Source: Cephalotus follicularis
Taxonomy: Eukaryota > Streptophyta > Magnoliopsida > Oxalidales > Cephalotaceae
Direction of reading: 5' to 3'
NCBI GenBank assembly: GCA_001972305.1
Contig: BDDD01005749.1
Location: forward strand, 1 to 64,000
DNA length: 64,000 nt
A program made the position numbers and the translations under genes. Positions 1 through 64,000 of the stretch are shown piece by piece. The first letter of the stretch is position 1. Each line of letters opens with the position of its first letter. A model generated the notes under the pieces. It saw only the letters and a program-made list of their open reading frames with translations. It searched no databases and was not told where the DNA came from.

Positions 1-2
1 AC

Positions 3-260
3 AGGCTTGATGAGATCTTTGATGCAATCAAGGGACTCAATGAGAATGTTGAGGAGATGAAAATGAATATGCAATTAATGAAGAGGCGACAAAAGAGAAT
101 AGCCAAAAAGTTTGCTGAAACGGGCATTATCGAATATGGAGGACTTATCTCTTCATCCTCGAGCCATGACGACGACAACATTCCCCCAGATGATGCAGCA
201 ACCGATGACATGGAGGGAGAGGTCGGTCGTGACGATGAGGACACCCACATGGACGAATGA
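3..260 (+). pseudogene. C-terminal end of a retrotransposon 3' ORF (env-like, Sirevirus type), open at the left edge
   Basis: The reading frame is open from the window edge to a stop at 258-260, so the start lies outside. The visible 85 residues begin with a charged, coiled-coil-like stretch (LDEIFDAIKGLNENVEEM), continue through a basic patch (KRRQKRIAKKF), and end in a Ser/Asp/Glu-rich tail. It lies about 600 bases before the final polypurine box and LTR, which is where Sireviruses carry an extra env-like ORF after pol. I see no similarity to gag, RT or integrase. Assignment to the env-like ORF rests on position and on the coiled coil plus acidic tail. It could also be the tail of a captured host or transposon-related ORF. 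Confidence 0.45.
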
Positions 261-859
261 GCATATGCATTTCATTTTCTTTGCATTTTCTGTTGATTTC
301 TGCTATGGACATTCCTCTTGTGATTAGCAGCCTGTACTATTGGAAGTGCTATTTGTTATGTAACAAAACTACGTATCGTTTTGATTTCAATGTGCAATGC
401 GAATGTTATGGTTTTGGAATGCTTGGATTTATAGCTTGTTCAAATTGGTCGTACTATTTTGTAATGTGAAATGACAATGTTGTGCTCAATGTGTAAAACA
501 TGTGTTAATCTATGCAAACTAGTATTTTTTTTGGAATGCTTAACATGGAATGTATGCTCAAATGAACATTGTTTACAGTTTTTGATTATAACGTTTTAAA
601 TTCCTTTTTGAATTGATAACAAAAAGGGGGAGATATTGGAGATAGCATAATAATAAGAATGACAAGGAAATAACCCCTTGTGTGACTAAGGGGGAGGTAA
701 TAAATTCAGGGGGAGCAAATCTATTTTTGCATCACTTAAGGTCTTAAAGCTTTACATTTGTGCATTTTGTATTTTTGTGCATTATTTGTTAATGTGTTCA
801 ACTTAACGTTTATTATGCTAAATTGAAACAAATTTGGTCATCATCAAAAAGGGGGAGAT
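261..859 (+). other. Sirevirus-like 3' noncoding region with repeated polypurine boxes
   Basis: This AT-rich noncoding stretch lies between the 3' ORF and the LTR. Purine boxes with a GGGGGAG core occur at 621-633, 689-697, 709-715 and 846-857. The last lies two bases before the LTR start and is the likely plus-strand primer. Multiple polypurine boxes before the 3' LTR are a known Sirevirus trait. No coding potential is visible here. Confidence 0.7.
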
Positions 860-1980
860 TGTTGACATTTATGTCTCAATCCTAAGTTTTGATGATAACA
901 TATTTGTGTTTAACAAAGTTTCTTGATGTGCAAGAAAACCATGAAATGCGCAAAACAACACAAGAATTCTGCAGATACAGGGCAAACCGTCGACGCTCAA
1001 GGATAAAGCGTCAGCGCTTTGAGAGGCAGTTGAGACAAGGAACAAAGCGTCTACCGGTGAAGCACTTTGGAAAGAGGAACAAACACTCAAACCGTCGACA
1101 CCCAAGATTCAAGCGTCTGCTGATTAAACCAGAGCGCCCAATTGGAATTCAATTTGGCCCAAGCATCGACGCCCAAAGCCTAAGCGTCAGCGCTTTGATC
1201 TGCCGGTCGACTCTTGGAGACAGAACGCCTGCGCTTTGACTCGACAATTTGAAATTGAGATCCCTAACAGTCACATAAGCGTCGACGCTTTAAAGGTGTC
1301 AGTCGACGCTTTCAACGCAGAACAGAATTCTGACAGAGTTTTAATGAGCCGTCTTTTATGTAACCACTTGGAAGACAATAGCCAATGGATCTCTAAGGCA
1401 AATATATATATATATATACCAAGAAGTTTTGAAGAGAAAAAAAAGTAGAACAACACAAGAGATATCAAACTACAAAAGAATTCAAAGAAATCATACAACA
1501 AGCACTCAAATTCAAAGCTTTTTTCAAAAGCTTTCATTTCATATCCTAGCCCATCTTTGTTCTCTATTATATTGAGCGAATTTATCTTGTAAAATTCAAC
1601 CTTGTGAGAGATTTAGATTGAAACATTATCTTATCCTTTTTTATTGTAATAGGGGAGTGAACCCTAAGAGAAATTGGGGAGTGAACCCAAGAATTGTAAG
1701 TGATTGAGTTCAATCACAAAGGTGTACCGAATAGCACCCGGAATTGTATTCGGAGATTAGTGGAAGCTCAAGGAGATCCTTGGGAAAAGTGGACGCAGGC
1801 AAGAGTTACGCCGAACCACTCTAAAATAGTGTTTGCGATCTCTCTAACTCCCTCTCTTTGAATTGTCATTTAAATTGCTATCGCTTGATTTTGTTGTTCA
1901 TTGTTTTTAAATTGCAAAAAGTTTAATTATTTTTTAGAAACTACAATTCACTCCCCCCCTTGTAGTTTATTCAGAAATCA
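860..1980 (+). repeat. 3' LTR of a Sirevirus-like Ty1/copia element
   Basis: The LTR begins TGTTGACAT directly after the polypurine box. Its first part (about 960-1320) is packed with GTCGAC-centred palindromes. A CCAAT box (1382-1386) and a TATA tract (1401-1419) follow. Its latter half (about 1640-1850) resembles the same part of the minus-strand copia LTR at 15769-16962 (sense-strand motifs gggagtgaaccc, gtggacg, gccgaaccact), so both belong to one lineage. The exact 3' end is unclear. A terminal ..CA is placed near 1980, but no inverted match to TGTTGAC is obvious, so the end may be eroded. The matching 5' LTR is outside the window. Confidence 0.7.
965..1420 (+). promoter_or_regulatory. 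LTR promoter region: GTCGAC palindrome array, CCAAT box and TATA tract
   Basis: About ten variants of gcgtcgacgc, gcgtcagcgc and related motifs occur between 985 and 1315, at irregular 20-50 base intervals. At 1277-1290 the sequence AAGCGTCGACGCTT is a perfect 14-base palindrome. A CCAAT motif at 1382 and an alternating TA tract at 1401-1419 follow in the order expected of a plant promoter. The array therefore sits in U3, upstream of the inferred transcription start. Promoter activity is inferred from motif order only. Confidence 0.55.
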
Positions 1981-3512
1981 TTTTTACAATCCTTTTTGGA
2001 AAATATATATAATTATATTTCCACACCACCATCATATACACATCGATGTCTTTCCTCAACGCGTCGATGTTCATTGCCCCAAAAGCGTCGAGGTTTATCT
2101 TCAAGGTCAGTGCTTGCAACAGTACCAATCGCGTCGACGTTTTCCTGTAGGCGTCGATGCCTTCAAGCTAAAACCCTTGGGCGTCGATGTCCATCACAAC
2201 GCATCGACGTTTAAGGTAGGAACCTTAACACGTCCTCACGTTATGTGCAAGACCTAATGCGCAGCTACCAAGGACGTTGATGCCTTCCATAGACATCAAT
2301 GTTTAAGTGGTACCAGGAGGTATCACCTCGACCAGACTCCATTTCAAAGAAGAATCCATCATCCATCCACGCATGTACTTCCCAGATACACCATTTATGG
2401 CGTAACACGCACAACGGGTGATTCATATGTATAATGAAATCATCAACCCATCAAAAATCCACAAGTCCAAAAGTAAACGTTGCAGTTCTGCAAATGTTTT
2501 AAATAGACATCGACGCTTAACTAAGACGTCAACGTCTATTGCCTCATCGCATAAAGACATCGATGCTTACCACAAAAGCATCGACATTTAAGAGTCCAAA
2601 ACACTGTCTCTTCCATACAACACCCAAACAGGAACATAAAATCCAATTATACATGCAATCTAACATGGGATTCACATAGAATTCAGCATGCATGCATAAT
2701 CCACTCAACCAGGTGTACATATTATCAAACAAACATCCAAATCAACTCCAAGGCAGGCATGCAATTCATGCATTTACTCATGGCAAAACATTAGCTTTCA
2801 ACTCAAAAGTGTACATATACTTCCCCTACCTCTGGTTTCAAGTTAGAAACCTAGAAGTCCACCACTTTGTGTTCCAAGAGTTGATCACAGCAGCCCCAGG
2901 TTCGTCCCTTGCTCCAAGCTATCAGCTCCAAGCTCCCAAGCTCCACTGGTTCAGCAATGGTGGAACTCCCTCTTCACACTCACTGTTTCTTTCTTTCCTC
3001 TCCTTAGATGTTTTAAACGAGCGAGGGGGGTGGGGTTGTTCTTATGCAGATGGCTCCCTCTCCCTCCTCCTCTCTGCACTAAACTAACACTCCCGTGTTC
3101 TCTCCCTCTTCCCCATCAAGTCCTGAATTCTAACTTTGTTTCCTTCTCTTCTTTTGAAGGTTGCATGCAAGCTAACACTTGTTACATCCTCCAACCTTCT
3201 TCAGTCATGCAGGTCAGGGGGGCTATTATGTATGCCCAACACGTCCCACTTAGTGTCCCTAGGTGCCTGCAACAAGTCCAGAATTGCCCCCCCTTTGCAC
3301 GTTATTCTGTCGGTTCATAATGTGACTGATATCCTTTTTAAAGACGTCGACATCTTCTTTAAACGTCAATGTCTTTTCCTATTTCGTACAAGGGCGTCGA
3401 TGCCTTCGTCTACATCGACATGCATGTGCATGCATTCATGTGCGCCCCTTGTTCCCATAGGCGTCGACGTCTTTACAAAGATGCTCACTGTTAAAAAGAA
3501 TGTTTTAAAATT
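1981..3512 (-). repeat. Truncated chromovirus LTR, probably 3' LTR of element #1
   Basis: The segment parallels the LTRs at 20020-22636 and 49821-51961. An internal palindrome array (about 2041-2580) is followed by a conserved core, including the phrase around 2815-2950 (cccctacctctggtttcaag) and CT-rich tracts. A second array (3337-3475) lies where the U3 array sits in the other copies. It lacks the distal part (cut at the copia LTR) and the first ~150 bases of the LTR (cut near 3512). No coding sequence is credible here; the small open frames lie in repeats. Confidence 0.6.
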
Positions 3513-4568
3513 TATAGCCGCAAGTGCATGGATCATGCAGTAACGGGTCGAACGCAAGGAAACGTAAACTAGTTATAATTTATCCAACCTAGGCGAAGTA
3601 TACCAAATTTGAGATAAACTATTAAAAACTACTCCTAATTATGCCAAAATAATAAAATAATTGAAAACAGGAAAGAAATAAATAAAATAAAATAACGGAC
3701 TAAAATAAAATAATAGAAAATAACACGTGCAAATTAAAACTAATTAAAACAATAAATAAAACTAAAAAAAATATATAATGGAAAATCGGTTTTAGGGTAT
3801 AGAAACTCACCGTAGATTGTATTGAACAATTCCATGAAGTTGAACGATCATACATTGGTAAACAACGGCAGCTAGGTCTATACGGAGTGCGACATTGCTG
3901 ACAAGACGTATGAGTAGTCATGCTAGGTCTATACGAAGTGTGGATTTTAATCAGACAAGACGTATGGGCATCGTGTTGCATGGGCTTTTGGCGTGATGCA
4001 TGTTGCGTGCTGAAGATATATGGCGTTGGCGCATGGGCTGAAGTCTTTTGCATTGATGTGTATTTTGCATGGTCGGCTAATGCATTGCATGTAGGGCTTC
4101 GTGGCGTTTTGCTTTTGACGCATGGATGAAGGCTTGATGCGCGCAATGGATGGCTTCATGCATGGAATGGGCTGTGGCGTGTTGGGCTACATGGACGCTG
4201 CAGTGAATGAAGCTCGACAGAATTGGAATTGCAATGAAGCTTGATAGTTACCGGCGAATGGCACGGTGACACATGGCGCTCTGGTGTTCAAATGATTCAA
4301 CATTTGTTTTTCTTGTGATATCTTTTCATCGGAGCTTCAGAATAAATCGGTCCAAAAACTAAAAGTGCTCCAAATAATTTTATGAATAAAAGGAGCCCAA
4401 TATTCAATATCTTAGGAGCTTTAATTTTGACTTCTCTCGTTTAAGTGGGTGCACTCTTTAATCGATCTTTGACTTCAAACCACTTTAACTTGAAAAGTAG
4501 CGTTTTAGCTTCATTTTCTCTTATCCCGCAATAATTAAATAATACCTGAAAATCAAATAAACACCACT
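3513..4568. other. Unassigned AT-rich segment, probably part of a further decayed LTR
   Basis: The left edge reads tatagccgcaagtgcatgg, and the sequence becomes AT-rich to about 3800. A G/C-richer stretch with repeated gcatgg/tgcatg motifs (3840-4270) follows. I recognise no protein. Together with 7309-7593, which ends in gggcgttaca, it could be a single minus-strand LTR (TGTAACGCCC..GGCTATA) split by the solo LTR at 4574. Its two outer flanks do not give a target duplication. Confidence 0.3.
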
Positions 4569-7308
4569 ACAGTTGTAATACCCTGTTCGTTCGTAAACAT
4601 ATTTTTACGGATTCGTAAATGTTTTACGGATTTTATATGTGTTTTCGGACTTTTAATTCTGTTTAAATTTAAAGTCCGGTTTCCCTATGATCGGGTTTAT
4701 GTGAATTGTGCGGTATGATACCGGTCCGATATTTGGGTATGTTATGCTATGTTGGGTTTTATAAATTCTTATTTTAATCCAAAACTTATTTTATTAAAAA
4801 CAAATTATTATTCTTTTATTTTAATATTCCTTAATTCTTTTATTATTATTCTTTTGTCTTTAAAATCCATACTTCATTTTTCTATTATTCCTTTAATTTC
4901 TTTATTTCTTATTTTAGCATTTTCTTCTTCTTTTCTCCTACTACCTTCCACATTCTCCTTCTTTCCAGCAATTCCCACTATCAAATGCCATGTTAGAATC
5001 TCTCTTTTCCATTTCAAAATCCAGAAAAGTCTCATTCCATTTCCCTTTGTCAAATCTTGTCTCCCCCTTTATCATTTATTGAGTGCCATTGCCATTTTTA
5101 TATGATGCCACCATCCCTACTGAAAACAAATCCGAATCTGCCCAATTCTTGTGTACAAATCTGCTGTGTAATTGGTTCTTCAAATTCCAGAAGGTAATCT
5201 CAACCCTTAATTGATTCTTTTGGGTCAAATTCTCTTATTTTGCTATGTATGTCTAAAAATACCATGGTTTTGTATTTTCTTCTTTCTTGTTTCTGTTCAC
5301 AGCTGAATTGTGTGTTGTACTTGTGTTCTTCCTACTGTTTTCTGGGTTCTCTAACATCACTAAATGTTAGTTAATTCATCTCCTTTAATTATAGTTTTGT
5401 TTCAATGGCTTACTTTGAGTTTTTGTGCTCTTGGAGTCTTGAGTCTTTGATTCTTGCCTAAACATGTTGTCATTGTGTTAGTGATGTTATCTACACGTTT
5501 TATGCACCTATATATGTCACAAACTGAGTTCATAACTTCTGCTATCAATTAGAAACAAAATCTGGACATGTTCATGCAATATCTTCTTACTTCCTCTTCC
5601 AAATTAAATCATGGAAAGGTCGTTTCTTTGTCAAATTGATGTTTGTAAATCACCTACAAGTCATATATAATCATATGTTTGTGTCCATATGTCTTTGGTT
5701 TAATGTAGAAATCATTTGAACCTTTTTCAGTAGCAAATCGTCGGATTTCAAAATGTTCTGACGCCCCAAACAGCCGACTGTTTTAGTGGATAGTCGACTG
5801 GAATGGTTGCGTAGTCGACTGGATTGAAGAACACAGTCGACTACCTGCATTTTTGGGTTGCGTAGTCGACTGTCACATGATCCAGTCGACTGCCCAGACT
5901 CTCCAGTCGACTGGATACCTGTTCCAGGCGACTGGTATGCCCTGGAATGTGCTGTTTTCACCCGTTTTGATTCGTTTGACCCCCGAATCGATCCGAATGT
6001 TTCCCAAACATTTTTGTGAGTCTGTTTAATGCTTCTAATGTGTTTTAAACTGTTATACACATGATTTTTAATGTCTTTATAGATTGTTTAATTTCAAGTG
6101 GATTTCGTTTAAATTTGCCTATTCGTAAGTGCTTTGTAAGCGCATAAGGTACGGATTTTCTGTTCCTTGGCTATCCGACATCCAAACTGAAATTGTTTTG
6201 ATAAACATATTCGTTTATGAAATCAATGATGTTTCATGATTTTAATATGTTTTGAATTTAAGTTGGTTTGACATTGTATTGATTCCAACTTTATCTATAC
6301 GATATGTTATGGTACGAAATGTTAAGATACGATATGTTATGATATGTTATTGTATACTACTGTTGTGAACAGTATTTTTTGAATACGTTGGGTGAAAACA
6401 TATTTTATGTGTTTTAAGTTTATTTTGATAAATCAATTATTTTAATTTAAATACTGAGTATTGTACCCACCTATGGGGCGTATCCATAGGCACGTCGTGG
6501 GCCTGGCACGGGGACGTGACACTTCCGTAGAAGTGTGATTAGACTACGGCGTCTCTGAGTGTATGAACGAATCCCATGAGGTGGATTTGTGGATCCGCTA
6601 TGTGATAGAGGCGTATGAATCGATTCTAGTTTATGTGATCTGAGGTGAATTCAGATATGTGGTCCGAGGTGTGATCGGACATATGTGTATGAGAATTGAC
6701 TTGTGTAGTGCCGTACACTTCAATTCTAGTGGGCATGGGGAATTAGCGCCTCCCTTGCCAAATTTATGATATGTGATATGAATATGGCTCAGTATGTTTT
6801 TATGAACTATGATTTATGATTTTTTTGAAATGTTCCGAAATTGTTTCGAAAGATATGCAATCGATATTTGAATATGGTTTAACTGTTTTATTTGTTAAAG
6901 ATTTCTGTTACGTTATTATTGAAATATTAACGTTTTTAAATTACCGTTTACTATTTTATTTCCCTTATCCGTACTGAGATTTGCTCAGCCGCATTTTTGT
7001 TTTCCATGCGGCAGGTTTTCAGGAGCAGCGGGGGAAAGTGTGATTGAGTGATGACCACCTCTTGTGATAGGATCCCTAGGAGTGTGATCCTTATGTTCTA
7101 TGTTTAGTGGTCAAACTTTGATTTTTATGTTTCGGTTTTTCCGCAACCACTTAATATGTTAAATGTTAAGTTTTAAATGTTTTCATATGACTGCCACGTT
7201 TTCGGCTGTCTTTGGCTAATAAAAGTAAACCTTGTGATTTGTTAAGTTATGTTATATATATGATACGACCCTGTGACAACTCCCGCCGTCCGGGGGTGTT
7301 ACAACAGT
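4569..7308. other. Target-site duplication acagt around the solo LTR
   Basis: The five bases before 4574 and the five after 7303 are identical (acagt), as expected of a Ty3/gypsy integrase product. Both copies being intact suggests a comparatively recent insertion within this nest. Confidence 0.9.
4574..7303 (+). repeat. Complete solo LTR (Ty3/gypsy type), 2730 bp, target duplication acagt
   Basis: The LTR starts TGTAATACCC and ends GGGGTGTTACA. It is flanked by the identical 5-mer acagt at 4569-4573 and 7304-7308. No polypurine tract, PBS or pol adjoins it, so it is a solo LTR left by LTR-LTR recombination. Its last third matches, in reverse, the solo LTR at 59359-62402 (shared ctggcacggggacgtgacac and atcccatgaggtggat blocks), which makes the two one family. 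A CAGTCGACTG-type array occupies about 5758-5940. The 4749-5105 open frame is pyrimidine-rich LTR sequence, not a gene. Confidence 0.9.
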
Positions 7309-7593
7309 AGTCTATTCCAAGAATAAAAATATAACAAATAACTCATTAAAAACCACACATTTTTATGCTAAACAAAAGTCATCGATGCGTTTAGCCCAAA
7401 ACTGCACCGTTTTGCCTCCAATTGCATCTTTTAGAATTTCTTTAACATCTCCATCATTCCTTGTTCCAAAATCTAACCTTTTAAATTTTGAAAAGCATCA
7501 TTTAAGTCAAAATTTATGCCATTCTCATTAACTTAATAATAATATTTCAATAAAATTGAAATATTACATCGCGCAAAAATCTTGGGCGTTACA
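7309..7593 (-). repeat. Fragment of a gypsy LTR start (TGTAACGCCC on minus)
   Basis: Read on the minus strand, 7593 begins TGTAACGCCC, a start resembling those of the LTRs at 33529 and 51961. It abuts the integrase remnant directly, with no polypurine tract, so it marks an insertion or deletion junction within element #1. AT-rich, no coding sequence. Confidence 0.45.
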
Positions 7594-8205
7594 ATGATCT
7601 TCCCAAGTACCATTAAAATTAATAACACAAGCACGAAGCATATCCTCTAAGGTCTGGATGGTACGCTCTGACTATCCATCTGTCTGTGGGTGAAAAGCTG
7701 TGTTGAAGTTCAGCTTTGTCCCAAAGGCTGTCAGGAATCTCTTCCAAAAGTTGGGAGTAAAGATCGAGTCTCCAGCACACACAATGCTCACCGGAACACC
7801 ACGCAGTCTCACAATATCCTTTATATATAACCGAGCCAACTTGCTCGCTGAATCCGTGACATGTATGGGCAGAAAGTGAGCTAATTTTGTGAGTCTATCA
7901 ACGATAAGCTCACTGCATTGTGATGATTTCGAGTGAGAGGAAAACCCGAAACAAAATCCATGTTCACGTGGTCCCATTTCCATTCTACAACTGGTAATGG
8001 CTGTAGCGATCCCGTCGGCCTTTGGTGTTCGGCCTTGACTCTCTTGCAAGTCAAACACCTAGCAACGTATTCAGCAATTTCCCGCCTCATGCCTGGCCAC
8101 CAATAATTCTGTTTCATATCCTAATACATTTTGGTGCTACCATGATGCATACTGTACTGAGATTTATGAGCTTCATAAAGCAACTCATTTTTCAACCCGT
8201 CAACA
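7594..8205 (-). pseudogene. Integrase remnant of chromovirus #1
   Basis: Minus-strand translation shows the integrase zinc-binding module, with a His pair in the HKSQYSMHHGSTK segment and Cys pair CLTC after NYWWPGM. The catalytic core follows with MDFVSGFP, a degraded second Asp region (VCAGDSIFT where VCDRD is usual), and FHPQTDG before a nonsense codon and SERT. Two overlapping frames (8117-7881 and 8058-7672) show a frameshift near 7900. The chain stops at 7593, where LTR sequence begins, so the C-terminal domain is gone. In the intact element integrase inserts the cDNA into host DNA. This copy cannot make a full protein. Confidence 0.85.
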
Positions 8206-8960
8206 TTCGGAAGACACACCCGTCCCCGAAACCTCAATATACCATCAGAATGCATTTGAAAATCAGACTCCGATCCTAGACACTCTCGAATATTCTGCAA
8301 TTCAGGATCATACATCTGAGCATTCTTAATCTCACTAAGCAATGCTGGCTGAGCTCGAAGACTAGCAACAAGGATCATCGCTGATCGTGCAAACGGAGTC
8401 CATCTCTGGAAATCCTGCAACATCCTTCACTGAGATACCATCGTACTAGCTATCATAGCTTTACGACTCAAGGCGTCAGCGACAACATTCGCTTTCCCAG
8501 GATGGTATTGGATGCTTCAATCATAGTGGTTGAAGAACTCCACCCACCTACGCTGCCTCATGTTCAGTTCATCTTGGCATAACAAGTACTTCAAAGTTTT
8601 GTGATCAGTAAAAATCTTGAATTAAGATCCATACAAATAATGCCTCCATTTCTGTAAGGCAAACACAATAGAAGCTAGTTCAAGATAATGCTTCGGGTAA
8701 TTCTCTTCATATGGCTTCAGCTTCCTCGAAGCATAAGCAATCACTCTACCATGTTGCATCAATACGCAACCCAATCCTTTACCAGAAGCATCGTTATAAA
8801 CTGCAAAATCCTCATTACCCTAGGGTAATGCTAAAATAGGAGCGAAAATCATCCGATCCTTCAATTCTTGAAAACTAGCTTCACACTCCTCATCCCAAAA
8901 AAATAAAGTCTTCTTTTGGGTCAACTTGGTCATTGGGGAGGGAATTCTCGAAATTTTTTG
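8206..8960 (-). pseudogene. RNase H remnant of chromovirus #1
   Basis: The minus strand encodes the RNase H motif string: an acidic [10 protein letters not shown] start (8790-8810), then [27 protein letters not shown], and the closing [16 protein letters not shown]. Several in-frame stops interrupt it, for example before FKIFTDHK. The stretch 8423-8121 is the linker leading into integrase. RNase H normally removes RNA from the RNA:DNA hybrid during reverse transcription. Order gag-PR-RT-RH-INT on the minus strand is the Ty3/gypsy order. Confidence 0.8.
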
Positions 8961-9007
8961 AATAAACCTCTGATAATAGCCGACCAATCCCAAAAAACTG
9001 TGAACCT

Positions 9008-9835
9008 CAATTACATTCTTCGGTTGTGGCCAATCTCGGACAACCTCTGTCTATCCACCGCCAAGCCTTCTCTAGACACTATGTGACCAAGGAAGATCAC
9101 ATGATCAAGCAAAAATTCACACTTGCCTAATTTTGCATACAACCGCTGATCTCTGAGAATCTGCAAAACTAATCTCAAGTGGTACGCATGCTCCTCCTCA
9201 CTCCTCGAACACACCAATATATCATCAATGAATACAACAACAAACTGGTCCAGGCGTGGTCAGAACATATCATTCATCAATGACATGAAAGTTGCTGATG
9301 CATTGGTGACACCGAACGGCATTACTAGAAACTCATAATGACCATACCGTGTTCGGAAGGCAGTCTTCTCAATATCTCCTTCTCGTACCCTCAGCTGATG
9401 ATAACCCGACCTCAAGTCACGTTTAAAGAACACCCTCGATCCTTGTAACTGATCGAACAACTCCTTGATACGTGTAAGAGGATACTTGTTATTAATCATC
9501 ACCTTATTCAACATCCAATAATCAATGCAAAGCCTCATCGACCCATCCTTCTTCTTCACAAACAATACTGGTGCACCCCACAGGGAAACACTAGGTCGAA
9601 CAAAGCCTTTATCGATCAAGTCTTGCAACTATGACTTCAACTCTCTCAATTCTGTCGGAGCCATCCTGCACGGTGCCTTAGAAATAGGAGCTGTACGTGG
9701 TACAAGGTCAATGACAAATTCCATACTCCTTTTCGGTGGCAACGACTCCAAGTATGCAGGAAACACATCAGGAAATTCACTTACAAAAGGAATTTCCTCA
9801 ATACTCAATCCTTTCTCTTTCCTTTGGTCAATCAC
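9008..9835 (-). pseudogene. Reverse transcriptase remnant of chromovirus #1
   Basis: RT is readable on the minus strand from the linker EFPDVFPAYLESLPP (9780) through [20 protein letters not shown] (about 9560), [10 protein letters not shown] and [19 protein letters not shown]. The catalytic FIDDILV lies near 9225 and [10 protein letters not shown] downstream. Two nonsense codons (at 9629-9631, after LRELKS, and near 9259, after LMNDMF) and a shift near 9010 break it into three frames. The motif set is typical of plant chromoviruses, Tekay/Del-like. The same residues recur in #2 at 24800-25470, so the two are related copies. Confidence 0.88.
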
Positions 9836-9849
9836 ATAAGCTAGATATC

Positions 9850-10260
9850 ATTCGCATCCTTTCTCACCCTTTGTCCCCCATGAATTGAAGGTAGTACCAT
9901 CGGGCAGACAAAAATCCACTATCTTGGTATAACAGTCCATACGAGCATGATGGGCTGACAGCCAATCCATTCCCAAGATGCCATCGAAGCCACGAATGGG
10001 CAACATAATAAGATCCGCCTATAATCGAAATCCCGCCATAGAAATCTCGCAACTCTTATACACAATATATGTACACATGGAATCTCTAGCAAGTGTACTG
10101 ACATCGAGAATATATGGCATGCAATCGGGTTCCATACTCAAACAAGATGCTAATCGTGAAGCAATAAATCTATGCGATGCTCCAGGATCCATTAATACTC
10201 TAGCAGAAAAACAAAAAATATACAATGTACTTCTAACAACATAAGTAGACTTTGGAACTT
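9850..10260 (-). pseudogene. Aspartic protease remnant of chromovirus #1
   Basis: The minus strand reads VLMDPGASHRFI around 10190, the active-site region of the retroviral-type protease. ILGMDWLSAHHARMDCY follows around 9940, the usual closing motif before the RT linker. The active site is DPG rather than DSG or DTG. Element #2 also has DP here, so this is probably a family trait, not a private mutation. A stop after AGFRL and a frame change split the domain. Confidence 0.75.
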
Positions 10261-10905
10261 CTGCCTACGTAAGAGTGAAAACTCTACCTTTCGCGATGCC
10301 CTTTCCACTATCACTCCGCTGTGATGGTCCAGCTGCAACACTACTACCACCAGTAGGTACCGCAGGCACTGTTTCCTGACCCCTCGGACAATCCTTCACT
10401 AAATGGCCAGATGTCCCACACCTCAGGCACAACCCATTCTTCACCCAACAATCTTTTTGCTGATGGCCTGTACGACCATTATGAAAGCAAACTCCAGATC
10501 TTGCGTTACTCCCCTGACTAGGAGTACCCTGAGTAGCAATCTATTGAGATCTATTTTTTAAAGATTTTGTTGGAGAACCACTGCCTTGCCATTTTGATGA
10601 CACTGGCCTAGACTGAGTAGAGGTTTGCTTGCTCTGCTCTGTACGAGCCCTCTCAGCATGGTCTTGATTTGTCATGCTCTCCAACAATCTTGCCTTCTAA
10701 GCAACCTAAACAAAACTCCCCAACTCCATATCTCTAATCCTTGACCGAAGATCTGATCGTAGACCTCTTAAGAACCTCCAAATTTTCTTATCTTCATCAG
10801 CTACCAGATAGGCCGAGTGTTTGTCTAGCTCCATAAATCTGGCTTGATATTCAGCTACGGTCATCTTGCCTTGACGTAACTCCAAGAGTTCGTCTCTCTC
10901 CATTG
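10261..10905 (-). pseudogene. Gag C-terminal half with zinc knuckles, chromovirus #1
   Basis: Reading minus from 10905, the capsid-like segment LLELRQGKMTVAEYQARF leads to FLRGLRSDLR. A serine-rich spacer follows, then two zinc knuckles at about 10480-10380. The first has lost a ligand (CFHN in place of CFHC), while the second, CLRCGTSGHLVKDC, is intact. Nonsense codons follow FV near 10705 and recur later. The N-terminal half is missing because an LTR of another family begins exactly at 10906. Confidence 0.8.
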
Positions 10906-11982
10906 TGTTAGAGTAGGGGTGTCCCTGCCTGCCACGAGGTGGCTCTACATAAATATATATGTATGTATGAGATGCACTCCTTAACTGGAGATATCTCTTT
11001 GAGTCGCAGGGCAGCTTCATGTGTGTATATTACACTCTCTATCTATATAATCCAAATTCCTTTTCGTGTTTTATAGTGCATATTCAATCAATAATGGCAA
11101 CCCGCTATATGTATATCCCAAACCATCTTAAATGGATCGGGTGATCACCATGTAATCTGAGTACACATATAGTGACCTATCGTTCGAGGGGTTGGATCTC
11201 ATTCTTGAGAGGTTATGAGAATGAGATCCTTACTCCCTTCTTATAGAACATTCCAAGTCACAGGTTCACTTTCTTTGGGAAATTGTTGAACCGTAAAGAC
11301 TTGCCGTATTATGCTTGCTCCTGGGTTTAGTGGTGGATGGATTATCTCGTTACCATTTGGATTTATCCTAAAGCATAATGCGGGGTTCGTGCTAAGGAGC
11401 ATGAGACTGAACAGACCCACCATAGGAAACCTATTTGGAAAGTCATACCTATGTCAATAAGATTCCTATAGTCTCGGTAGTGTATAGTCTATGGTGACTA
11501 GTAGACAATTCGTGGAGCTACATTGTATCGTTAGACCTGAGCGGCTGGCATGCATTGTGTTGTGACTGCTTGGCTTTTATTTCTGCCTTCCCCAGCTCTA
11601 GCCATGTGCTGGCAAAAGGGTTGTCTTTGGGCCTTGTGGGAGCTTCATTGAGATGTATGGGCGAGTTTGCAATAAGGAATGGTCACACTCGTATGAAGGG
11701 TGATCGGCTCTATATTATTTATGTCCGTTGAGACTCATAAAACCCTGATCAGGTATAGGTAGACTGGAAATGGGGTTTTTGGGGAAGTTTGCCAAAAGTC
11801 TCGATGCGTACGTGAATTTATAGTTATCGTGACTTTACTTAGGGGTGACATTATTCTGGACCATAGGTCGCGGTCGGAGCCAAGTATGACGTAGGATACA
11901 TGACACATATGCCGTTGACTGGATAAAGTATTGATTTAACTGGATGTCGACTTATAGTCTATGGTTTAACGGGATGTCAACA
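10906..11982 (+). repeat. Truncated LTR of the element E family
   Basis: Begins TGTTAGAGTAGG and tracks the first ~950 bases of the LTR at 55372, for example gagaggttatgagaatgaga, tgggccttgtgggagc and the atgtatgggcgag block. It ends around 11982 (gtcaaca) against chromovirus LTR sequence. The flanks do not form a target duplication (cattg on the left, tttcc on the right), and the rest of the ~2.5 kb LTR is absent. This is therefore a truncated copy, with an associated deletion of the host gag N-terminus, PBS and LTR end. Confidence 0.65.
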
Positions 11983-12947
11983 TTTCCCAAGGAAAGTAAA
12001 TCTTAAACATTCTCTTCAACACACCACGCTCGTGCCATGTCCATCCAACTGCATGAATCTGAAATTGATAGGGTTAGCCGAATCCACAGGCTAAGTACAG
12101 AAAATATAGATACATTTTGGGTCAATGATAATGGATGTCATGTAATGAAGGCATTTGTGATGTAATACATAGTATATCACAATACATAAATATATATGCA
12201 TATGTGTCAATAGGTACGCCACTATGCCAAGTGGCTATAACCATACAATCCATCAATCATGTCACAAAGGACCAATCCAATTAATCCCATAAATCCACTA
12301 TCACTTGCACGAAGGCTAATTAACCAGTGGGTGTGGGTACCCTAGCCAACTCCTGGCCCCTAGGCGCACAATGCAGCCCCTAGCCCTCAATGACAACTCC
12401 GTCACGTGGCTAGCGCAACATCAATCCAATCACAACCATCAATCAATCCAAAGTTAATCCATATTCCAAGTAGTTTGTAAGTTATAAAATACTTGAACAA
12501 ATAAATTTTCAAGATGTCTAACAATCCTTTGAAAATGTGTTTCAATATTTGAAATAACTTTCAATCCTTCGAAAATATACATTTGTCAAAATATACATTT
12601 TCATGTAAAATAATGATTTCATTTTTAAATCATGAATGCACTTCCAAAATCGTAAATCATTTTAGAAATCATATACAACCCTTCTCAGTCCAATCCATTA
12701 CAATTATGGAATGCAAACATATGCTCAAATGCATCTAGACTCATTTCGAGGCCAACGTATCCCATCTAAGCGAAGTCGTTAAAAATAGTGGTTTAAGCAT
12801 CGACGTTTAACACTTGGCATCGACGCTTATGTCCTTTAAGCATCGACGCATCCATCCTTAGCATCAGTTCTTAGTTCAGAAGCCTTACGCGTCAGTACTT
12901 GTCTTTGGTGTCGACGCTCAAGGCATGGACCCTTAAGCCTCAGCGCC
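11983..12947 (-). repeat. Chromovirus LTR fragment (5' LTR side of #1)
   Basis: Similar to 20300-21400. It contains the ctgaaattgatagggttagc block (12057), the catgtaatg and dinucleotide region, a variable GC-richer insert (12300-12420), AT-rich sequence, and then the internal palindrome array from 12790 (tttaagcatcgacgttt and similar). It stops where copia LTR sequence begins at 12948. No gene. Confidence 0.6.
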
Positions 12948-13512
12948 GCTGGCAGAAAGACGTCGATGTCTTCCAAAAAGGCGTCGATGTCTTTTGTGAT
13001 TTTCCCGTTGAAAGTGCGCCAACTAGCCGTTCCATATTTCCCGGGTCTTGTCCATTTAAAAAGACGTCGATATCTTTTTAAAGGCATCGATGTCATTTCT
13101 GGGAAATCTCCAGGCATTTGAATGTATGAACATCACGTCGACTTCTTCTTCCTGGGTCGATGTCTTTTCTTGTTTTGGCAGGTTGTCTTTGAAAGACGTC
13201 GATGTCTTATGAAAGGGATCAACTTCTTTTGTACGGACGTCGACTTCTTTGACTGTATGGATCGATGTCTTCAATTGTAATTTTACACAGTAGCTTCTGG
13301 CACTAAAGACATCGATGTCTTTGTTATAGGGTCGACTTCTTTTGTACGGACGTCGACTTCTTTTCTGGAAGGTCAATGTCTTTTGTCCTGCAGAAGATTT
13401 TTTCTTTGACAGCAAACTTTCTAGTGTCTTGCACATTAAGCAAACAAGTTAAATGCATTTTTGTAATCATTAAAACTTATGATTGAGACTCATCATCAAT
13501 AATGCCCCAACA
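12948..13512 (-). repeat. Truncated 3' LTR of the gag-only copia element
   Basis: Minus-strand start TGTTGGGGC at 13512. It is dense in gtcgacttctttt and gatgtcttt motifs, including a perfect 18-base palindrome, AAAGACATCGATGTCTTT, at 13305-13322. The LTR lacks everything after the ctggcagaaag point (12948), including TATA, R and U5. Confidence 0.85.
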
Positions 13513-14063
13513 ATCTTCCCCTTTTTGATGATTATAAAAATTTGCTTCATTATGGAAAAGTATATAACATTTCAAAGCAAAAAGAATTTCTTTTAGATAA
13601 AAACATTAGATATGCTCCCCCTAAATATGATATCTAACCCAAACTTAACAATCTCCCCCTTCTTACCACATTTTCATCATTAATTGCACATTTCATCTCT
13701 ATCTCCCCCTTAGTATCTATCAATAATTTTTCATTATCATAAGCATTCTCCCCCTTTTTGTTAGCATCAAAAAGACTATTCCAAAGAATTGATACCAATT
13801 AAAATAATTTTAGAGGGATACCAATAGAATAAAACGATATAAAAAATTTTGAGAGATACCAATTGAAATTCAATCCAATGAAAGTTAAAATATCAATATC
13901 ATATTTTTAAAGAAATTTGAAAGATACCATTTGTTGGATAATATGATACTAGATAAAGAAGTAATATATCAACACAATACCTCCCCCTCAATAAAAGTTT
14001 TTTTTTCAAGATATGTACTTGAACATTTTGAGCTTGACTTCAAGTACACCTACAAAATAAAAT
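13513..14063 (-). other. 3' noncoding region with repeated polypurine boxes
   Basis: On the minus strand, AGGGGGAG-like boxes occur near 13617, 13655, 13705, 13750 and 13982, and AAAGGGGAAGATTG abuts the 3' LTR. The arrangement mirrors 621-859 on the other copia element and supports a Sirevirus affiliation. No open frame of note. Confidence 0.7.
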
Positions 14064-15713
14064 TTAAGCTTTTGGTACCCGTTTGAATTTGGGTCCTTGC
14101 AAGTTAGTCACAAACGTTCCTTTCGGAATCCAAATCTTTCTAGTTTTACCATAGCAAAGATTATTTATAACAAAGCAGGAGGTAGAAATATGTCCTATTC
14201 TACCACAATAATTGCAAACAATTTGAGGCTCTACTTTCTTAACAAAGAAATTCTTAAAATGTTTGACATTTTTCATTTGTTCATAGCCTAGACCGGCTTT
14301 GTCAAAAACACATCTTTGTAATCCTAACAAATTATCCAATTTATCACTACTATTAGAAAAAGTAGAAAAGGATTTCTTTAAAGCATCAATTTCAATTTTC
14401 AGTTTTTCATTTTCTTCCATAAAATCATTTGACAATTTTGAAGAAACATTTAAAATGTCAATTTCATTCACATAGAAGCTATTTTTATCTTGAAGAGAAT
14501 CAATTTCATTCAAATATTTGCTATTCTCATTCTTTAAATCATCAATTTCTTTAGACATGAAAATTGCATTTTTCTTTAGATTCTTATTTTTCAAACACAC
14601 ATTTTCATATTCAACATATAATTTCTCATAGGTATTTTGCAACTCATCAAAAGTGAAATTTACCTCATTTTCTTCTTCATCCTCAATTGCCATGTAAGCA
14701 ATGTGTGCAACTTCTTCATCGCTTTCCTCTTCGGAGGTTGAGGGATCGCTATCCGACCATGTGGCTACCATTGCTTTCTTCTTCTAGAAGTTTTCATTTT
14801 TTTTCTTGAATGGTTCTTTCTTTTTGAGATTTGGACACTCGTTTTTGAAGTGGCTGGGCTTGTTGCATTCATAGCATGTTGGTTCTTCCTCATCTTGGAG
14901 AAATTCCTTTTTGAAAGCCTTTTTCCCTTTTCGATTTTTGAGAAACCTTTTGAATTGGGAAGAGATAAGTGCAACATCTCCATCTTCATCACTTTCACTA
15001 TCTTCCTTTGAAGCTTTAAAAGCGATTGCCTTTTTCTTCTTGACTTCCACATTTTCATGATTCTTCATTGTTGTCTCATGTGTCATCAAGGAACCAAGTA
15101 GTTGTTCTAGTGGGAGAGTAGAAAGATCTTTAGCTTCCTCAATGGCCGTAACCTTTGGGGTCCAATTTTTCGGCAAGCATCTCAAGATTTTTCTAACAAG
15201 TTCTTGGTTAGAATATGATTTTCCAAGATTCTTAAGAGAATTAATAATAGTAGTAAATCGAGAAAACATATCACTAATACACTCATTATCATGCATTACA
15301 AATAATTCATACTCATGTACAAGCATGCTAATTTTCGATTCCTTTACTTGATTAGTGCCTTCGTAAGTGATTTCTAATAAATCCCACATTTCTTTTGCCG
15401 AATCACAAGAAGATATCCGATTAAATTCATTAGGCCCAACGGCACAAAATAAAACATGTTTGGCTTTAGAATTTAATTGGAGCATCCTAAAGTCATTATC
15501 ATTATATTCATTTTCGGGCTTAGGAGAAACTACTCCTTCTACAGTCTTTGTGGGCATTGTAGGGCCATTAACAATTATATGCCACAATTGATAGTCTAGG
15601 GATTGTAGGAATATGGTCATTCTAGTCTTCCAAAAACTATAGTTGATTCCATCAAAAAATGGAGGTCTAGTAATGGAGGAACCTTCTAATCCTATGTTCA
15701 TATGGTTTGCCAT
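14064..15713 (-). pseudogene. gag: Sirevirus-like Gag, two halves separated by one in-frame amber codon
   Basis: The ATG at 15713 opens a 309-residue frame with an N-terminal copia Gag (UBN2-type) region, RPPFFDGINYSFWKTRM, which carries the conserved F/Y-W pattern. A CCHC knuckle, CYECNKPSHFKNEC, lies near residues 280-295. A TAG at 14786-14784 stops it. The same frame resumes immediately and runs a further ~239 residues to 14064, starting with an acidic Ser/Glu-rich segment. A long coiled coil (KNKNLKKNAIF.. NEIDSLQDKN) and a second CCHC (CNYCGRIGHISTSC) follow. The frame then ends before where protease would begin. The stop could be a simple nonsense mutation or could separate two products. 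The surviving frame downstream argues that decay is slight. Confidence 0.85.
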
Positions 15714-15754
15714 GGATCTTTATATCTCTAACAATTAAGAATACTGAGATAACC

Positions 15755-15766
15755 GCTCTGATACCA
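15755..15766 (-). other. Primer binding site (tRNA-iMet type)
   Basis: Minus strand TGGTATCAGAGC, complementary to the 3' end of plant initiator tRNA-Met. It lies two bases inside the end of the 5' LTR (GTTTCCAACA). This fixes both orientation and the LTR boundary. Confidence 0.9.
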
Positions 15767-15768
15767 CT

Positions 15769-16962
15769 TGTTGGAAACTATGGAAACCTTCAAACTTAAC
15801 AAAATAATTTGTTAGCGGAAATAAAAAATTAAGCAATGAACGTAAACACTCACACAAGCACAATCTAATAATAACAATTAAGGAGTTAAGGGATAGAGAG
15901 TGCAAACGAATTTATAGTGGTTCGGCAAAACCGTGCCTACGTCCACTTTCTCAAGAACCCCTTGAGATTCCACTAGCCACCACTAGCAACCTTTGATTTT
16001 CGGCTTCCGGGTGCAAATCAAAGAAAACCACCTTACACTTGATTTTGGGTTCCAGGTGAAAATCAATCAAACACCTTACAAGGGTTCACTCCCCTCTTTT
16101 ACAATGAATGAATTGTAAAGATAATATATGTTTACAAGTAACCTCTCACAGGTTGGATATAAAAGTGTAAACAGATTTTAAGCTTTGGGTATGAAAGTGT
16201 TTATCAAAAGATTGATGTTCTTCCCTTTGTAGATATGCAAGTTGAGCTTTTGTGATTGAATGTTCAAATGTTGTTCCTTAGTCACTTGAGCTTGTTTCTT
16301 GGCTTGTATTTATAGCTTTCTTCAGATTATAGCCGTTGTAAAAGTCTTGTGCATATTGGATATAACAATTTGTTTATGCAGCTTTGTTTTAATCTCTGCT
16401 GGCAGAAAGACGTGGATGTCTTCCAAAAAGGCGTCGATGTCTTTTGTGATTTTCCCATTGAAAGTACGCCAACTAGCCGTTCCATGTTTCCCGGGTCTTG
16501 TCCATTTAAAAAGACGTCGATGTCTTTTTAAAGGCATCGATGTCATTTCTGGGAAATCTCCAGGCATTTGAATGTATGAACATCACGCCGACTTCTTCTT
16601 CTTGGGTCGATGTCTTTTCTGGTTTTGGCAGGTTGTCTTTGAAAGACGTCGATGTCTTATGAAAGGGATCGACTTCTTTTGTACGGACTTCGACTTCTTT
16701 GACTGTATGGATCGATGTCTTCAATTGCAATTTTACATAGTAGCTTCTGGCACTAAAGACGTCGATGTCTTTGTAATAGGGTCGACTTCTTTTGTACGGA
16801 CGTCGACTTCTTTTCTGGAAGGTCAATGTCTTTTGTCCTGCAGAAGATTTTTGCTTTGACAACAAACTTTCTAGTGTCTTGCACATTAAGCAAACATGTT
16901 AAATGCATTTTTGTAATCATTAAAACTTATGATTGAGACTCATCATCAATAATGTCCCAACA
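15769..16962 (-). repeat. Complete 5' LTR of the gag-only copia element (1194 bp)
   Basis: Starts TGTTGGGAC at 16962 and ends CCAACA at 15769 on the minus strand. U3 holds the palindrome array (about 16400-16840), with a TATA box and U5 after it. The U5 contains the gtggacgtaggcacgg and gccgaaccacta block shared with the LTR at 860-1980. Confidence 0.9.
16307..16314 (-). promoter_or_regulatory. TATA box of the copia LTR
   Basis: The minus strand reads GCTATAAATACAAGCC, a good plant TATA match. It lies ~85 bases downstream of the last palindrome of the array (16411-16443), so the array is in promoter-proximal U3. Activity is inferred. Confidence 0.65.
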
Positions 16963-17007
16963 CATACCATGTAATGAATACATTGTGATGCAATACAATA
17001 TATAACA

Positions 17008-17010
<3 letters not shown>

Positions 17011-17055
<45 letters not shown>
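17011..17055. repeat. Compound (CA)n-(TA)n microsatellite
   Basis: Sixteen CA units followed by a TA tract, inside the chromovirus LTR. A related short TA tract recurs at the matching point of the second tandem unit (17446-17457). Confidence 0.95.
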
Positions 17056-17837
17056 TTATATATACCAATACATGAGCAACCATGCCAAGTGGCTACATCA
17101 ACACAATCCATCAATCATGTCACAAAGGACCAATCAATCAATCCATACGTACGAAGAGCGTCGCCATCTCCTGGCCCCAACGTCGTACTCCTACTCCAGC
17201 CCCGTCTCCGGCTGACTCGAAGCAGTTCAACAATCCATTTTACTTGAACGGCGGCTAAGTAATCAGTGTGGGTGTCCCTAGGCATCTTCTGGCACCTAGA
17301 GCCTAAACCCGCCATTAGCCGTCAATGGAATACTCCGCCACGCAACTAATACGGCAACAATCCCAATCCCAATCCAGCAATCAATCCGTTTCAAGTAGTT
17401 TATAAGTTATAAATTACTTGAATACTTACATTTGTTCAAAATGTGTATATATATATACCAATAAATGAGCAACCATGCCAAGTGGCTACATCAACACAAT
17501 CCATCAATCATTTCACAAAGGACCAATCAATCAATCCATATGTACGAAGAGCGTCGCCATCTACTGGCCCTGACGTCGTACTCCTACTCCAGCCCCATCT
17601 CCGGCCGACTCAAAGCAGTTCAACAATCCATGTTACTTGCACGACGACTAAGTAATCAGTGTGGGTGTCCCTAGGCATCTTCTGGCACCTAGAGCCCAAA
17701 CCCGCCATTAGCCGTCAATGGAAAACTCTGTCACGCGACTAATACGGCAACAATCCCAATCACAATCCAGCAATCAATCCGTTTCAAATAGTTTATAAGT
17801 TATAAATTACTTGAATACTTACATTTGTTCAAAATGT
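17050..17837. repeat. Two-copy tandem duplication, unit about 393 bp
   Basis: The segment from ccaatacatgagcaacc (17065) to the end of ttgttcaaaatgt (~17440) recurs at an offset of 393 bases (17458 to 17838). Only scattered substitutions separate the two. The other chromovirus LTRs here have a single copy or a different repeat at this point, so it arose inside this copy. Confidence 0.9.
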
Positions 17838-19441
17838 AAATCCAATCCTTGAAAACAATATTCAATAATTTGAAATACAATATTTCATGTAAAATAACGA
17901 TTTATTTTAAATCATGTATGCACTTTCCAAAATGATAAAGCATTTTAGAATCAATAGTAACCATCCACAGTTCTATCCATAACAATATGTAAGCAAACAT
18001 ATGCTCAAAATGCAAACAGATCATTTTGGCGTCACACATACGTCGATAGCTTCCTCTAAGAGATAGCTTCCTCTAAGAGTTGACTATTTGCTCTGACAGT
18101 CTACTGTTTCCTTTAACAGCCAGCTGTTCTTCCTAATAGTACACGTCTTCTCAATTCCAACACACCACCACGTCACCACCCAATGAATTTGGGCAGAGTA
18201 ACATATGAACATCCGAATGTTTACCTTCGACAGTGGACTGTTTCCTTCAACGGTCGACTGTTTCATTCAACAGTCCACTATTCTCTTTTAACAGTTGACT
18301 GCACTGGGAAACAGTGGGTGTTTTTTCCTTTCCAATTCACCGCAATAGTCATAACACAATCGAAAATCAAACATGATAACACATGTATTTTGATCCTTTT
18401 CAACTCTTTAAACCATTCCGACTGATTACAACTTATGTTAAACGCGAAAACGCAATAGTGTCTCTATACTAGCAAAATTAAGCAGTACACATATGCACAT
18501 TCAACCCATATTCAACCAGAGCAACATCAATGGCAACTACAATATTCATAGACCCCAACAACCATTCATGCATCTCACCAAAAGATCAATTACTATAATT
18601 GAGCTCAAAATTACAGTTATAGAGTGCATACCTTAGATTTCAAGTTAGGAATTGAAGTCCACTTCTTTAAGTCCACTGACCAGTAGCTTTGAGCTTCCCA
18701 GTAGCTCCAAGTGCAGTCTCGTAGCTCTGATCCAGTTCAACTCCAAGCTTCCAAGCTTTGGTCCAAATATGGAGAAATGATTCTCTCCATCATCCTCTCT
18801 TTTCCATTTTCTTTCGCCTTCTTTCTCTTTATTTCTCACTGGTACGTTTATGGAGGAGAGGTGAGGTGCTTTAAGTAGGTTACATCTACCCCCCCTTCTC
18901 TATCTCGTATGCGTGGTCGTGTGCCTCTCTCTCTTCCTTCTTCTTTTCCTGACCTGCATGTGCCAAGTGGCTCACTCTCTCTTCCATCCGGCTTGAATGG
19001 AGTGCAAGTCTCCATTTTTGCCTTCATTTTGGCCGCATGACAAACAGGTGGCATTCTCTTCCTGCCCCTCAGTTGCTGCGTGTGACCACTTAACATGTTT
19101 CTCTGACAGAACGACTCCCAGTCGACTGTTCACTTAACTCGTTGTGCTGTCCGAAAGCCTAACTGTCGAGTGTTCTTCTCTAACAGTCGACTATTTCCTC
19201 AAACAGTCTCCCAGTCAATTGTTTTCTACGATAGTCGGTTGTTTCCTCTAAGAATCGACGTTTTACTCTTGCCGTTGACGCTTTGAGAGCACTTTTCCAT
19301 AATTCAACTCATTACAACATTTCTTAATACTTTTCACTCAAGATTAAACATTTAAGATGGAAATTCATAATTCTCATTCATCTTCCACATAATCACAATG
19401 AAAGTTGCAACAATACATTGATGGAAATTCGGGACATTACA

Positions 19442-20019
19442 AACAAGGTATACTGAGTCCTTCTAAGGTACTTTAGGGTCCCCTTGACTACTTCCCAGTG
19501 CTTTTCACTGGGAACGGACTTACAACTGCTTGCCAATCCTAGGGCATATGCCACATCAGGCCTAGTACATAGAATGGCATACATGATCGATCCCATAGCC
19601 GAAGCATACGGTCGTTGACTTATGCGTGTCCTCTCCGCCGGAGTTTGCGGTGCCATCCGCTTGGAGAGGTGAATTCTTTGCCCAATCGGCAATAGGCCAC
19701 GTTTAAAATACGCCATACTAGATCGCTTCAGCACTTTTATGATGTACTGGCTTTGGGAGAGCCTAAGAAACCTATTAGATCTTCCCCTGAAGATCTTTAT
19801 ACCTGGTATATAGGAAGCCTCTCCCAAATCCTTCATGGAGAAGATCTTGGCTAACCATATTTTTATGAACTGCAACATCCCTATATCATTCCTAATGAGT
19901 ATGATGTCATCCACATAAACTACCAAGAAAGTGATACAGGACTTTTCCCGTTTTTGGCAGACACCTGGCTCATCTACGTATGCCACCATGCTCCCACATG
20001 GTGTGCAAACTCCAAAGGT
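19442..20019 (-). pseudogene. Ty1/copia reverse transcriptase fragment
   Basis: Minus-strand translation gives the C-terminal half of a copia RT. The catalytic YVDD lies in LVVYVDDIILI (about 19900-19925), followed by FSMKDLGEASYIPGIKI, SQSQYIIKVLKR, PYASAMGSIMYA and TRPDVAYAL. It then enters the RNase H approach (WEVVKGTLKYLRRT) and is cut at 19441 by the chromovirus LTR. The right end abuts the LTR of #2 at 20020. It resembles Tork/Angela-type elements more than the Sirevirus gag nearby. No stop occurs within the RT part, but both ends are missing. Confidence 0.88.
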
Positions 20020-22636
20020 TGATCTATGGTAATCAACATATATTCAGCTTATATAAAAATACAGGAATTTAAAACTTTCTAATCATATCTTTTCATTGCG
20101 GAAGCATATAATCATGAGCTGAATTAAATACGTAACATGCATCCCATACTACATGTTACAATAACATAACATCATCATTGTTAACTACTCTCAAAACGGA
20201 GCATGAACTAATCAAGTCAAATACATTTATCCATTCTCAACAATTTCCAACAATACAAAAACCGTTACACAATACCCAAATTAACATTTCCTTAAAGAAA
20301 ATACAACTTAATCTCTTCACTTCGTTTCCCCACGCTCAACGATGTCAATCCGCTGCATTATCTGAAATTGATAAGGTTAGCCGAATCCACTAGCTAAGTA
20401 GAGAGAATACAAATACACTTTAAGGTCAACGATAATGTGTGTCATGTAATGAAAGCACTCATGATGCAATACATAATATATCACAATACGTATATATACG
20501 TATATGTGCCAATAGGTAAGCGGCCATGCATAGTGCCTACAACCACACAATCCATCAATCAAGTCCAACGGACCCATCAATCCAATCCACATATCGATGT
20601 TAACCGTCCACGGTTAGGAAAGCACTCATAGCTAGTCGGCACGTAGGCTAGGAACAACATCAATCTAGAGATGCTAACCGTCCAAGGCTGGGAAAGCACA
20701 CATAGATATCCGGCACGTAGGCTACGAAAAGCACCCGATCAAACAATATGATACTAACCTTCAAAGGCTAGGAAACCACGTAGCTAACCAGAACGTAGGC
20801 TGGGAAAGCTCACCCAATCCAATCAATCAACTCAGTCAATTTTGTTTCAAGTAATTTATATATTTATAAACACTTGAAATGATATACACATTGGATATAA
20901 AATAAATCTTTTCCAAATTCATCATCAAGTAATTTATGCATCATAAAATACTTTTCAAAACATATTTATTCAAAATATGTAATCATCTTTCGAAACAGCG
21001 TTTCAAATATGTTGAAATATAATATTTCATACAAAATAGTGTTTATAACAAAACAATAAATCCCATTTTCTAAAATGATAAAACACTTTATAAATTACAT
21101 ACATTTCAATCCATAACAATATGTAATGCAAACATATGCTCAAAATACAACCAGGCTCTATTCGCATCAACGTGTACCATGTAGGCGTCAATGTCCAAGT
21201 CGGTCACTCAAGCGTCGCCGTTTAATCTTTGAGGTCGACGCTTATGTCATTTAAGCATCAACGCTTTAACTCTTAGCGTCTGCGCTTTCAACCAAAAGTT
21301 CTAGGCGTCAACATTCATCTCCTTTGGCGTCGGCTCTCAAGGTATGGACCCTTAAGCGTCATCGCTTCAATTCTTGGCTTCGACGCTTTGATGTAGGAAC
21401 CTCACGCATCAACGCTTCCAACGTTTATCTCTATTCATAATGAACCATGGCATCGACGTTTTCTCTAAGCGTCGATGTTTATCGCAAAACCATTATGCAT
21501 TCTTTACATAACAGGTCAAAGTGTCGACGCTTTTCCTTTAAGCATGGACGGTTAAAGAAGACCAGAACATCGTCTTCTCCAACTCGTCTTAATACCAGTA
21601 GAAATCAACACAAATCAAACATGCAATTCAATCCAATATCATACCAAGACAGCATGCATGGCAGGTTAACTACTCCTAGTAACCATATCATCAATCACTC
21701 ACTCTACAATACACAATAGCCATGCAAGTCATCAATGATCACCTACTATATTTGAACTCAAAATTGAATATATATAATCCCTACATTAGATTTCAAGTTA
21801 GGAATCGAAGCCCACATCCTCTAAGATCATGGAACAGTGGAACTTTGAGCTCCCCTATAGCTCCAAGTCCAGGTTGGAGCTCAAAGCCCAAGGCTTCCAA
21901 GCTTCCGAACCAGCCCAAATAATTGAGAGTTATGGTTCTCTCTCTTCTCTCCTTTCTCTTCCGGTTTTCTCACTGTTTCTCTCACTTCTTTTCCTGTTTT
22001 ATTTTTCTTTTCACTTTCTTTTCTCCAGATGCATTGAAGAGGATGGAAATGGTGTGTTTTATTCGCATTTCCCTCTCTCTTCTGTTCACTCGCATATGCA
22101 TGGTGCCAAGCGCCCTTCTCTCTCTCACTTCTCACTTCTCACCTGTCGTATGACACCCATGTGTCAGACTCTCTCTTCCATTTCAGTCACTGCAGGTCCA
22201 GGAATCACATCTGCATGTCCAACACGCCATCTCTAGATTGTTAAGTTGTTGAATAGTGGTCAATACCTGCTCCCATCATGTTTTATTGACAATGTTTTAA
22301 ACGTGTCTACTGTTCGTCTTTAAGCGGCGACGCTTTCCTATTAGTGTCGACTCGTAACTCTTTTCGTTCATTCGTGTCGATGCTATCACTTGGCGTTGAC
22401 GCTTTGCGGCCAATATGTGTTGCACGTGTGTCTTGTGTTCTTGGCGTCGACGCTTTGCTCTTGGACGTCGATGCTTTGGACAGTTTCCAGCATTTTTAAC
22501 CCAAAGCAACACTCTTAACATTCTTCCCTCCAAAATACACATCATAAGTTGGATAAGCTATCATTCCTCATTAATTTATAATAAAATTACATCAAGAGTT
22601 TCATCAGTACATCAAATAGAATTTCCGGTCAATACA
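20020..22636 (-). repeat. 3' LTR of chromovirus #2
   Basis: Minus-strand start TGTATTGACC at 22636, directly after a polypurine tract. It holds two palindrome arrays in the GCGTCGACGC flavour (22300-22475 and 21170-21545). Between them lie a CT-rich core and the tagatttcaagttagga phrase (21787 on). The minus-strand end near 20020 lacks the last ~25 bases seen in the 52113 copy (..GGTGTGATCA). The 135-residue open frame at 21829 is within the LTR and is not a gene. Confidence 0.8.
20600..20815. repeat. Minisatellite in the chromovirus LTR, ~95-base unit, about 2.3 copies
   Basis: Units contain taaccgtccaaggctggg..aaagcac, then ggcacgtaggct. The same array occurs in the paired LTR at 52735-52950. 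Other LTRs of the family have unrelated tandem sequence at the same point. Confidence 0.75.
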
Positions 22637-22638
22637 AT

Positions 22639-22649
22639 CCTCCCCTCTT
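22639..22649 (-). other. Polypurine tract of chromovirus #2
   Basis: Minus strand AAGAGGGGAGG two bases before the LTR start TGTATTGACC. It marks the 3' end of the internal region. Confidence 0.85.
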
Positions 22650-23302
22650 CAAAGAAATTATCCTCAAATTTTTTAACATCTCTAAAATAAGTGAGGGTAC
22701 CGTTCATGGATATCATCCTCACATTCCCGCGTAGCTTCATCAAGTTGGTGGAACTACCATTGAACCTTTACCATAGGTATGGTTTGGTTCCTCAATACTT
22801 GAGTCATCCAATCAAGAATCCTCATAGGCAATTCCTAGCAAGAAAGATCATCTTGCACTGACATTGAGTCATAATCCAAGATATGTGATGGATCTCGGAC
22901 GTAGCCTCATAACATAGAAACATGGAAGACATCAAGTACATTCGATAGTGCAGGAGGCAAGGCGAGCTGATATGCTACCTCCCCAACTCTCTCAAGAATC
23001 TGAAAATGACCAATGTAGCATGGAGCTAGTTTGACCGTTTACCCAAAACTTTGAACACCCTTCCAAGGAGAAACCTTCAGAAATACATGATCTCTGACAT
23101 CAAAAGTCAAAGGCCTCCTCTTCACCCTATCGACGTAGCTCTTCTGTCGACTTTGTGCTACAAGTAACCTTTCTTTAATCACCTTGACTTTCTCTGAAGT
23201 CTCCTCAACAAGATCTGACTCCAGTATCAGTCGCTCTCTGAAATCATCCCAACGGATGGGTGATCTACATTTCCATCCACAAAGAGCTTTGTGCGGAACC
23301 AA
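22650..23302 (-). pseudogene. Integrase C-terminus and chromodomain-like tail of #2
   Basis: From 23302 the minus strand reads a GPY/F-type segment, with RQKSYVDRVKRRPLTFDVRD, VFLKVSPWKGVQSFG and, after a stop, ILERVGEVAYQLALPP and VFHVSMLRGY. Near 22820-22690 lies the chromodomain-like ending, LRNQTIPMVKVQW then DEATRECEDDIHERYPHLF. That ending is typical of Tekay/Del chromoviruses, where it is thought to help target chromatin. At least two nonsense codons interrupt it. Confidence 0.8.
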
Positions 23303-24108
23303 AGCAATGCTCTAGTGATAGCTATTATTGTACAAAAACTCTATCAAGGGAATATGATACTCCCAAGTACCACTAAAGTCAATAACACAAGCTTGGAGCA
23401 TATCCTCCAAGGTCTGGGTGGTACGCTCTGATTGTCCATCTGTTTGTGGATGAAACGCTGTGCTAAAATTCAACTTCATTCCAAAAGCCGTCTGAAATCT
23501 CTTCTAGAAGTAGGAAGTGAAAATCAAATCTCGATCGCACACAATACTCATAGGAATGCCATGCAGTCTCATAATCTCCTTAGTATACAGGCGAGCTAGC
23601 TTGCTCGTCGAATCAGTAACATGTGTAGGTAAAATGTGTGTTGATTTCGTGAGTCTATCAATGATAACCCACACCGCACTATGGCGATTCTGAGTCAACG
23701 GGAAACAAGAAACAAAATCCATACTCACGTGTTCCCATTTCCACTCCGCCACTGGAAATGATTGCAACAATCTTGCTAGTCTTTGGTGTTCGACCTTGAC
23801 CCTCTGACAAGTCAAGCACTTAGCAACATAATCAGCAATCTCATGCTTCATACAAGGCCACCAATAATTCCGCTTCATGTCCTGATACATTTTTGTACTA
23901 TAAGGATGAATACTATACTGAGATTTATGAGCCTCATAAAGCAGCTCACTCTTCAAACCATCATTATTCATAAGACACACCCATCCCCAAAACCTAAGTA
24001 TAACATCAGAATGTAACCGAAAATCAGGCTTCAACTCCAAATCTTCTCAGATTTTCTGTAATTCAGGATCATACACCTGAGCATTCTTTATCTGTTTAAG
24101 CAATGCTG
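23303..24108 (-). pseudogene. Integrase core of chromovirus #2
   Basis: The 24040-23504 frame has the zinc-binding module, with His in HKSQYSIH and Cys in CLTC after NYWWPCM. The first catalytic Asp lies in MDFVSCFP, and the second Asp region, SIVCDRDLIFTS, is well kept. After a stop at 23504 the frame continues with FHPQTDGQSER (about 23425-23460), which carries the catalytic Glu. The catalytic triad residues are therefore all visible, but nonsense codons separate them. Confidence 0.88.
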
Positions 24109-24109
24109 G

Positions 24110-24800
24110 CTAAGCACGAAGGCTAGCAATAAAAATCCCAGGGGACTGTACAAATGGAGTCCACTTTTGAAAATCTTCCAGCAATCTCCATTGAGACACC
24201 ATCGCACTAGCTATCATAGCTTTACGACTAACCGCATCAGCAACAACATTTGCTTTCCCAAGATGGTACTGGATATTGCAATCATAATCATTGAAAAACT
24301 CAACCCATCTCCGCCGCCTCATATTCAATTAATCTTGGCAGAAGAAATACTTCAAACTCTTATGATCAATAAATATCTCAAATTGTGCTCCATACAAATA
24401 TTGTCTCCATTTCTGAAGAGCAAAGACGATAGCAGACAATTTGAGATCATGCGTCGGGTAATTCTCGTCATAGGGTTTCAGCTTCCTCGAAGCATAAGCA
24501 GCTACTCTACTGCGTTGCATCAACACGCAACCCTACCCTTTACGTGAAGCATTCCTATATACTGAAAAATCCTCATTAGCATTAGGTAATGCCAAGATAA
24601 GAGTGGAAATCAACCGATCCTTGAACTCGCAGAAACTAGCTTCATAATCTTCATCCCAGACAAATAAAGCCTTCTTCTGGGTCAACTGTGTCAATGGTAT
24701 GGCTATCCTTGAGAAATTATGGATGAATCTCCGATAATAATTCACCAAACAAAGAAAACGGTGCACCTCGGTCACATTTTTTTGTTGTGGCAAATCACGA
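24110..24800 (-). pseudogene. RNase H of chromovirus #2
   Basis: Three successive minus-strand frames (24793-24533, 24526-24329, 24328-24110) read [47 protein letters not shown] and [16 protein letters not shown]. The first catalytic Asp (normally YxDAS) has become Asn in YRNAS, so even a repaired frame would probably be inactive. Stops near 24530 and 24328 divide it. Confidence 0.82.
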
Positions 24801-25470
24801 AAAACCTTAGTCTTCTACGGATCACCGCCAAGCCCTCTCCAAAGACTATGTGACCAAGAAAGATCACATGATTAAGCCAAAATTCATACTTACCGAATTT
24901 GGCATACAAGCACTGTTCTTTGAGAATCTGCAAAACTAGTCTCAGATAGTACGCATGTTCCTCCTGATTCTTCGAATATATCAGTATGTCATCAATGAAT
25001 ACAACTACAAACTAATCCAAGTATGGTTGGAACACATCGTTCATCAAAGACATGAACGCTGCCGGTGCCTTTGTAACACCAAACGACATCACTAGAAACT
25101 CATAGTGGCCATATCATATTCGAAAAGCAGTCTTCTCGATATCGCCTTCCCGTACTCTCAACTGGTGATAACCCGATCTAAAATCGAGTTTAGAGAATAC
25201 CCTTGACCCTTGTACCTGATCGAACAATTCCTCAATCTGTGGAAGATGATACTTGTTCTTAATCGTTGCTTTATTCAGCATCCGGCAACAAAATGCAAAG
25301 TTTCATCGACCCATCTTTCCTTTTCACAAACAACACCAGTGCACCCCATGGGGAAACATTGGGTCTAATGAAATATTTGTCAACCAAGTCTTGCAATTGC
25401 AGCTTCAGTTCTCTCAATTCTGCAGGAGCCATTCTGTACGGTGCCTTAGAAATAGAAGTTGTACCAGGTA
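24801..25470 (-). pseudogene. Reverse transcriptase of chromovirus #2, 3' part
   Basis: From the junction with element A at 25470 the minus strand gives [20 protein letters not shown], then [16 protein letters not shown] frameshifted fingers/palm region follows, then [17 protein letters not shown] near 25000-24960 with the catalytic Asp pair, and [12 protein letters not shown] near 24890. The upstream linker and protease resume at 37027, on the other side of element A, and the join preserves the usual order (compare 9700-9640 in #1). Confidence 0.85.
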
Positions 25471-28138
25471 TGTAACACCCCTGACCCTAGTTCACTTTAT
25501 GCTCAAAGTGAGCCTCAAGGATACGGTGCGTTACGTGGGGTGAACCATTGACCATCAAATCGTTTAATCATTTAACCATATGTGACCTCAATAACCATTC
25601 AATGATATTACTTAAATCGTATTCAATAAACTCATAATCTTCAAAATATACTTAGAATTATCATTAATCATTTCTATCATAAACTTCATAGGATACCTTT
25701 ACAGCCTTTAACACAAACTTTTAGAATTATCATACTTCTCACTTGAAAACTTTAAACATAATGACGATCATTTCTAACAGCTATACATAACAGCGGAAAC
25801 ACTAAATCGTACTCGATAACTTGATATCTTCAAATATCCTTATTTCATAAAAATTCTCATACTCCTAACAATTTACAGTGGAATTATAAGCCCCAAATAT
25901 ATTCTATAACTCTCAACACCAATTTCTAAACAACATCATCGTATCAAAACATTATAATTATAGCGTTTATTTCCATACATTTACGTCTACTTGTCGTCTT
26001 TCACAGCGGAAAACATAAACTTGTCATAACAGTGTTATACAGCAGAAACATGAACTCGTTACGTCAAAAGTAGTTGATACATAACATACTTTCTTTCTAA
26101 AACTTCCTTTACGAACTTCCTCTAAAGCTCGCAATTCCACGTTCAACTGTTTCCTGGAAATTTTATTTGAAAAGAAAAATATTGAAAGGAGTGAGCTCAA
26201 ATAGCCAGTAAGAATCGTAGTCATAAAACGTTATTGAAATCCATTGTTTTTTATAATCTTTATCAAAACGTTTGCAAATCATACCTTTCAAAAACATCAT
26301 TAAAACCCTTTTTCTGGCATATAACAAAGGCATACTTTGAAAACAAAACATCCTTAAAATCCTTTTTTTTTTTGGTATAAACACCAGCACATTTCACATT
26401 CTTTTCTTTTTAAAATTTACATTAATTCTTTTCTGTTCATATCTCATGAAATAAAACATTTCATTTCTTTTTCTGATCATATCTCATGAATCAGAACATT
26501 CCACAAATGACTGAGGGGTTGTCTAAACTTAAATAACCCAATTGAACCATTGCTTCACCGGGGCATTGTGCACTCCCCGATTACTATCCTTACATCACAT
26601 GCTTGTTCGTGAGCACTTTCCGCTCATAACATTAGCCTTTACTATATTAATCCTCCCTGAATCTCAATCCAGTAGTTGTTCGTCTCAGTTCGTTGCATTT
26701 TCTGATTTCATAAAAACATTTCATAAAACATTTCTTAATATTCTGAGTGATTAGCTCAAAGCATTCGTAAAAATAAATTTGTATAACATTTGTAAAACTG
26801 AATTTAAAACATTTTAATAAAACAAAATTTCGTAAAGAAATCGTCGAAATTTCGAAATACATAAAAAGCATAATTTTCCAGAAAATACTTTAAACTAGTA
26901 GCATAACATAAGCAATAATTTGAAACATAAAATTTTATCAAGAATTTGGAAGAAATTTGAAATACGTAAAATATAAGAATTTGTTGCATAATTTAGGGAA
27001 ATAACGTAAATTACTTTGGCATAAAATATGGAATAAAATAATTTGAAAAAGTGAGTAAAATTCCTTAATAAAATACTTTAGAAAGAATTTTTGTTAAAAT
27101 ACTCTGGTATAAAAATAACATTTTTGCTTACAACCATAAAATACTATAGAAACGTGATTAGGAATCCTTACATAACTTTGGCATAAAAACGTTAAAATAC
27201 TTTGGTATATAAAAATAGCATTTTTCCTTCCCACCATAAAATACTATAAAAAGGTGATTAGGAATCCTTACCTTGGTTTATTTTCCTTCTTTCCTCCTTT
27301 ATACCCATCTCAGCAGGACTCTCCTTCTCTATACTAAAATAATTTCTATACCAGAATTCCCCTACTTTTCTCTTTTCTCCTATCTCTCTTTCTTCCTCTC
27401 CTTCTTTCTCTCTAGACTTTTTCTCTCTCTCTCTCTCAGACTCTCCCTGTTTCTCTCTCTTTCTCGGACAACTCTCTCTCTTCTTTCTGCTGATTGCTTT
27501 GAGAATGGAGCAATTTTTATTGGGGAGTAACAGCCACCTCCGTTTTGTCGTTTTGTCCATCAAGTTGACATGTGTCCTCTTCGTTCGTCCGTTGCTTGAC
27601 ACACGTCCTTTTTCTTGAAGCGTCGGAGGTTAAGCGCTAAGCATCGCCGCTTAAGCCCCAAAGCGCTGCCGCTTTGCCCTCTAAGCGCTGCCGGTTGATG
27701 CGTAACAAAGGAAAAATAACGCTTGAAAGCGCTGCCGCTTTCTCCATTACACTATAACAAACTGTCAACGCTTTAACTCTCAAATTCGGTGCCCACAAAA
27801 GAAGCCAAACCGTCGACGCCTTAAAATAACTGTCGACGCTTTGTGGTGCAAAACGCACATTGACAGTGCGCACGCAAAACCACCTTGGAGAAAGGACAGA
27901 TCCATTTCCAGTCCAAAACAATTATCCAAATTAAATTTTCTTCAGGGGGCGCTGCCCCCGAGCCCCTGCCCACTCTCTGGGCAGCGGGACCCCCCGTCCG
28001 CTCACCGAGGAGCGGAACCCCCGAATCCCACCGAGCGTTAGAGTCATATTACGGGCCCTTTGTACCATTTGCTAATCTCAACAACAGAAATCATATTTCC
28101 ATAAATAATATCTCTACTGAAAATTTTTGGTCCTTACA
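25471..28138 (-). repeat. 3' LTR of element A (2668 bp)
   Basis: Spans TGTAACACCC (25471) to GTCCTTACA (28138), and is similar throughout to 33529-37026. It includes a palindrome array (27610-27845), a GC-rich hairpin block (27943-28020) and a CT-rich tract (27360-27480). Minus orientation follows from the polypurine tract just right of 28138. The CT-rich 27273-27530 open frame is LTR sequence. Confidence 0.9.
27943..28020. other. GC-rich block of three consecutive hairpins in the LTR
   Basis: Three inverted repeats follow one another: GGGGGCGCTGCCCCC, then CTGCCC..GGGCAG around actctct, then CCGCTC..GAGCGG. The block stands out sharply from the AT-rich surroundings. A copy with changes lies at 36832-36912 in the other LTR. 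It sits within the first 200 bases of U3 on the minus strand. Confidence 0.7.
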
Positions 28139-29162
28139 ATCTACCCTCCTTACAAAAATTTTGTCCTCAAAATTTGTTATACCTTATATTCAAAAGACGA
28201 GGGTATTCATGTCTCATTACTTCCTCCAATCTCCAAGTGACTTCATAGACTTCATGACTTCTCCATAAAATGTTTATTAACAGAGTGATCTTAGTCAAAA
28301 ATTCTCATCAGTTGCTTGTTGTATGACAACTTCTCATATACTTGTATCATTTCAGCTCTCATAACATGATAGGGGTTGGCCATACATTTTTGAAGATGAA
28401 ATACATGAAACACATTGTGAACGTGAAAGAGACTTGATGGCAATACAAGCCTAAAGACAACCTCTCTGACTCCTTCCAAAATTTCAATGGTCCAATGTAT
28501 TTAAGCTTTCCCTTTTCACCAAATCTCTTTACTCCTTTCCAAGGTAAAACCTTTAAGAAAAACATGATCTCTCATTTCCAACTGTAACTCCCTTCATTTC
28601 TTATCCACATAACTCTTTTATTCACTTTGGGCTACTAGCAGCCAAATTGCCCTCATCTTCTCAGTTGTCATTTGTACCATTTCTGTTCTCCACCATTTCC
28701 TTTCTCTTTACTTTCTCCCAACATATAGAAATTCAACACCGTTGTTCGCTATCTTCTTTAAGCTTTGGATCATCAAACTAATACTACTTGATTCGTTCAA
28801 CTAAAGACGGTCGAACTATAGCTTGAGATAAGAAAACTACTCCTCCTTGCTTTCTAGCTTCCAATTCCAATCTTTGGACATCCCTTAATAAATTTTGTTG
28901 TATGGTAATCATTACTACCAAAACATCCGCCAAGGCGTTCACTTTTCCCGGATGGTACAATCATAATCCTTAAGACTCCAAGAAATTCTCTTTGCATTAT
29001 TCAACAATTCGAACTTAACATTCTTCCATGTCATCCTTGTAAGAGAGACCGTAATGTGAGAAACACATTCAATGAACCTTCAGTAGTAGCTTACCAATCC
29101 AAGAAAACTTAGTATTTCTTATACTGACGCTGGTCTTTTGCCATTCTCTTATTGTCATAGTC
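28139..29162 (-). pseudogene. Element A polypurine tract, chromodomain/INT C-terminal scraps and RNase H end
   Basis: A purine tract (minus AAGGAGGGTAGAT) abuts the LTR. Going upstream, short frames read KYIGPLKFW (GPY/F-like, about 28500). Near 28880 lies a LRDVQRLELEARK linker, and near 28930 the HPGKVNALAD end of RNase H. The integrase catalytic core expected between these is missing. Many stops. Confidence 0.6.
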
Positions 29163-29690
29163 TTAGCAGAGTCCACTGAAAATGCCTTCTCGTGAAATCT
29201 CGTGACTCAAGAAGGATACCTTCTTTATTGAAAGTTGGCACTTGTTGAACTTAGCATACAGTTTTTTATTCCTCAATGTTTGAAGCACCTTGATCAAATG
29301 CCCTTTATGCTCTGATTGACTTTTGAAGTATACCAAAATATCATCAATAAAAACTACCTCGAACTGGTCCAACAATTTCCTGAATACTTTATTCACCAAA
29401 TCCATGAAAGCAGTTGTAGTATTTGTCAATCCAAATGACATTACCAAAACTCGAGGTGTCCATATTTTGTCCGAAAAGCAGTTTTCAGTACATCCCACTT
29501 ATTGACCTTTACTTGATGATAACCTGATTGAAGGTTGATCCTTGAGTATTCTTAAGCTGATCAAACAGATCGTCGATCCTTGGCATTCGATACAAAGTCT
29601 CATTGTCCCGTATTTCTTCTTTTACAAACAACATCGGTGCATCCCATAGTGATGCACTCTGCCGGACAATTCCTTTATTCAAAAGCTCTT
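29163..29690 (-). pseudogene. Reverse transcriptase of element A
   Basis: The 29498-29163 frame keeps [35 protein letters not shown] (catalytic Asp pair) and KKLYAKFNKCQLSIKKVSFL. Upstream, 29690-29500, DNETLYRMPRIDDL-type and ASLWDAPMLFVKEEIRDNE-type remnants are scrambled by frameshifts and small deletions. It is more diverged than #1 and #2, in line with a separate chromovirus family. Confidence 0.8.
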
Positions 29691-30252
29691 ACAACTGATT
29701 CTTAACTCCTTTTAACTTGGTCGGCTCCACTTGATAGGGATTCTTTGAAATTGGAGTCGTTCCAGTTACTAAGTCCATTGCAAATTCTATCTCTCGATCA
29801 AGTGGTATACCCGGTATATCTATGGGAAACACATCTGTAAAGTCCTTAACAACGTGAACATCTTCTATTTTCATCTTTTCTTCCTTAGTGTTCACCACAT
29901 AAGCGATGTAACCTTCGCAGTCACTTTCTAACAATCGTCTAGCTTGGATTGCTAATATGAAACTTAGGGGTTTACTAACTTTTGCGCTCCGATAACCATA
30001 CTCATGTTGATTGGTTATCGAAAACTTAACCTTCTTCTTATACCAATAAACATTAGCATGATTCGCCGAAAGCAAATCCATGCCCATCACAACGTCATTA
30101 GAATCTTTCACATCTTCATCTGTTATGACGTATGTTCTAACTGATGCTCTGGGTTGTAGAGCTCCATTCTCTACTTCTCCATCGAGATTTCTTTTCTGTC
30201 TGCTATAGGTAGAGGATTCGCCTACCTTATTCTTTCCTTGTCCTTGGTCCAT
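29689..30252 (-). pseudogene. Protease end and RT linker of element A
   Basis: An uninterrupted 187-residue frame. The first part is charged and lacks any CCHC knuckle. It then jumps to DVVMGMDLLSANHANVYW, the C-terminal protease motif, without the D(S/T)GxTHS active site. The linker KDFTDVFPIDIPGIPLDREI follows and then PTKLKGVKNQL. An internal deletion has evidently fused the gag tail to the protease end while keeping a frame open. Confidence 0.75.
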
Positions 30253-30587
30253 CCTCTTTTGCTGGTATTTTTTTTGTTATCGCATCCTTCAAAACCACTT
30301 CATAGGATTGCAGATTATGTGTTATCAACAATCATCGAACGTTGGGTTTTAAACCCTTGTAAAACTTATTTATTCTTCTTTAATTCATCGATACCATGTG
30401 CGTAGCGTATCGAGATAACATTGCAAAATTCACCTCGTAGAGAGAGCTACCGATTCGGACTTACCTTGTCCTAATCAAAGGAAGACCTCTTCCATCTTGT
30501 CCTTCATCGTTTAAAGAAAATATTTTTCCATAAATATTTCCTTAAACATTTCCCAAGTCATCGTTTCTATTTTCATACGTGTCTTTA
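30253..30587 (-). pseudogene. Gag, C-terminal part, element A
   Basis: Minus-strand pieces read TWEMFKEIFMEKYF (near 30560), then YEVNFAMLSRYATHMVS, INKFYKGLKPNVR and YEVVLKDAITKK, with several stops. This is the standard capsid C-terminal order of plant gypsy Gag. It is cut at 30588 by solo LTR G and resumes on the other side at 32578. Confidence 0.75.
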
Positions 30588-32577
30588 TGTAGCGACCCCG
30601 ACCCGAGTCCACCTTAAAGTCAAAGCGAACTCCGAAGATCGGTTGCGCAACGTTGGGTGTGAAACGTTACATCCTTTGGTACTCTTTTCTAGAAGTACAT
30701 AACATCATAAATTCACGTCTTGCAAAATCGTACATAACCTTAAATTTCAAATTTTATACATATCATTCTACATAAAAGTGTCTTAACCATATCGTTGGTT
30801 ACGTTACACAGGATCACTATTACATAAACACGTATTACAGCGGAAAACATTATTCTTATTACAAAACATATTGCGAATATCATCGCATAGCTTTTATTTC
30901 TCAAAAACTCCTTAAAAGCTCCCTCAAGCTTGCAATCTCCTTTCATTCCTTTCCTGAAAACATTTTATTTGAAAACAACATTGAAAGGAATGAGCTCAAA
31001 ACAGCTCAGTAAGGTGTTTAAACACATTTTATCATAACAATTTTATAGTCAACGTATATGACTAAAACATTTCATAAAACATATCACTTTTCTAGTTAAT
31101 ATCATAACTAGATCATTTCGTAAACATGAAAATCATAAAAACCTTAATGAACCCCTTTACACCGCTTCACCGGGGCATTGTGCACTCCCCGATTACTATC
31201 CTTACATCACATGCATGTCCGCGAGCACTTTACGCTCCATAAACATTGAGCCTTCGCTCCATTAACATTGAGCCTTCGCTCCATTCCCCTTGGATCGCAA
31301 TCCAATGGCGGTTCATTCATCATATACTTTGAGTGATCAGCTCAAAGTATTCATAAAAATCATTTCATAACATTTCCTTTACATTTCGTAAACTTTTCTC
31401 TTCATTTGAATAAATGATTCAAATAGTTCATAAAATTCAGTTTTGCATCATTTTGCGAAAGCTAGTAATTCATATTGAAATAAGCCTTTTCAGTAAAAAC
31501 TTAAAACATGAACATTAAAGTAGACATCATTACGAGTTCAGAAAGCTCAAGATCACAACAATTGGTTGAGAATTGAATCCTCTACGAATTTTTGAAAGTG
31601 GCTGATTTCTTAAGGAAACTGGGCCTGAGCAGTAAAATGTCTCCTTGATTCTCATCAAGAATAAGACATAATTTCGAGATGCATAAAACATGAAAGTTAA
31701 AGATAACATCATAAAGTTTTCAAAAAATCCAGACATTTAATTTTTCATCAAGAAACGAGTGAGATATGATTTAAATAAGCTACTGCATAATCTGGAACAA
31801 AACAGTGCCTGAACAGAAATTTTAAACTTGAAATTCCATCAAGAAAACGATAGAATCTTGAAACACTCAAAGAATAACAGTTAAAGAGGACATTCTAAAG
31901 TTTCCATAACATCCAACCATTCGAAAATACATTGAGAATTGAAGAAGTTATAGATAAAAGAAGCTGCTGTCAAAACAGGGGATGTTTGTAAAGAATGGGT
32001 AAAGAATTACCTTACCTTAGCTTTATAATTCCTTGTTCTTTTGCTTTCCACAAATTCTAGACTTCACACTCTGCAGAATTACTCACTTTCTCAGCTCAAA
32101 TTGGCTGAGTTCATCACCCTTTGCCATTAAATAGAGAGATGGCTTCTTGGGTAAGTTTTCTTCCTCTCTCTCACACTTTCAATTTCTTATCTTGGCAGCC
32201 CATGTGACTTAATTTTAACCAATCCAAGTGTTGCACTTGTTGGATCCCCAGATAATACCTTTTAACATTCTCCCCTGGCCTGCCACGTGTCCCCAATTAA
32301 AGAATTTTACTCCCAAAATGCCAAAAAGTCAGATTTTATCTTTTGTCTGTAGCGAAGACGTCGACTCCTTCCTCAAAGACGTCGACTCCTTTAAGTCTTC
32401 GCCTAGGTCAACTGAGACAAAGACGTCGACCTCTTCCTCAAAAACGTCGACTCCTTTGAGTCTTCGCCCAGTACTCCCCGAGCGTAGGGTCATATTACGG
32501 GTCCCTTAAACTATCTGTCAAAATACACAATAGAAATCATATAAATAATATCTTACATAAAAACTTGGGTCATTATA
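30588..32577 (-). repeat. Solo LTR G, 1990 bp, target duplication cttta
   Basis: Spans TGTAGCGACC (30588) to GGGTCATTATA (32577), flanked by cttta at 30583-30587 and 32578-32582. Gag sequence continues across it. Same family as solo LTR D (52985-55175), with shared gcttcaccgg..gcattgtgcactcc, ggatcgcaatccaa and gaatgagctcaaaa blocks. A small acgtcgactcctt array lies at 32347-32460. Orientation minus is inferred from the family start TGTAATGACC; the present TATAATGACC would be a mutated form. Confidence 0.88.
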
Positions 32578-33513
32578 CTTTATCCTCTCGATAATGCTCC
32601 ACCACTGATCCACTTATCCTTCCAACGTATAGATCGAAAACTCTTCTTTTTGACGATCCGTGCAATTCAAGGTTTTGAAGATCTTTTCATTTCCTTGAAT
32701 CCATGCTTTTACTTCCATGGGATCTACCATTTCTGAAAAGGTCTTTGGATTTCTTGTATACCGGTTTAGGGTTTACTGATGAAGAAACTTGGTGGTTACT
32801 ATCGTTGTTATCAGCAATAACTCGAGCCGATCGATTCAACACCATGTTTAGATAATTATCTTCTCCATCGTCTTGTGCATTCCCATTCCTCCTTCAACCA
32901 CGACTTCTTCTTGCGTTAGCCATCTCTTTAACTTACGAGTTAACCCTTAACCTTAGACAGTTCCACTCCTCACTTTACAAAGAAACTAATATCTACACTT
33001 CTTTGCACATATCTTTCATTTCTACATATCATACATCAAGTTCCTTCATTGTCATTTTAATATTCGTTGTTAGACTCATCGACATCGGGTATCTTCTCTT
33101 AGATACGCCTTATCATCTAACTTCTCGTATAAATATTTCATTCATTTGCCATATACACCTCAAAAGAACATTTATACTTAGCTTCTCTAAAGCATTCATC
33201 ATTTCTTGCTAACTTCTGTCTATACACTTTTTCCATTCGACATATGCGAGTATAAAATTCTTATCGGTTCTTCGCTATAATTCTTCTTATAATTTCTCTC
33301 TTTGTGAAGTTCCTCATTCCTAGTGATTAAATCTTATACTAGTCTCCAAATGACCTTACTCATTCTTTAATGATATCAAAAGAAATCAGATCAGCAATAT
33401 CTCCACATATTTTATATCCTCAAAATATAGCAATATTCAATTCTCTGCTAGCATTAATATTTAATAAAAGACCCATTACTGTAAAATACTCACATATAAT
33501 AATCTCAAAAATT
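32578..33513 (-). pseudogene. Gag N-terminal part and leader of element A
   Basis: The minus strand near 32760-32600 reads MVDPMEVKAWIQGNEKIFKT, then LNCTDRQK and EFSIYTLEG, the usual capsid N-terminal region. From about 32920 to the PBS is leader, where only short open frames occur. The far leader (33000-33500) shows nothing recognisable. Confidence 0.7.
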
Positions 33514-33524
33514 CTCTGATACCA
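33514..33524 (-). other. PBS of element A (tRNA-iMet type)
   Basis: Minus strand TGGTATCAGAG, four bases inside the end of the right LTR (GGGCGTTACA). It sets element A's orientation and shows that 33529-37026 is the 5' LTR. Confidence 0.88.
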
Positions 33525-34661
33525 TTTCTGTAACGCCCAAGAACCGAGATCACTTTATGCTTAAAGCGAGCCTCAAGGATGCGGTGCGTTACGTGGGGTG
33601 AACCATTGACCATCAAATCTTTTAATCATTTAACGATATGTCACATCATTAACCATTCAATGATATTACTTAAATCGTATTCGATAAACTCATAATCTTC
33701 AAAATATACTTTGAATTATCATTAATCATTTCTATCATAAACTTCACAGGATACCTTTACAGCCTCTAACACCAACTTTTAGAATTATCATACTTCTCAC
33801 TTGAAAACTTTAAACATAATGACAATCATTTCTAACAGTGATACATAACAGAGGAAACACTACATCGTACTCGATAACTTGATATCTTCAAATATCCTTA
33901 TTTCATAAAAATTTTCATACTCCTAACAATTTACAGTGGAATTATAAGCCTCAAATATATTCTATAACTCTCAACACCAATTTCTAAAACAAAATCATCG
34001 TATCAAAACATTATAATTATAGCATTTATTTCTACACATTTACGTCTGCCTGTCATCTGTCACAGCGAAAAACATAGACTTGTCATAACAGCGTTATACA
34101 GCGGAAACATAAACTCGTTACGTCAAAAGTAGTTGATACATAACAGACTTGGTTTCTAAAACTTTCTTTACGAACTTCCTCTAAAGCTCGCAATTCCACA
34201 TTTAACAGTTTCCTGGAAATTTTATTTGAAAACAAATATATTGAAAGCAGTGAGCTCAAATAGCCTAGTAAGAATCATAGTCATAAAACGTTATTGAAAT
34301 CCATTGTTTTTGATAATCTTTATTGAAATGTTTGCAAATCATACCTTTCAAGAACATCATTAAAATCCTTTTTCTGGCATATAACATAGCCATACTTTGA
34401 AAACAAAAGATCATTAAAATCGTTTTTTTGGGCATAAACACCAGCACATTTCACATTCTTTTCTTTTTAAAATTCACATTCATTCTTTTCAGTTCATATC
34501 TCATGAATCAGAACACTTCATTTCTTTTTCTGATCATATCTCATGAATCAGAACATTCCATAAATAACTGAGGGGTTGTATAAACTTAAATAACCCAATT
34601 GAACCATTGCTTCATCGGGGCATTATGCACTCCCCGATTACTATCCTTACATCACATGCAT

Positions 34662-35068
34662 TGTGACACCCCACTTAAGAGTGGACAAGAGGAAAGGGCT
34701 ATCCATGAGATGAAGCCACCACGAGGAAAGGGCTATCCATGAGATGGAGCCGCCCTTGTGACGGGAATGAACCGGATCCATCGAAATGGGGGAAAGTATG
34801 GCTGTGCTATAGAAGAAATGATCCTTGAACCTAATTAAATGAGGCGCCTTATGATGGATTCGCTCAGGAGTTAGTGGAAAATCCAAAGTTAAGCAAGTTG
34901 CGCTCAAGGCAAAACCAGGATGGGTGACCTCCTGGGAAGTCTGACCAATCCATCAATTAGGACAAAACCGTGATGGTCCACGTGGAAACACAAATGTATG
35001 GGCTCTGTAAGTTCTGCATGGGACAAAAGCGGACAATTTCTCATGTGGTTAAGGATCGGGTCATTACA
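34662..35068 (+). repeat. Left LTR of Cassandra
   Basis: It contains an internal ~31-base direct repeat (gaggaaagggctatccatga, at about 34689 and 34726), also present in the right LTR. The 5S-like promoter lies at about 34884-34941. Confidence 0.92.
34884..34941 (+). promoter_or_regulatory. 5S rRNA-derived pol III internal promoter in Cassandra LTR (left copy)
   Basis: The A-box portion (aagttaagc, 34886-34894, followed by a degraded aagttg) is followed about 31 bases on by a C-box (aggatgggtgacctcctggg, 34917-34936). The C-box matches plant 5S rRNA and continues into gaagtc. Spacing equals that in 5S genes. Confidence 0.85.
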
Positions 35069-35070
35069 AT

Positions 35071-35081
35071 TGGTATCAGAG
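35071..35081 (+). other. PBS of Cassandra (tRNA-iMet type)
   Basis: TGGTATCAGAG two bases after the left LTR end, on the plus strand. It sets the orientation of the TRIM, opposite to host element A. Confidence 0.9.
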
Positions 35082-35138
35082 ACGAACCCCCTCCAGTAGA
35101 TGTGGTTCGGGGATGAACCAGGCGGAAGCTGGTGGGCC

Positions 35139-35545
35139 TGTGACACCCCACTTAAGAGTGGGCAAGAGGAAAGAGCTATCCATGAGATGAAGCCACCACG
35201 AGGAAAGGGCTATCCATGAGATGGAGCCGTCTTTGTGACAGGAATGAACTAGATGCATCGAAATGGGGGAAAGTATGGTTGTGCTATATAAGAAATGATC
35301 CTTGAACCTAATTAAATGAGGTGCCTTATGATGGATTGGCTGAGGAGTTAGTGGAAACTCCAAAGTTAAGCGTGCTGCGCTCCTAGCAAAACCAGGATGG
35401 GTGACCTTCTAGGAAGTCTGACCAATCCATCAATTAGGAAAAAACCGTGATGGTCCACGTGGAAACACAGATGTATGGGCTCTGTATATTCTGCATGGGA
35501 CAAAAGCGGACAATTTCTCATGTGGTTAAGGATCGGGTCATTACA
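35139..35545 (+). repeat. Right LTR of Cassandra with 5S promoter
   Basis: Here the A-box is the better preserved one (aagttaagcgtgct, 35363-35376), while the C-box (35394-35418) has two changes from the left copy (ttcta for cctgg-type sequence). The two LTRs have therefore diverged at different promoter boxes. Confidence 0.9.
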
Positions 35546-37026
35546 TTCATGTCCGTGAGCACTCTCCGCTCATAAAATTAATCTTTACTAGATTAATCCT
35601 CCCTAGATCGCAATCCAGTAGTTGTTCATCTCAGTTCGTTGCATTTTCTCATTTCATAAAAACATTTCTTAATACTCTAAGTGATAAGCTTAAAGCATTC
35701 ATAAAAATAAATTCGTACAACATTTGTAAAACTGAGTTTCAAACATTTTAATACAACAAAATTTCGTAAAGAAATTGGAAAAATTTCGAAATACATAAAA
35801 AGCATAATTTTCCAAAAAATACTTTAAAATAATAGCATAACATAAGCAATAATTTTAAACATTAGATTTTATCAAGAATTTGGCAGAAATTTGGAATACA
35901 TAAAATATAAGAATTTGTTGCATAATTTCCAGAAATAACATAAATTACTTTGGCATAAAACATGGAATAAAATACTTTGAAAAAGTGAGTTAAATTCCTT
36001 AATAAAATACTTTAGAAAGAATTTTCGTTAAAATACTTTGGTATAAAAATAACATTTTTCCTTACCACCGTAAAATACTATAGAAAGGTGATTAGGAATG
36101 CTTACATAACTTTGGCATAAAAACGTTAAAATACTTTGGTATATAAAAATAGCATTCTTCCTTGCCACCATAAAATACTATAGAAAGGTGTTTAGGAATC
36201 CTTACCTTGCTTTATTCTCCTTCTTTCCTCCTTTATACCCATCTCACCAGGACTCTCCTTCTCTATACCAAAATAATTTCTATACTAGAATTCCCCTACT
36301 TTTCTCTTTTCTGCTATCTCTCTTTCTTCCTCTCCCTCTTTCTCTCTCTTTCTCGGACAACTCTCTCTCGTCTTTCTGCCGAATGCACAGAGAATGGAGC
36401 AGTATTTATAGGGGAGTAACAACCACCTTCGTTTTGTCGTTTTATCCATCAAGTCGACACGTTTCCTCTTCTTTTGTCCGTTGCTTGACACGCGTCCTTT
36501 TTCTCAAAGCGTCGGAGGTTAAGCACTAAGCGTCGCCGCTAAAGCCCCAAAGCGCTGCCGCTTTGCCAACTAAGCGCTGCCGGTTGCGCGTAACAAAGGA
36601 AAAATAACGCTTGAAAGCGTCGCCGCTTTCTCCATTACACTATAACAAATCATCGACACTTTAACTCGTAAATTCGGTGCCCACAAAAGAAGCCAAACCG
36701 TCGACGCCTTAAAATAACTGTCGACGCTTTGTGGTACAAAATGCACAACGATAGTGCGCACGCAAAATCACCTTGGAGCAAGCACAGATCCATTTCCAGT
36801 CCAAAACAATTATCCAAATTAAATTTTCTTCCAGGGGCACTGCCCCCAAGCCCCTGCCCGCTGTCTGGGCAACGAGACCCCCCGTCCGCTCAACGAGGAG
36901 CGGAACCCCCGAATCCCCCTGAGCGTTAGAGTCATATTACGGGTCCCTTGTAGCATTTGCTAATCTCAACAACAAAAATCATATTTCCATAAATAATATC
37001 TCTAATGAAAATTTCTGGTCAGTACA

Positions 37027-37650
37027 ATGTACAAGGTCAATGACAAACTCCATATTCCTTTTTTGTGGCAATGATAGTAAATATGCAGGAAACACATCAG
37101 GAAACTCATTCACAATAGGAATTTCCTCAAGACTCAATCCTTTCTCCTTTCTACTATCAATCACTTATGCCAGATATCCTTCACATCCATTCTCAGGATA
37201 CCTCGCTACACGAGTGAAGGATATAATCGGTGTCAAAAATCCCTTGTCTCCCATAAACTGGAAAGTAGTACCATCGGGCAGACAAAAATCGACCATCTTG
37301 CTGTAACAGTCCATACGAGCACGATGAGCTGATAGCTAATCCATACCCATGATGACATCGAAGTCATAAATGGGCAACATAATAAGATCCGCGTACAATG
37401 GGATACCCGCCATAGAAATCTTGCAACATTTGTATACGGAATATGTACACATGGAATCCCTAGCAGATGTACTCACGTCGAGAACATATGGCATACAATT
37501 AGCTATCATATCCAAACATTATGCAAATCCGGAAGCAATAAATGAATGTGATGCTCTCGGATCCAATAATACTCTAGCAACAAACCCATAAATATATGAT
37601 GTACCTCCAACAACAGAAGTAGACTCCGGAACCTTTGTCTGAGTAAGAGT
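37027..37650 (-). pseudogene. Protease and RT linker of chromovirus #2
   Basis: The 37164-37027 frame is the linker EFPDVFPAYLLSLPQKRN, which in #1 leads directly into RT. Here it meets element A. Upstream, protease motifs VLLDPRASHSFI (about 37550) and the degraded HDGYGLAISSSCSYGLLQQD region (37330) are visible, with stops and shifts. DPR replaces the family DPG. Confidence 0.75.
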
Positions 37651-38140
37651 AAAGACTCCACCTTTCATGATGCTGCTGTCAGTATCTCTCCGCTATGAAG
37701 TGCCAACTGCAGCACCGTTACCACTCGTAGGTCCAGTAGACAATGTTTCCTGACCCCTTGGACAATCCATCACCATGTGGCCAGATGCCCCACACCTCAT
37801 GCACAATCCATTCTTCATCCAACAATCCTTATGCTGGTGGCCTGTACGACCACAATGAAAGCAAGATACAAGTCTTGTATTAATTCGTTTGATAGGAGTA
37901 CCCTGAGTGGCAGACTGTCGAGATATCTTCTTCGATGATTTGGTTGGAGAACTGCTATCTTGCAACATCGATGAAGCTGGTCTAGCCTCTGTAGAAGGTT
38001 GCTTACTCAGCTATGTACTTGCCCTCTCATAACACTCCTCATCCTACATGCTCACCAATAATCTCGCTTTTTGGGCCACTTGTATAAAAGTCTCCAACTC
38101 CATAGCTCTAACCTTTCCCCGAAGATTCAGTCGCATGCCT
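37651..38140 (-). pseudogene. Zinc-knuckle region of Gag, chromovirus #2
   Basis: Frame 37968-37693 holds two intact CCHC knuckles, CFHCGRTGHQHKDC and CMRCGASGHMVMDC, after a Ser/Lys-rich spacer. They would bind genomic RNA during packaging. The first knuckle is complete here but has lost a Cys in #1, which shows independent decay. Confidence 0.85.
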
Positions 38141-38756
38141 TTCAGAAACCTCCGAATCTTCTTTTCTTCATTCGTCACCAGATAAGCTGCCCCATGAATA
38201 AGGGTTGATATTTCACCACAGTCATTTCACCTTGACGTAGCTCTGAGAGTTCCATCTCCCTTCGTTCTTGTTCAATTCGGGGGCACATAATCATCAAGGA
38301 ACTCTCTTTGAAACCTCTAAAAAGTACTATCAAGTCCAGTTGTCACCCATTTTTCTTTGACCATCTCCCACCAATGAGTGGCCTCGTCCAACATCCGATA
38401 AACAGCAAATTTCAATTTTTGATCATCTGTGCAATCCATCACATCAAAGATCTTCTCTAGATCTTGTAACCACCTCTCCGCGATAGTAGCATTGAGTTCA
38501 CCCTTGAAAGCCGGAGGGTTCTGCCTTATAAATCTCTCCAAATTTCTCCCAAACTGATTAGCATCTTGCCATGCATCATGGTCATGACCCATGTACCGAG
38601 GCTGAGCTTGAGCGTATAGTCGTTGCATCTACTCCATATTAGCCACATTTGCAGCCATCTGCTCTGGAAATAATCAGCAATACAATCCATCAGATATCTC
38701 CCTTCCTTTGGTTCCTTAAGGATATTTGCTTCTTGAGGAACGTTCTCCCAATTAGC
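38141..38756 (-). pseudogene. Gag capsid region of chromovirus #2
   Basis: Frame 38628-38317 reads FGRNLERFIRQNPPAFKGEL, then AERWLQDLEKIFDVMDCTDD, KLKFAVYRMLDEATHWW, the classic gypsy Gag (Retrotrans_gag) signature. Downstream MELSELRQGEMTVVKYQ is frameshifted. The upstream part runs to 38756, where solo LTR B interrupts; the first residues are across B at 51999-51962. Confidence 0.85.
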
Positions 38757-39597
38757 TGTCACACCCTGTTTTCAAATATTACACATAGGTGGTGGCAATC
38801 AACATATTATTCAGCTTTTGCAATTTTATGGTAAAATAAAAACTTTTCGAACAAGAATATCTTACGAAAGCATTCAAAATAAAAGCTGAAATCATAAACG
38901 TAACATGCATCCCATACTACATGTTACTAAAATACAATATTTCCATTGTTAATTGCCCTCAAAATGAAGCATGATCAAAACATTATCCATCACATATCTC
39001 AGTCAATACAGTAATCCATACTTAACAATTATCCATCAAATACGATAAACATTGTTCTAAGCTACAATAACAATTTAATGACTCTAACAGGAAATACAAG
39101 TCCATCAGATAACATTATTACAACTTCATTCTTCTCTAGGCTTCTCCACGTCAGTCCCACTGCATCAATATGAAATTGTAGGGGGTTAGCCATTGTCGCC
39201 ACTCGACTAAGTAAAGAAAAATATAAATACCTTTAGAGGTCAATAATAATGAATGACATGTAATGAATGCATTCATGATGCAATACACAGTATTTTACAT
39301 TTGTACATATATGTACGTATACTAGACAGGTTTGCAACCATGCCAAATGGATACAACTGGACAATCCATTTTCTCAGGTCTCTAAGGAGCCATCAATCCA
39401 ATCCAGGGTTGCGCACACTCGGTGATTTGCACCCGGTTACATTACACTCTGTGATTAGTAACCTGATTACTTTACACTCTATGATTGGAAATCAACGCAT
39501 ATGGGAGTCCCTAGTTACTTACACTCCATGTTTAGTAGCCAATAATAAGAAACCTTAGCTACTTACACTCCATGTTTAGTAGCTTACACATGTGAAA

Positions 39598-42500
39598 TAT
39601 CGCACCCCGAACCGCGGGAGTAAACCCCGACGATCCGACGCGTGATATTCATTCTTTTCAGTCATTCGATCATATATAATCGTGCTCCAAAAAGTGCTAC
39701 AAATTTAAAACTTGAAATCAAAGTCATATAAGCGGAATAATCATATATACATCAGCGGAATTAATCAATCCAAATAAAAACTAACTCTTAAAATCTCCCA
39801 AAATTTCGGCATGAAGTATTCGTTTATAGGAGTAAACCCCCTGTAAAGGAAAACTCAATTTGTATCTCAACACTCCCGAAGGAGGAAACAACAATTTATA
39901 TACATATACGGGCTCAGCCCTCAGCAATAAAAACTAAACCAGCATCAGATCATTCTAATGCCTCAAATGATGGGCATGTCCCTGTTTAATACATTAATAC
40001 ACATATCATAAGCACTGCCACATATCGGCAGGTCGATAGCTGAAATAAAACATCTCTAATATATCTTTAGATATGTCTCTTATACATAAAAAGTCTAACA
40101 TATCAGTACAGTTCATTTATAACTCGAGGCCCTTTTTACGACTCATATAAACAAACTCATATCCTTTACCATAAGTAAGATCATGTACAATAGGGCAAAT
40201 CAAAATATGCTATAAAGAATCCATCCGTCTCAGCCCAACTCATTTAATACAATTCATATACAAGCAACTCCATATACAATTGGCTGACAAAATCTGTTAT
40301 AGAAAACCTCTCCTTATCAGCTTACCTCGTTGCAATCCATCACCTGTGCCTGAGCCTGACCCATTCCGCACATAGGGGAAATGGGTCAGCGACATAATGT
40401 CGTGTAGGTATACTATGCTATGCATGCAACAGTATAATGGTGTATGTGTGCAACAGTATATCAATGTATGTCATGTAGTGCATCAACATAATGGTGATAT
40501 GCGTGCAACAATATAATATATATATGTATGGTATGTCATGTGCACAAATGACAATTGCGGACGGCGTCAATATACCAGATGTCCCTAAGCAGTGGTATAC
40601 TGGGCTGGTCCTAATCACATAAAAGGCCATAGGCCTGCAGACAATCCATATAACAATCAATATCAATCATAGGGACAACCAGTCCATAGGTCTGAGTACT
40701 ACTCTGCCCCTCCGTCCCGAGATAGTACTACCACCGACTACCTACCCTTTTGAGGTCGTAGCCAAGTGGGGAAGAGATAACGCTGATCACATCATGGCTA
40801 AGCCGTAAAAACGGTCAGAACCCGTAGTATGGTGGTAAAGCCGTAAAAACGGTCCGAACCCATAGGCGCCAGGAACCTCCAATGATGATGTGATCGAACA
40901 CCCATAATCCTCGCGACGGAAACGTAGGTTATGGATGGGTTATCTCATAGGTCTCAACCAATAATATATATCATAGTCATACTTTGTAATACTCGTAACT
41001 CATAACATATATTTGTTTAAAGGATAGGGACCATTTCATAAACGATCTCATAGGATCCAAATCCGTCAAATCATATAAAGATCATTTCGTAATCATAAGT
41101 CATTTTTCATATCCATTGGCCATTTCGTGTTCATAATCCATTTTGTAATCAATTTTTCATATGTCATTTGGTTGGTCCCTATCGAAGTTATAATGAATGG
41201 AAAGGCAGTCCAAATGGGAGTATCCGCGCCCAGATGTCCCAATGGAAGTACCTGACCATTTTGAAATCCATAAAACGATGGAGAGGAAGTCTAAATAAGA
41301 TATCCGCATCTCGATATCCTAATGGACCTATCATGACCATTTTGAAAACCATTTAGAAACCATTTGCGTAAAACTCTTTTATTGAGTACTTTCCTTAAAA
41401 CTTCACTTTGAACATCGATTTAGAAATCAAAAGTGATACATTAGGATTTCCATAGGTTACAAAGCCTTAGGGAGGCTTTCTATAGAATCCAGTTGAAGAT
41501 AAAACCATTTTGGGTGGAAAACCATGTAAAATGGTGTGTTTGGGCTGAATAGGGCACTAAGCGACGATGCTTAGCCCTGGGCGTCAACAATTTTAAAAAA
41601 ACACAAGTATAAAGAGTCAACGGTTTGTTTTAAAGCATAAGGCGTCGCCTGTTTGGTTTAACTCAGAAAATCGTCGACTGTAAGTTTAACACATAAAAGC
41701 GTCGACTGGTTTAGTTTTGAAAGCATAAAGCGTCGACGGTTTTGATAGAAAATGCAGTTTGTGAAAGAGTTCGTAAATCATTGGAACTATGTCCAAAACA
41801 GTTCAAAGCCCTTTTTAAGATTCTTCCCATAGCCCGTGAATTGAGAGAAGGCAAGAATTCATCTTCTCTTAATTCAACGTCGAACCCCTATATCATATGC
41901 CATATGCAGTATATATATCCATCCGTATGCTCGTATATATATATACACACAATCATGCATCCATACAAATACAATTCGTACATATCAATCCATATAATTA
42001 TTTAGAATCCATGAATGTAATGCAAGCAATAGTATAACCTACCTCTTTGCAACTGAGCTCGTAAAGCTCGGAAATCCTCTATCCTTGATCGTTTTGCTTA
42101 TCCTCGATCGTTTCCTTTATCCTGCATGCACAACACATTTTTGTTACACTCTATGCACGGAAACCAAGAACATCCGTCATCGGAGCTTCGGCCAGTTTCC
42201 GACCAACTCATTCAGCTCTGGTGAAACCCAAAAACAGGATCCACATCGGACGATATGTTCAAAATCATCAGAGGCTCACCGTGGCTTGTCGTGAAACGCG
42301 CTGTTACGACCGGCAGTGAGTCAACTCACTGAGTCAACTCGCCGGTCAACCACAGCTTTAGTCACCACCCAAAATTGCCACACAATCATCAATTCTACAT
42401 GTCATTGCCAGAGACTCACCGTGAAACGCGCTATCACGGCCGGCCAGTGAGTTCAACTCACTGAGTCGACTCGCCGGTCGTCCTCAACACCGGCCACCAC

Positions 42501-43280
42501 CATAAAACGCATCACAACCACCAGACAAACACGTCTAAGCCCTTAACTCGTCGAGACTCGGTGCACATTGTGTGGTCTCAGGCAGCCGTGAGTCGACTCA
42601 CCAAGTCGACTCAGTTAACACATCCCGGCTGATTCCGGCCCAACCACGCCTCACCGGTGGTCAAAATGAATAGAGTGGGCCTTCTACACCATAACCCACA
42701 CCATCCGCGACACTAACGGCATCGGGAAACGCATGGCAACGCGCGACAGTGACGGGGAGAAAGGAGGAAAAGAAAGAAAAGAAGAGGAAGAGGAAGGTTA
42801 CCTACCAAGGAAGAACCGCCGTGATGCTTGTCGCTTCGCTGGCCAGCGTCTCTCTCTTTCTTCTCCGGTGCCTGGCTCTCTCTCCCGCTTTCTCGTGCTT
42901 TCTCTCCCGATATCTCTCTCTCTCATCTGCCTTCTTCTAACACACGGGTGCCTTATACGCCCGTGTGTATCTTTTTCCCCCTCTTCAATTTTTGCTTCCT
43001 TTCTTGGTATTTACCAGCCAAAATACTAAGGCATGGGTCCCGTTTAATCCAAAATTTGCGATATTAATTATCCAAACGGGTACCAAAATAATTGCAATAA
43101 AAATACGAACATAGGGACTTATTGTCGCGCATTAAAAATGGGCTTTATTAATTATTTCGGACCTTATGATCTGCGGCTCCAATACGTGATGCTTTTTATT
43201 AATTCGAGCTCCCTCGGCTCAATATGGCCATACACTGTGCCAATATTAAAATAATTATTTATAAAATTTGGGGCCTTACA
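39598..43280 (-). repeat. 3' LTR of element C (3683 bp), with palindrome array
   Basis: Similar to 46672-49820 but longer. It has an extra 519 bases (41474-41992) holding the cgtcgac array (41560-41735). GAGTCGACTC-type palindromes, including TGAGTCGACTCA at 42589-42600, cluster at 42300-42620. Two identical hairpins CCGTAAAAACGG lie at 40803-40814 and 40841-40852. Confidence 0.92.
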
Positions 43281-44396
43281 TCCTCCCCTCCTTAGAAAAA
43301 TCTCGTCCCGAGATTTCCTAGGTTAAATCATGTGAGGGTATAATGTCTTCGTTTCGTCCCCGCATCTCATACAACTTTCTCAAGTTCATAGCATTGCCAT
43401 CACACTTCTATCAATGAAATGTCCTTCCTTTAACCATTTGATCCACGACCGTATAACCCGTTTCATCATCCTTCGGCGTCCATATCATTCCAAAACCATC
43501 TCTGAACATATATTTATATACATATATATGAGTTCTCCTCAAACTCATATCCGTCCTTAGCTCTAACGGCTCATATGGTAGCACGTGAGAAGGATCTGGA
43601 TATTACATTCTGAGTATTGAGGTATGAACACCTTATGAAATACATGATCTTCCCGTGTGAGTTCTGCTAACGGTAGAAGTCCATTCCAATTGTTATCTCT
43701 ATCCATCCCGCTTCTGTGATGCCACTCTGATCCAGGGCATATACTGTACCTTATATAGTAGGTTTCAATCCCGTAGGCTGAGTGGTAAAGCAAGCCTATA
43801 GGATACTGTGCCCACTCTTTCGTCATGTCATTCCACCAAATTGAGTTACAGATCTCGATACATCTTGCTAATCGCCGGATGTACTGAGAAACTGGAGCGA
43901 TAAGCTTGTAACTACAGCTCCTCTATTAGCTTTTCGTTGTAAAGGGCACAAACTCTGGCTTGGGATTTTATCAACTCATCACCCCGAATAGAGAATTCTG
44001 GTTTGAATCCGTTTGATCGTGTAATGTAGCCTTAAGCAAACCATCCATCCCTTGAGCCTCTCAATTCTATCCATCAACCATGGTCGTGCTTGAACTTATG
44101 AGACCATCGAGCTAGCTAATCAGCGACCTAAGGCGTTTGCAAGCATATTACCATCGCCTGGTTGACATTGGAACTCACAGATGTAACCATTGAGCAGCTC
44201 CTTCCATATTTTTTGTTTCATATTTAGATCCTTCTAAGAGAAAGGATGTTCGGACCCTTGTGATCTGTGAAAACCGCTACTTTGTACCGCCTAGATAGGG
44301 TCTCCATTGGCGTAGTGCATGGCTAATGCTGTAATTCTAGGTCATGAGTAGAATAACTTACTCCTGAGGTTCCAACCTTCCTTAAGACATAGGGGC
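43281..44396 (-). pseudogene. Element C PPT and degraded integrase/C-terminal region
   Basis: Minus AAGGAGGGGAGGA directly precedes the LTR start TGTAAGGCCC and is a strong polypurine tract. Upstream, 43300-44390, only traces of integrase C-terminus and linker are readable in several frames, for example MTKEWAQYPIGLLYHSAYGI. I cannot place catalytic residues. Confidence 0.6.
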
Positions 44397-45100
44397 TCAT
44401 TCCCCAAACAATCTCAAAACACAATTCGCACCGTTCCCTGAGGCATCACTATACACCACGAAACCATCATTGCTCTCAGGTAAAACCATGATCGGCGCAG
44501 ATATCAGACGATGTTTTAACTCCTGGAAGCTCCCTTTACCACTGTCATCTTTTACATCTCGTCTTTTTGCGTCAATCGAGTTAAAGGTGTGGTAATCCAT
44601 AAAAATTCCTCTACAAAGCGGCGATAGTAACCCGCTAAGCCTAAGAAACCACGGACTATTATCACGTTTATCGGCCATCCCCAATCCTTCACTACTTCTA
44701 TACTTGTTAGGTTCACAGACGAACCAGCACTGGTCAACGTGAACAAGGAAACTACCTCCAATAACAAAACTCCATAGTTGCTGAATTTAGCATACCAATT
44801 GCGATCTCGCAAGACCTGCCATGTTTAGTACAACCACTCTCCATGGCATTCCACAAGCATTGAATGCACTAACACATCATCGAAGGAGACTACGGTGATA
44901 TGTTAAAGATATGGATTACACACCCCTTCCATAAAGTTTGTGAATGTAGTAAGGAATTGATCATCCCCTTTAATGACACTACGATCCATCCACAAGGTCC
45001 ATATCGTGACTGGGAGATTGTCGATGATGACACATATCCAAATGGATCCATCTCAGTAATCACTTTCTAACTCATCCATCGGCAACACTAGGAGGTTTGC
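44397..45100 (-). pseudogene. RNase H start and RT end of element C
   Basis: Two overlapping frames (44812-44552, 44684-44397) read FLGLAGYYRRFVEEFLWITT and PLTRLTQKDEM, the RT thumb/connection. FQELKHRLISAPIMVLPESN and the RNase H start VVYSDASGNGANCVL follow, with the catalytic Asp intact. Upstream RT palm is frameshifted; the region near 44890 may be the FIDD motif, but it is not convincing. Confidence 0.75.
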
Positions 45101-45834
45101 CGTCGTATAGGGTCGGCTATCTTTATAGCGCACGACTCACACACTTCTTCAGAATGAATAGATTCTCCCATTGGAGTGTTAACTTACATAACATTCCATA
45201 AGGGTTCTGGTTTCACATTAGCATGACATATGAGTCACAAGGAAATGCATGAACTGAGCGAATCCGGGTCTATAACCGTATCTTTGCCATGCCATAACCA
45301 TATACCATAAATTGTACAATATACGTCTTGCAGTCAGGGCTCGTCGACCCTTCCTCTCGGTGCCACACAGATCCACCATGGTCATCTCAGTCACCTGTTT
45401 GCTTCATATGTCATGGCCCTCACTGTCACACCATTGGTATATCTCATGGGGTTTCGGAGGGGTTGCCTTTTCGAAGTCGGCCTCCCTAGCAAGCCTAGAC
45501 TACTCGGCGGCCTCAGAAACGGCCTACTCGGTAGCCTTAGATGCTAGCCTGACTAGGGAATCCCTTAAGGATAGAACCCAAGCAAAACCAGAAACTTCAT
45601 ATAAAACAAGACATTTGGGCATCAGCACCATCCTCTAGGCGTCGACGTCATCACTGTAGGCGCCAACGTGTAACACTGGTTAATGCACAGAAACGCGAAA
45701 GAATGGTCATCGCGTCAATTGCTCACCTCTAGGGTGTCAATTCTTCACTCATAGGCATCGACGCTACGAACCAATGCGTCGACGTGTTGATCGACATAGG
45801 GGTTAACAAACAAAGGACAATTCCATCCAAACCC
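45101..45834. other. Non-RT insert inside element C, with a GTCGAC array
   Basis: This stretch lies between protease/linker and RT remnants, where RT fingers would be expected, but shows no RT. From 45440 it becomes GC-richer, with repeated ctactcggcggcct-type units, then gcgtcgacgtc and gcatcgacgct motifs at 45637-45790. It resembles LTR array sequence and may be an inserted fragment. Confidence 0.4.
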
Positions 45835-46655
45835 CTAGAAACAATCAATCAGATGGTATGAACCCTTCTTTAGAGGTAAAGATGTTAACTCACCCGGAAA
45901 TACGTCTGGGTATTCACAAACAACCAAAACATCCTCAAACCTCGGTACCAGTCTCATGTTATCGGTCACATATGCCAGATATCCACTGTAACCTTGTCCC
46001 ATAAGCCTATCAGCATGAAGGGCTGATATCATCTGAACTGGCTGATGATCCAAATTCCCAATAAAATGGAATTGAGACTATCTTGATATATTGAGGGTCT
46101 TAACCTTCACGTAACCATTCACATGGGTACAATGTGCTGCTAACCAATCCATCATATATCCATAGGAGGGTTAACTAAACACACGGACTCTCTTCCAACT
46201 ATACCATCACAATCCGGACCATTACGATCCGTAACGATACGATCCACAAACATATCATATTCGTATCCATACCTTATCCCTTAACCATAACCGCACGATC
46301 CCCAGCCGTACGATTCATGGTTGTACGGTCCGCAACCGTACGATCCATAACTGTATAACCAGCCCATACCATAAAACTGTGAGACTAGGTCAAACTGTAT
46401 GTCCTCGATAATTCCTGACCGTGGGACTAGTCTAAATGTGGTATGGTAGTTCCTTTCCTTTTTCTGTTCCATATCTACTTGTTTAACAGACAAAGATTCA
46501 GCTATCGACTACACATACCCATAATTCCAAGATACTCCATGTAACACTTATCATTCCGCTATTCCAAGTAACTCCAACTATAGCCCTTTAACTCAATCAA
46601 TCAATCTCAATTCCACTAGCCGAGGACCCTATCCTGGCGTATCCAGCATAGGACC
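45835..46655 (-). pseudogene. Protease end and linker of element C; gag absent
   Basis: Frame 46053-45835 gives ALHADRLMGQGYSGYLAYV, then EDVLVVCEYPDVFPGEL, the linker before RT. Just upstream is MDWLAAHCTHVNGY (about 46140). The remaining ~500 bases to the PBS hold no gag, only short repeats of cgtacgatcc type (46200-46360). Gag has been deleted. Confidence 0.75.
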
Positions 46656-46669
46656 GGCTTTGATACCAA
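46656..46669 (-). other. PBS of element C
   Basis: Minus TTGGTATCAAAGCC, one mismatch from the usual iMet-type TTGGTATCAGAGCC. It lies two bases from the LTR end GGCGCGATA. Confidence 0.85.
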
Positions 46670-46671
46670 GC

Positions 46672-49600
46672 TATCGCGCCCCGATCCGCGGGAGTAAACC
46701 CCCATGATCCGACGTGTGATATTCATTCTCTTCAGTCATTCAATCATATATAATCATGCTCCAAAAAGTGCTACAAATTTAAAACTTTAAATCAAAGTCA
46801 TATAAGCGGAAGAATCATATATACATCAGCGGAATTAATCAATCCAAATAAAAACTAACTCACAAATCTCCCGAAATTTGGGGCATGAAGTATTCGTCTA
46901 TAGGACTATACCCCTTGTAAAGGAAAACTCAATTTATATCTCAACACTCCCGAAGGAGGAAACAACAATTTATATACATATACGGGCTCAGCCCTCAGCA
47001 ATCACAACTAAACCAGTATCAGATCATTCTAATGCCTCAAATGATGGGCTTGTCCCTGTTTAATACATCAATACACATATTATAAGCACTGCCACATGTT
47101 GGTAGGTCGATAGCTGAAATAAAACATCTCTAATATATCTTTAGATCTGTCTCTTATACATAATAAGTCTAACATATTAGTACAGTTCATTTATAACTCG
47201 AGGCCCTTTTTACAACACATATAAACAAACTCATATCCTTTACCATAAGTAAGATCATGTACAATAGGGCAAATCAAAATATGCTATAAAGAATCCATTC
47301 GTCTCAGCCTGTCTCATTTAATACAATTCATATATAAGCAACTCCATATACAATTGGCTGACAAAATCTGTTATAGAAAACCTGTCCTTAACAGCTTACC
47401 TCGTTGCAATCCATCACCTGTGCCTGAGCCTGACCCATTCCGCACACAGGGGAAATGGGTCAGCGACATAATGTCGTGTAGGTATACTATGCTATGCCTG
47501 CAACAGTATAATGGTGTATGTGTGCAACAGTATATCAATGTATGTCATGTAGTGCATCAACATAATGGTGATATGCGTGCAATAGTATAATATATATATG
47601 TATGGTATGTCATGTGCACAAATGACAATTGCGGACGACGTCAATATACCAACTGTCCCTAAGCAGTGGTATACCGGGCTGGTCCTAATCACATAAAAGG
47701 CCATAGGCCTGCAGACAATCCATATAACAATCAATATCAATCATAGGGACAACCAGTCCATAGGTTTGAGTACTACTCTGCCCCTCCGGCCCGAGATAGT
47801 ACTACCACCGACTACCTACCCTTTTGAGGTCGTAACTGAGTGGGGAAGAGATAACGCTGATCATATCATGGCTAAGCCGTAAAAACGGTCAGAACCCGTA
47901 GTATGGTGGTAAAGCCGTAAAAACGGTCGGAACCCATTGGCGCCAGGAACCTCCAATGATGATGTGATCGAACACCCATAATCCTCGCGATGGAAATGTA
48001 GGTTATGGATGGGTTATCTCATAGGTCTCAAACAATAATTTATATCATAGTCGTACTTTGTAATACTCGTAACCCATAACATATATTTGTTTAAAGGATA
48101 GGGACCATTTCATAAAGGATCTCATAAGATCCACATCCGCAAATCATATAAAGATCATTTCGTAATCATAAGTCATTTTTCATATCCAATGGCCATTTCA
48201 TGTTCATAATCCATTTTGTAATAAATTTTTCATATATCATTTGGTTGGTCTCTATCGAAGTTATAATGAATGGAAAGGGAGTCCAAATGGGAGTATTCGC
48301 GCCCAGATGTCCGAATGGAAGTACCTGACCATTTTGAAATCCATAAAACAATGGAGAAGAAGTCCAAATAAGATATTCGCATCTCGATATCCTAATGGAA
48401 CTATCCTGACCATTTTGAAAACCATTTAGAAACCATTTGCGTAAAACCCTTTTATTGAGTACTTTCCTTAAAACTTCACTTTGAACATCGATTTAGAAAT
48501 CAAAAGTGATACATTAGGATTTCCATAGGTTACAAAGCCTTAGGGATATAATTATTTAGAATGCATGAATGTAAAGCAAGCAATAGTATAACCTACCTCT
48601 TAGCAACTGAGCTCGTAAAGCTCGGAAATCCTCTATCCTTGATTATTTTGCTTATCCTCGATCGTTTCCTTTATCCTGCATGCACAACACATTTTTGTTA
48701 CACTCTATGCACGGAAACCAAGAACAGCCATCATCGGAGCTTCGGCTAGTTTCCGACCAACTCATTCAGCTCTGGCGAAACCCAAAAACTGGTTCCACAT
48801 TGGATGATATGTTCAAAACCATCGGAGGCTCACCGTGACTCATCGTGAAACGCGTTATCACGGCCGGCAGTGAGTCAACTCGCCGGTCAACCACAGCTTT
48901 GGTCACCACCCAAAATCGCCACACAATCATCAATTCTACGCGTCATTGCCAGAGACTCGTCGTGACTCGCCGTGAAACGCGCTGTCACGGCCGGCCAGTG
49001 AGTTCAACTCACTGAGTCGACTCGCCGGTCGTCCTCAACTCCGGCCACCACCATAAAATGCATCACAACCACCAGACAAACACGTTTAAGCCCTTAACTC
49101 GCCGAGACTCGGTGCACATTGCATGGTCTCAGGCAGCCGTGAGTCGACTCAGTTGACACATCCCGACCGATTCTGGCCAAACCACGCCTCACAGGTGGTC
49201 AAAATGAATAGAGCGGGCCTTCTACACCATAACCCATGCCATCCGCGACGCTAACGACGTTGGAAAACGCACGCCAACGCGCGACAGTGATGGGGAGAAC
49301 GGAGGAAAAGAAAGAAAAGAAGAGGAAGAGGAAGGTTATCTGCCATGGAGGAACCGCCGTGCTGCTCACCGCTTCGCTGGCTGGCGTCTCTCTCTTTCTT
49401 CTCCGCCGCGTGGCTCTCTCTCCCCCTCTCTCTTGCTTTCTCTCCTGATATCTCTCTCTCTCGTCTGCCTTCTTCTACAACACACGGGTGCCTCATGCGC
49501 CCGTGTGTATATTTTCCCCCCTATTCAATTTTTGCTTCCTTTCTTGGTATTTACCAGCCAAAATACTAAGGCATGGGTCCCGTTTAATCCGAAATTTGCG

Positions 49601-49820
49601 ATATTAATTATCCGAACGGGTACAAAAATAATCGCAATAAAAATGCGAACATAGGGACTTATTGTCGCGCATTAAAAACGGGCTTTATTAATCATTTCGG
49701 GCCTTACGATCTGCGGCTCCAATAAGCGATGCTTTTTATTAATTCGAGCTCCCTCGGCTCAATACGGTCATACACTGTGCCAATATTAAAATAATTATTT
49801 ATAAAATTTGAGGCCTTACA
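46672..49820 (-). repeat. 5' LTR of element C (3149 bp), array deleted
   Basis: Matches 39598-43280 closely outside a clean gap at 48546/48547, where 519 bases including the whole GTCGAC array are missing. The GAGTCGACTC cluster (48860-49150) is kept but slightly shorter. The hairpin pair is at 47877-47888 and 47914-47925. Confidence 0.92.
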
Positions 49821-51961
49821 TGAAATCCCTAGTTACTTACACTCCGTGTTTAGTAACCAATGTGGAATTCCCATCACAATCCAATTCAGTAAATCCATTC
49901 CAAGTAGATTATAAGCCATAAAATACTTGAAAATGTTACATTTATTTAAAATGTATAACAGGCATTTTTGAGCAATTCTCAATCCTTCAAAAATACTCAT
50001 TTTCGTAAAACGAATCCCTAGTTACATTACACTCTGTGATTAGTAACCTATGGAATTCCCATGTCAATCCATTTCTAGAAATCCATTTCCAAGTCGTTTG
50101 AAAGTTATAAACACTTGAATCAATACATTTTCATTGTATAGAAAACCTCTTGAAACAATTCACAATCTTTGGAAAATTACTTTCCCCAGGCATTCGAAAA
50201 TATACATTTTCGTACAAAATAATGATTTATTCAAAATCATGCAGGTATTTCTAAAATGATAAAACACTTTTAGAAATCAAACACATTACGATCCACAGTT
50301 CAATATGCAATGCAAGAATATGCTCATATGCACCTAGGCTCATTCCGGGCACGATCGATGATATCTAAGCGAAGTCGTAAAAAATAGCAGCATAAGCGTC
50401 GATGTTTATCTTCTAGGCGTCGATGCTTATGTCCTCTAAGCGTAGACACTCGACTCTATAGCATAAGCACTTTCGTCAGTAACATTCACGTTAACAATTA
50501 TCCTTGGCGTCGACGCTTCAACCTAAGGATCCTTGAGCGTCGGCGCTTATCACATGGGGTCGACGCTTTGAGGTAGGACCTCAGGTGTCAACAAAGTCAT
50601 TTATTCACATTATTCGAATAGGGCGTTGATGCTTTCTCTAAGCGTCGACGTTTGTCATCAACAAGTATGCATTCTCAAAACCAAGCGTCGACGTGGTCTA
50701 TAGGCGTTGACGCTTTATCGTCAAACCATTATACATTTTTCGCATAATATGTAAAAGTGTCGACGCTTATCCTTTAAGTGTCGACAGTTAAAGAAAACCA
50801 GGTCGTCTTGTTCAACGCGTCACAAAACCAGGGGCAATTCAAGCAATCCAAGCATGAAATCTGATCCAATATCATACCATAGCATAGCATGCATGTAGGT
50901 TAACATATCCCAGGAACCATAATAGTAGTAATGTTCTTAACAATCCACAAAATCCATGCAAACATCAATGAACAAACACTATCCTTGAACTCGAAATTGC
51001 ATCTATAATTTCCCCTACCTTTGGTTCCAATTTAGGAACCCGAAAGTCCACTTCTTTAAGCTTTATGTCTAGTAATTTGAGGCCCCAGGTTCAGCCACAA
51101 CAGCTCCAGTTCAAGTTCACTCCAAGTTCAAAGCTTGTCCAACAATGGAGGTTCAACCTGTCTTTTTCTCTCGGTGTTTCCTCCCTGTTTTCCCTCAATT
51201 CTTTTTTGTTCTTTACTTGATTTCTCAACAGGAGGCTGAAGGAGATGAGGAACATTTATGCAGGTCACAATTTCTTCCTCCTTCTCTCTAGCCCGTTTGC
51301 ATGCATGCCTGCTGTCCAACTCTTTCCCTCACTATTTTTTCATTTCTCTTCACTTTTGTAGGTCACATGTGCTTAGGACACCACACTCTCTTGCATGCAA
51401 CATCTTAGAGCACGTTGAAGTGACATGTGCCATTCTCTCACTCTCCCAATAGTTGCATGCACACATTTCTAACCTCCCTCTTTCACTTGGTGCATGCACA
51501 CACATGTGTCACACCCACTATTCAACTCAGTCACTGCAAACTCAGGAGCTGTGGTGCATGCCCAACACGTTTTGTTGGGCGTGTAATGGAGCCTGAAAGA
51601 TGCCCTTCTCCTACCTCCATCACGTTCTCCTAACAGTATTTTAGGCATGTCTGATCTCGCCATCAAGCGTCTTTGGTTATCTCATGGGCATCGATGGTTC
51701 ACCCAGTGCATGCATTGGCATCGACTCTATGTGCACTTACATATAAACGCACGTTGCATCCTTTGGGCATCGACGCTTACTTCTTTAGGCGTCGACGCTT
51801 TGGCCAATTTCCAGTGTTTTAAATTATATTTAACACCTTTACCATCCTATACTCAAATTGGCAACATTATAAATTGCAAAAATCCTTCTTTTCTCATTAA
51901 TTTATGATAAGTTACAATGAGAATCATCATAGTAAATCAAATGAAAATCCCGGGCGTTACA

Positions 51962-52112
51962 ACAGCTCTAGCCCTTCCACATCCCCGCCTTCCGTCCATT
52001 TCGGTTCCTATAAGGAAAGATGTGATTAGTCATCTTAAGGAAACAATTGTTAATTACCAAGGAAGTTATCCAAGCTAAGTATATAATATTCGTATATGCT
52101 CTGATACCACTA
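51962..52112 (-). other. PBS, leader and gag start of chromovirus #2
   Basis: Minus PBS TGGTATCAGAGC at 52109-52098 adjoins the LTR end GGTGTGATCA. About 100 bases of leader follow, then an ATG at 51999 opening MDGRRGCGRARA. The arginine-rich start is typical of plant gypsy Gag. The frame is cut at 51961 by LTR B, and the capsid region resumes at 38756. Confidence 0.75.
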
Positions 52113-55100
52113 TGATCACACCTCGTTCTCACAACATAGACCCAGAGGTCATGGCAATCAACATATATTCAACTTATATAAAAATACAAGGAATTTACAA
52201 CTTTCTCATCACATCTTTTCATTGCGGAAGCATATAATCATGAGCTAAATTAAATACGTAACATGCAGCCCATACTACATGTTACAATAACATAACCTCA
52301 TCACTGTTAACTGCCCTCAAAACGGAGCATGAACTAATCCAGTCAAATACATTGATCCATTCTTAACAATTTCCAACAATACAAAACCTGTTGCACAATA
52401 CCCAAATTAACATTTCCTTAAAGAAAATACAACTTAAACTCTTTACTTCGTTTCCCCACGCTCAACGATGTTAATCCCCTGCATTTAGCTGAAATTGATA
52501 TGGTTAGCCGAATGCACTGGCTAAGTAGAGAAAATATAAATACACTTTTGGGTCAACGATAATGTGTGACATGAAATGAATGCATTCATGATGCAATACA
52601 TAATATATCACAACACGTATATATATGTGTGTGTGTGTGTGCCAATAGGTAAGCGGCCATGCATAGTAGCTACAACCATACAATCCCTCAACCAAGTCAA
52701 ACAGACCCATCAATCGAATCCACATATCGATGTTAACCGTCCAAGGCTAGGAAAGCACTTATAGCTAACCGGCACGTAAGCTAGGAAGAACATCAATCCG
52801 GAGATGCTAACCATCCAAGGCTAGGAAAGCACACATAGTTATCCTGCACGTAGGCTGGGAAAAGCACCTTATCAACCTATATGACACTAACTGTCCAAGG
52901 CTAGGAAATCACGTAGCTAACCGGCACGTAGGTTGGGAAAGCTCACCCAATCCAATCAATCAATCAACTCAGTCAATTATGTTTTATAGCGACCATGACC
53001 CAAGTCCGCTAATTGCTCAAAGCGTAGTTCGAGGATCGGTTGCGTTACATGGGGTGAATCGTTATATCCTTTAGCACTCTTGTCTAAATCTACTTTACAT
53101 CATAAACCCATGCATTTCAACATAATACATAGCCTTGAATTTCAACTTTGAACATTCTCATCTTATCTAAAGATGTTACAAACCATAACATTCTCTTGCA
53201 TTTACATAGGATCATCATATAATACAACGGAAAAACATAGTCTTATTACATGTCAAAACATTTATACAAACATCATTCCATAGTACATTTCCTTTACAAA
53301 ACTTCTTCCTAAAAGCTCCCTCTAAAGCTCGCATTCTCCATTCAATCCTTTGCTGAAAAATTTTTATTTGAAAACAAACATCGAAAGGAATGAGCTCAAA
53401 ATAGCTCAGTAAGGTTTTGATTGTAAAATTTATTTTATCATATCACTTTTCTTGTTAAACTCATAACTAGAATATTTCGTAAAACATATCTCTTTTCTAG
53501 TCAAAATTCATAACTAGAACATTTCATAAAAACATAACATAGAAGTCATAAAACCTTAATGAACCCTTTTACACCTCTTCACCGGAGCATTGTGCACTCC
53601 CCGACTACTATCCTCACATCAAATGCATGCTCGTGAGCATCTCACTCCGCAACATTAATCCATCTCAGATTCATACCCCTTGGATCGCAATCCAAGGGTG
53701 GTTCATTTCATCATTTCATAAAACATTTCTTAATACTTTCAGTGATCAGCTCAAAGCATTCATAAACATCATTGTATAGCATCTCTTTCAAAATTCATAA
53801 ACATTTTTCTTCATTTCAGTAATTAACTTAAATGCATTCATAAAACATTTTTTCATAGCATTTCTAAATCTAGAATTTCATATAGAAATAAGCACTTTCA
53901 AGGAAAACTTAAAACATAAACATTAAAGTAGACATCTTCAAGAATTCATAAAGCTCAAGTTCATAAAAATTGGTTGAGAATCGAATATGTTATGAGTTTT
54001 TAAAGTGGCTGGTTCCATATGAAAATAGGACATGAGCAGTAAAATGAATCATGGATTCTCATCAAGAACTGGACAGAATTACAAGAAGCATAAAGCATAT
54101 CAGTTAGAGTAGACATCTGAAAGTTTCTAAAATATTAAACCGTTCAAAATTTCATCAAGAAATGAGCAAGATATGAATAAAACTATCTTCTAGATAATTT
54201 GAAGTAAAACATGGGATAGTTTCGTGAAAGTGGGTATAGAATTTCCTTACTTTGCTTTAGATTTCCTTTTTCTCCTTCTCCTTTTGAATTCTCCACTTCA
54301 CTCTCAGCAGAAGCACTTGCCTTCTCAGCCAAAAGGAATGAATTCAGGTCCCTAATGCCCATAAATAGCTTGATTAATTAGGGAGTAAGTCTCCTTCTCC
54401 CTCTCTCTCTCTCTCTCTCATGAGTCATCTCTCAAATTACCCATGGGCCTTAAATCCTCCAATAAAATGGTGACACTTAGCATCTAAACATAAATTATAT
54501 GGCCTCCTTTCACCCTAGTCTGACACTTGTCCCGTAATTAATAAATTTAACTCACAAAAGGATAAAAAGTTAGATTTTGTAGCTGATCTGATGGTTTGGG
54601 CATCGACGCTTATGCATGGCGTTGACGTCTATGTCCTTGTGCGTTAACTTCAATGGTTCTCTGCCTTAACATCCGATGCTATAGGCCAAAAAGTGCACTC
54701 ATTCGCATTGACGTCTAAGCATGACATTGACGCTATGAAGGTTTCACGTTAACGTCTATATCCACTATCCGAAATTGCACTTCTTGGTGTTGACGTCTTT
54801 CACAAAGGCGTTGACGCGTATATGCAATCCCCAGCACGTCGACAATAAAAACATCACATTGACGAGAATCATCTTGAAATGCCCAGAACATGTGCTCAAA
54901 CCCAGCACGTTGACGTATCTAACATAGGCGTTGACGCCAAAAAGACTGTTCTGCATATTTTGCCTATTTTGATCCTACCATTTTGCTTGTATGTTTTGCT
55001 TAAGCATTCCTTCACATCAAAGAACAAGTTATGTTCTTTCAAAGTCCAGATTACAAGGCAAACACCATATTCCTCAGTATATAACAAACACATTTCCAGT

Positions 55101-55371
55101 CCAAAACAAATAGACAACCTCAATAATGGAAACCATATTTCCATATAACTTTAACAAGATTTTCTGGTCATTACATGTTTCAAGTAATTTATATATTTAG
55201 AAACGCTTGAAATCATATACACATTGGATATAAAATAAATCATTCCAAATTCATCATCAAGTAATTTATGTGTCGTAAAATACTTGTCAAAACATATTTA
55301 TTTAAAATATGTAATCCTCTTTTGAAACCGCGTTTCAAATATGTTAAAATATAATATTTCGTACAAAATAC
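52113..55371 (-). repeat. 5' LTR of chromovirus #2, partial, split by solo LTR D
   Basis: Parallels 20020-21050 closely, including the minisatellite at 52735-52950. Solo LTR D interrupts at 52985-55175, after which the matching sequence resumes (tgtttcaagtaatttatata) and runs to 55371, where element E begins. The remaining ~1.6 kb of U3 and its arrays should lie beyond E. Confidence 0.82.
52985..55175 (-). repeat. Solo LTR D, 2191 bp, target duplication tgttt
   Basis: Edges are TATAGCGACC (52985, probably a mutated TGTAGCGACC) and GGTCATTACA (55175). tgttt occurs at 52980-52984 and 55176-55180. Same family as G. A divergent array of gttgacg and catcgacgctt motifs occupies 54590-54930. A pure CT microsatellite lies near 54400-54420. 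Confidence 0.88.
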
Positions 55372-57905
55372 TGTTAGATTAGGGTGTCCTTGCAAGCCAC
55401 GAGAAGGCTGTAGATATATGTTGTTGACATATGACACACTCTTGAATCGTACATTGTTAGTTCCATTCGTGTTCTATTGTGGATTTTAAGTAAATATCGG
55501 CATCTTGCTATATGTAGAATCCCAAACCGTGTCTACGGATCAGTTGATCACCATGTCAACTGAATACACATATAGCGCTATGTCCATAGAGGGCTGGAAC
55601 TTGTGCCTGAGAGGTTATGAGAATGAGATCCTTACTACCTTGTGACAAAAGTTCCAAGTCATAGGTTCACTCTCTTAGGAAAATTGATGAACCGCAAAGA
55701 TTTGCCATGTTATGCTTGCTTCGAATGGTAAATGGGGATGGATTATCTCATGGCCATTTGGGTTTTACCCTAAAGCTAATGCGGGGTACATGTAGAGGCA
55801 CGACACTTAACCTACCCACCGTAGGTTATCTATTTGGAGAGTCAACATATATGTCAATAGAGTTCCTATTGTCACGATAGTGTTTAGTCACAGAGAGCTA
55901 GTAGATCATACATGATTTACATAGTATCCTTAGACTTGAGCGGCTGGCATGCGTTATGCAGTAACCATCTAGCTTTGATTTAAGACTTCCCTAGCACTAG
56001 CCACGTGCTAGAAAAAGGGTTGTCTTTGGGCCTTGTGGGAGCCGCATTGAGATGTATGGGCGAGTGCGTAACACGGTATCGTCACACCCATATTGTGGTT
56101 ATAGGCTCTATAACATTTGTGACCATTGACTACTTAATGTACTGGTTAGGTACTGGGAGTTAGGGAACGAGAGGTTTCCAAGGATGTCTCCCATAGTCTC
56201 AACGCGTTCATGAAATTATAGTTATGGCGGTTTTACCTAGGGGTGACATTTATCCAAACCCTAGTCCACGGTCGGAGTCGAGGTGACAAAGGATATACGG
56301 CACACAAACTGATGATAGTTATAAAGCACTAGGGAACCAGCTAACGAATGATAGACGTGGTACTTTGTGATCCACGGATCCGGGGGTGATTATAGATCAC
56401 ACCTGGGCTATTAGCTGGATAGTCGTACAAGAACTTTGGGACGTTTTAGGAAATTTATCAGCATACCGGAATTCCACCGGGCTTTCAGGTCTCGCCTGAT
56501 TATTGGAAAAGTGACACATGCTACACACATGCTAGCTTGGTGGTAAATCTAGTTTTTAACTAGTATATATTAATTTGACATTAGTGGATTGTTTCTCATT
56601 CTACTAATTGTCATCTTGATATATAAAGAGGCTTTAAAGCCGGAGCATGATTTAATTTTAATTAAATTAATTAAAGAGAGAGTCTTTCATTATTTAAAGT
56701 GAGAGACTTTAATTAAATCATAAAAGAAAGAAACATGTTTAATTAATTGAAAGAATTATTAAACATGTGGGAGAAACAAATTAATTTTGAAAGAGATTTT
56801 AATCAAAGAGAAAGGAGAAACATAAGACAGGGAGAGAGAGAGAGAGAGAGACTTAATTTTAATTGAGTAAAAAGTCAATTTTTTAACTCTCTCTCACATT
56901 CTCTCCCATTTCTTTTTCTCTCTCACGCGTTCGTCCAGAAGAGAAGACCAGCGCTTCAGGCCGATGACCCAGGATGAAGTGTCCATTCACCCATGGTATG
57001 CCTCTTCCTCTCTCTCCTCCATTTTCTCCTTCTTTCTTCCCGTTTCTCCCTGGTGGTAGAATCCCATTTATACGGCCTCCCATTCCCGGCGTCTCTTTCT
57101 GCCCCTAATTGTCACTGGTAGGTGGAGCCAACCTTTGGCTCTACCTATCTTGACCTTAGTTTTGGCATTTCCCGGAGTTTTTCTGGTCGGTTTGCGTTCT
57201 GTGAGTCAACTTATCGAGTTGAAGCGTCGGCCGCTGTGACTAGGCATTTCGCGCTGAGTCCCTGCAAGTCTTTGTTGTTGGAGCCTAGATCGTGTGGTCT
57301 ATGGAGCGGGGCTGAAGTGGCTGCCCCTCGTTTGGTCGGACGAGTTGACTCAGTGAGTGCGACTCGTCGATTCGCTGTGACCACCCATTCCATGGCGAGT
57401 CACAGTGAGTCTCAGCCACCTGTGTGGAGATCGGGTGTTTGGCGTCCATATATGTCATGACCGGTCAATGGAGAGTTGACTGAGACTCACTGAGTCAGAA
57501 CTCAGTGAGTCACCATCGCTGTTATCCATTCTCCTGAGCACTTTCCAACGCGTCTCCACCAGAAATGGGTAGACCGGATTTTTTTGAGTCCAATGGTGTC
57601 TTGGCTTGTCGCTGGCTTGCTCACCGGATTCTGGGCAGTGTGGCTAGTGAAGGGCGGAGGCTGCTGTAAGGGTGTAGCGGCAAAGTGGTGGAGCCTCAAA
57701 CGTTGGTATGCTCGCTTCCCTTTTTTTTTATGTTTTTTGTTGTGCTTACATTTTATGTTTTTGCGTGCATGCTTGATTTCGTAATTGTTTGATTGAACAT
57801 TAAACGAAGATCCTTGACGCATTGATTTTGGTAGTAAGATGTTAGTGTGAACCTTGACTTGCTGTCTTGGTGTATTTTGAAAAATTAAAATTATACACAC
57901 TAGCA
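55372..57905 (+). repeat. 5' LTR of element E (3' limit approximate)
   Basis: Begins TGTTAGATT. An end near 57905 (cactagca) is a guess from the inverted-end rule; I found no clear iMet PBS behind it. The first ~950 bases match 10906-11982. Palindrome-like gagttgact, gactcgtcgattcg and actgagactcactgagtca motifs cluster at 57200-57520. A GA microsatellite lies at 56831-56850. The 112-residue frame at 57122 overlaps this repeat region and is not credible as a gene. Confidence 0.6.
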
Positions 57906-58100
57906 TCCTAGGACCAAATCGACTGGGAACCCTTGCCAGGTTTTCCCTTCCTTTGAAGTCCTATCTAGGTTTGACCTATGAGATAGGTAGAAATTTGGGT
58001 TAGGGCTATTTCGTAAGAGTCATTTCAATATGTCATTTGTTTTAGCTTTTTGTTTCTATTCGTTTTATCATGTCCCAGTTTCTGTTTCGTAGATAGCACG
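57906..58100 (+). other. Leader of element E
   Basis: Between the presumed LTR end and gag. No primer binding site of iMet type is visible, so the primer is unknown or the site is mutated. Confidence 0.35.
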
Positions 58101-59353
58101 TAGAAGCGGACGAAGAGGGAATACCCACCAGGAACCCGAACCAGCTATGGTGTGGCAAGAGGCATGAAATGAGCCTACCGTGGACGAATTGGTGAGATAG
58201 GCAGTTGCACAGGCTGTACCACAAGTTGTGAATCAAGTAATTCACGCTATGCATCAACAAAATCTGGATCGGGGTCGTCGAGAACATGTTGTTGAGGAAA
58301 ATGCACCGGTTGATGTTCAGGCTGATGGGGGACCTGAGGACTGACCCAACACTCTTGTATATGTCTGGCTTGAGATATTTCAGAAATAGAGGCCCTAGTC
58401 CTTAAGTTCAACATCGACACCTGTGGAGCCTGAACACTCGATTGCCCACATGGAGAAAATATTCAATGTGCTGGGGTGTAGTGATTATCAAAAGGTGAAG
58501 TTGGTTGCTTATAAGTTGGAAGCGATGCTCGATGATGGTGGAAGACTTTGAGGATAGCTAAGGATGGAGGTTTTATCAAAGCTCTATCATGGACTAGGTT
58601 TTGTGAGGTCTTTTATCAGCAGTATTTTCCCACTTCTGATGAAGAGGCATATGCTCGAGAGTTTGTGACCACAAGGTAGCAAGATGGTGAATCAGTCACA
58701 GAGTTCTTGGCCCCGTTTACCAGATTGGCTGGTTTTGCTGGACCTGAAATGGACCAAGAGGAGAAGTTTAAGTGGAAACTGCATTATGAGCTCATGGGTA
58801 ATTGAACAATACAAGATTTGCCGACATATCTGAGGTTGCATATGCTACAAAGAATATTGAGATGGAGAGATTGGGCTTTCAGGCAGCCCGATAAGAAGGG
58901 GAAAGAAAGTGGAATAGAGGTGATTCTCAGGGTTAGAATTCCTGATAGCAGAATAAGGGTCAGGGCGGTCAATGGAACAAGGGTGTTGATTGTAAGCAGA
59001 ATAAGAAAGATCACCATCAGAAAAGGGATGGACGCCAACAGCGGTAGCCGGGTAGTGATTAGAGTCATGTTCAGGGAGCTGTAGGTGGTGGTAACCCCCA
59101 AAATAATCCAGGTACCCAATGTGATAATTGTGGTACGCAGTATCCTGTCGAAACATGCTATAAGTCCAGTGGGGCCTGCTTCGTGTGTGGCCAGATGGGT
59201 CATTTTGTTAAGGATTGTCCAGACCCTCGTGCAAAGGATAGAAGAGGAAGAGGTGGCAATGCTGGACAGTGTAACATGGGAGGCAGAGTGTTCCCTATGA
59301 TGACCCATCAGGCTGCAGACGCTCTAGGTACAGTTTCGGGTTTCTTTCTGTTT
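58101..59353 (+). pseudogene. Gag of element E
   Basis: Plus-strand segments in sequence: RSGRRGN start (about 58105), VAQAVPQVVNQVIHAMHQQN, HMEKIFNVLGCSDYQKVKLV (58450), TRFCEVFYQQYFPTSDEE (58600), VTEFLAPFTRLAGF. Near 59110-59220 come a degenerate first knuckle, CDNCGTQYPVETC, with its His missing, and an intact CFVCGQMGHFVKDC. At least six nonsense codons and several shifts break it. It ends at 59353, where solo LTR F with its target duplication intervenes before protease. Confidence 0.82.
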
Positions 59354-59358
59354 GTAAT

Positions 59359-62300
59359 TGTAACACCCCCCGAACGGAGGGAGTCGTTACGGTTCCTAAT
59401 CTGAGACTAAGCATAACCGATCTTATAACATAGCTTGATCTTATTCCTTTTTATCATTTTAATTAACTTAGCATATATTCCTATTTAACTATAAATCAAG
59501 GTTTGCCTTTATTCTTACTTATCAAATTATTAACTAGTCTTTTATTCAAATTGTGTGATGGTCTAAACATAACACCTATAATCCAAGACATAGTCTGAAA
59601 ACTTTATTCATAATCCGAAAACTTAAACATAAACCTAAAGTTTAAACATAATTCTAAGTCATAACTGAAAGGCATAACATAGTGCAATTAAGGGTCTAAC
59701 ATGACCATAAAATAACTAAGCATAAACGGTTCCATCTCCTAGGTGTTCCTTATCATAGGTGACATCTCGCTCATCACACATTGCCCGAATGCTGTCCCAG
59801 AATACTTGCCGCATGGAAACAAAAACGCGGCTGAGCAAACCTCAGTACGGATATAGAATCATAAAACATAAAACGATAATTTAAAAGATAGAAAATACCT
59901 GAATCTTTAAATATCATATACCTTATGCATAAAATAACTTAATATGATTTTTAAAAGCAAAAGTACATAGTCACACAATCAATTCAAAACGAATATCTAA
60001 TTTTCAAAGCGTTATTCAATTTCAAAACATAATCCAAGTTCAAAACAGTATCCAAATCAAACGTTCAAATTACTTTAACGAAAGCCAATTAAAGTTTTTA
60101 AAATGAAAACCTATCCGATTCCAAAATCTCATCATAGAGATCCAAACATATAACAGAGACTTATCCGATTCCGAAATCTCATTACCGAGATCCAAAGCGC
60201 ATATACATATGCGAAGATGCAAGGGGTTTGCAAGGCCCACATGCCAAACGGAAAGACGTGTACGGCACTACACAATCAATCCCCAAAATCTGAATCCTTA
60301 ACATAACAAAAACTAGAGTATACCCATACGCCTCTATCACAAAATCGGATCCATAAATCCACCTCATGGGATTCATTCAAACAAAGACAGAAGTTGTAGT
60401 CAAATGACACCGCTACGGAAGTGTCACGTCCCCGTGCCAGGCCGACGACGTGTCTATGGTACCTCCATAGGTAGGAAATATCTCTATATATATCCTTTTT
60501 TCAAAAACATTGCTTTATTTCTAAAAACAATTTAAAAACGTAAACACCTTTTCTAAACATTTTCTGGACATAGCAAAAATCATTACATAGCATCAACTCA
60601 TTTATTTTTCCACTATAAAGAGATGATCGTATCATATTTCTTAACATATCATAGCATAAGAATAAAGTCAAGAAAATGTCAACTGACTTTTATTTTCAAA
60701 ATCGTATCGAATCATAAAAACATAGCCAAGTTCATAAAACAACAGGAATCACATATGAATTCATTTCAGTAAAACCGAAGGAATAAGCAAAGAACAGAAA
60801 ATCCGTACTTTAATCATAAAAAGTAAAACGGGACAGTTTCTATAAAATCAGATAGCCAAAGAACAGAAAATCCGAACGTTATTCATAGAGCAAAACTATC
60901 TTTTTACCATAATAAAAACAGTAGGAGGGTATCAAGGAACGAAACATCCGTACCTTAAGCGATCACAACAAAGATAGATGAATTGATCAACAATTTTAAA
61001 AGTCCCTCGAAGCACCAAAATCTAAAAGATGCAATATCATTCATATAAGCATTCAAGTATCACTTCCAAACATCAAACAATAATTTAATAGTGTTTAAAA
61101 CGAACTCCAAATCATTAGACGGACAAACGGATTACAAAACTTAAAACCAGAAAATTCACTGGACAATTCCAGTTGACTGTAAATGGGTCCAGTCGACTAC
61201 TCACAGGGTGGCAGTTGACTACACAACATCGGCAGCTGACTACTCAAACTGGGTTGAATCCAGTCGACTGTGATAGGGGTCCAGTTGACTGTGCATGGCA
61301 AAACAGTCAACTGTTTCAATAGGCAGTCGACTGTTCTGGGCGACAGAACAGCCAAAATCTAACAATCCTATGCCAATTTTATGTCAAAATCGTTTTTATC
61401 ACTTTTCCAGATAACCTTAAACACTTACCTAGGTCTTATGTGACTTAACAGTTACATTTAAACATCTAGAATCAAAAGTTCATGCAATGGGTGATCTTTC
61501 TTTAAGGAGAAGCAATTTCAATTTATTGCATGCATGCTTATATTATCAAGTTTTCTGTTATTAATCATTATCCTTAATCAAATCCAGTATATATCATCCA
61601 CCTAATGCATGTTGATAGGTCCAGTAGCCATTGTTGAAGAAATCAAACAAACCACACTAGCAACCAACATGGACAAGCAACCAACACCCAAGTTAAACCA
61701 TAACAATAGAGAAACAAACCTGATATGATGAACAAAGAAGCACAAAACAGTCTCCACACTTGCAGGTTTGGCTACCAGGAGATAGATAAATAATAGAGGC
61801 ACAAACAATGCATAATAACATACATATACAATATGGGAAAGGCAATTTAGGTCATGGTAAGGCAAAAAGGAAATCAATATCTGTTATAATGTGGAAATAG
61901 GGCATAATTTTGGGATTGAGGGAGAGGAAGAAGGAAAGAAATCAGTTTTGTGAGAGGGAAAGGGAAGAAAAACGGGAGAGAGAGGGAAGAAAATAGGAAA
62001 TAAAAATAAATTACCATAATACTCTTATTTTGCCATGTTAATATTAAAAACAAATTTATAATACAAACAATTGATTTTATCTTTCCCATAATCCCTATTT
62101 CAATAATTTATCAAAAGTCCAAAGATGGTATTTATTTAGCCTAAGTCATAAAAACCCAAAAATTATAATATCATATATCTCATAAATTAAAATAGACCGA
62201 AATAATAATAAGAAAAACTGATATGATATTTATACAAAATACAATTCAATTAATTTTACTTATTCATGTACATAGTCCAACCAATATTCAACAGCCCAAA

Positions 62301-62402
62301 ATTAACGTCTTTAAGCCTAAAACATAAAAGTCCAATTTAAATTGACCAACCATCTAATAAAATAAAATTCCAAAATATGCACACGAAAATCGGGGTATTA
62401 CA
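59359..62402 (-). repeat. Solo LTR F, 3044 bp, target duplication gtaat
   Basis: Edges are TGTAACACCC (59359) and CGGGGTATTACA (62402). gtaat occurs at 59354-59358 and 62403-62407, a perfect duplication. Sequence matches the solo LTR at 4574-7303 in reverse, so it lies minus within plus-strand E. A CAGTCGACTG-flavour array occupies 61160-61340. The host reading passes from the Gag tail to protease across it. The open frames inside are LTR sequence. Confidence 0.93.
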
Positions 62403-62732
62403 GTAATCATAAGGCTTTTGTGTTGTATGATACTGGATAAACTCATTCCTTGATAGCAAGATCTTTTGTTCGGCATCTTGGGGTGCCTTCTCAGTCTCTT
62501 CATCCAGTCTTGGTTCTTTTGACCCCCTATGGGGACTTCTGTTCTTATATATGAGTATTTTTGTGGTTTCCCTATTACATTCAATGACAAAATTCGTGAG
62601 GTGAACCTTCTTCCGATGGATATGCATGATTTCGATATGATTCTTGGCATGGATTGTTTGGATCGTTATCAAGCTTCAATTGACTGTCAAGCTCAGAGGG
62701 TTTTATTTGGAGATATGAATTGACCTGAGTTT
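62403..62732 (+). pseudogene. Protease of element E
   Basis: Plus strand KAFVLYDTG (62412-62436), the aspartic protease active site DTG, is followed at once by a TAA and then THSLIARSFVRHLG. After a shift near 62530 come FPITFNDKIREVNLLPMDMH and FDMILGMDCLDRYQASIDC. The catalytic Asp is kept, but the stop right behind it would end the protein. Confidence 0.82.
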
Positions 62733-63830
62733 GTGTATCAGGGTTCACGACCGAGGAAGGGGGTTAAGGCAATCTCAGTTTTGAAGGCTCAAAAGTTGAT
62801 GGCTAAGGGCACTGAAGGATTCTTAGCTGTTGTGAGGGATATCACCAAGGATGAGCCTCGCCTTGAGTATTATCCTGTAGTTAGTGAATTCCCTGATGTG
62901 TTTCTGAAGGAATTACGGGGATTTCTACCGCAATGGGAGGTTGAGTTTACCATCGAACTCATTCCTAGGGCGAGACCTATATCTGAGGCACCATATAGGA
63001 TGGCACCACTAGAGTTGCAAGAATTGAAGGAATAGTTACAAGAGTTGTTGGATTGGAGTTTTATCCAGCCGAGTGTTTCATTATGGGGTGCGCCGGTTTT
63101 ATTTGTAAGAAAGAAGGATGGTTGTATGAGGTTGTGATTGACTACTGGGAGTTGAATGGGATCACTATTAGAAATAAATACACTTTTGCCTCGGATTGAT
63201 GACCTATTTGATCAACTCCAAGGTTCAAGGTATTTCTCTAAGATAGATTTGAGGTCTGGATATCATCAACTGCGAATAAGAGATGAAGATATTCCTAAGA
63301 CCGCTTTTCGCACACGGTATGGGCATTACGAGTTTCTAGTGATGTCGTTTGGACTTACCAACGCGCGAACAATCTTTATGGATTCGATGAATCGGGTTTT
63401 CCATGAATTCTTGGATAGGTTTGTTATTGTGTTTATTGATGATATCCTGGTGTACTCTAAGTCAAGGGAAGAACATGAAGAGCAGCTTGGCACCGTGTTG
63501 GGGATTTTGAGGAAAAATCAGTTATATGCAAAGTTTTCTAAATGTGAGTTCTGGTTAGAACAAGTGGCATTCTTGGGCCACGTGGTAACAACGAAACGTA
63601 TCAGTGTGGATCCTGCAAAGGTTGAGGCTATTACCAAATGGCCGAGACCCACTTCTATGACGGAGGTGAGAAGTTTTCTGGGGTTTGCTAGTTACCATAG
63701 GCGGTTTGTGGAAGGCTTTTCCTCGATCGCCTTGCCGTTGACACCGCTTATGAGTAAAGGTGCTAAATTCGTATGGAATGAGGAATGTGAGAAAAGTTTT
63801 GCAAAGTTGAAGAATGGTCTTGTATCTACA
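62733..63830 (+). pseudogene. Reverse transcriptase of element E
   Basis: The linker frame 62733-63035 reads SEFPDVFLKELRGFLPQWEV and APYRMAPLELQELKE. After a stop come [15 protein letters not shown] and a short scrambled spot (63130-63190). From there the frame is open through [52 protein letters not shown] (63425-63462, catalytic Asp pair), [20 protein letters not shown] and [20 protein letters not shown]. Motifs fit Tekay/Del chromoviruses. The fingers/palm to thumb part has no stop. Confidence 0.9.
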
Positions 63831-64000
63831 CTAGTTCTTTGGTTACCATCTGGGTCAGGTGGATATCAGATTTACCATGACGCCTCCAAGAAAGGTTTGG
63901 GTTTTGTATTGATGCAACATGGTCATGTTATAGCTTATGCCTCGAGACTGCTTAAGCCCTATGAAATGAATTACCCTACAAATGACCTTGAGTTAGCAGC
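63831..64000 (+). pseudogene. RNase H of element E, cut by the window edge
   Basis: Continues in the RT frame: [18 protein letters not shown] with the first catalytic Asp, then [17 protein letters not shown] and NDLELA to the edge. No stop is seen in this part. Integrase and the 3' LTR lie outside. Confidence 0.88.

Follow-up and report, generated by a model that had tools for sequence, protein, structure and literature searches.

Arrays of palindromes centred on TCGA are a real and genome-wide feature of Cephalotus follicularis, and they are found in long terminal repeats (LTRs) of Sirevirus copia as well as Ty3/gypsy elements. In an even 200-kb sample of the genome, perfect TCGA-centred palindromes of at least 12 bp numbered 24, compared to 1.7 in shuffles, and those of at least 10 bp numbered 69, compared to 10.1 (10 shuffles). 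AT microsatellites aside, TCGA showed by far the largest excess of any centre, and the same count revealed no enrichment past small numbers for ACGT, CCGG, GCGC, and CGCG. Within the window, the 64,000-nucleotide stretch analyzed here, the corresponding figures for palindromes of at least 10 bp were 19 and 3.1 (10 shuffles), and TCGA itself occurred 254 times, above all of 100 shuffles (mean, 189.65). Exact array units are abundant in the genome: the 18-mer AAAGACATCGATGTCTTT has 9,899 copies (8 for its reversed control), the 16-mer AAAGCGTCGACGCTTT has 3,552 (control, 5), and the 14-mer AACAGTCGACTGTT has 11,812 (control, 25).

Array units and the two-turn step

A previous sequence-only reading had claimed dense TCGA arrays across LTRs, and the genome counts and shuffles bear this out: the 11 intervals that it listed (3,196 bp) hold 64 of the 254 TCGA sites in the window, with 12.7 expected from their length. 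Units were scored by the number of symmetric flanking pairs out of 7, with a main cut of at least 5/7 and a looser cut also used, and TCGA units passing the main cut were counted against 1,000 shuffles per LTR; AAGCG/CGCTT arm pairs (G arms) were counted around any centre against 200 shuffles. At least one TCGA unit passed the main cut in 8 of the 11 intervals, and none did in positions 27610 to 27845, 54590 to 54930, and 61160 to 61340. The first of these keeps the arms AAGCG...CGCTT around centres mostly other than TCGA. Some listed intervals are CpG decayed, with 2 TCGA and 10 TTGA/TCAA sites at 54590 to 54930 and 3 and 7, respectively, in the C-class array at 61160 to 61340 (these and the next three arrays are unstranded). 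Six TCGA sites with C-class arms and steps of 21, 22, 29, 20, and 21 bp lie at 5794 to 5910 within a plus-strand LTR (4612 to 7310) that is gypsy-like as typed by its end only (GGGGGTGTTACA); related pieces were found at four other loci (L024, L027, L005, and L021). The G-class array at 21170 to 21545 lies in sequence related to positions 50198 to 51038, and that at 50395 to 50780 has 9 TCGA sites, 7 of them with at least 4/7 symmetric pairs. The surrounding segments contain 13 arm pairs compared to 0.61 (20026 to 22500) and 11 compared to 0.56 (50198 to 52984), values reached in 0 of 200 shuffles each.

The label "TCGA-centred" holds throughout one arm class only, as the centre is fixed as TCGA in the T class and varies in the other two. 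In 314 kb, minus loci chosen by palindrome, all 13 cases with intact T arms had a TCGA centre. Allowing as many as two arm mismatches gave 61 cases, of which 51 had TCGA and 6 of the remaining 10 had TTGA/TCAA. Exact G arms enclosed TCGA in 2 of 12 cases (TCAG in 3 and CTGC in 3), and exact AACAG/CTGTT arms enclosed it in 4 of 13 (TCGG/CCGA in 6).

TCGA centres recur every 20 to 22 bp, i.e., two helical turns. For well-formed units (5/7 pairs) at 20 to 22 bp, there were 13 pairs with a TCGA centre, the microsatellite centres ATAT and TATA also gave pairs, and the remaining 13 of the 16 palindromic centres gave none. In the 200-kb sample alone, 78 TCGA pairs were 20 to 22 bp apart and 7 were 23 to 26 bp apart. 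Throughout the genome, T-class halves with 0 to 25 free bases between them occurred 6,280 times, compared to 8. Among the 50 distinct places listed, the steps were 19 (27 places), 20 (3), 21 (2), 22 (15), 42 (2), and 43 (1) bp, with none of 18 or 23 to 41 bp. Spacings no larger than 60 bp were counted in LTR sequences all chosen for having arrays, and steps of 19 to 22 bp accounted for 48 of 76 in the Sirevirus set (8 sequences) and for 45 of 95 in the gypsy-type set (12 sequences); distances of 28 to 30, 43, and 48 to 51 bp depart from a simple lattice. The step is found in all three arm classes despite their different symmetric lengths and therefore does not reflect mere packing.

Elements that carry the arrays

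The window holds two Sireviruses. The plus-strand G-class LTR starting at position 860 (truncated at 1700 for testing) begins at a single polypurine tract, AAAAAGGGGGAGATTGTTG, with an inverted repeat around it. Its array (985 to 1306, plus strand) has AAGCG/CGCTT arms, 7 TCGA sites, and 5 arm pairs, compared to 0.31 (0 of 200 shuffles); the LTR has only 1 TCGA-centred unit (44 of 1,000 shuffles). The second copy, on the minus strand, is of the T class and has only about 2.3 kb between its LTRs. Its 5' LTR (15769 to 16962, array at 16434 to 16806) contains 5 units and its cut 3' LTR (12948 to 13512, array at 12963 to 13356), 96.8% identical to positions 16398 to 16962, contains 6, each compared to 0.07 (0 of 1,000 shuffles). 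Between them lie a copia gag (14784 to 15719, minus strand; Retrotran_gag_2, PF14223, E value of 2.9e-31) and a primer binding site (PBS; 15755 to 15766, minus strand) whose junction at 15766, TTTCCAACAAG followed by TGGTATCAGAGC, may, as judged by eye, correspond to the conserved Sirevirus junction. Three polypurine-like tracts (up to three mismatches) end at 13745, 13650, and 13512, the last again within an inverted repeat; multiple tracts with an inverted repeat around the last are Sirevirus features in the relevant part of PMC2829016.

Among the gypsy elements, E3 (minus strand) has a reverse transcriptase piece at 29163 to 29498 (PF00078, E value of 7.2e-15) between a 3' LTR at 25462 to 28144 and a 5' LTR with approximate limits of 33531 to 37026 (PBS at 33524). 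The arrays lie at 27618 to 27841, with AAGCG/CGCTT arms around mostly non-TCGA centres, and at 36507 to 36729; each LTR has 8 arm pairs, compared to 0.76 and 0.81, respectively (0 of 200 shuffles for both), one of the 8 in the 5' LTR lying outside the array. Neither E3 LTR has a TCGA unit at the main cut. Four unstranded TCGA units like AAAGACGTCGACTCCTTT in the E3 internal part (32361 to 32450), forming two pairs 21 bp apart, are probably a nested piece. E4 (minus strand) is typed by an RNase H piece (44397 to 44786; PF17919, E value of 2.6e-6, just under the curated cutoff). Its 3' LTR (39598 to 43281) has 2 units (12 of 1,000 shuffles) and a G-class array (41560 to 41736) in a 519-bp segment (41474 to 41991) that is absent from the 5' LTR (46672 to 49821; PBS TGGTATCAAAGC at 46668), which has no unit at the main cut and reaches 10 of 1,000 shuffles with the looser one. 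The gypsy LTR ends and PBS look Tekay-like, and these elements may belong to the Tekay (chromovirus) subgroup. Outside the window, where some LTR limits are approximate, four of five gypsy-type LTRs gave 0 of 1,000 shuffles, and the fifth (L006; PF08284, PF00078, and PF17917) did so only with the looser cut. L014 is gypsy by the gag, protease, and reverse transcriptase domains behind its PBS (PF03732, PF08284, and PF00078), and the C2611 LTRs are typed by zinc knuckles and an L014-type junction only. Thus, shuffles fail to match the palindrome counts in several LTRs, with E3 not significant for TCGA units.

The array was said to lie upstream of TATA in two copia LTRs, and it does, ending about 120 bp upstream of TATAAATA (16314) in the 5' LTR at 15769 to 16962 and about 100 bp upstream of a TA run (TATATATA, around 1403) in the LTR at 860. 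In E3, it ends about 105 bp upstream of the TATA box (TATAAATA at 36410). L014 and the C2611 LTRs each contain an additional array farther into the LTR, and gypsy arrays also occur at positions far downstream of the first box resembling TATA. Arrays are missing from some LTRs. By our reading, an array is clear at one of six copia-sorted PBS anchors, that of the window (the 7 units at L010 seem to be in a different LTR), while 10 gypsy-sorted anchors comprise 4 clear, 3 moderate or decayed, and 3 near-empty cases, one of the last with only 577 bp upstream. Three of six polypurine-like anchors are the window tracts of one element, and two in C352 had no TCGA unit behind them.

Sharing between superfamilies and a putative reader

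The Sirevirus 5' LTR has two copies of the exact 18-mer AAAGACATCGACGTCTTT and the L014 LTR has four, and four loci fetched by the 18-mer comprised two Sireviruses and two matching gypsy-type LTRs. That LTRs are unalike apart from the arrays held for those compared: masking the units reduced copia-gypsy matches (E value of up to 0.05) from 762 to 0 for the T class and from 11 to 0 for the G class, a test that says most about flanks and longer linkers, as masking strips most short linkers and lowers its power. This speaks against one satellite inserted into each LTR. Two related gypsy-type LTRs (93% and 90% matching) differ by an unrelated 1.2-kb block with arrays of different arm class, indicating that such blocks get swapped. 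Block exchange is thus seen between gypsy-type LTRs, and copia-gypsy sharing is seen at the level of the unit only. Of the choices offered earlier (shared module, host factor site, or convergence), a shared cis-element is upheld by the 18-mer and the 19- to 22-bp step, but the three do not form a clean choice.

We lean, if only slightly, toward the reading that these are U3 enhancer arrays for one or more dimeric host factors, used by both superfamilies, with blocks exchanged between gypsy-type LTRs. Dyad-symmetric sites of about 14 to 18 bp, in rows and usually with a CpG centre (TCGA in the T class and looser elsewhere), would be bound on duplex DNA by a putative host factor, or by related factors differing in arm preference; we infer binding, dimerization, enhancer activity, and the host origin of the factor. 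The 20- to 22-bp step would set adjacent dimers on nearly the same helix face, which would permit cooperative binding driving the downstream LTR promoter. Cephalotus Sireviruses and Ty3/gypsy elements may both use such sites, and recombination swapping an array-bearing U3 block between gypsy-type LTRs would change the arm class and keep the step. More tentatively, the two superfamilies could compete for one family of dimeric host factors by following one site grammar (a CpG dyad, an arm class, and a two-turn step) and could trade U3 cassettes that reset the arm class, making the array an exchangeable address. As a variant of this, the factor could read a methylated central CpG, the host silencing mark then helping to recruit it.

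It is rather unlikely that arrays moved between copia and gypsy as DNA, by template switching or gene conversion, with the motif shared by descent and not by convergence on one factor. Block exchange between gypsy-type LTRs fits such transfer, as does the best copia-gypsy match (48 bp, 87.5 to 89.6%), which runs past the palindromes into TTTCTGGGAAAT; however, this 12-base tail was a post hoc choice, and masked LTRs gave no matches, albeit at the reduced power of that test. We consider it unlikely that the palindromes act in RNA, through hairpins or pairing between units, for small interfering RNA production, packaging, or genome dimerization. A 396-nucleotide piece of Sirevirus array folds better than shuffles (z score of -3.56), G-class arms are kept around varied centres as a stem and loop would be, and maize Sirevirus palindromes are described as small-RNA hotspots in PMC5311732 and PMC10760457. 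Against this, nothing in the T-class unit is as constant as its centre, which a hairpin would leave as a free loop; the step suits B-DNA; and in the two Sirevirus LTRs the array precedes TATA and hence would not be part of the transcript's 5' end.

A transposon-encoded protein that reads the arrays and counters silencing, like VANC of the Arabidopsis VANDAL elements, is very unlikely. VANC targets are likewise dense rows of short noncoding motifs turning over between relatives, and a 239-amino-acid frame behind the Sirevirus gag (14064 to 14783) has no Pfam match; yet this frame has a CCHC knuckle and may be just the remainder of gag. In the sections of PMC5735166 on which we draw, moreover, the targets are direct-orientation motifs of a DNA transposon with an element-encoded reader, and the VANC21 motif lies in one orientation and is seldom met beyond its own family, whereas the Cephalotus palindromes, with their putative reader, serve LTRs of two unrelated retrotransposon superfamilies. 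Least probable of all is a functionless artefact of satellite fragments, CpG islands, or slippage. Units do amplify in tandem (internal repeats at 13135 to 13382 and 16642 to 16832), but the other CpG palindromes counted are not enriched past small numbers, and the step stays the same across the three arm classes.

Known palindrome arrays and implications

The closest known counterparts are the repeated motifs (RM boxes) of Sirevirus LTRs, which are described in the relevant part of Bousios et al. (2010; PMC2829016) as palindromic, present in 8 to 32 copies per element upstream of TATA, Sirevirus specific, and missing from the classic copia elements included in that comparison. Such boxes are present in both window Sireviruses (by G arms in the one at 860). 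In the motif table of that paper, two of 13 are TCGA centred (Vitis CGGTCGACCG and Tnd-1 ACAATCGATTGT), and a CGG-CCG signature marks 12 of the 13 but is absent from the arms and centres of the Cephalotus Sireviruses; Tnd-1 also lacks it, so it is not strictly defining. The Cephalotus palindromes differ further in occurring in Ty3/gypsy, in their 20- to 22-bp step, and in their arm-class switching. The maize Sirevirus palindrome CACCGGACNNNGTCCGGTG, of other sequence, is also arrayed in the LTR cis-region and reaches another superfamily, being found in 10.7% of Helitron structured regions according to the pertinent part of PMC10760457, which mentions no step. We suggest that nesting could explain the Helitron occurrences. 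We found no report in the literature of such arrays in gypsy LTRs.

Until now, palindrome arrays have been regarded as peculiar to Sireviruses. Should gypsy elements rely on these sites and this step as well, the arrays could represent a regulatory code common to plant LTRs, and the putative reader should be findable, with three exact 14- to 18-base sites giving more than 25,000 genomic copies. Block swapping would explain how promoter identity changes in LTR lineages, and the loss of CpG from array centres may be a trace of methylation.

Excess and spacing of TCGA-centred units

Besides the window, the material comprised 20 contigs sampled at 10 kb each, five further stretches and six loci of 3 kb surrounding exact palindromes; whole-genome counts refer to an assembly of 1.577 Gb in 9,746 contigs. 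The sequence-only reading had described dense arrays of TCGA-centred palindromes in LTRs, and comparisons with shuffled sequence in the window, in a 200-kb sample drawn evenly from the rest of the genome and in single LTRs bear this out. The window holds 254 TCGA against a mean of 189.65 in 100 shuffles, none of which reached 254, and the LTR of the gypsy element L014 has nine units with at least five of seven symmetric flanking pairs (5/7) against 0.11 in shuffles. In the 200-kb sample, perfect TCGA-centred palindromes of at least 10, 12 and 14 bp numbered 69, 24 and 12, against 10.1, 1.7 and 0.5 in 10 shuffles; AT/TA microsatellite centres were likewise far above shuffles there, and the remaining centres showed a small excess at most (for example, GTAC, 4 versus 0.5 at 14 bp, and TGCA, 9 versus 4.3 at 12 bp). 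We distinguish three arm types by labels of our own: T (AAAGAC[A/G]), G (AAAGCG) and C (CCAG/AACAG). An exact T-class 18-mer occurs 9,899 times in the genome, a G-class 16-mer 3,552 times and a C-class 14-mer 11,812 times, against 8, 5 and 25 occurrences of the respective reversed strings. TCGA units were without significant excess in all six tests of internal, non-LTR regions, and G arms were enriched in one of three (the Sirevirus gag part; 2 versus 0.22, with 1 of 200 shuffles as high). Chance or CpG richness as the source of the arrays is rejected by the shuffle tests and by the comparison of palindromic centres.

In the window and sample together, centre-to-centre distances between TCGAs peak at 20 to 22 bp (110 pairs, against 10 at 23 to 26 bp together), with further peaks at 41 to 43 bp and, more weakly, at 62 to 64 bp, and a second series at 48 to 51, 69 to 72 and 90 to 92 bp; the sample without the window gives 78 against 7 pairs for the same two ranges. 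CCGG, GCGC and GATC had no distance peak in this material, and ACGT had a slight one at 21 to 22 bp (9 and 7 pairs), which may derive from GACGTC within T arms. Among 16 palindromic centres, 5/7 units lying 20 to 22 bp apart were found for TCGA (13 pairs) and for ATAT/TATA; the other 13 had none, and at 4/7 AATT had one. A whole-genome search for T-class halves joined by a free linker of 0 to 25 bases returned 6,280 places against 8 for the control, and at the first 50 distinct places, many of them from few families, all steps were 19 to 22 or 42 to 43 bp.

Symmetry around clustered TCGA reaches seven bases on each side, in part through the mixing of arm classes. The sequences used to compare steps (8 Sirevirus and 12 gypsy-type) were selected for carrying arrays and include near copies, L002 and L003 among them, as well as members typed from LTR similarity alone (L001, L004, L010, L021, E5 and 4612-7310). 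The T, G and C classes all show the step despite unequal symmetric lengths, which close packing by itself would not explain. The C2611 (L026/L015) LTRs have TCGA triplets at 10-bp steps, at -1931/-1921/-1911 and -2551/-2541/-2531 from the primer binding site (PBS); these lie close to the LTR start and form a one-turn variant of the lattice.

A site common to Sirevirus and gypsy LTRs

Both copia elements of the window, at 12.9-17 kb (T class) and 0.86 kb (G class), bear Sirevirus marks in the form of a polypurine tract (PPT) with an inverted repeat at the LTR start, and the former additionally has three PPT-like tracts, a putative Sirevirus LTR/PBS junction and a copia gag. This gag (14784-15719, minus strand) has 1,028 relatives, with identities of up to 96% among the best 120 of the 1,028, and directly behind it lies a 239-amino-acid open frame (14064-14783, minus strand) that contains a CCHC knuckle and matches no Pfam family. 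Two tandem duplications, at 17053-17837 (step 393 bp) and 34662-35545 (step 477 bp), lie within nested LTR sequence and have copies about 94% alike.

On the gypsy side, the PBS of L014 is followed by gag (PF03732), protease (PF08284) and reverse transcriptase (RT; PF00078) in that order, L006 has open frames for protease, RT and RNase H, and the window elements E3 and E4, both on the minus strand, have an RT and a piece of RNase H scoring under the curated cut-off, respectively. The C2611 LTRs were called gypsy from an L014-type junction and zinc knuckles behind the PBS, not from RT. The gypsy LTR/PBS junction GGGGTGTGACANNNTGGTATCAGAGCAT has 4,927 genome copies (2,485 on one strand, 2,442 on the other) against 5 for the reversed control and provides a handle for a genome-wide LTR census.

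The 18-mer AAAGACATCGACGTCTTT has four copies in the L014 LTR and two in the Sirevirus 5' LTR. A search with the other 18-mer yielded four loci, of which two are Sireviruses, with the PPT present, and two match gypsy-type LTRs; the G-class 16-mer yielded two, one similar to E3 across 239 bp and the other without a match among the references. Sixteen of 18 PBS matches were assigned to a superfamily by eye, L008 and window position 35071 being omitted, and the upstream sequence, taken to at most 3.6 kb and thus possibly beyond the LTR, held a clear array for 1 of 6 sorted as copia, the one in the window, and for 4 of 10 sorted as gypsy. Behind two further PPT-like anchors, both in C352, TCGA units are absent but G arms occur (2 versus 0.14, reached in 3 of 200 shuffles).

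With units masked, no HSP at an E value of ≤0.05 joined T-class Sirevirus and gypsy LTRs (6 versus 5 sequences; 762 unmasked, 0 in the reversed control), and none joined G-class copia and gypsy LTRs (11 unmasked), a comparison that bears mainly on flanks and longer linkers, since masking spares little of the short ones. Fragments of a single satellite inserted into every LTR, which the sequence-only reading had named as a refuting outcome, are thereby rejected; what Sirevirus and gypsy LTRs are shown to share is the site and its step. Grouping arrays by flanking similarity was uninformative, as nesting drew 44 of 45 into one component, and a 12-base tail common to copia and L014 was set aside as proof of transfer, having been chosen after the fact.

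Among gypsy-type LTRs, L015d matches L011 over 122 bp at the LTR start (93.4%) and over 774 bp further downstream (89.9%). The intervening block of about 1.2 kb has no match at an E value of ≤1e-4, and its arrays are C class in one LTR of the pair but G/T-like in the second. The L015d block resembles L012 (72.2%) and L021 (71.4%) over about 450 bp, where their arrays are also C class. An apparent exchange of blocks between gypsy-type LTRs is thus visible.

Variation and decay of the centre

A first count of centres per arm class took in loci chosen for their palindromes; the counts here come from a recount that excluded them. Exact T arms enclose TCGA in 13 of 13 cases, and with up to two mismatches the centre is TCGA in 51 of 61, TTGA/TCAA in 6 and another in 4, deamination being the commonest deviation. 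Exact G arms enclose TCGA in 2 of 12 cases, and exact AACAG/CTGTT arms enclose TCGA in 4 and TCGG/CCGA in 6 of 13. One exact centre for all arm classes is therefore rejected: the description of the arrays as TCGA-centred holds throughout for the T class, and in the G and C classes the centres vary. Several intervals listed by the sequence-only reading proved to have mostly TTGA/TCAA centres, and E3 has no good TCGA unit. Each E3 LTR keeps eight pairs of AAGCG/CGCTT arms against 0.8 expected, a count that none of 200 shuffles reached, with GCAG among the enclosed centres; in the 5' LTR one pair falls outside the array. Of the steps, 4 of 6 and 4 of 7 measure 20 to 22 bp.

The 5' LTR of E4 is without an array, and the array of its 3' LTR sits in a 519-bp segment (41474-41991 versus 48546); this difference is likely a deletion after insertion, since the join shows just a base or so of homology. 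At 61160-61340, C-class sites whose TCGA has decayed to TTGA read TTGACT, a WRKY W-box, so that dead arrays could become stress-response sites. The W-box is also contained in AGTTGACT, the decay product of AGTCGACT.

Putative readers of the arrays

The constant self-complementary centre of the T class, its symmetric arms and the two-turn step point to dimers that would sit next to one another on duplex DNA. We lean slightly towards the arrays being U3 enhancer arrays read by a dimeric DNA-binding factor; the AAAG-bearing arms resemble DOF sites. The position upstream of TATA, which the sequence-only reading had noted for two copia LTRs, was found in both Sirevirus LTRs and E3, where arrays end about 100 to 120 bp before a TATA-like box, which fits an enhancer, but L014 and the C2611 LTRs also have arrays downstream, at odds with a purely upstream role. 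Because G and C centres are not fixed, we weight the enhancer lower, and a role of the arrays in RNA, as stem-loops or hairpins, higher. Varying G-class centres leave room for a stem-loop, and the Sirevirus array folds at a z of -3.56, as expected of palindrome sets; against the T-class features that point to duplex DNA, we consider an RNA role unlikely.

For 13 Sireviruses, Bousios et al. 2010 (PMC2829016) describe repeated palindromic motifs that lie upstream of TATA; a CGG-CCG signature marks 12 of the 13, and TCGA is the centre of two. The authors term the motifs Sirevirus specific, with none in the classic copia elements used for comparison. Maize palindromes of this kind are tied to small RNAs in PMC5311732 and PMC10760457, the latter also placing the maize Sirevirus palindrome in structured regions of Helitrons. 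Searches of open-licence papers, mostly at the level of listings, turned up neither a description of comparable arrays in Ty3/gypsy LTRs nor one of the 20- to 22-bp step. As a pattern the Cephalotus arrays are strong, and their reader is putative. Tentatively, and with some doubt, the two superfamilies might compete for one family of dimeric host factors and trade U3 cassettes that would retune the arm class.
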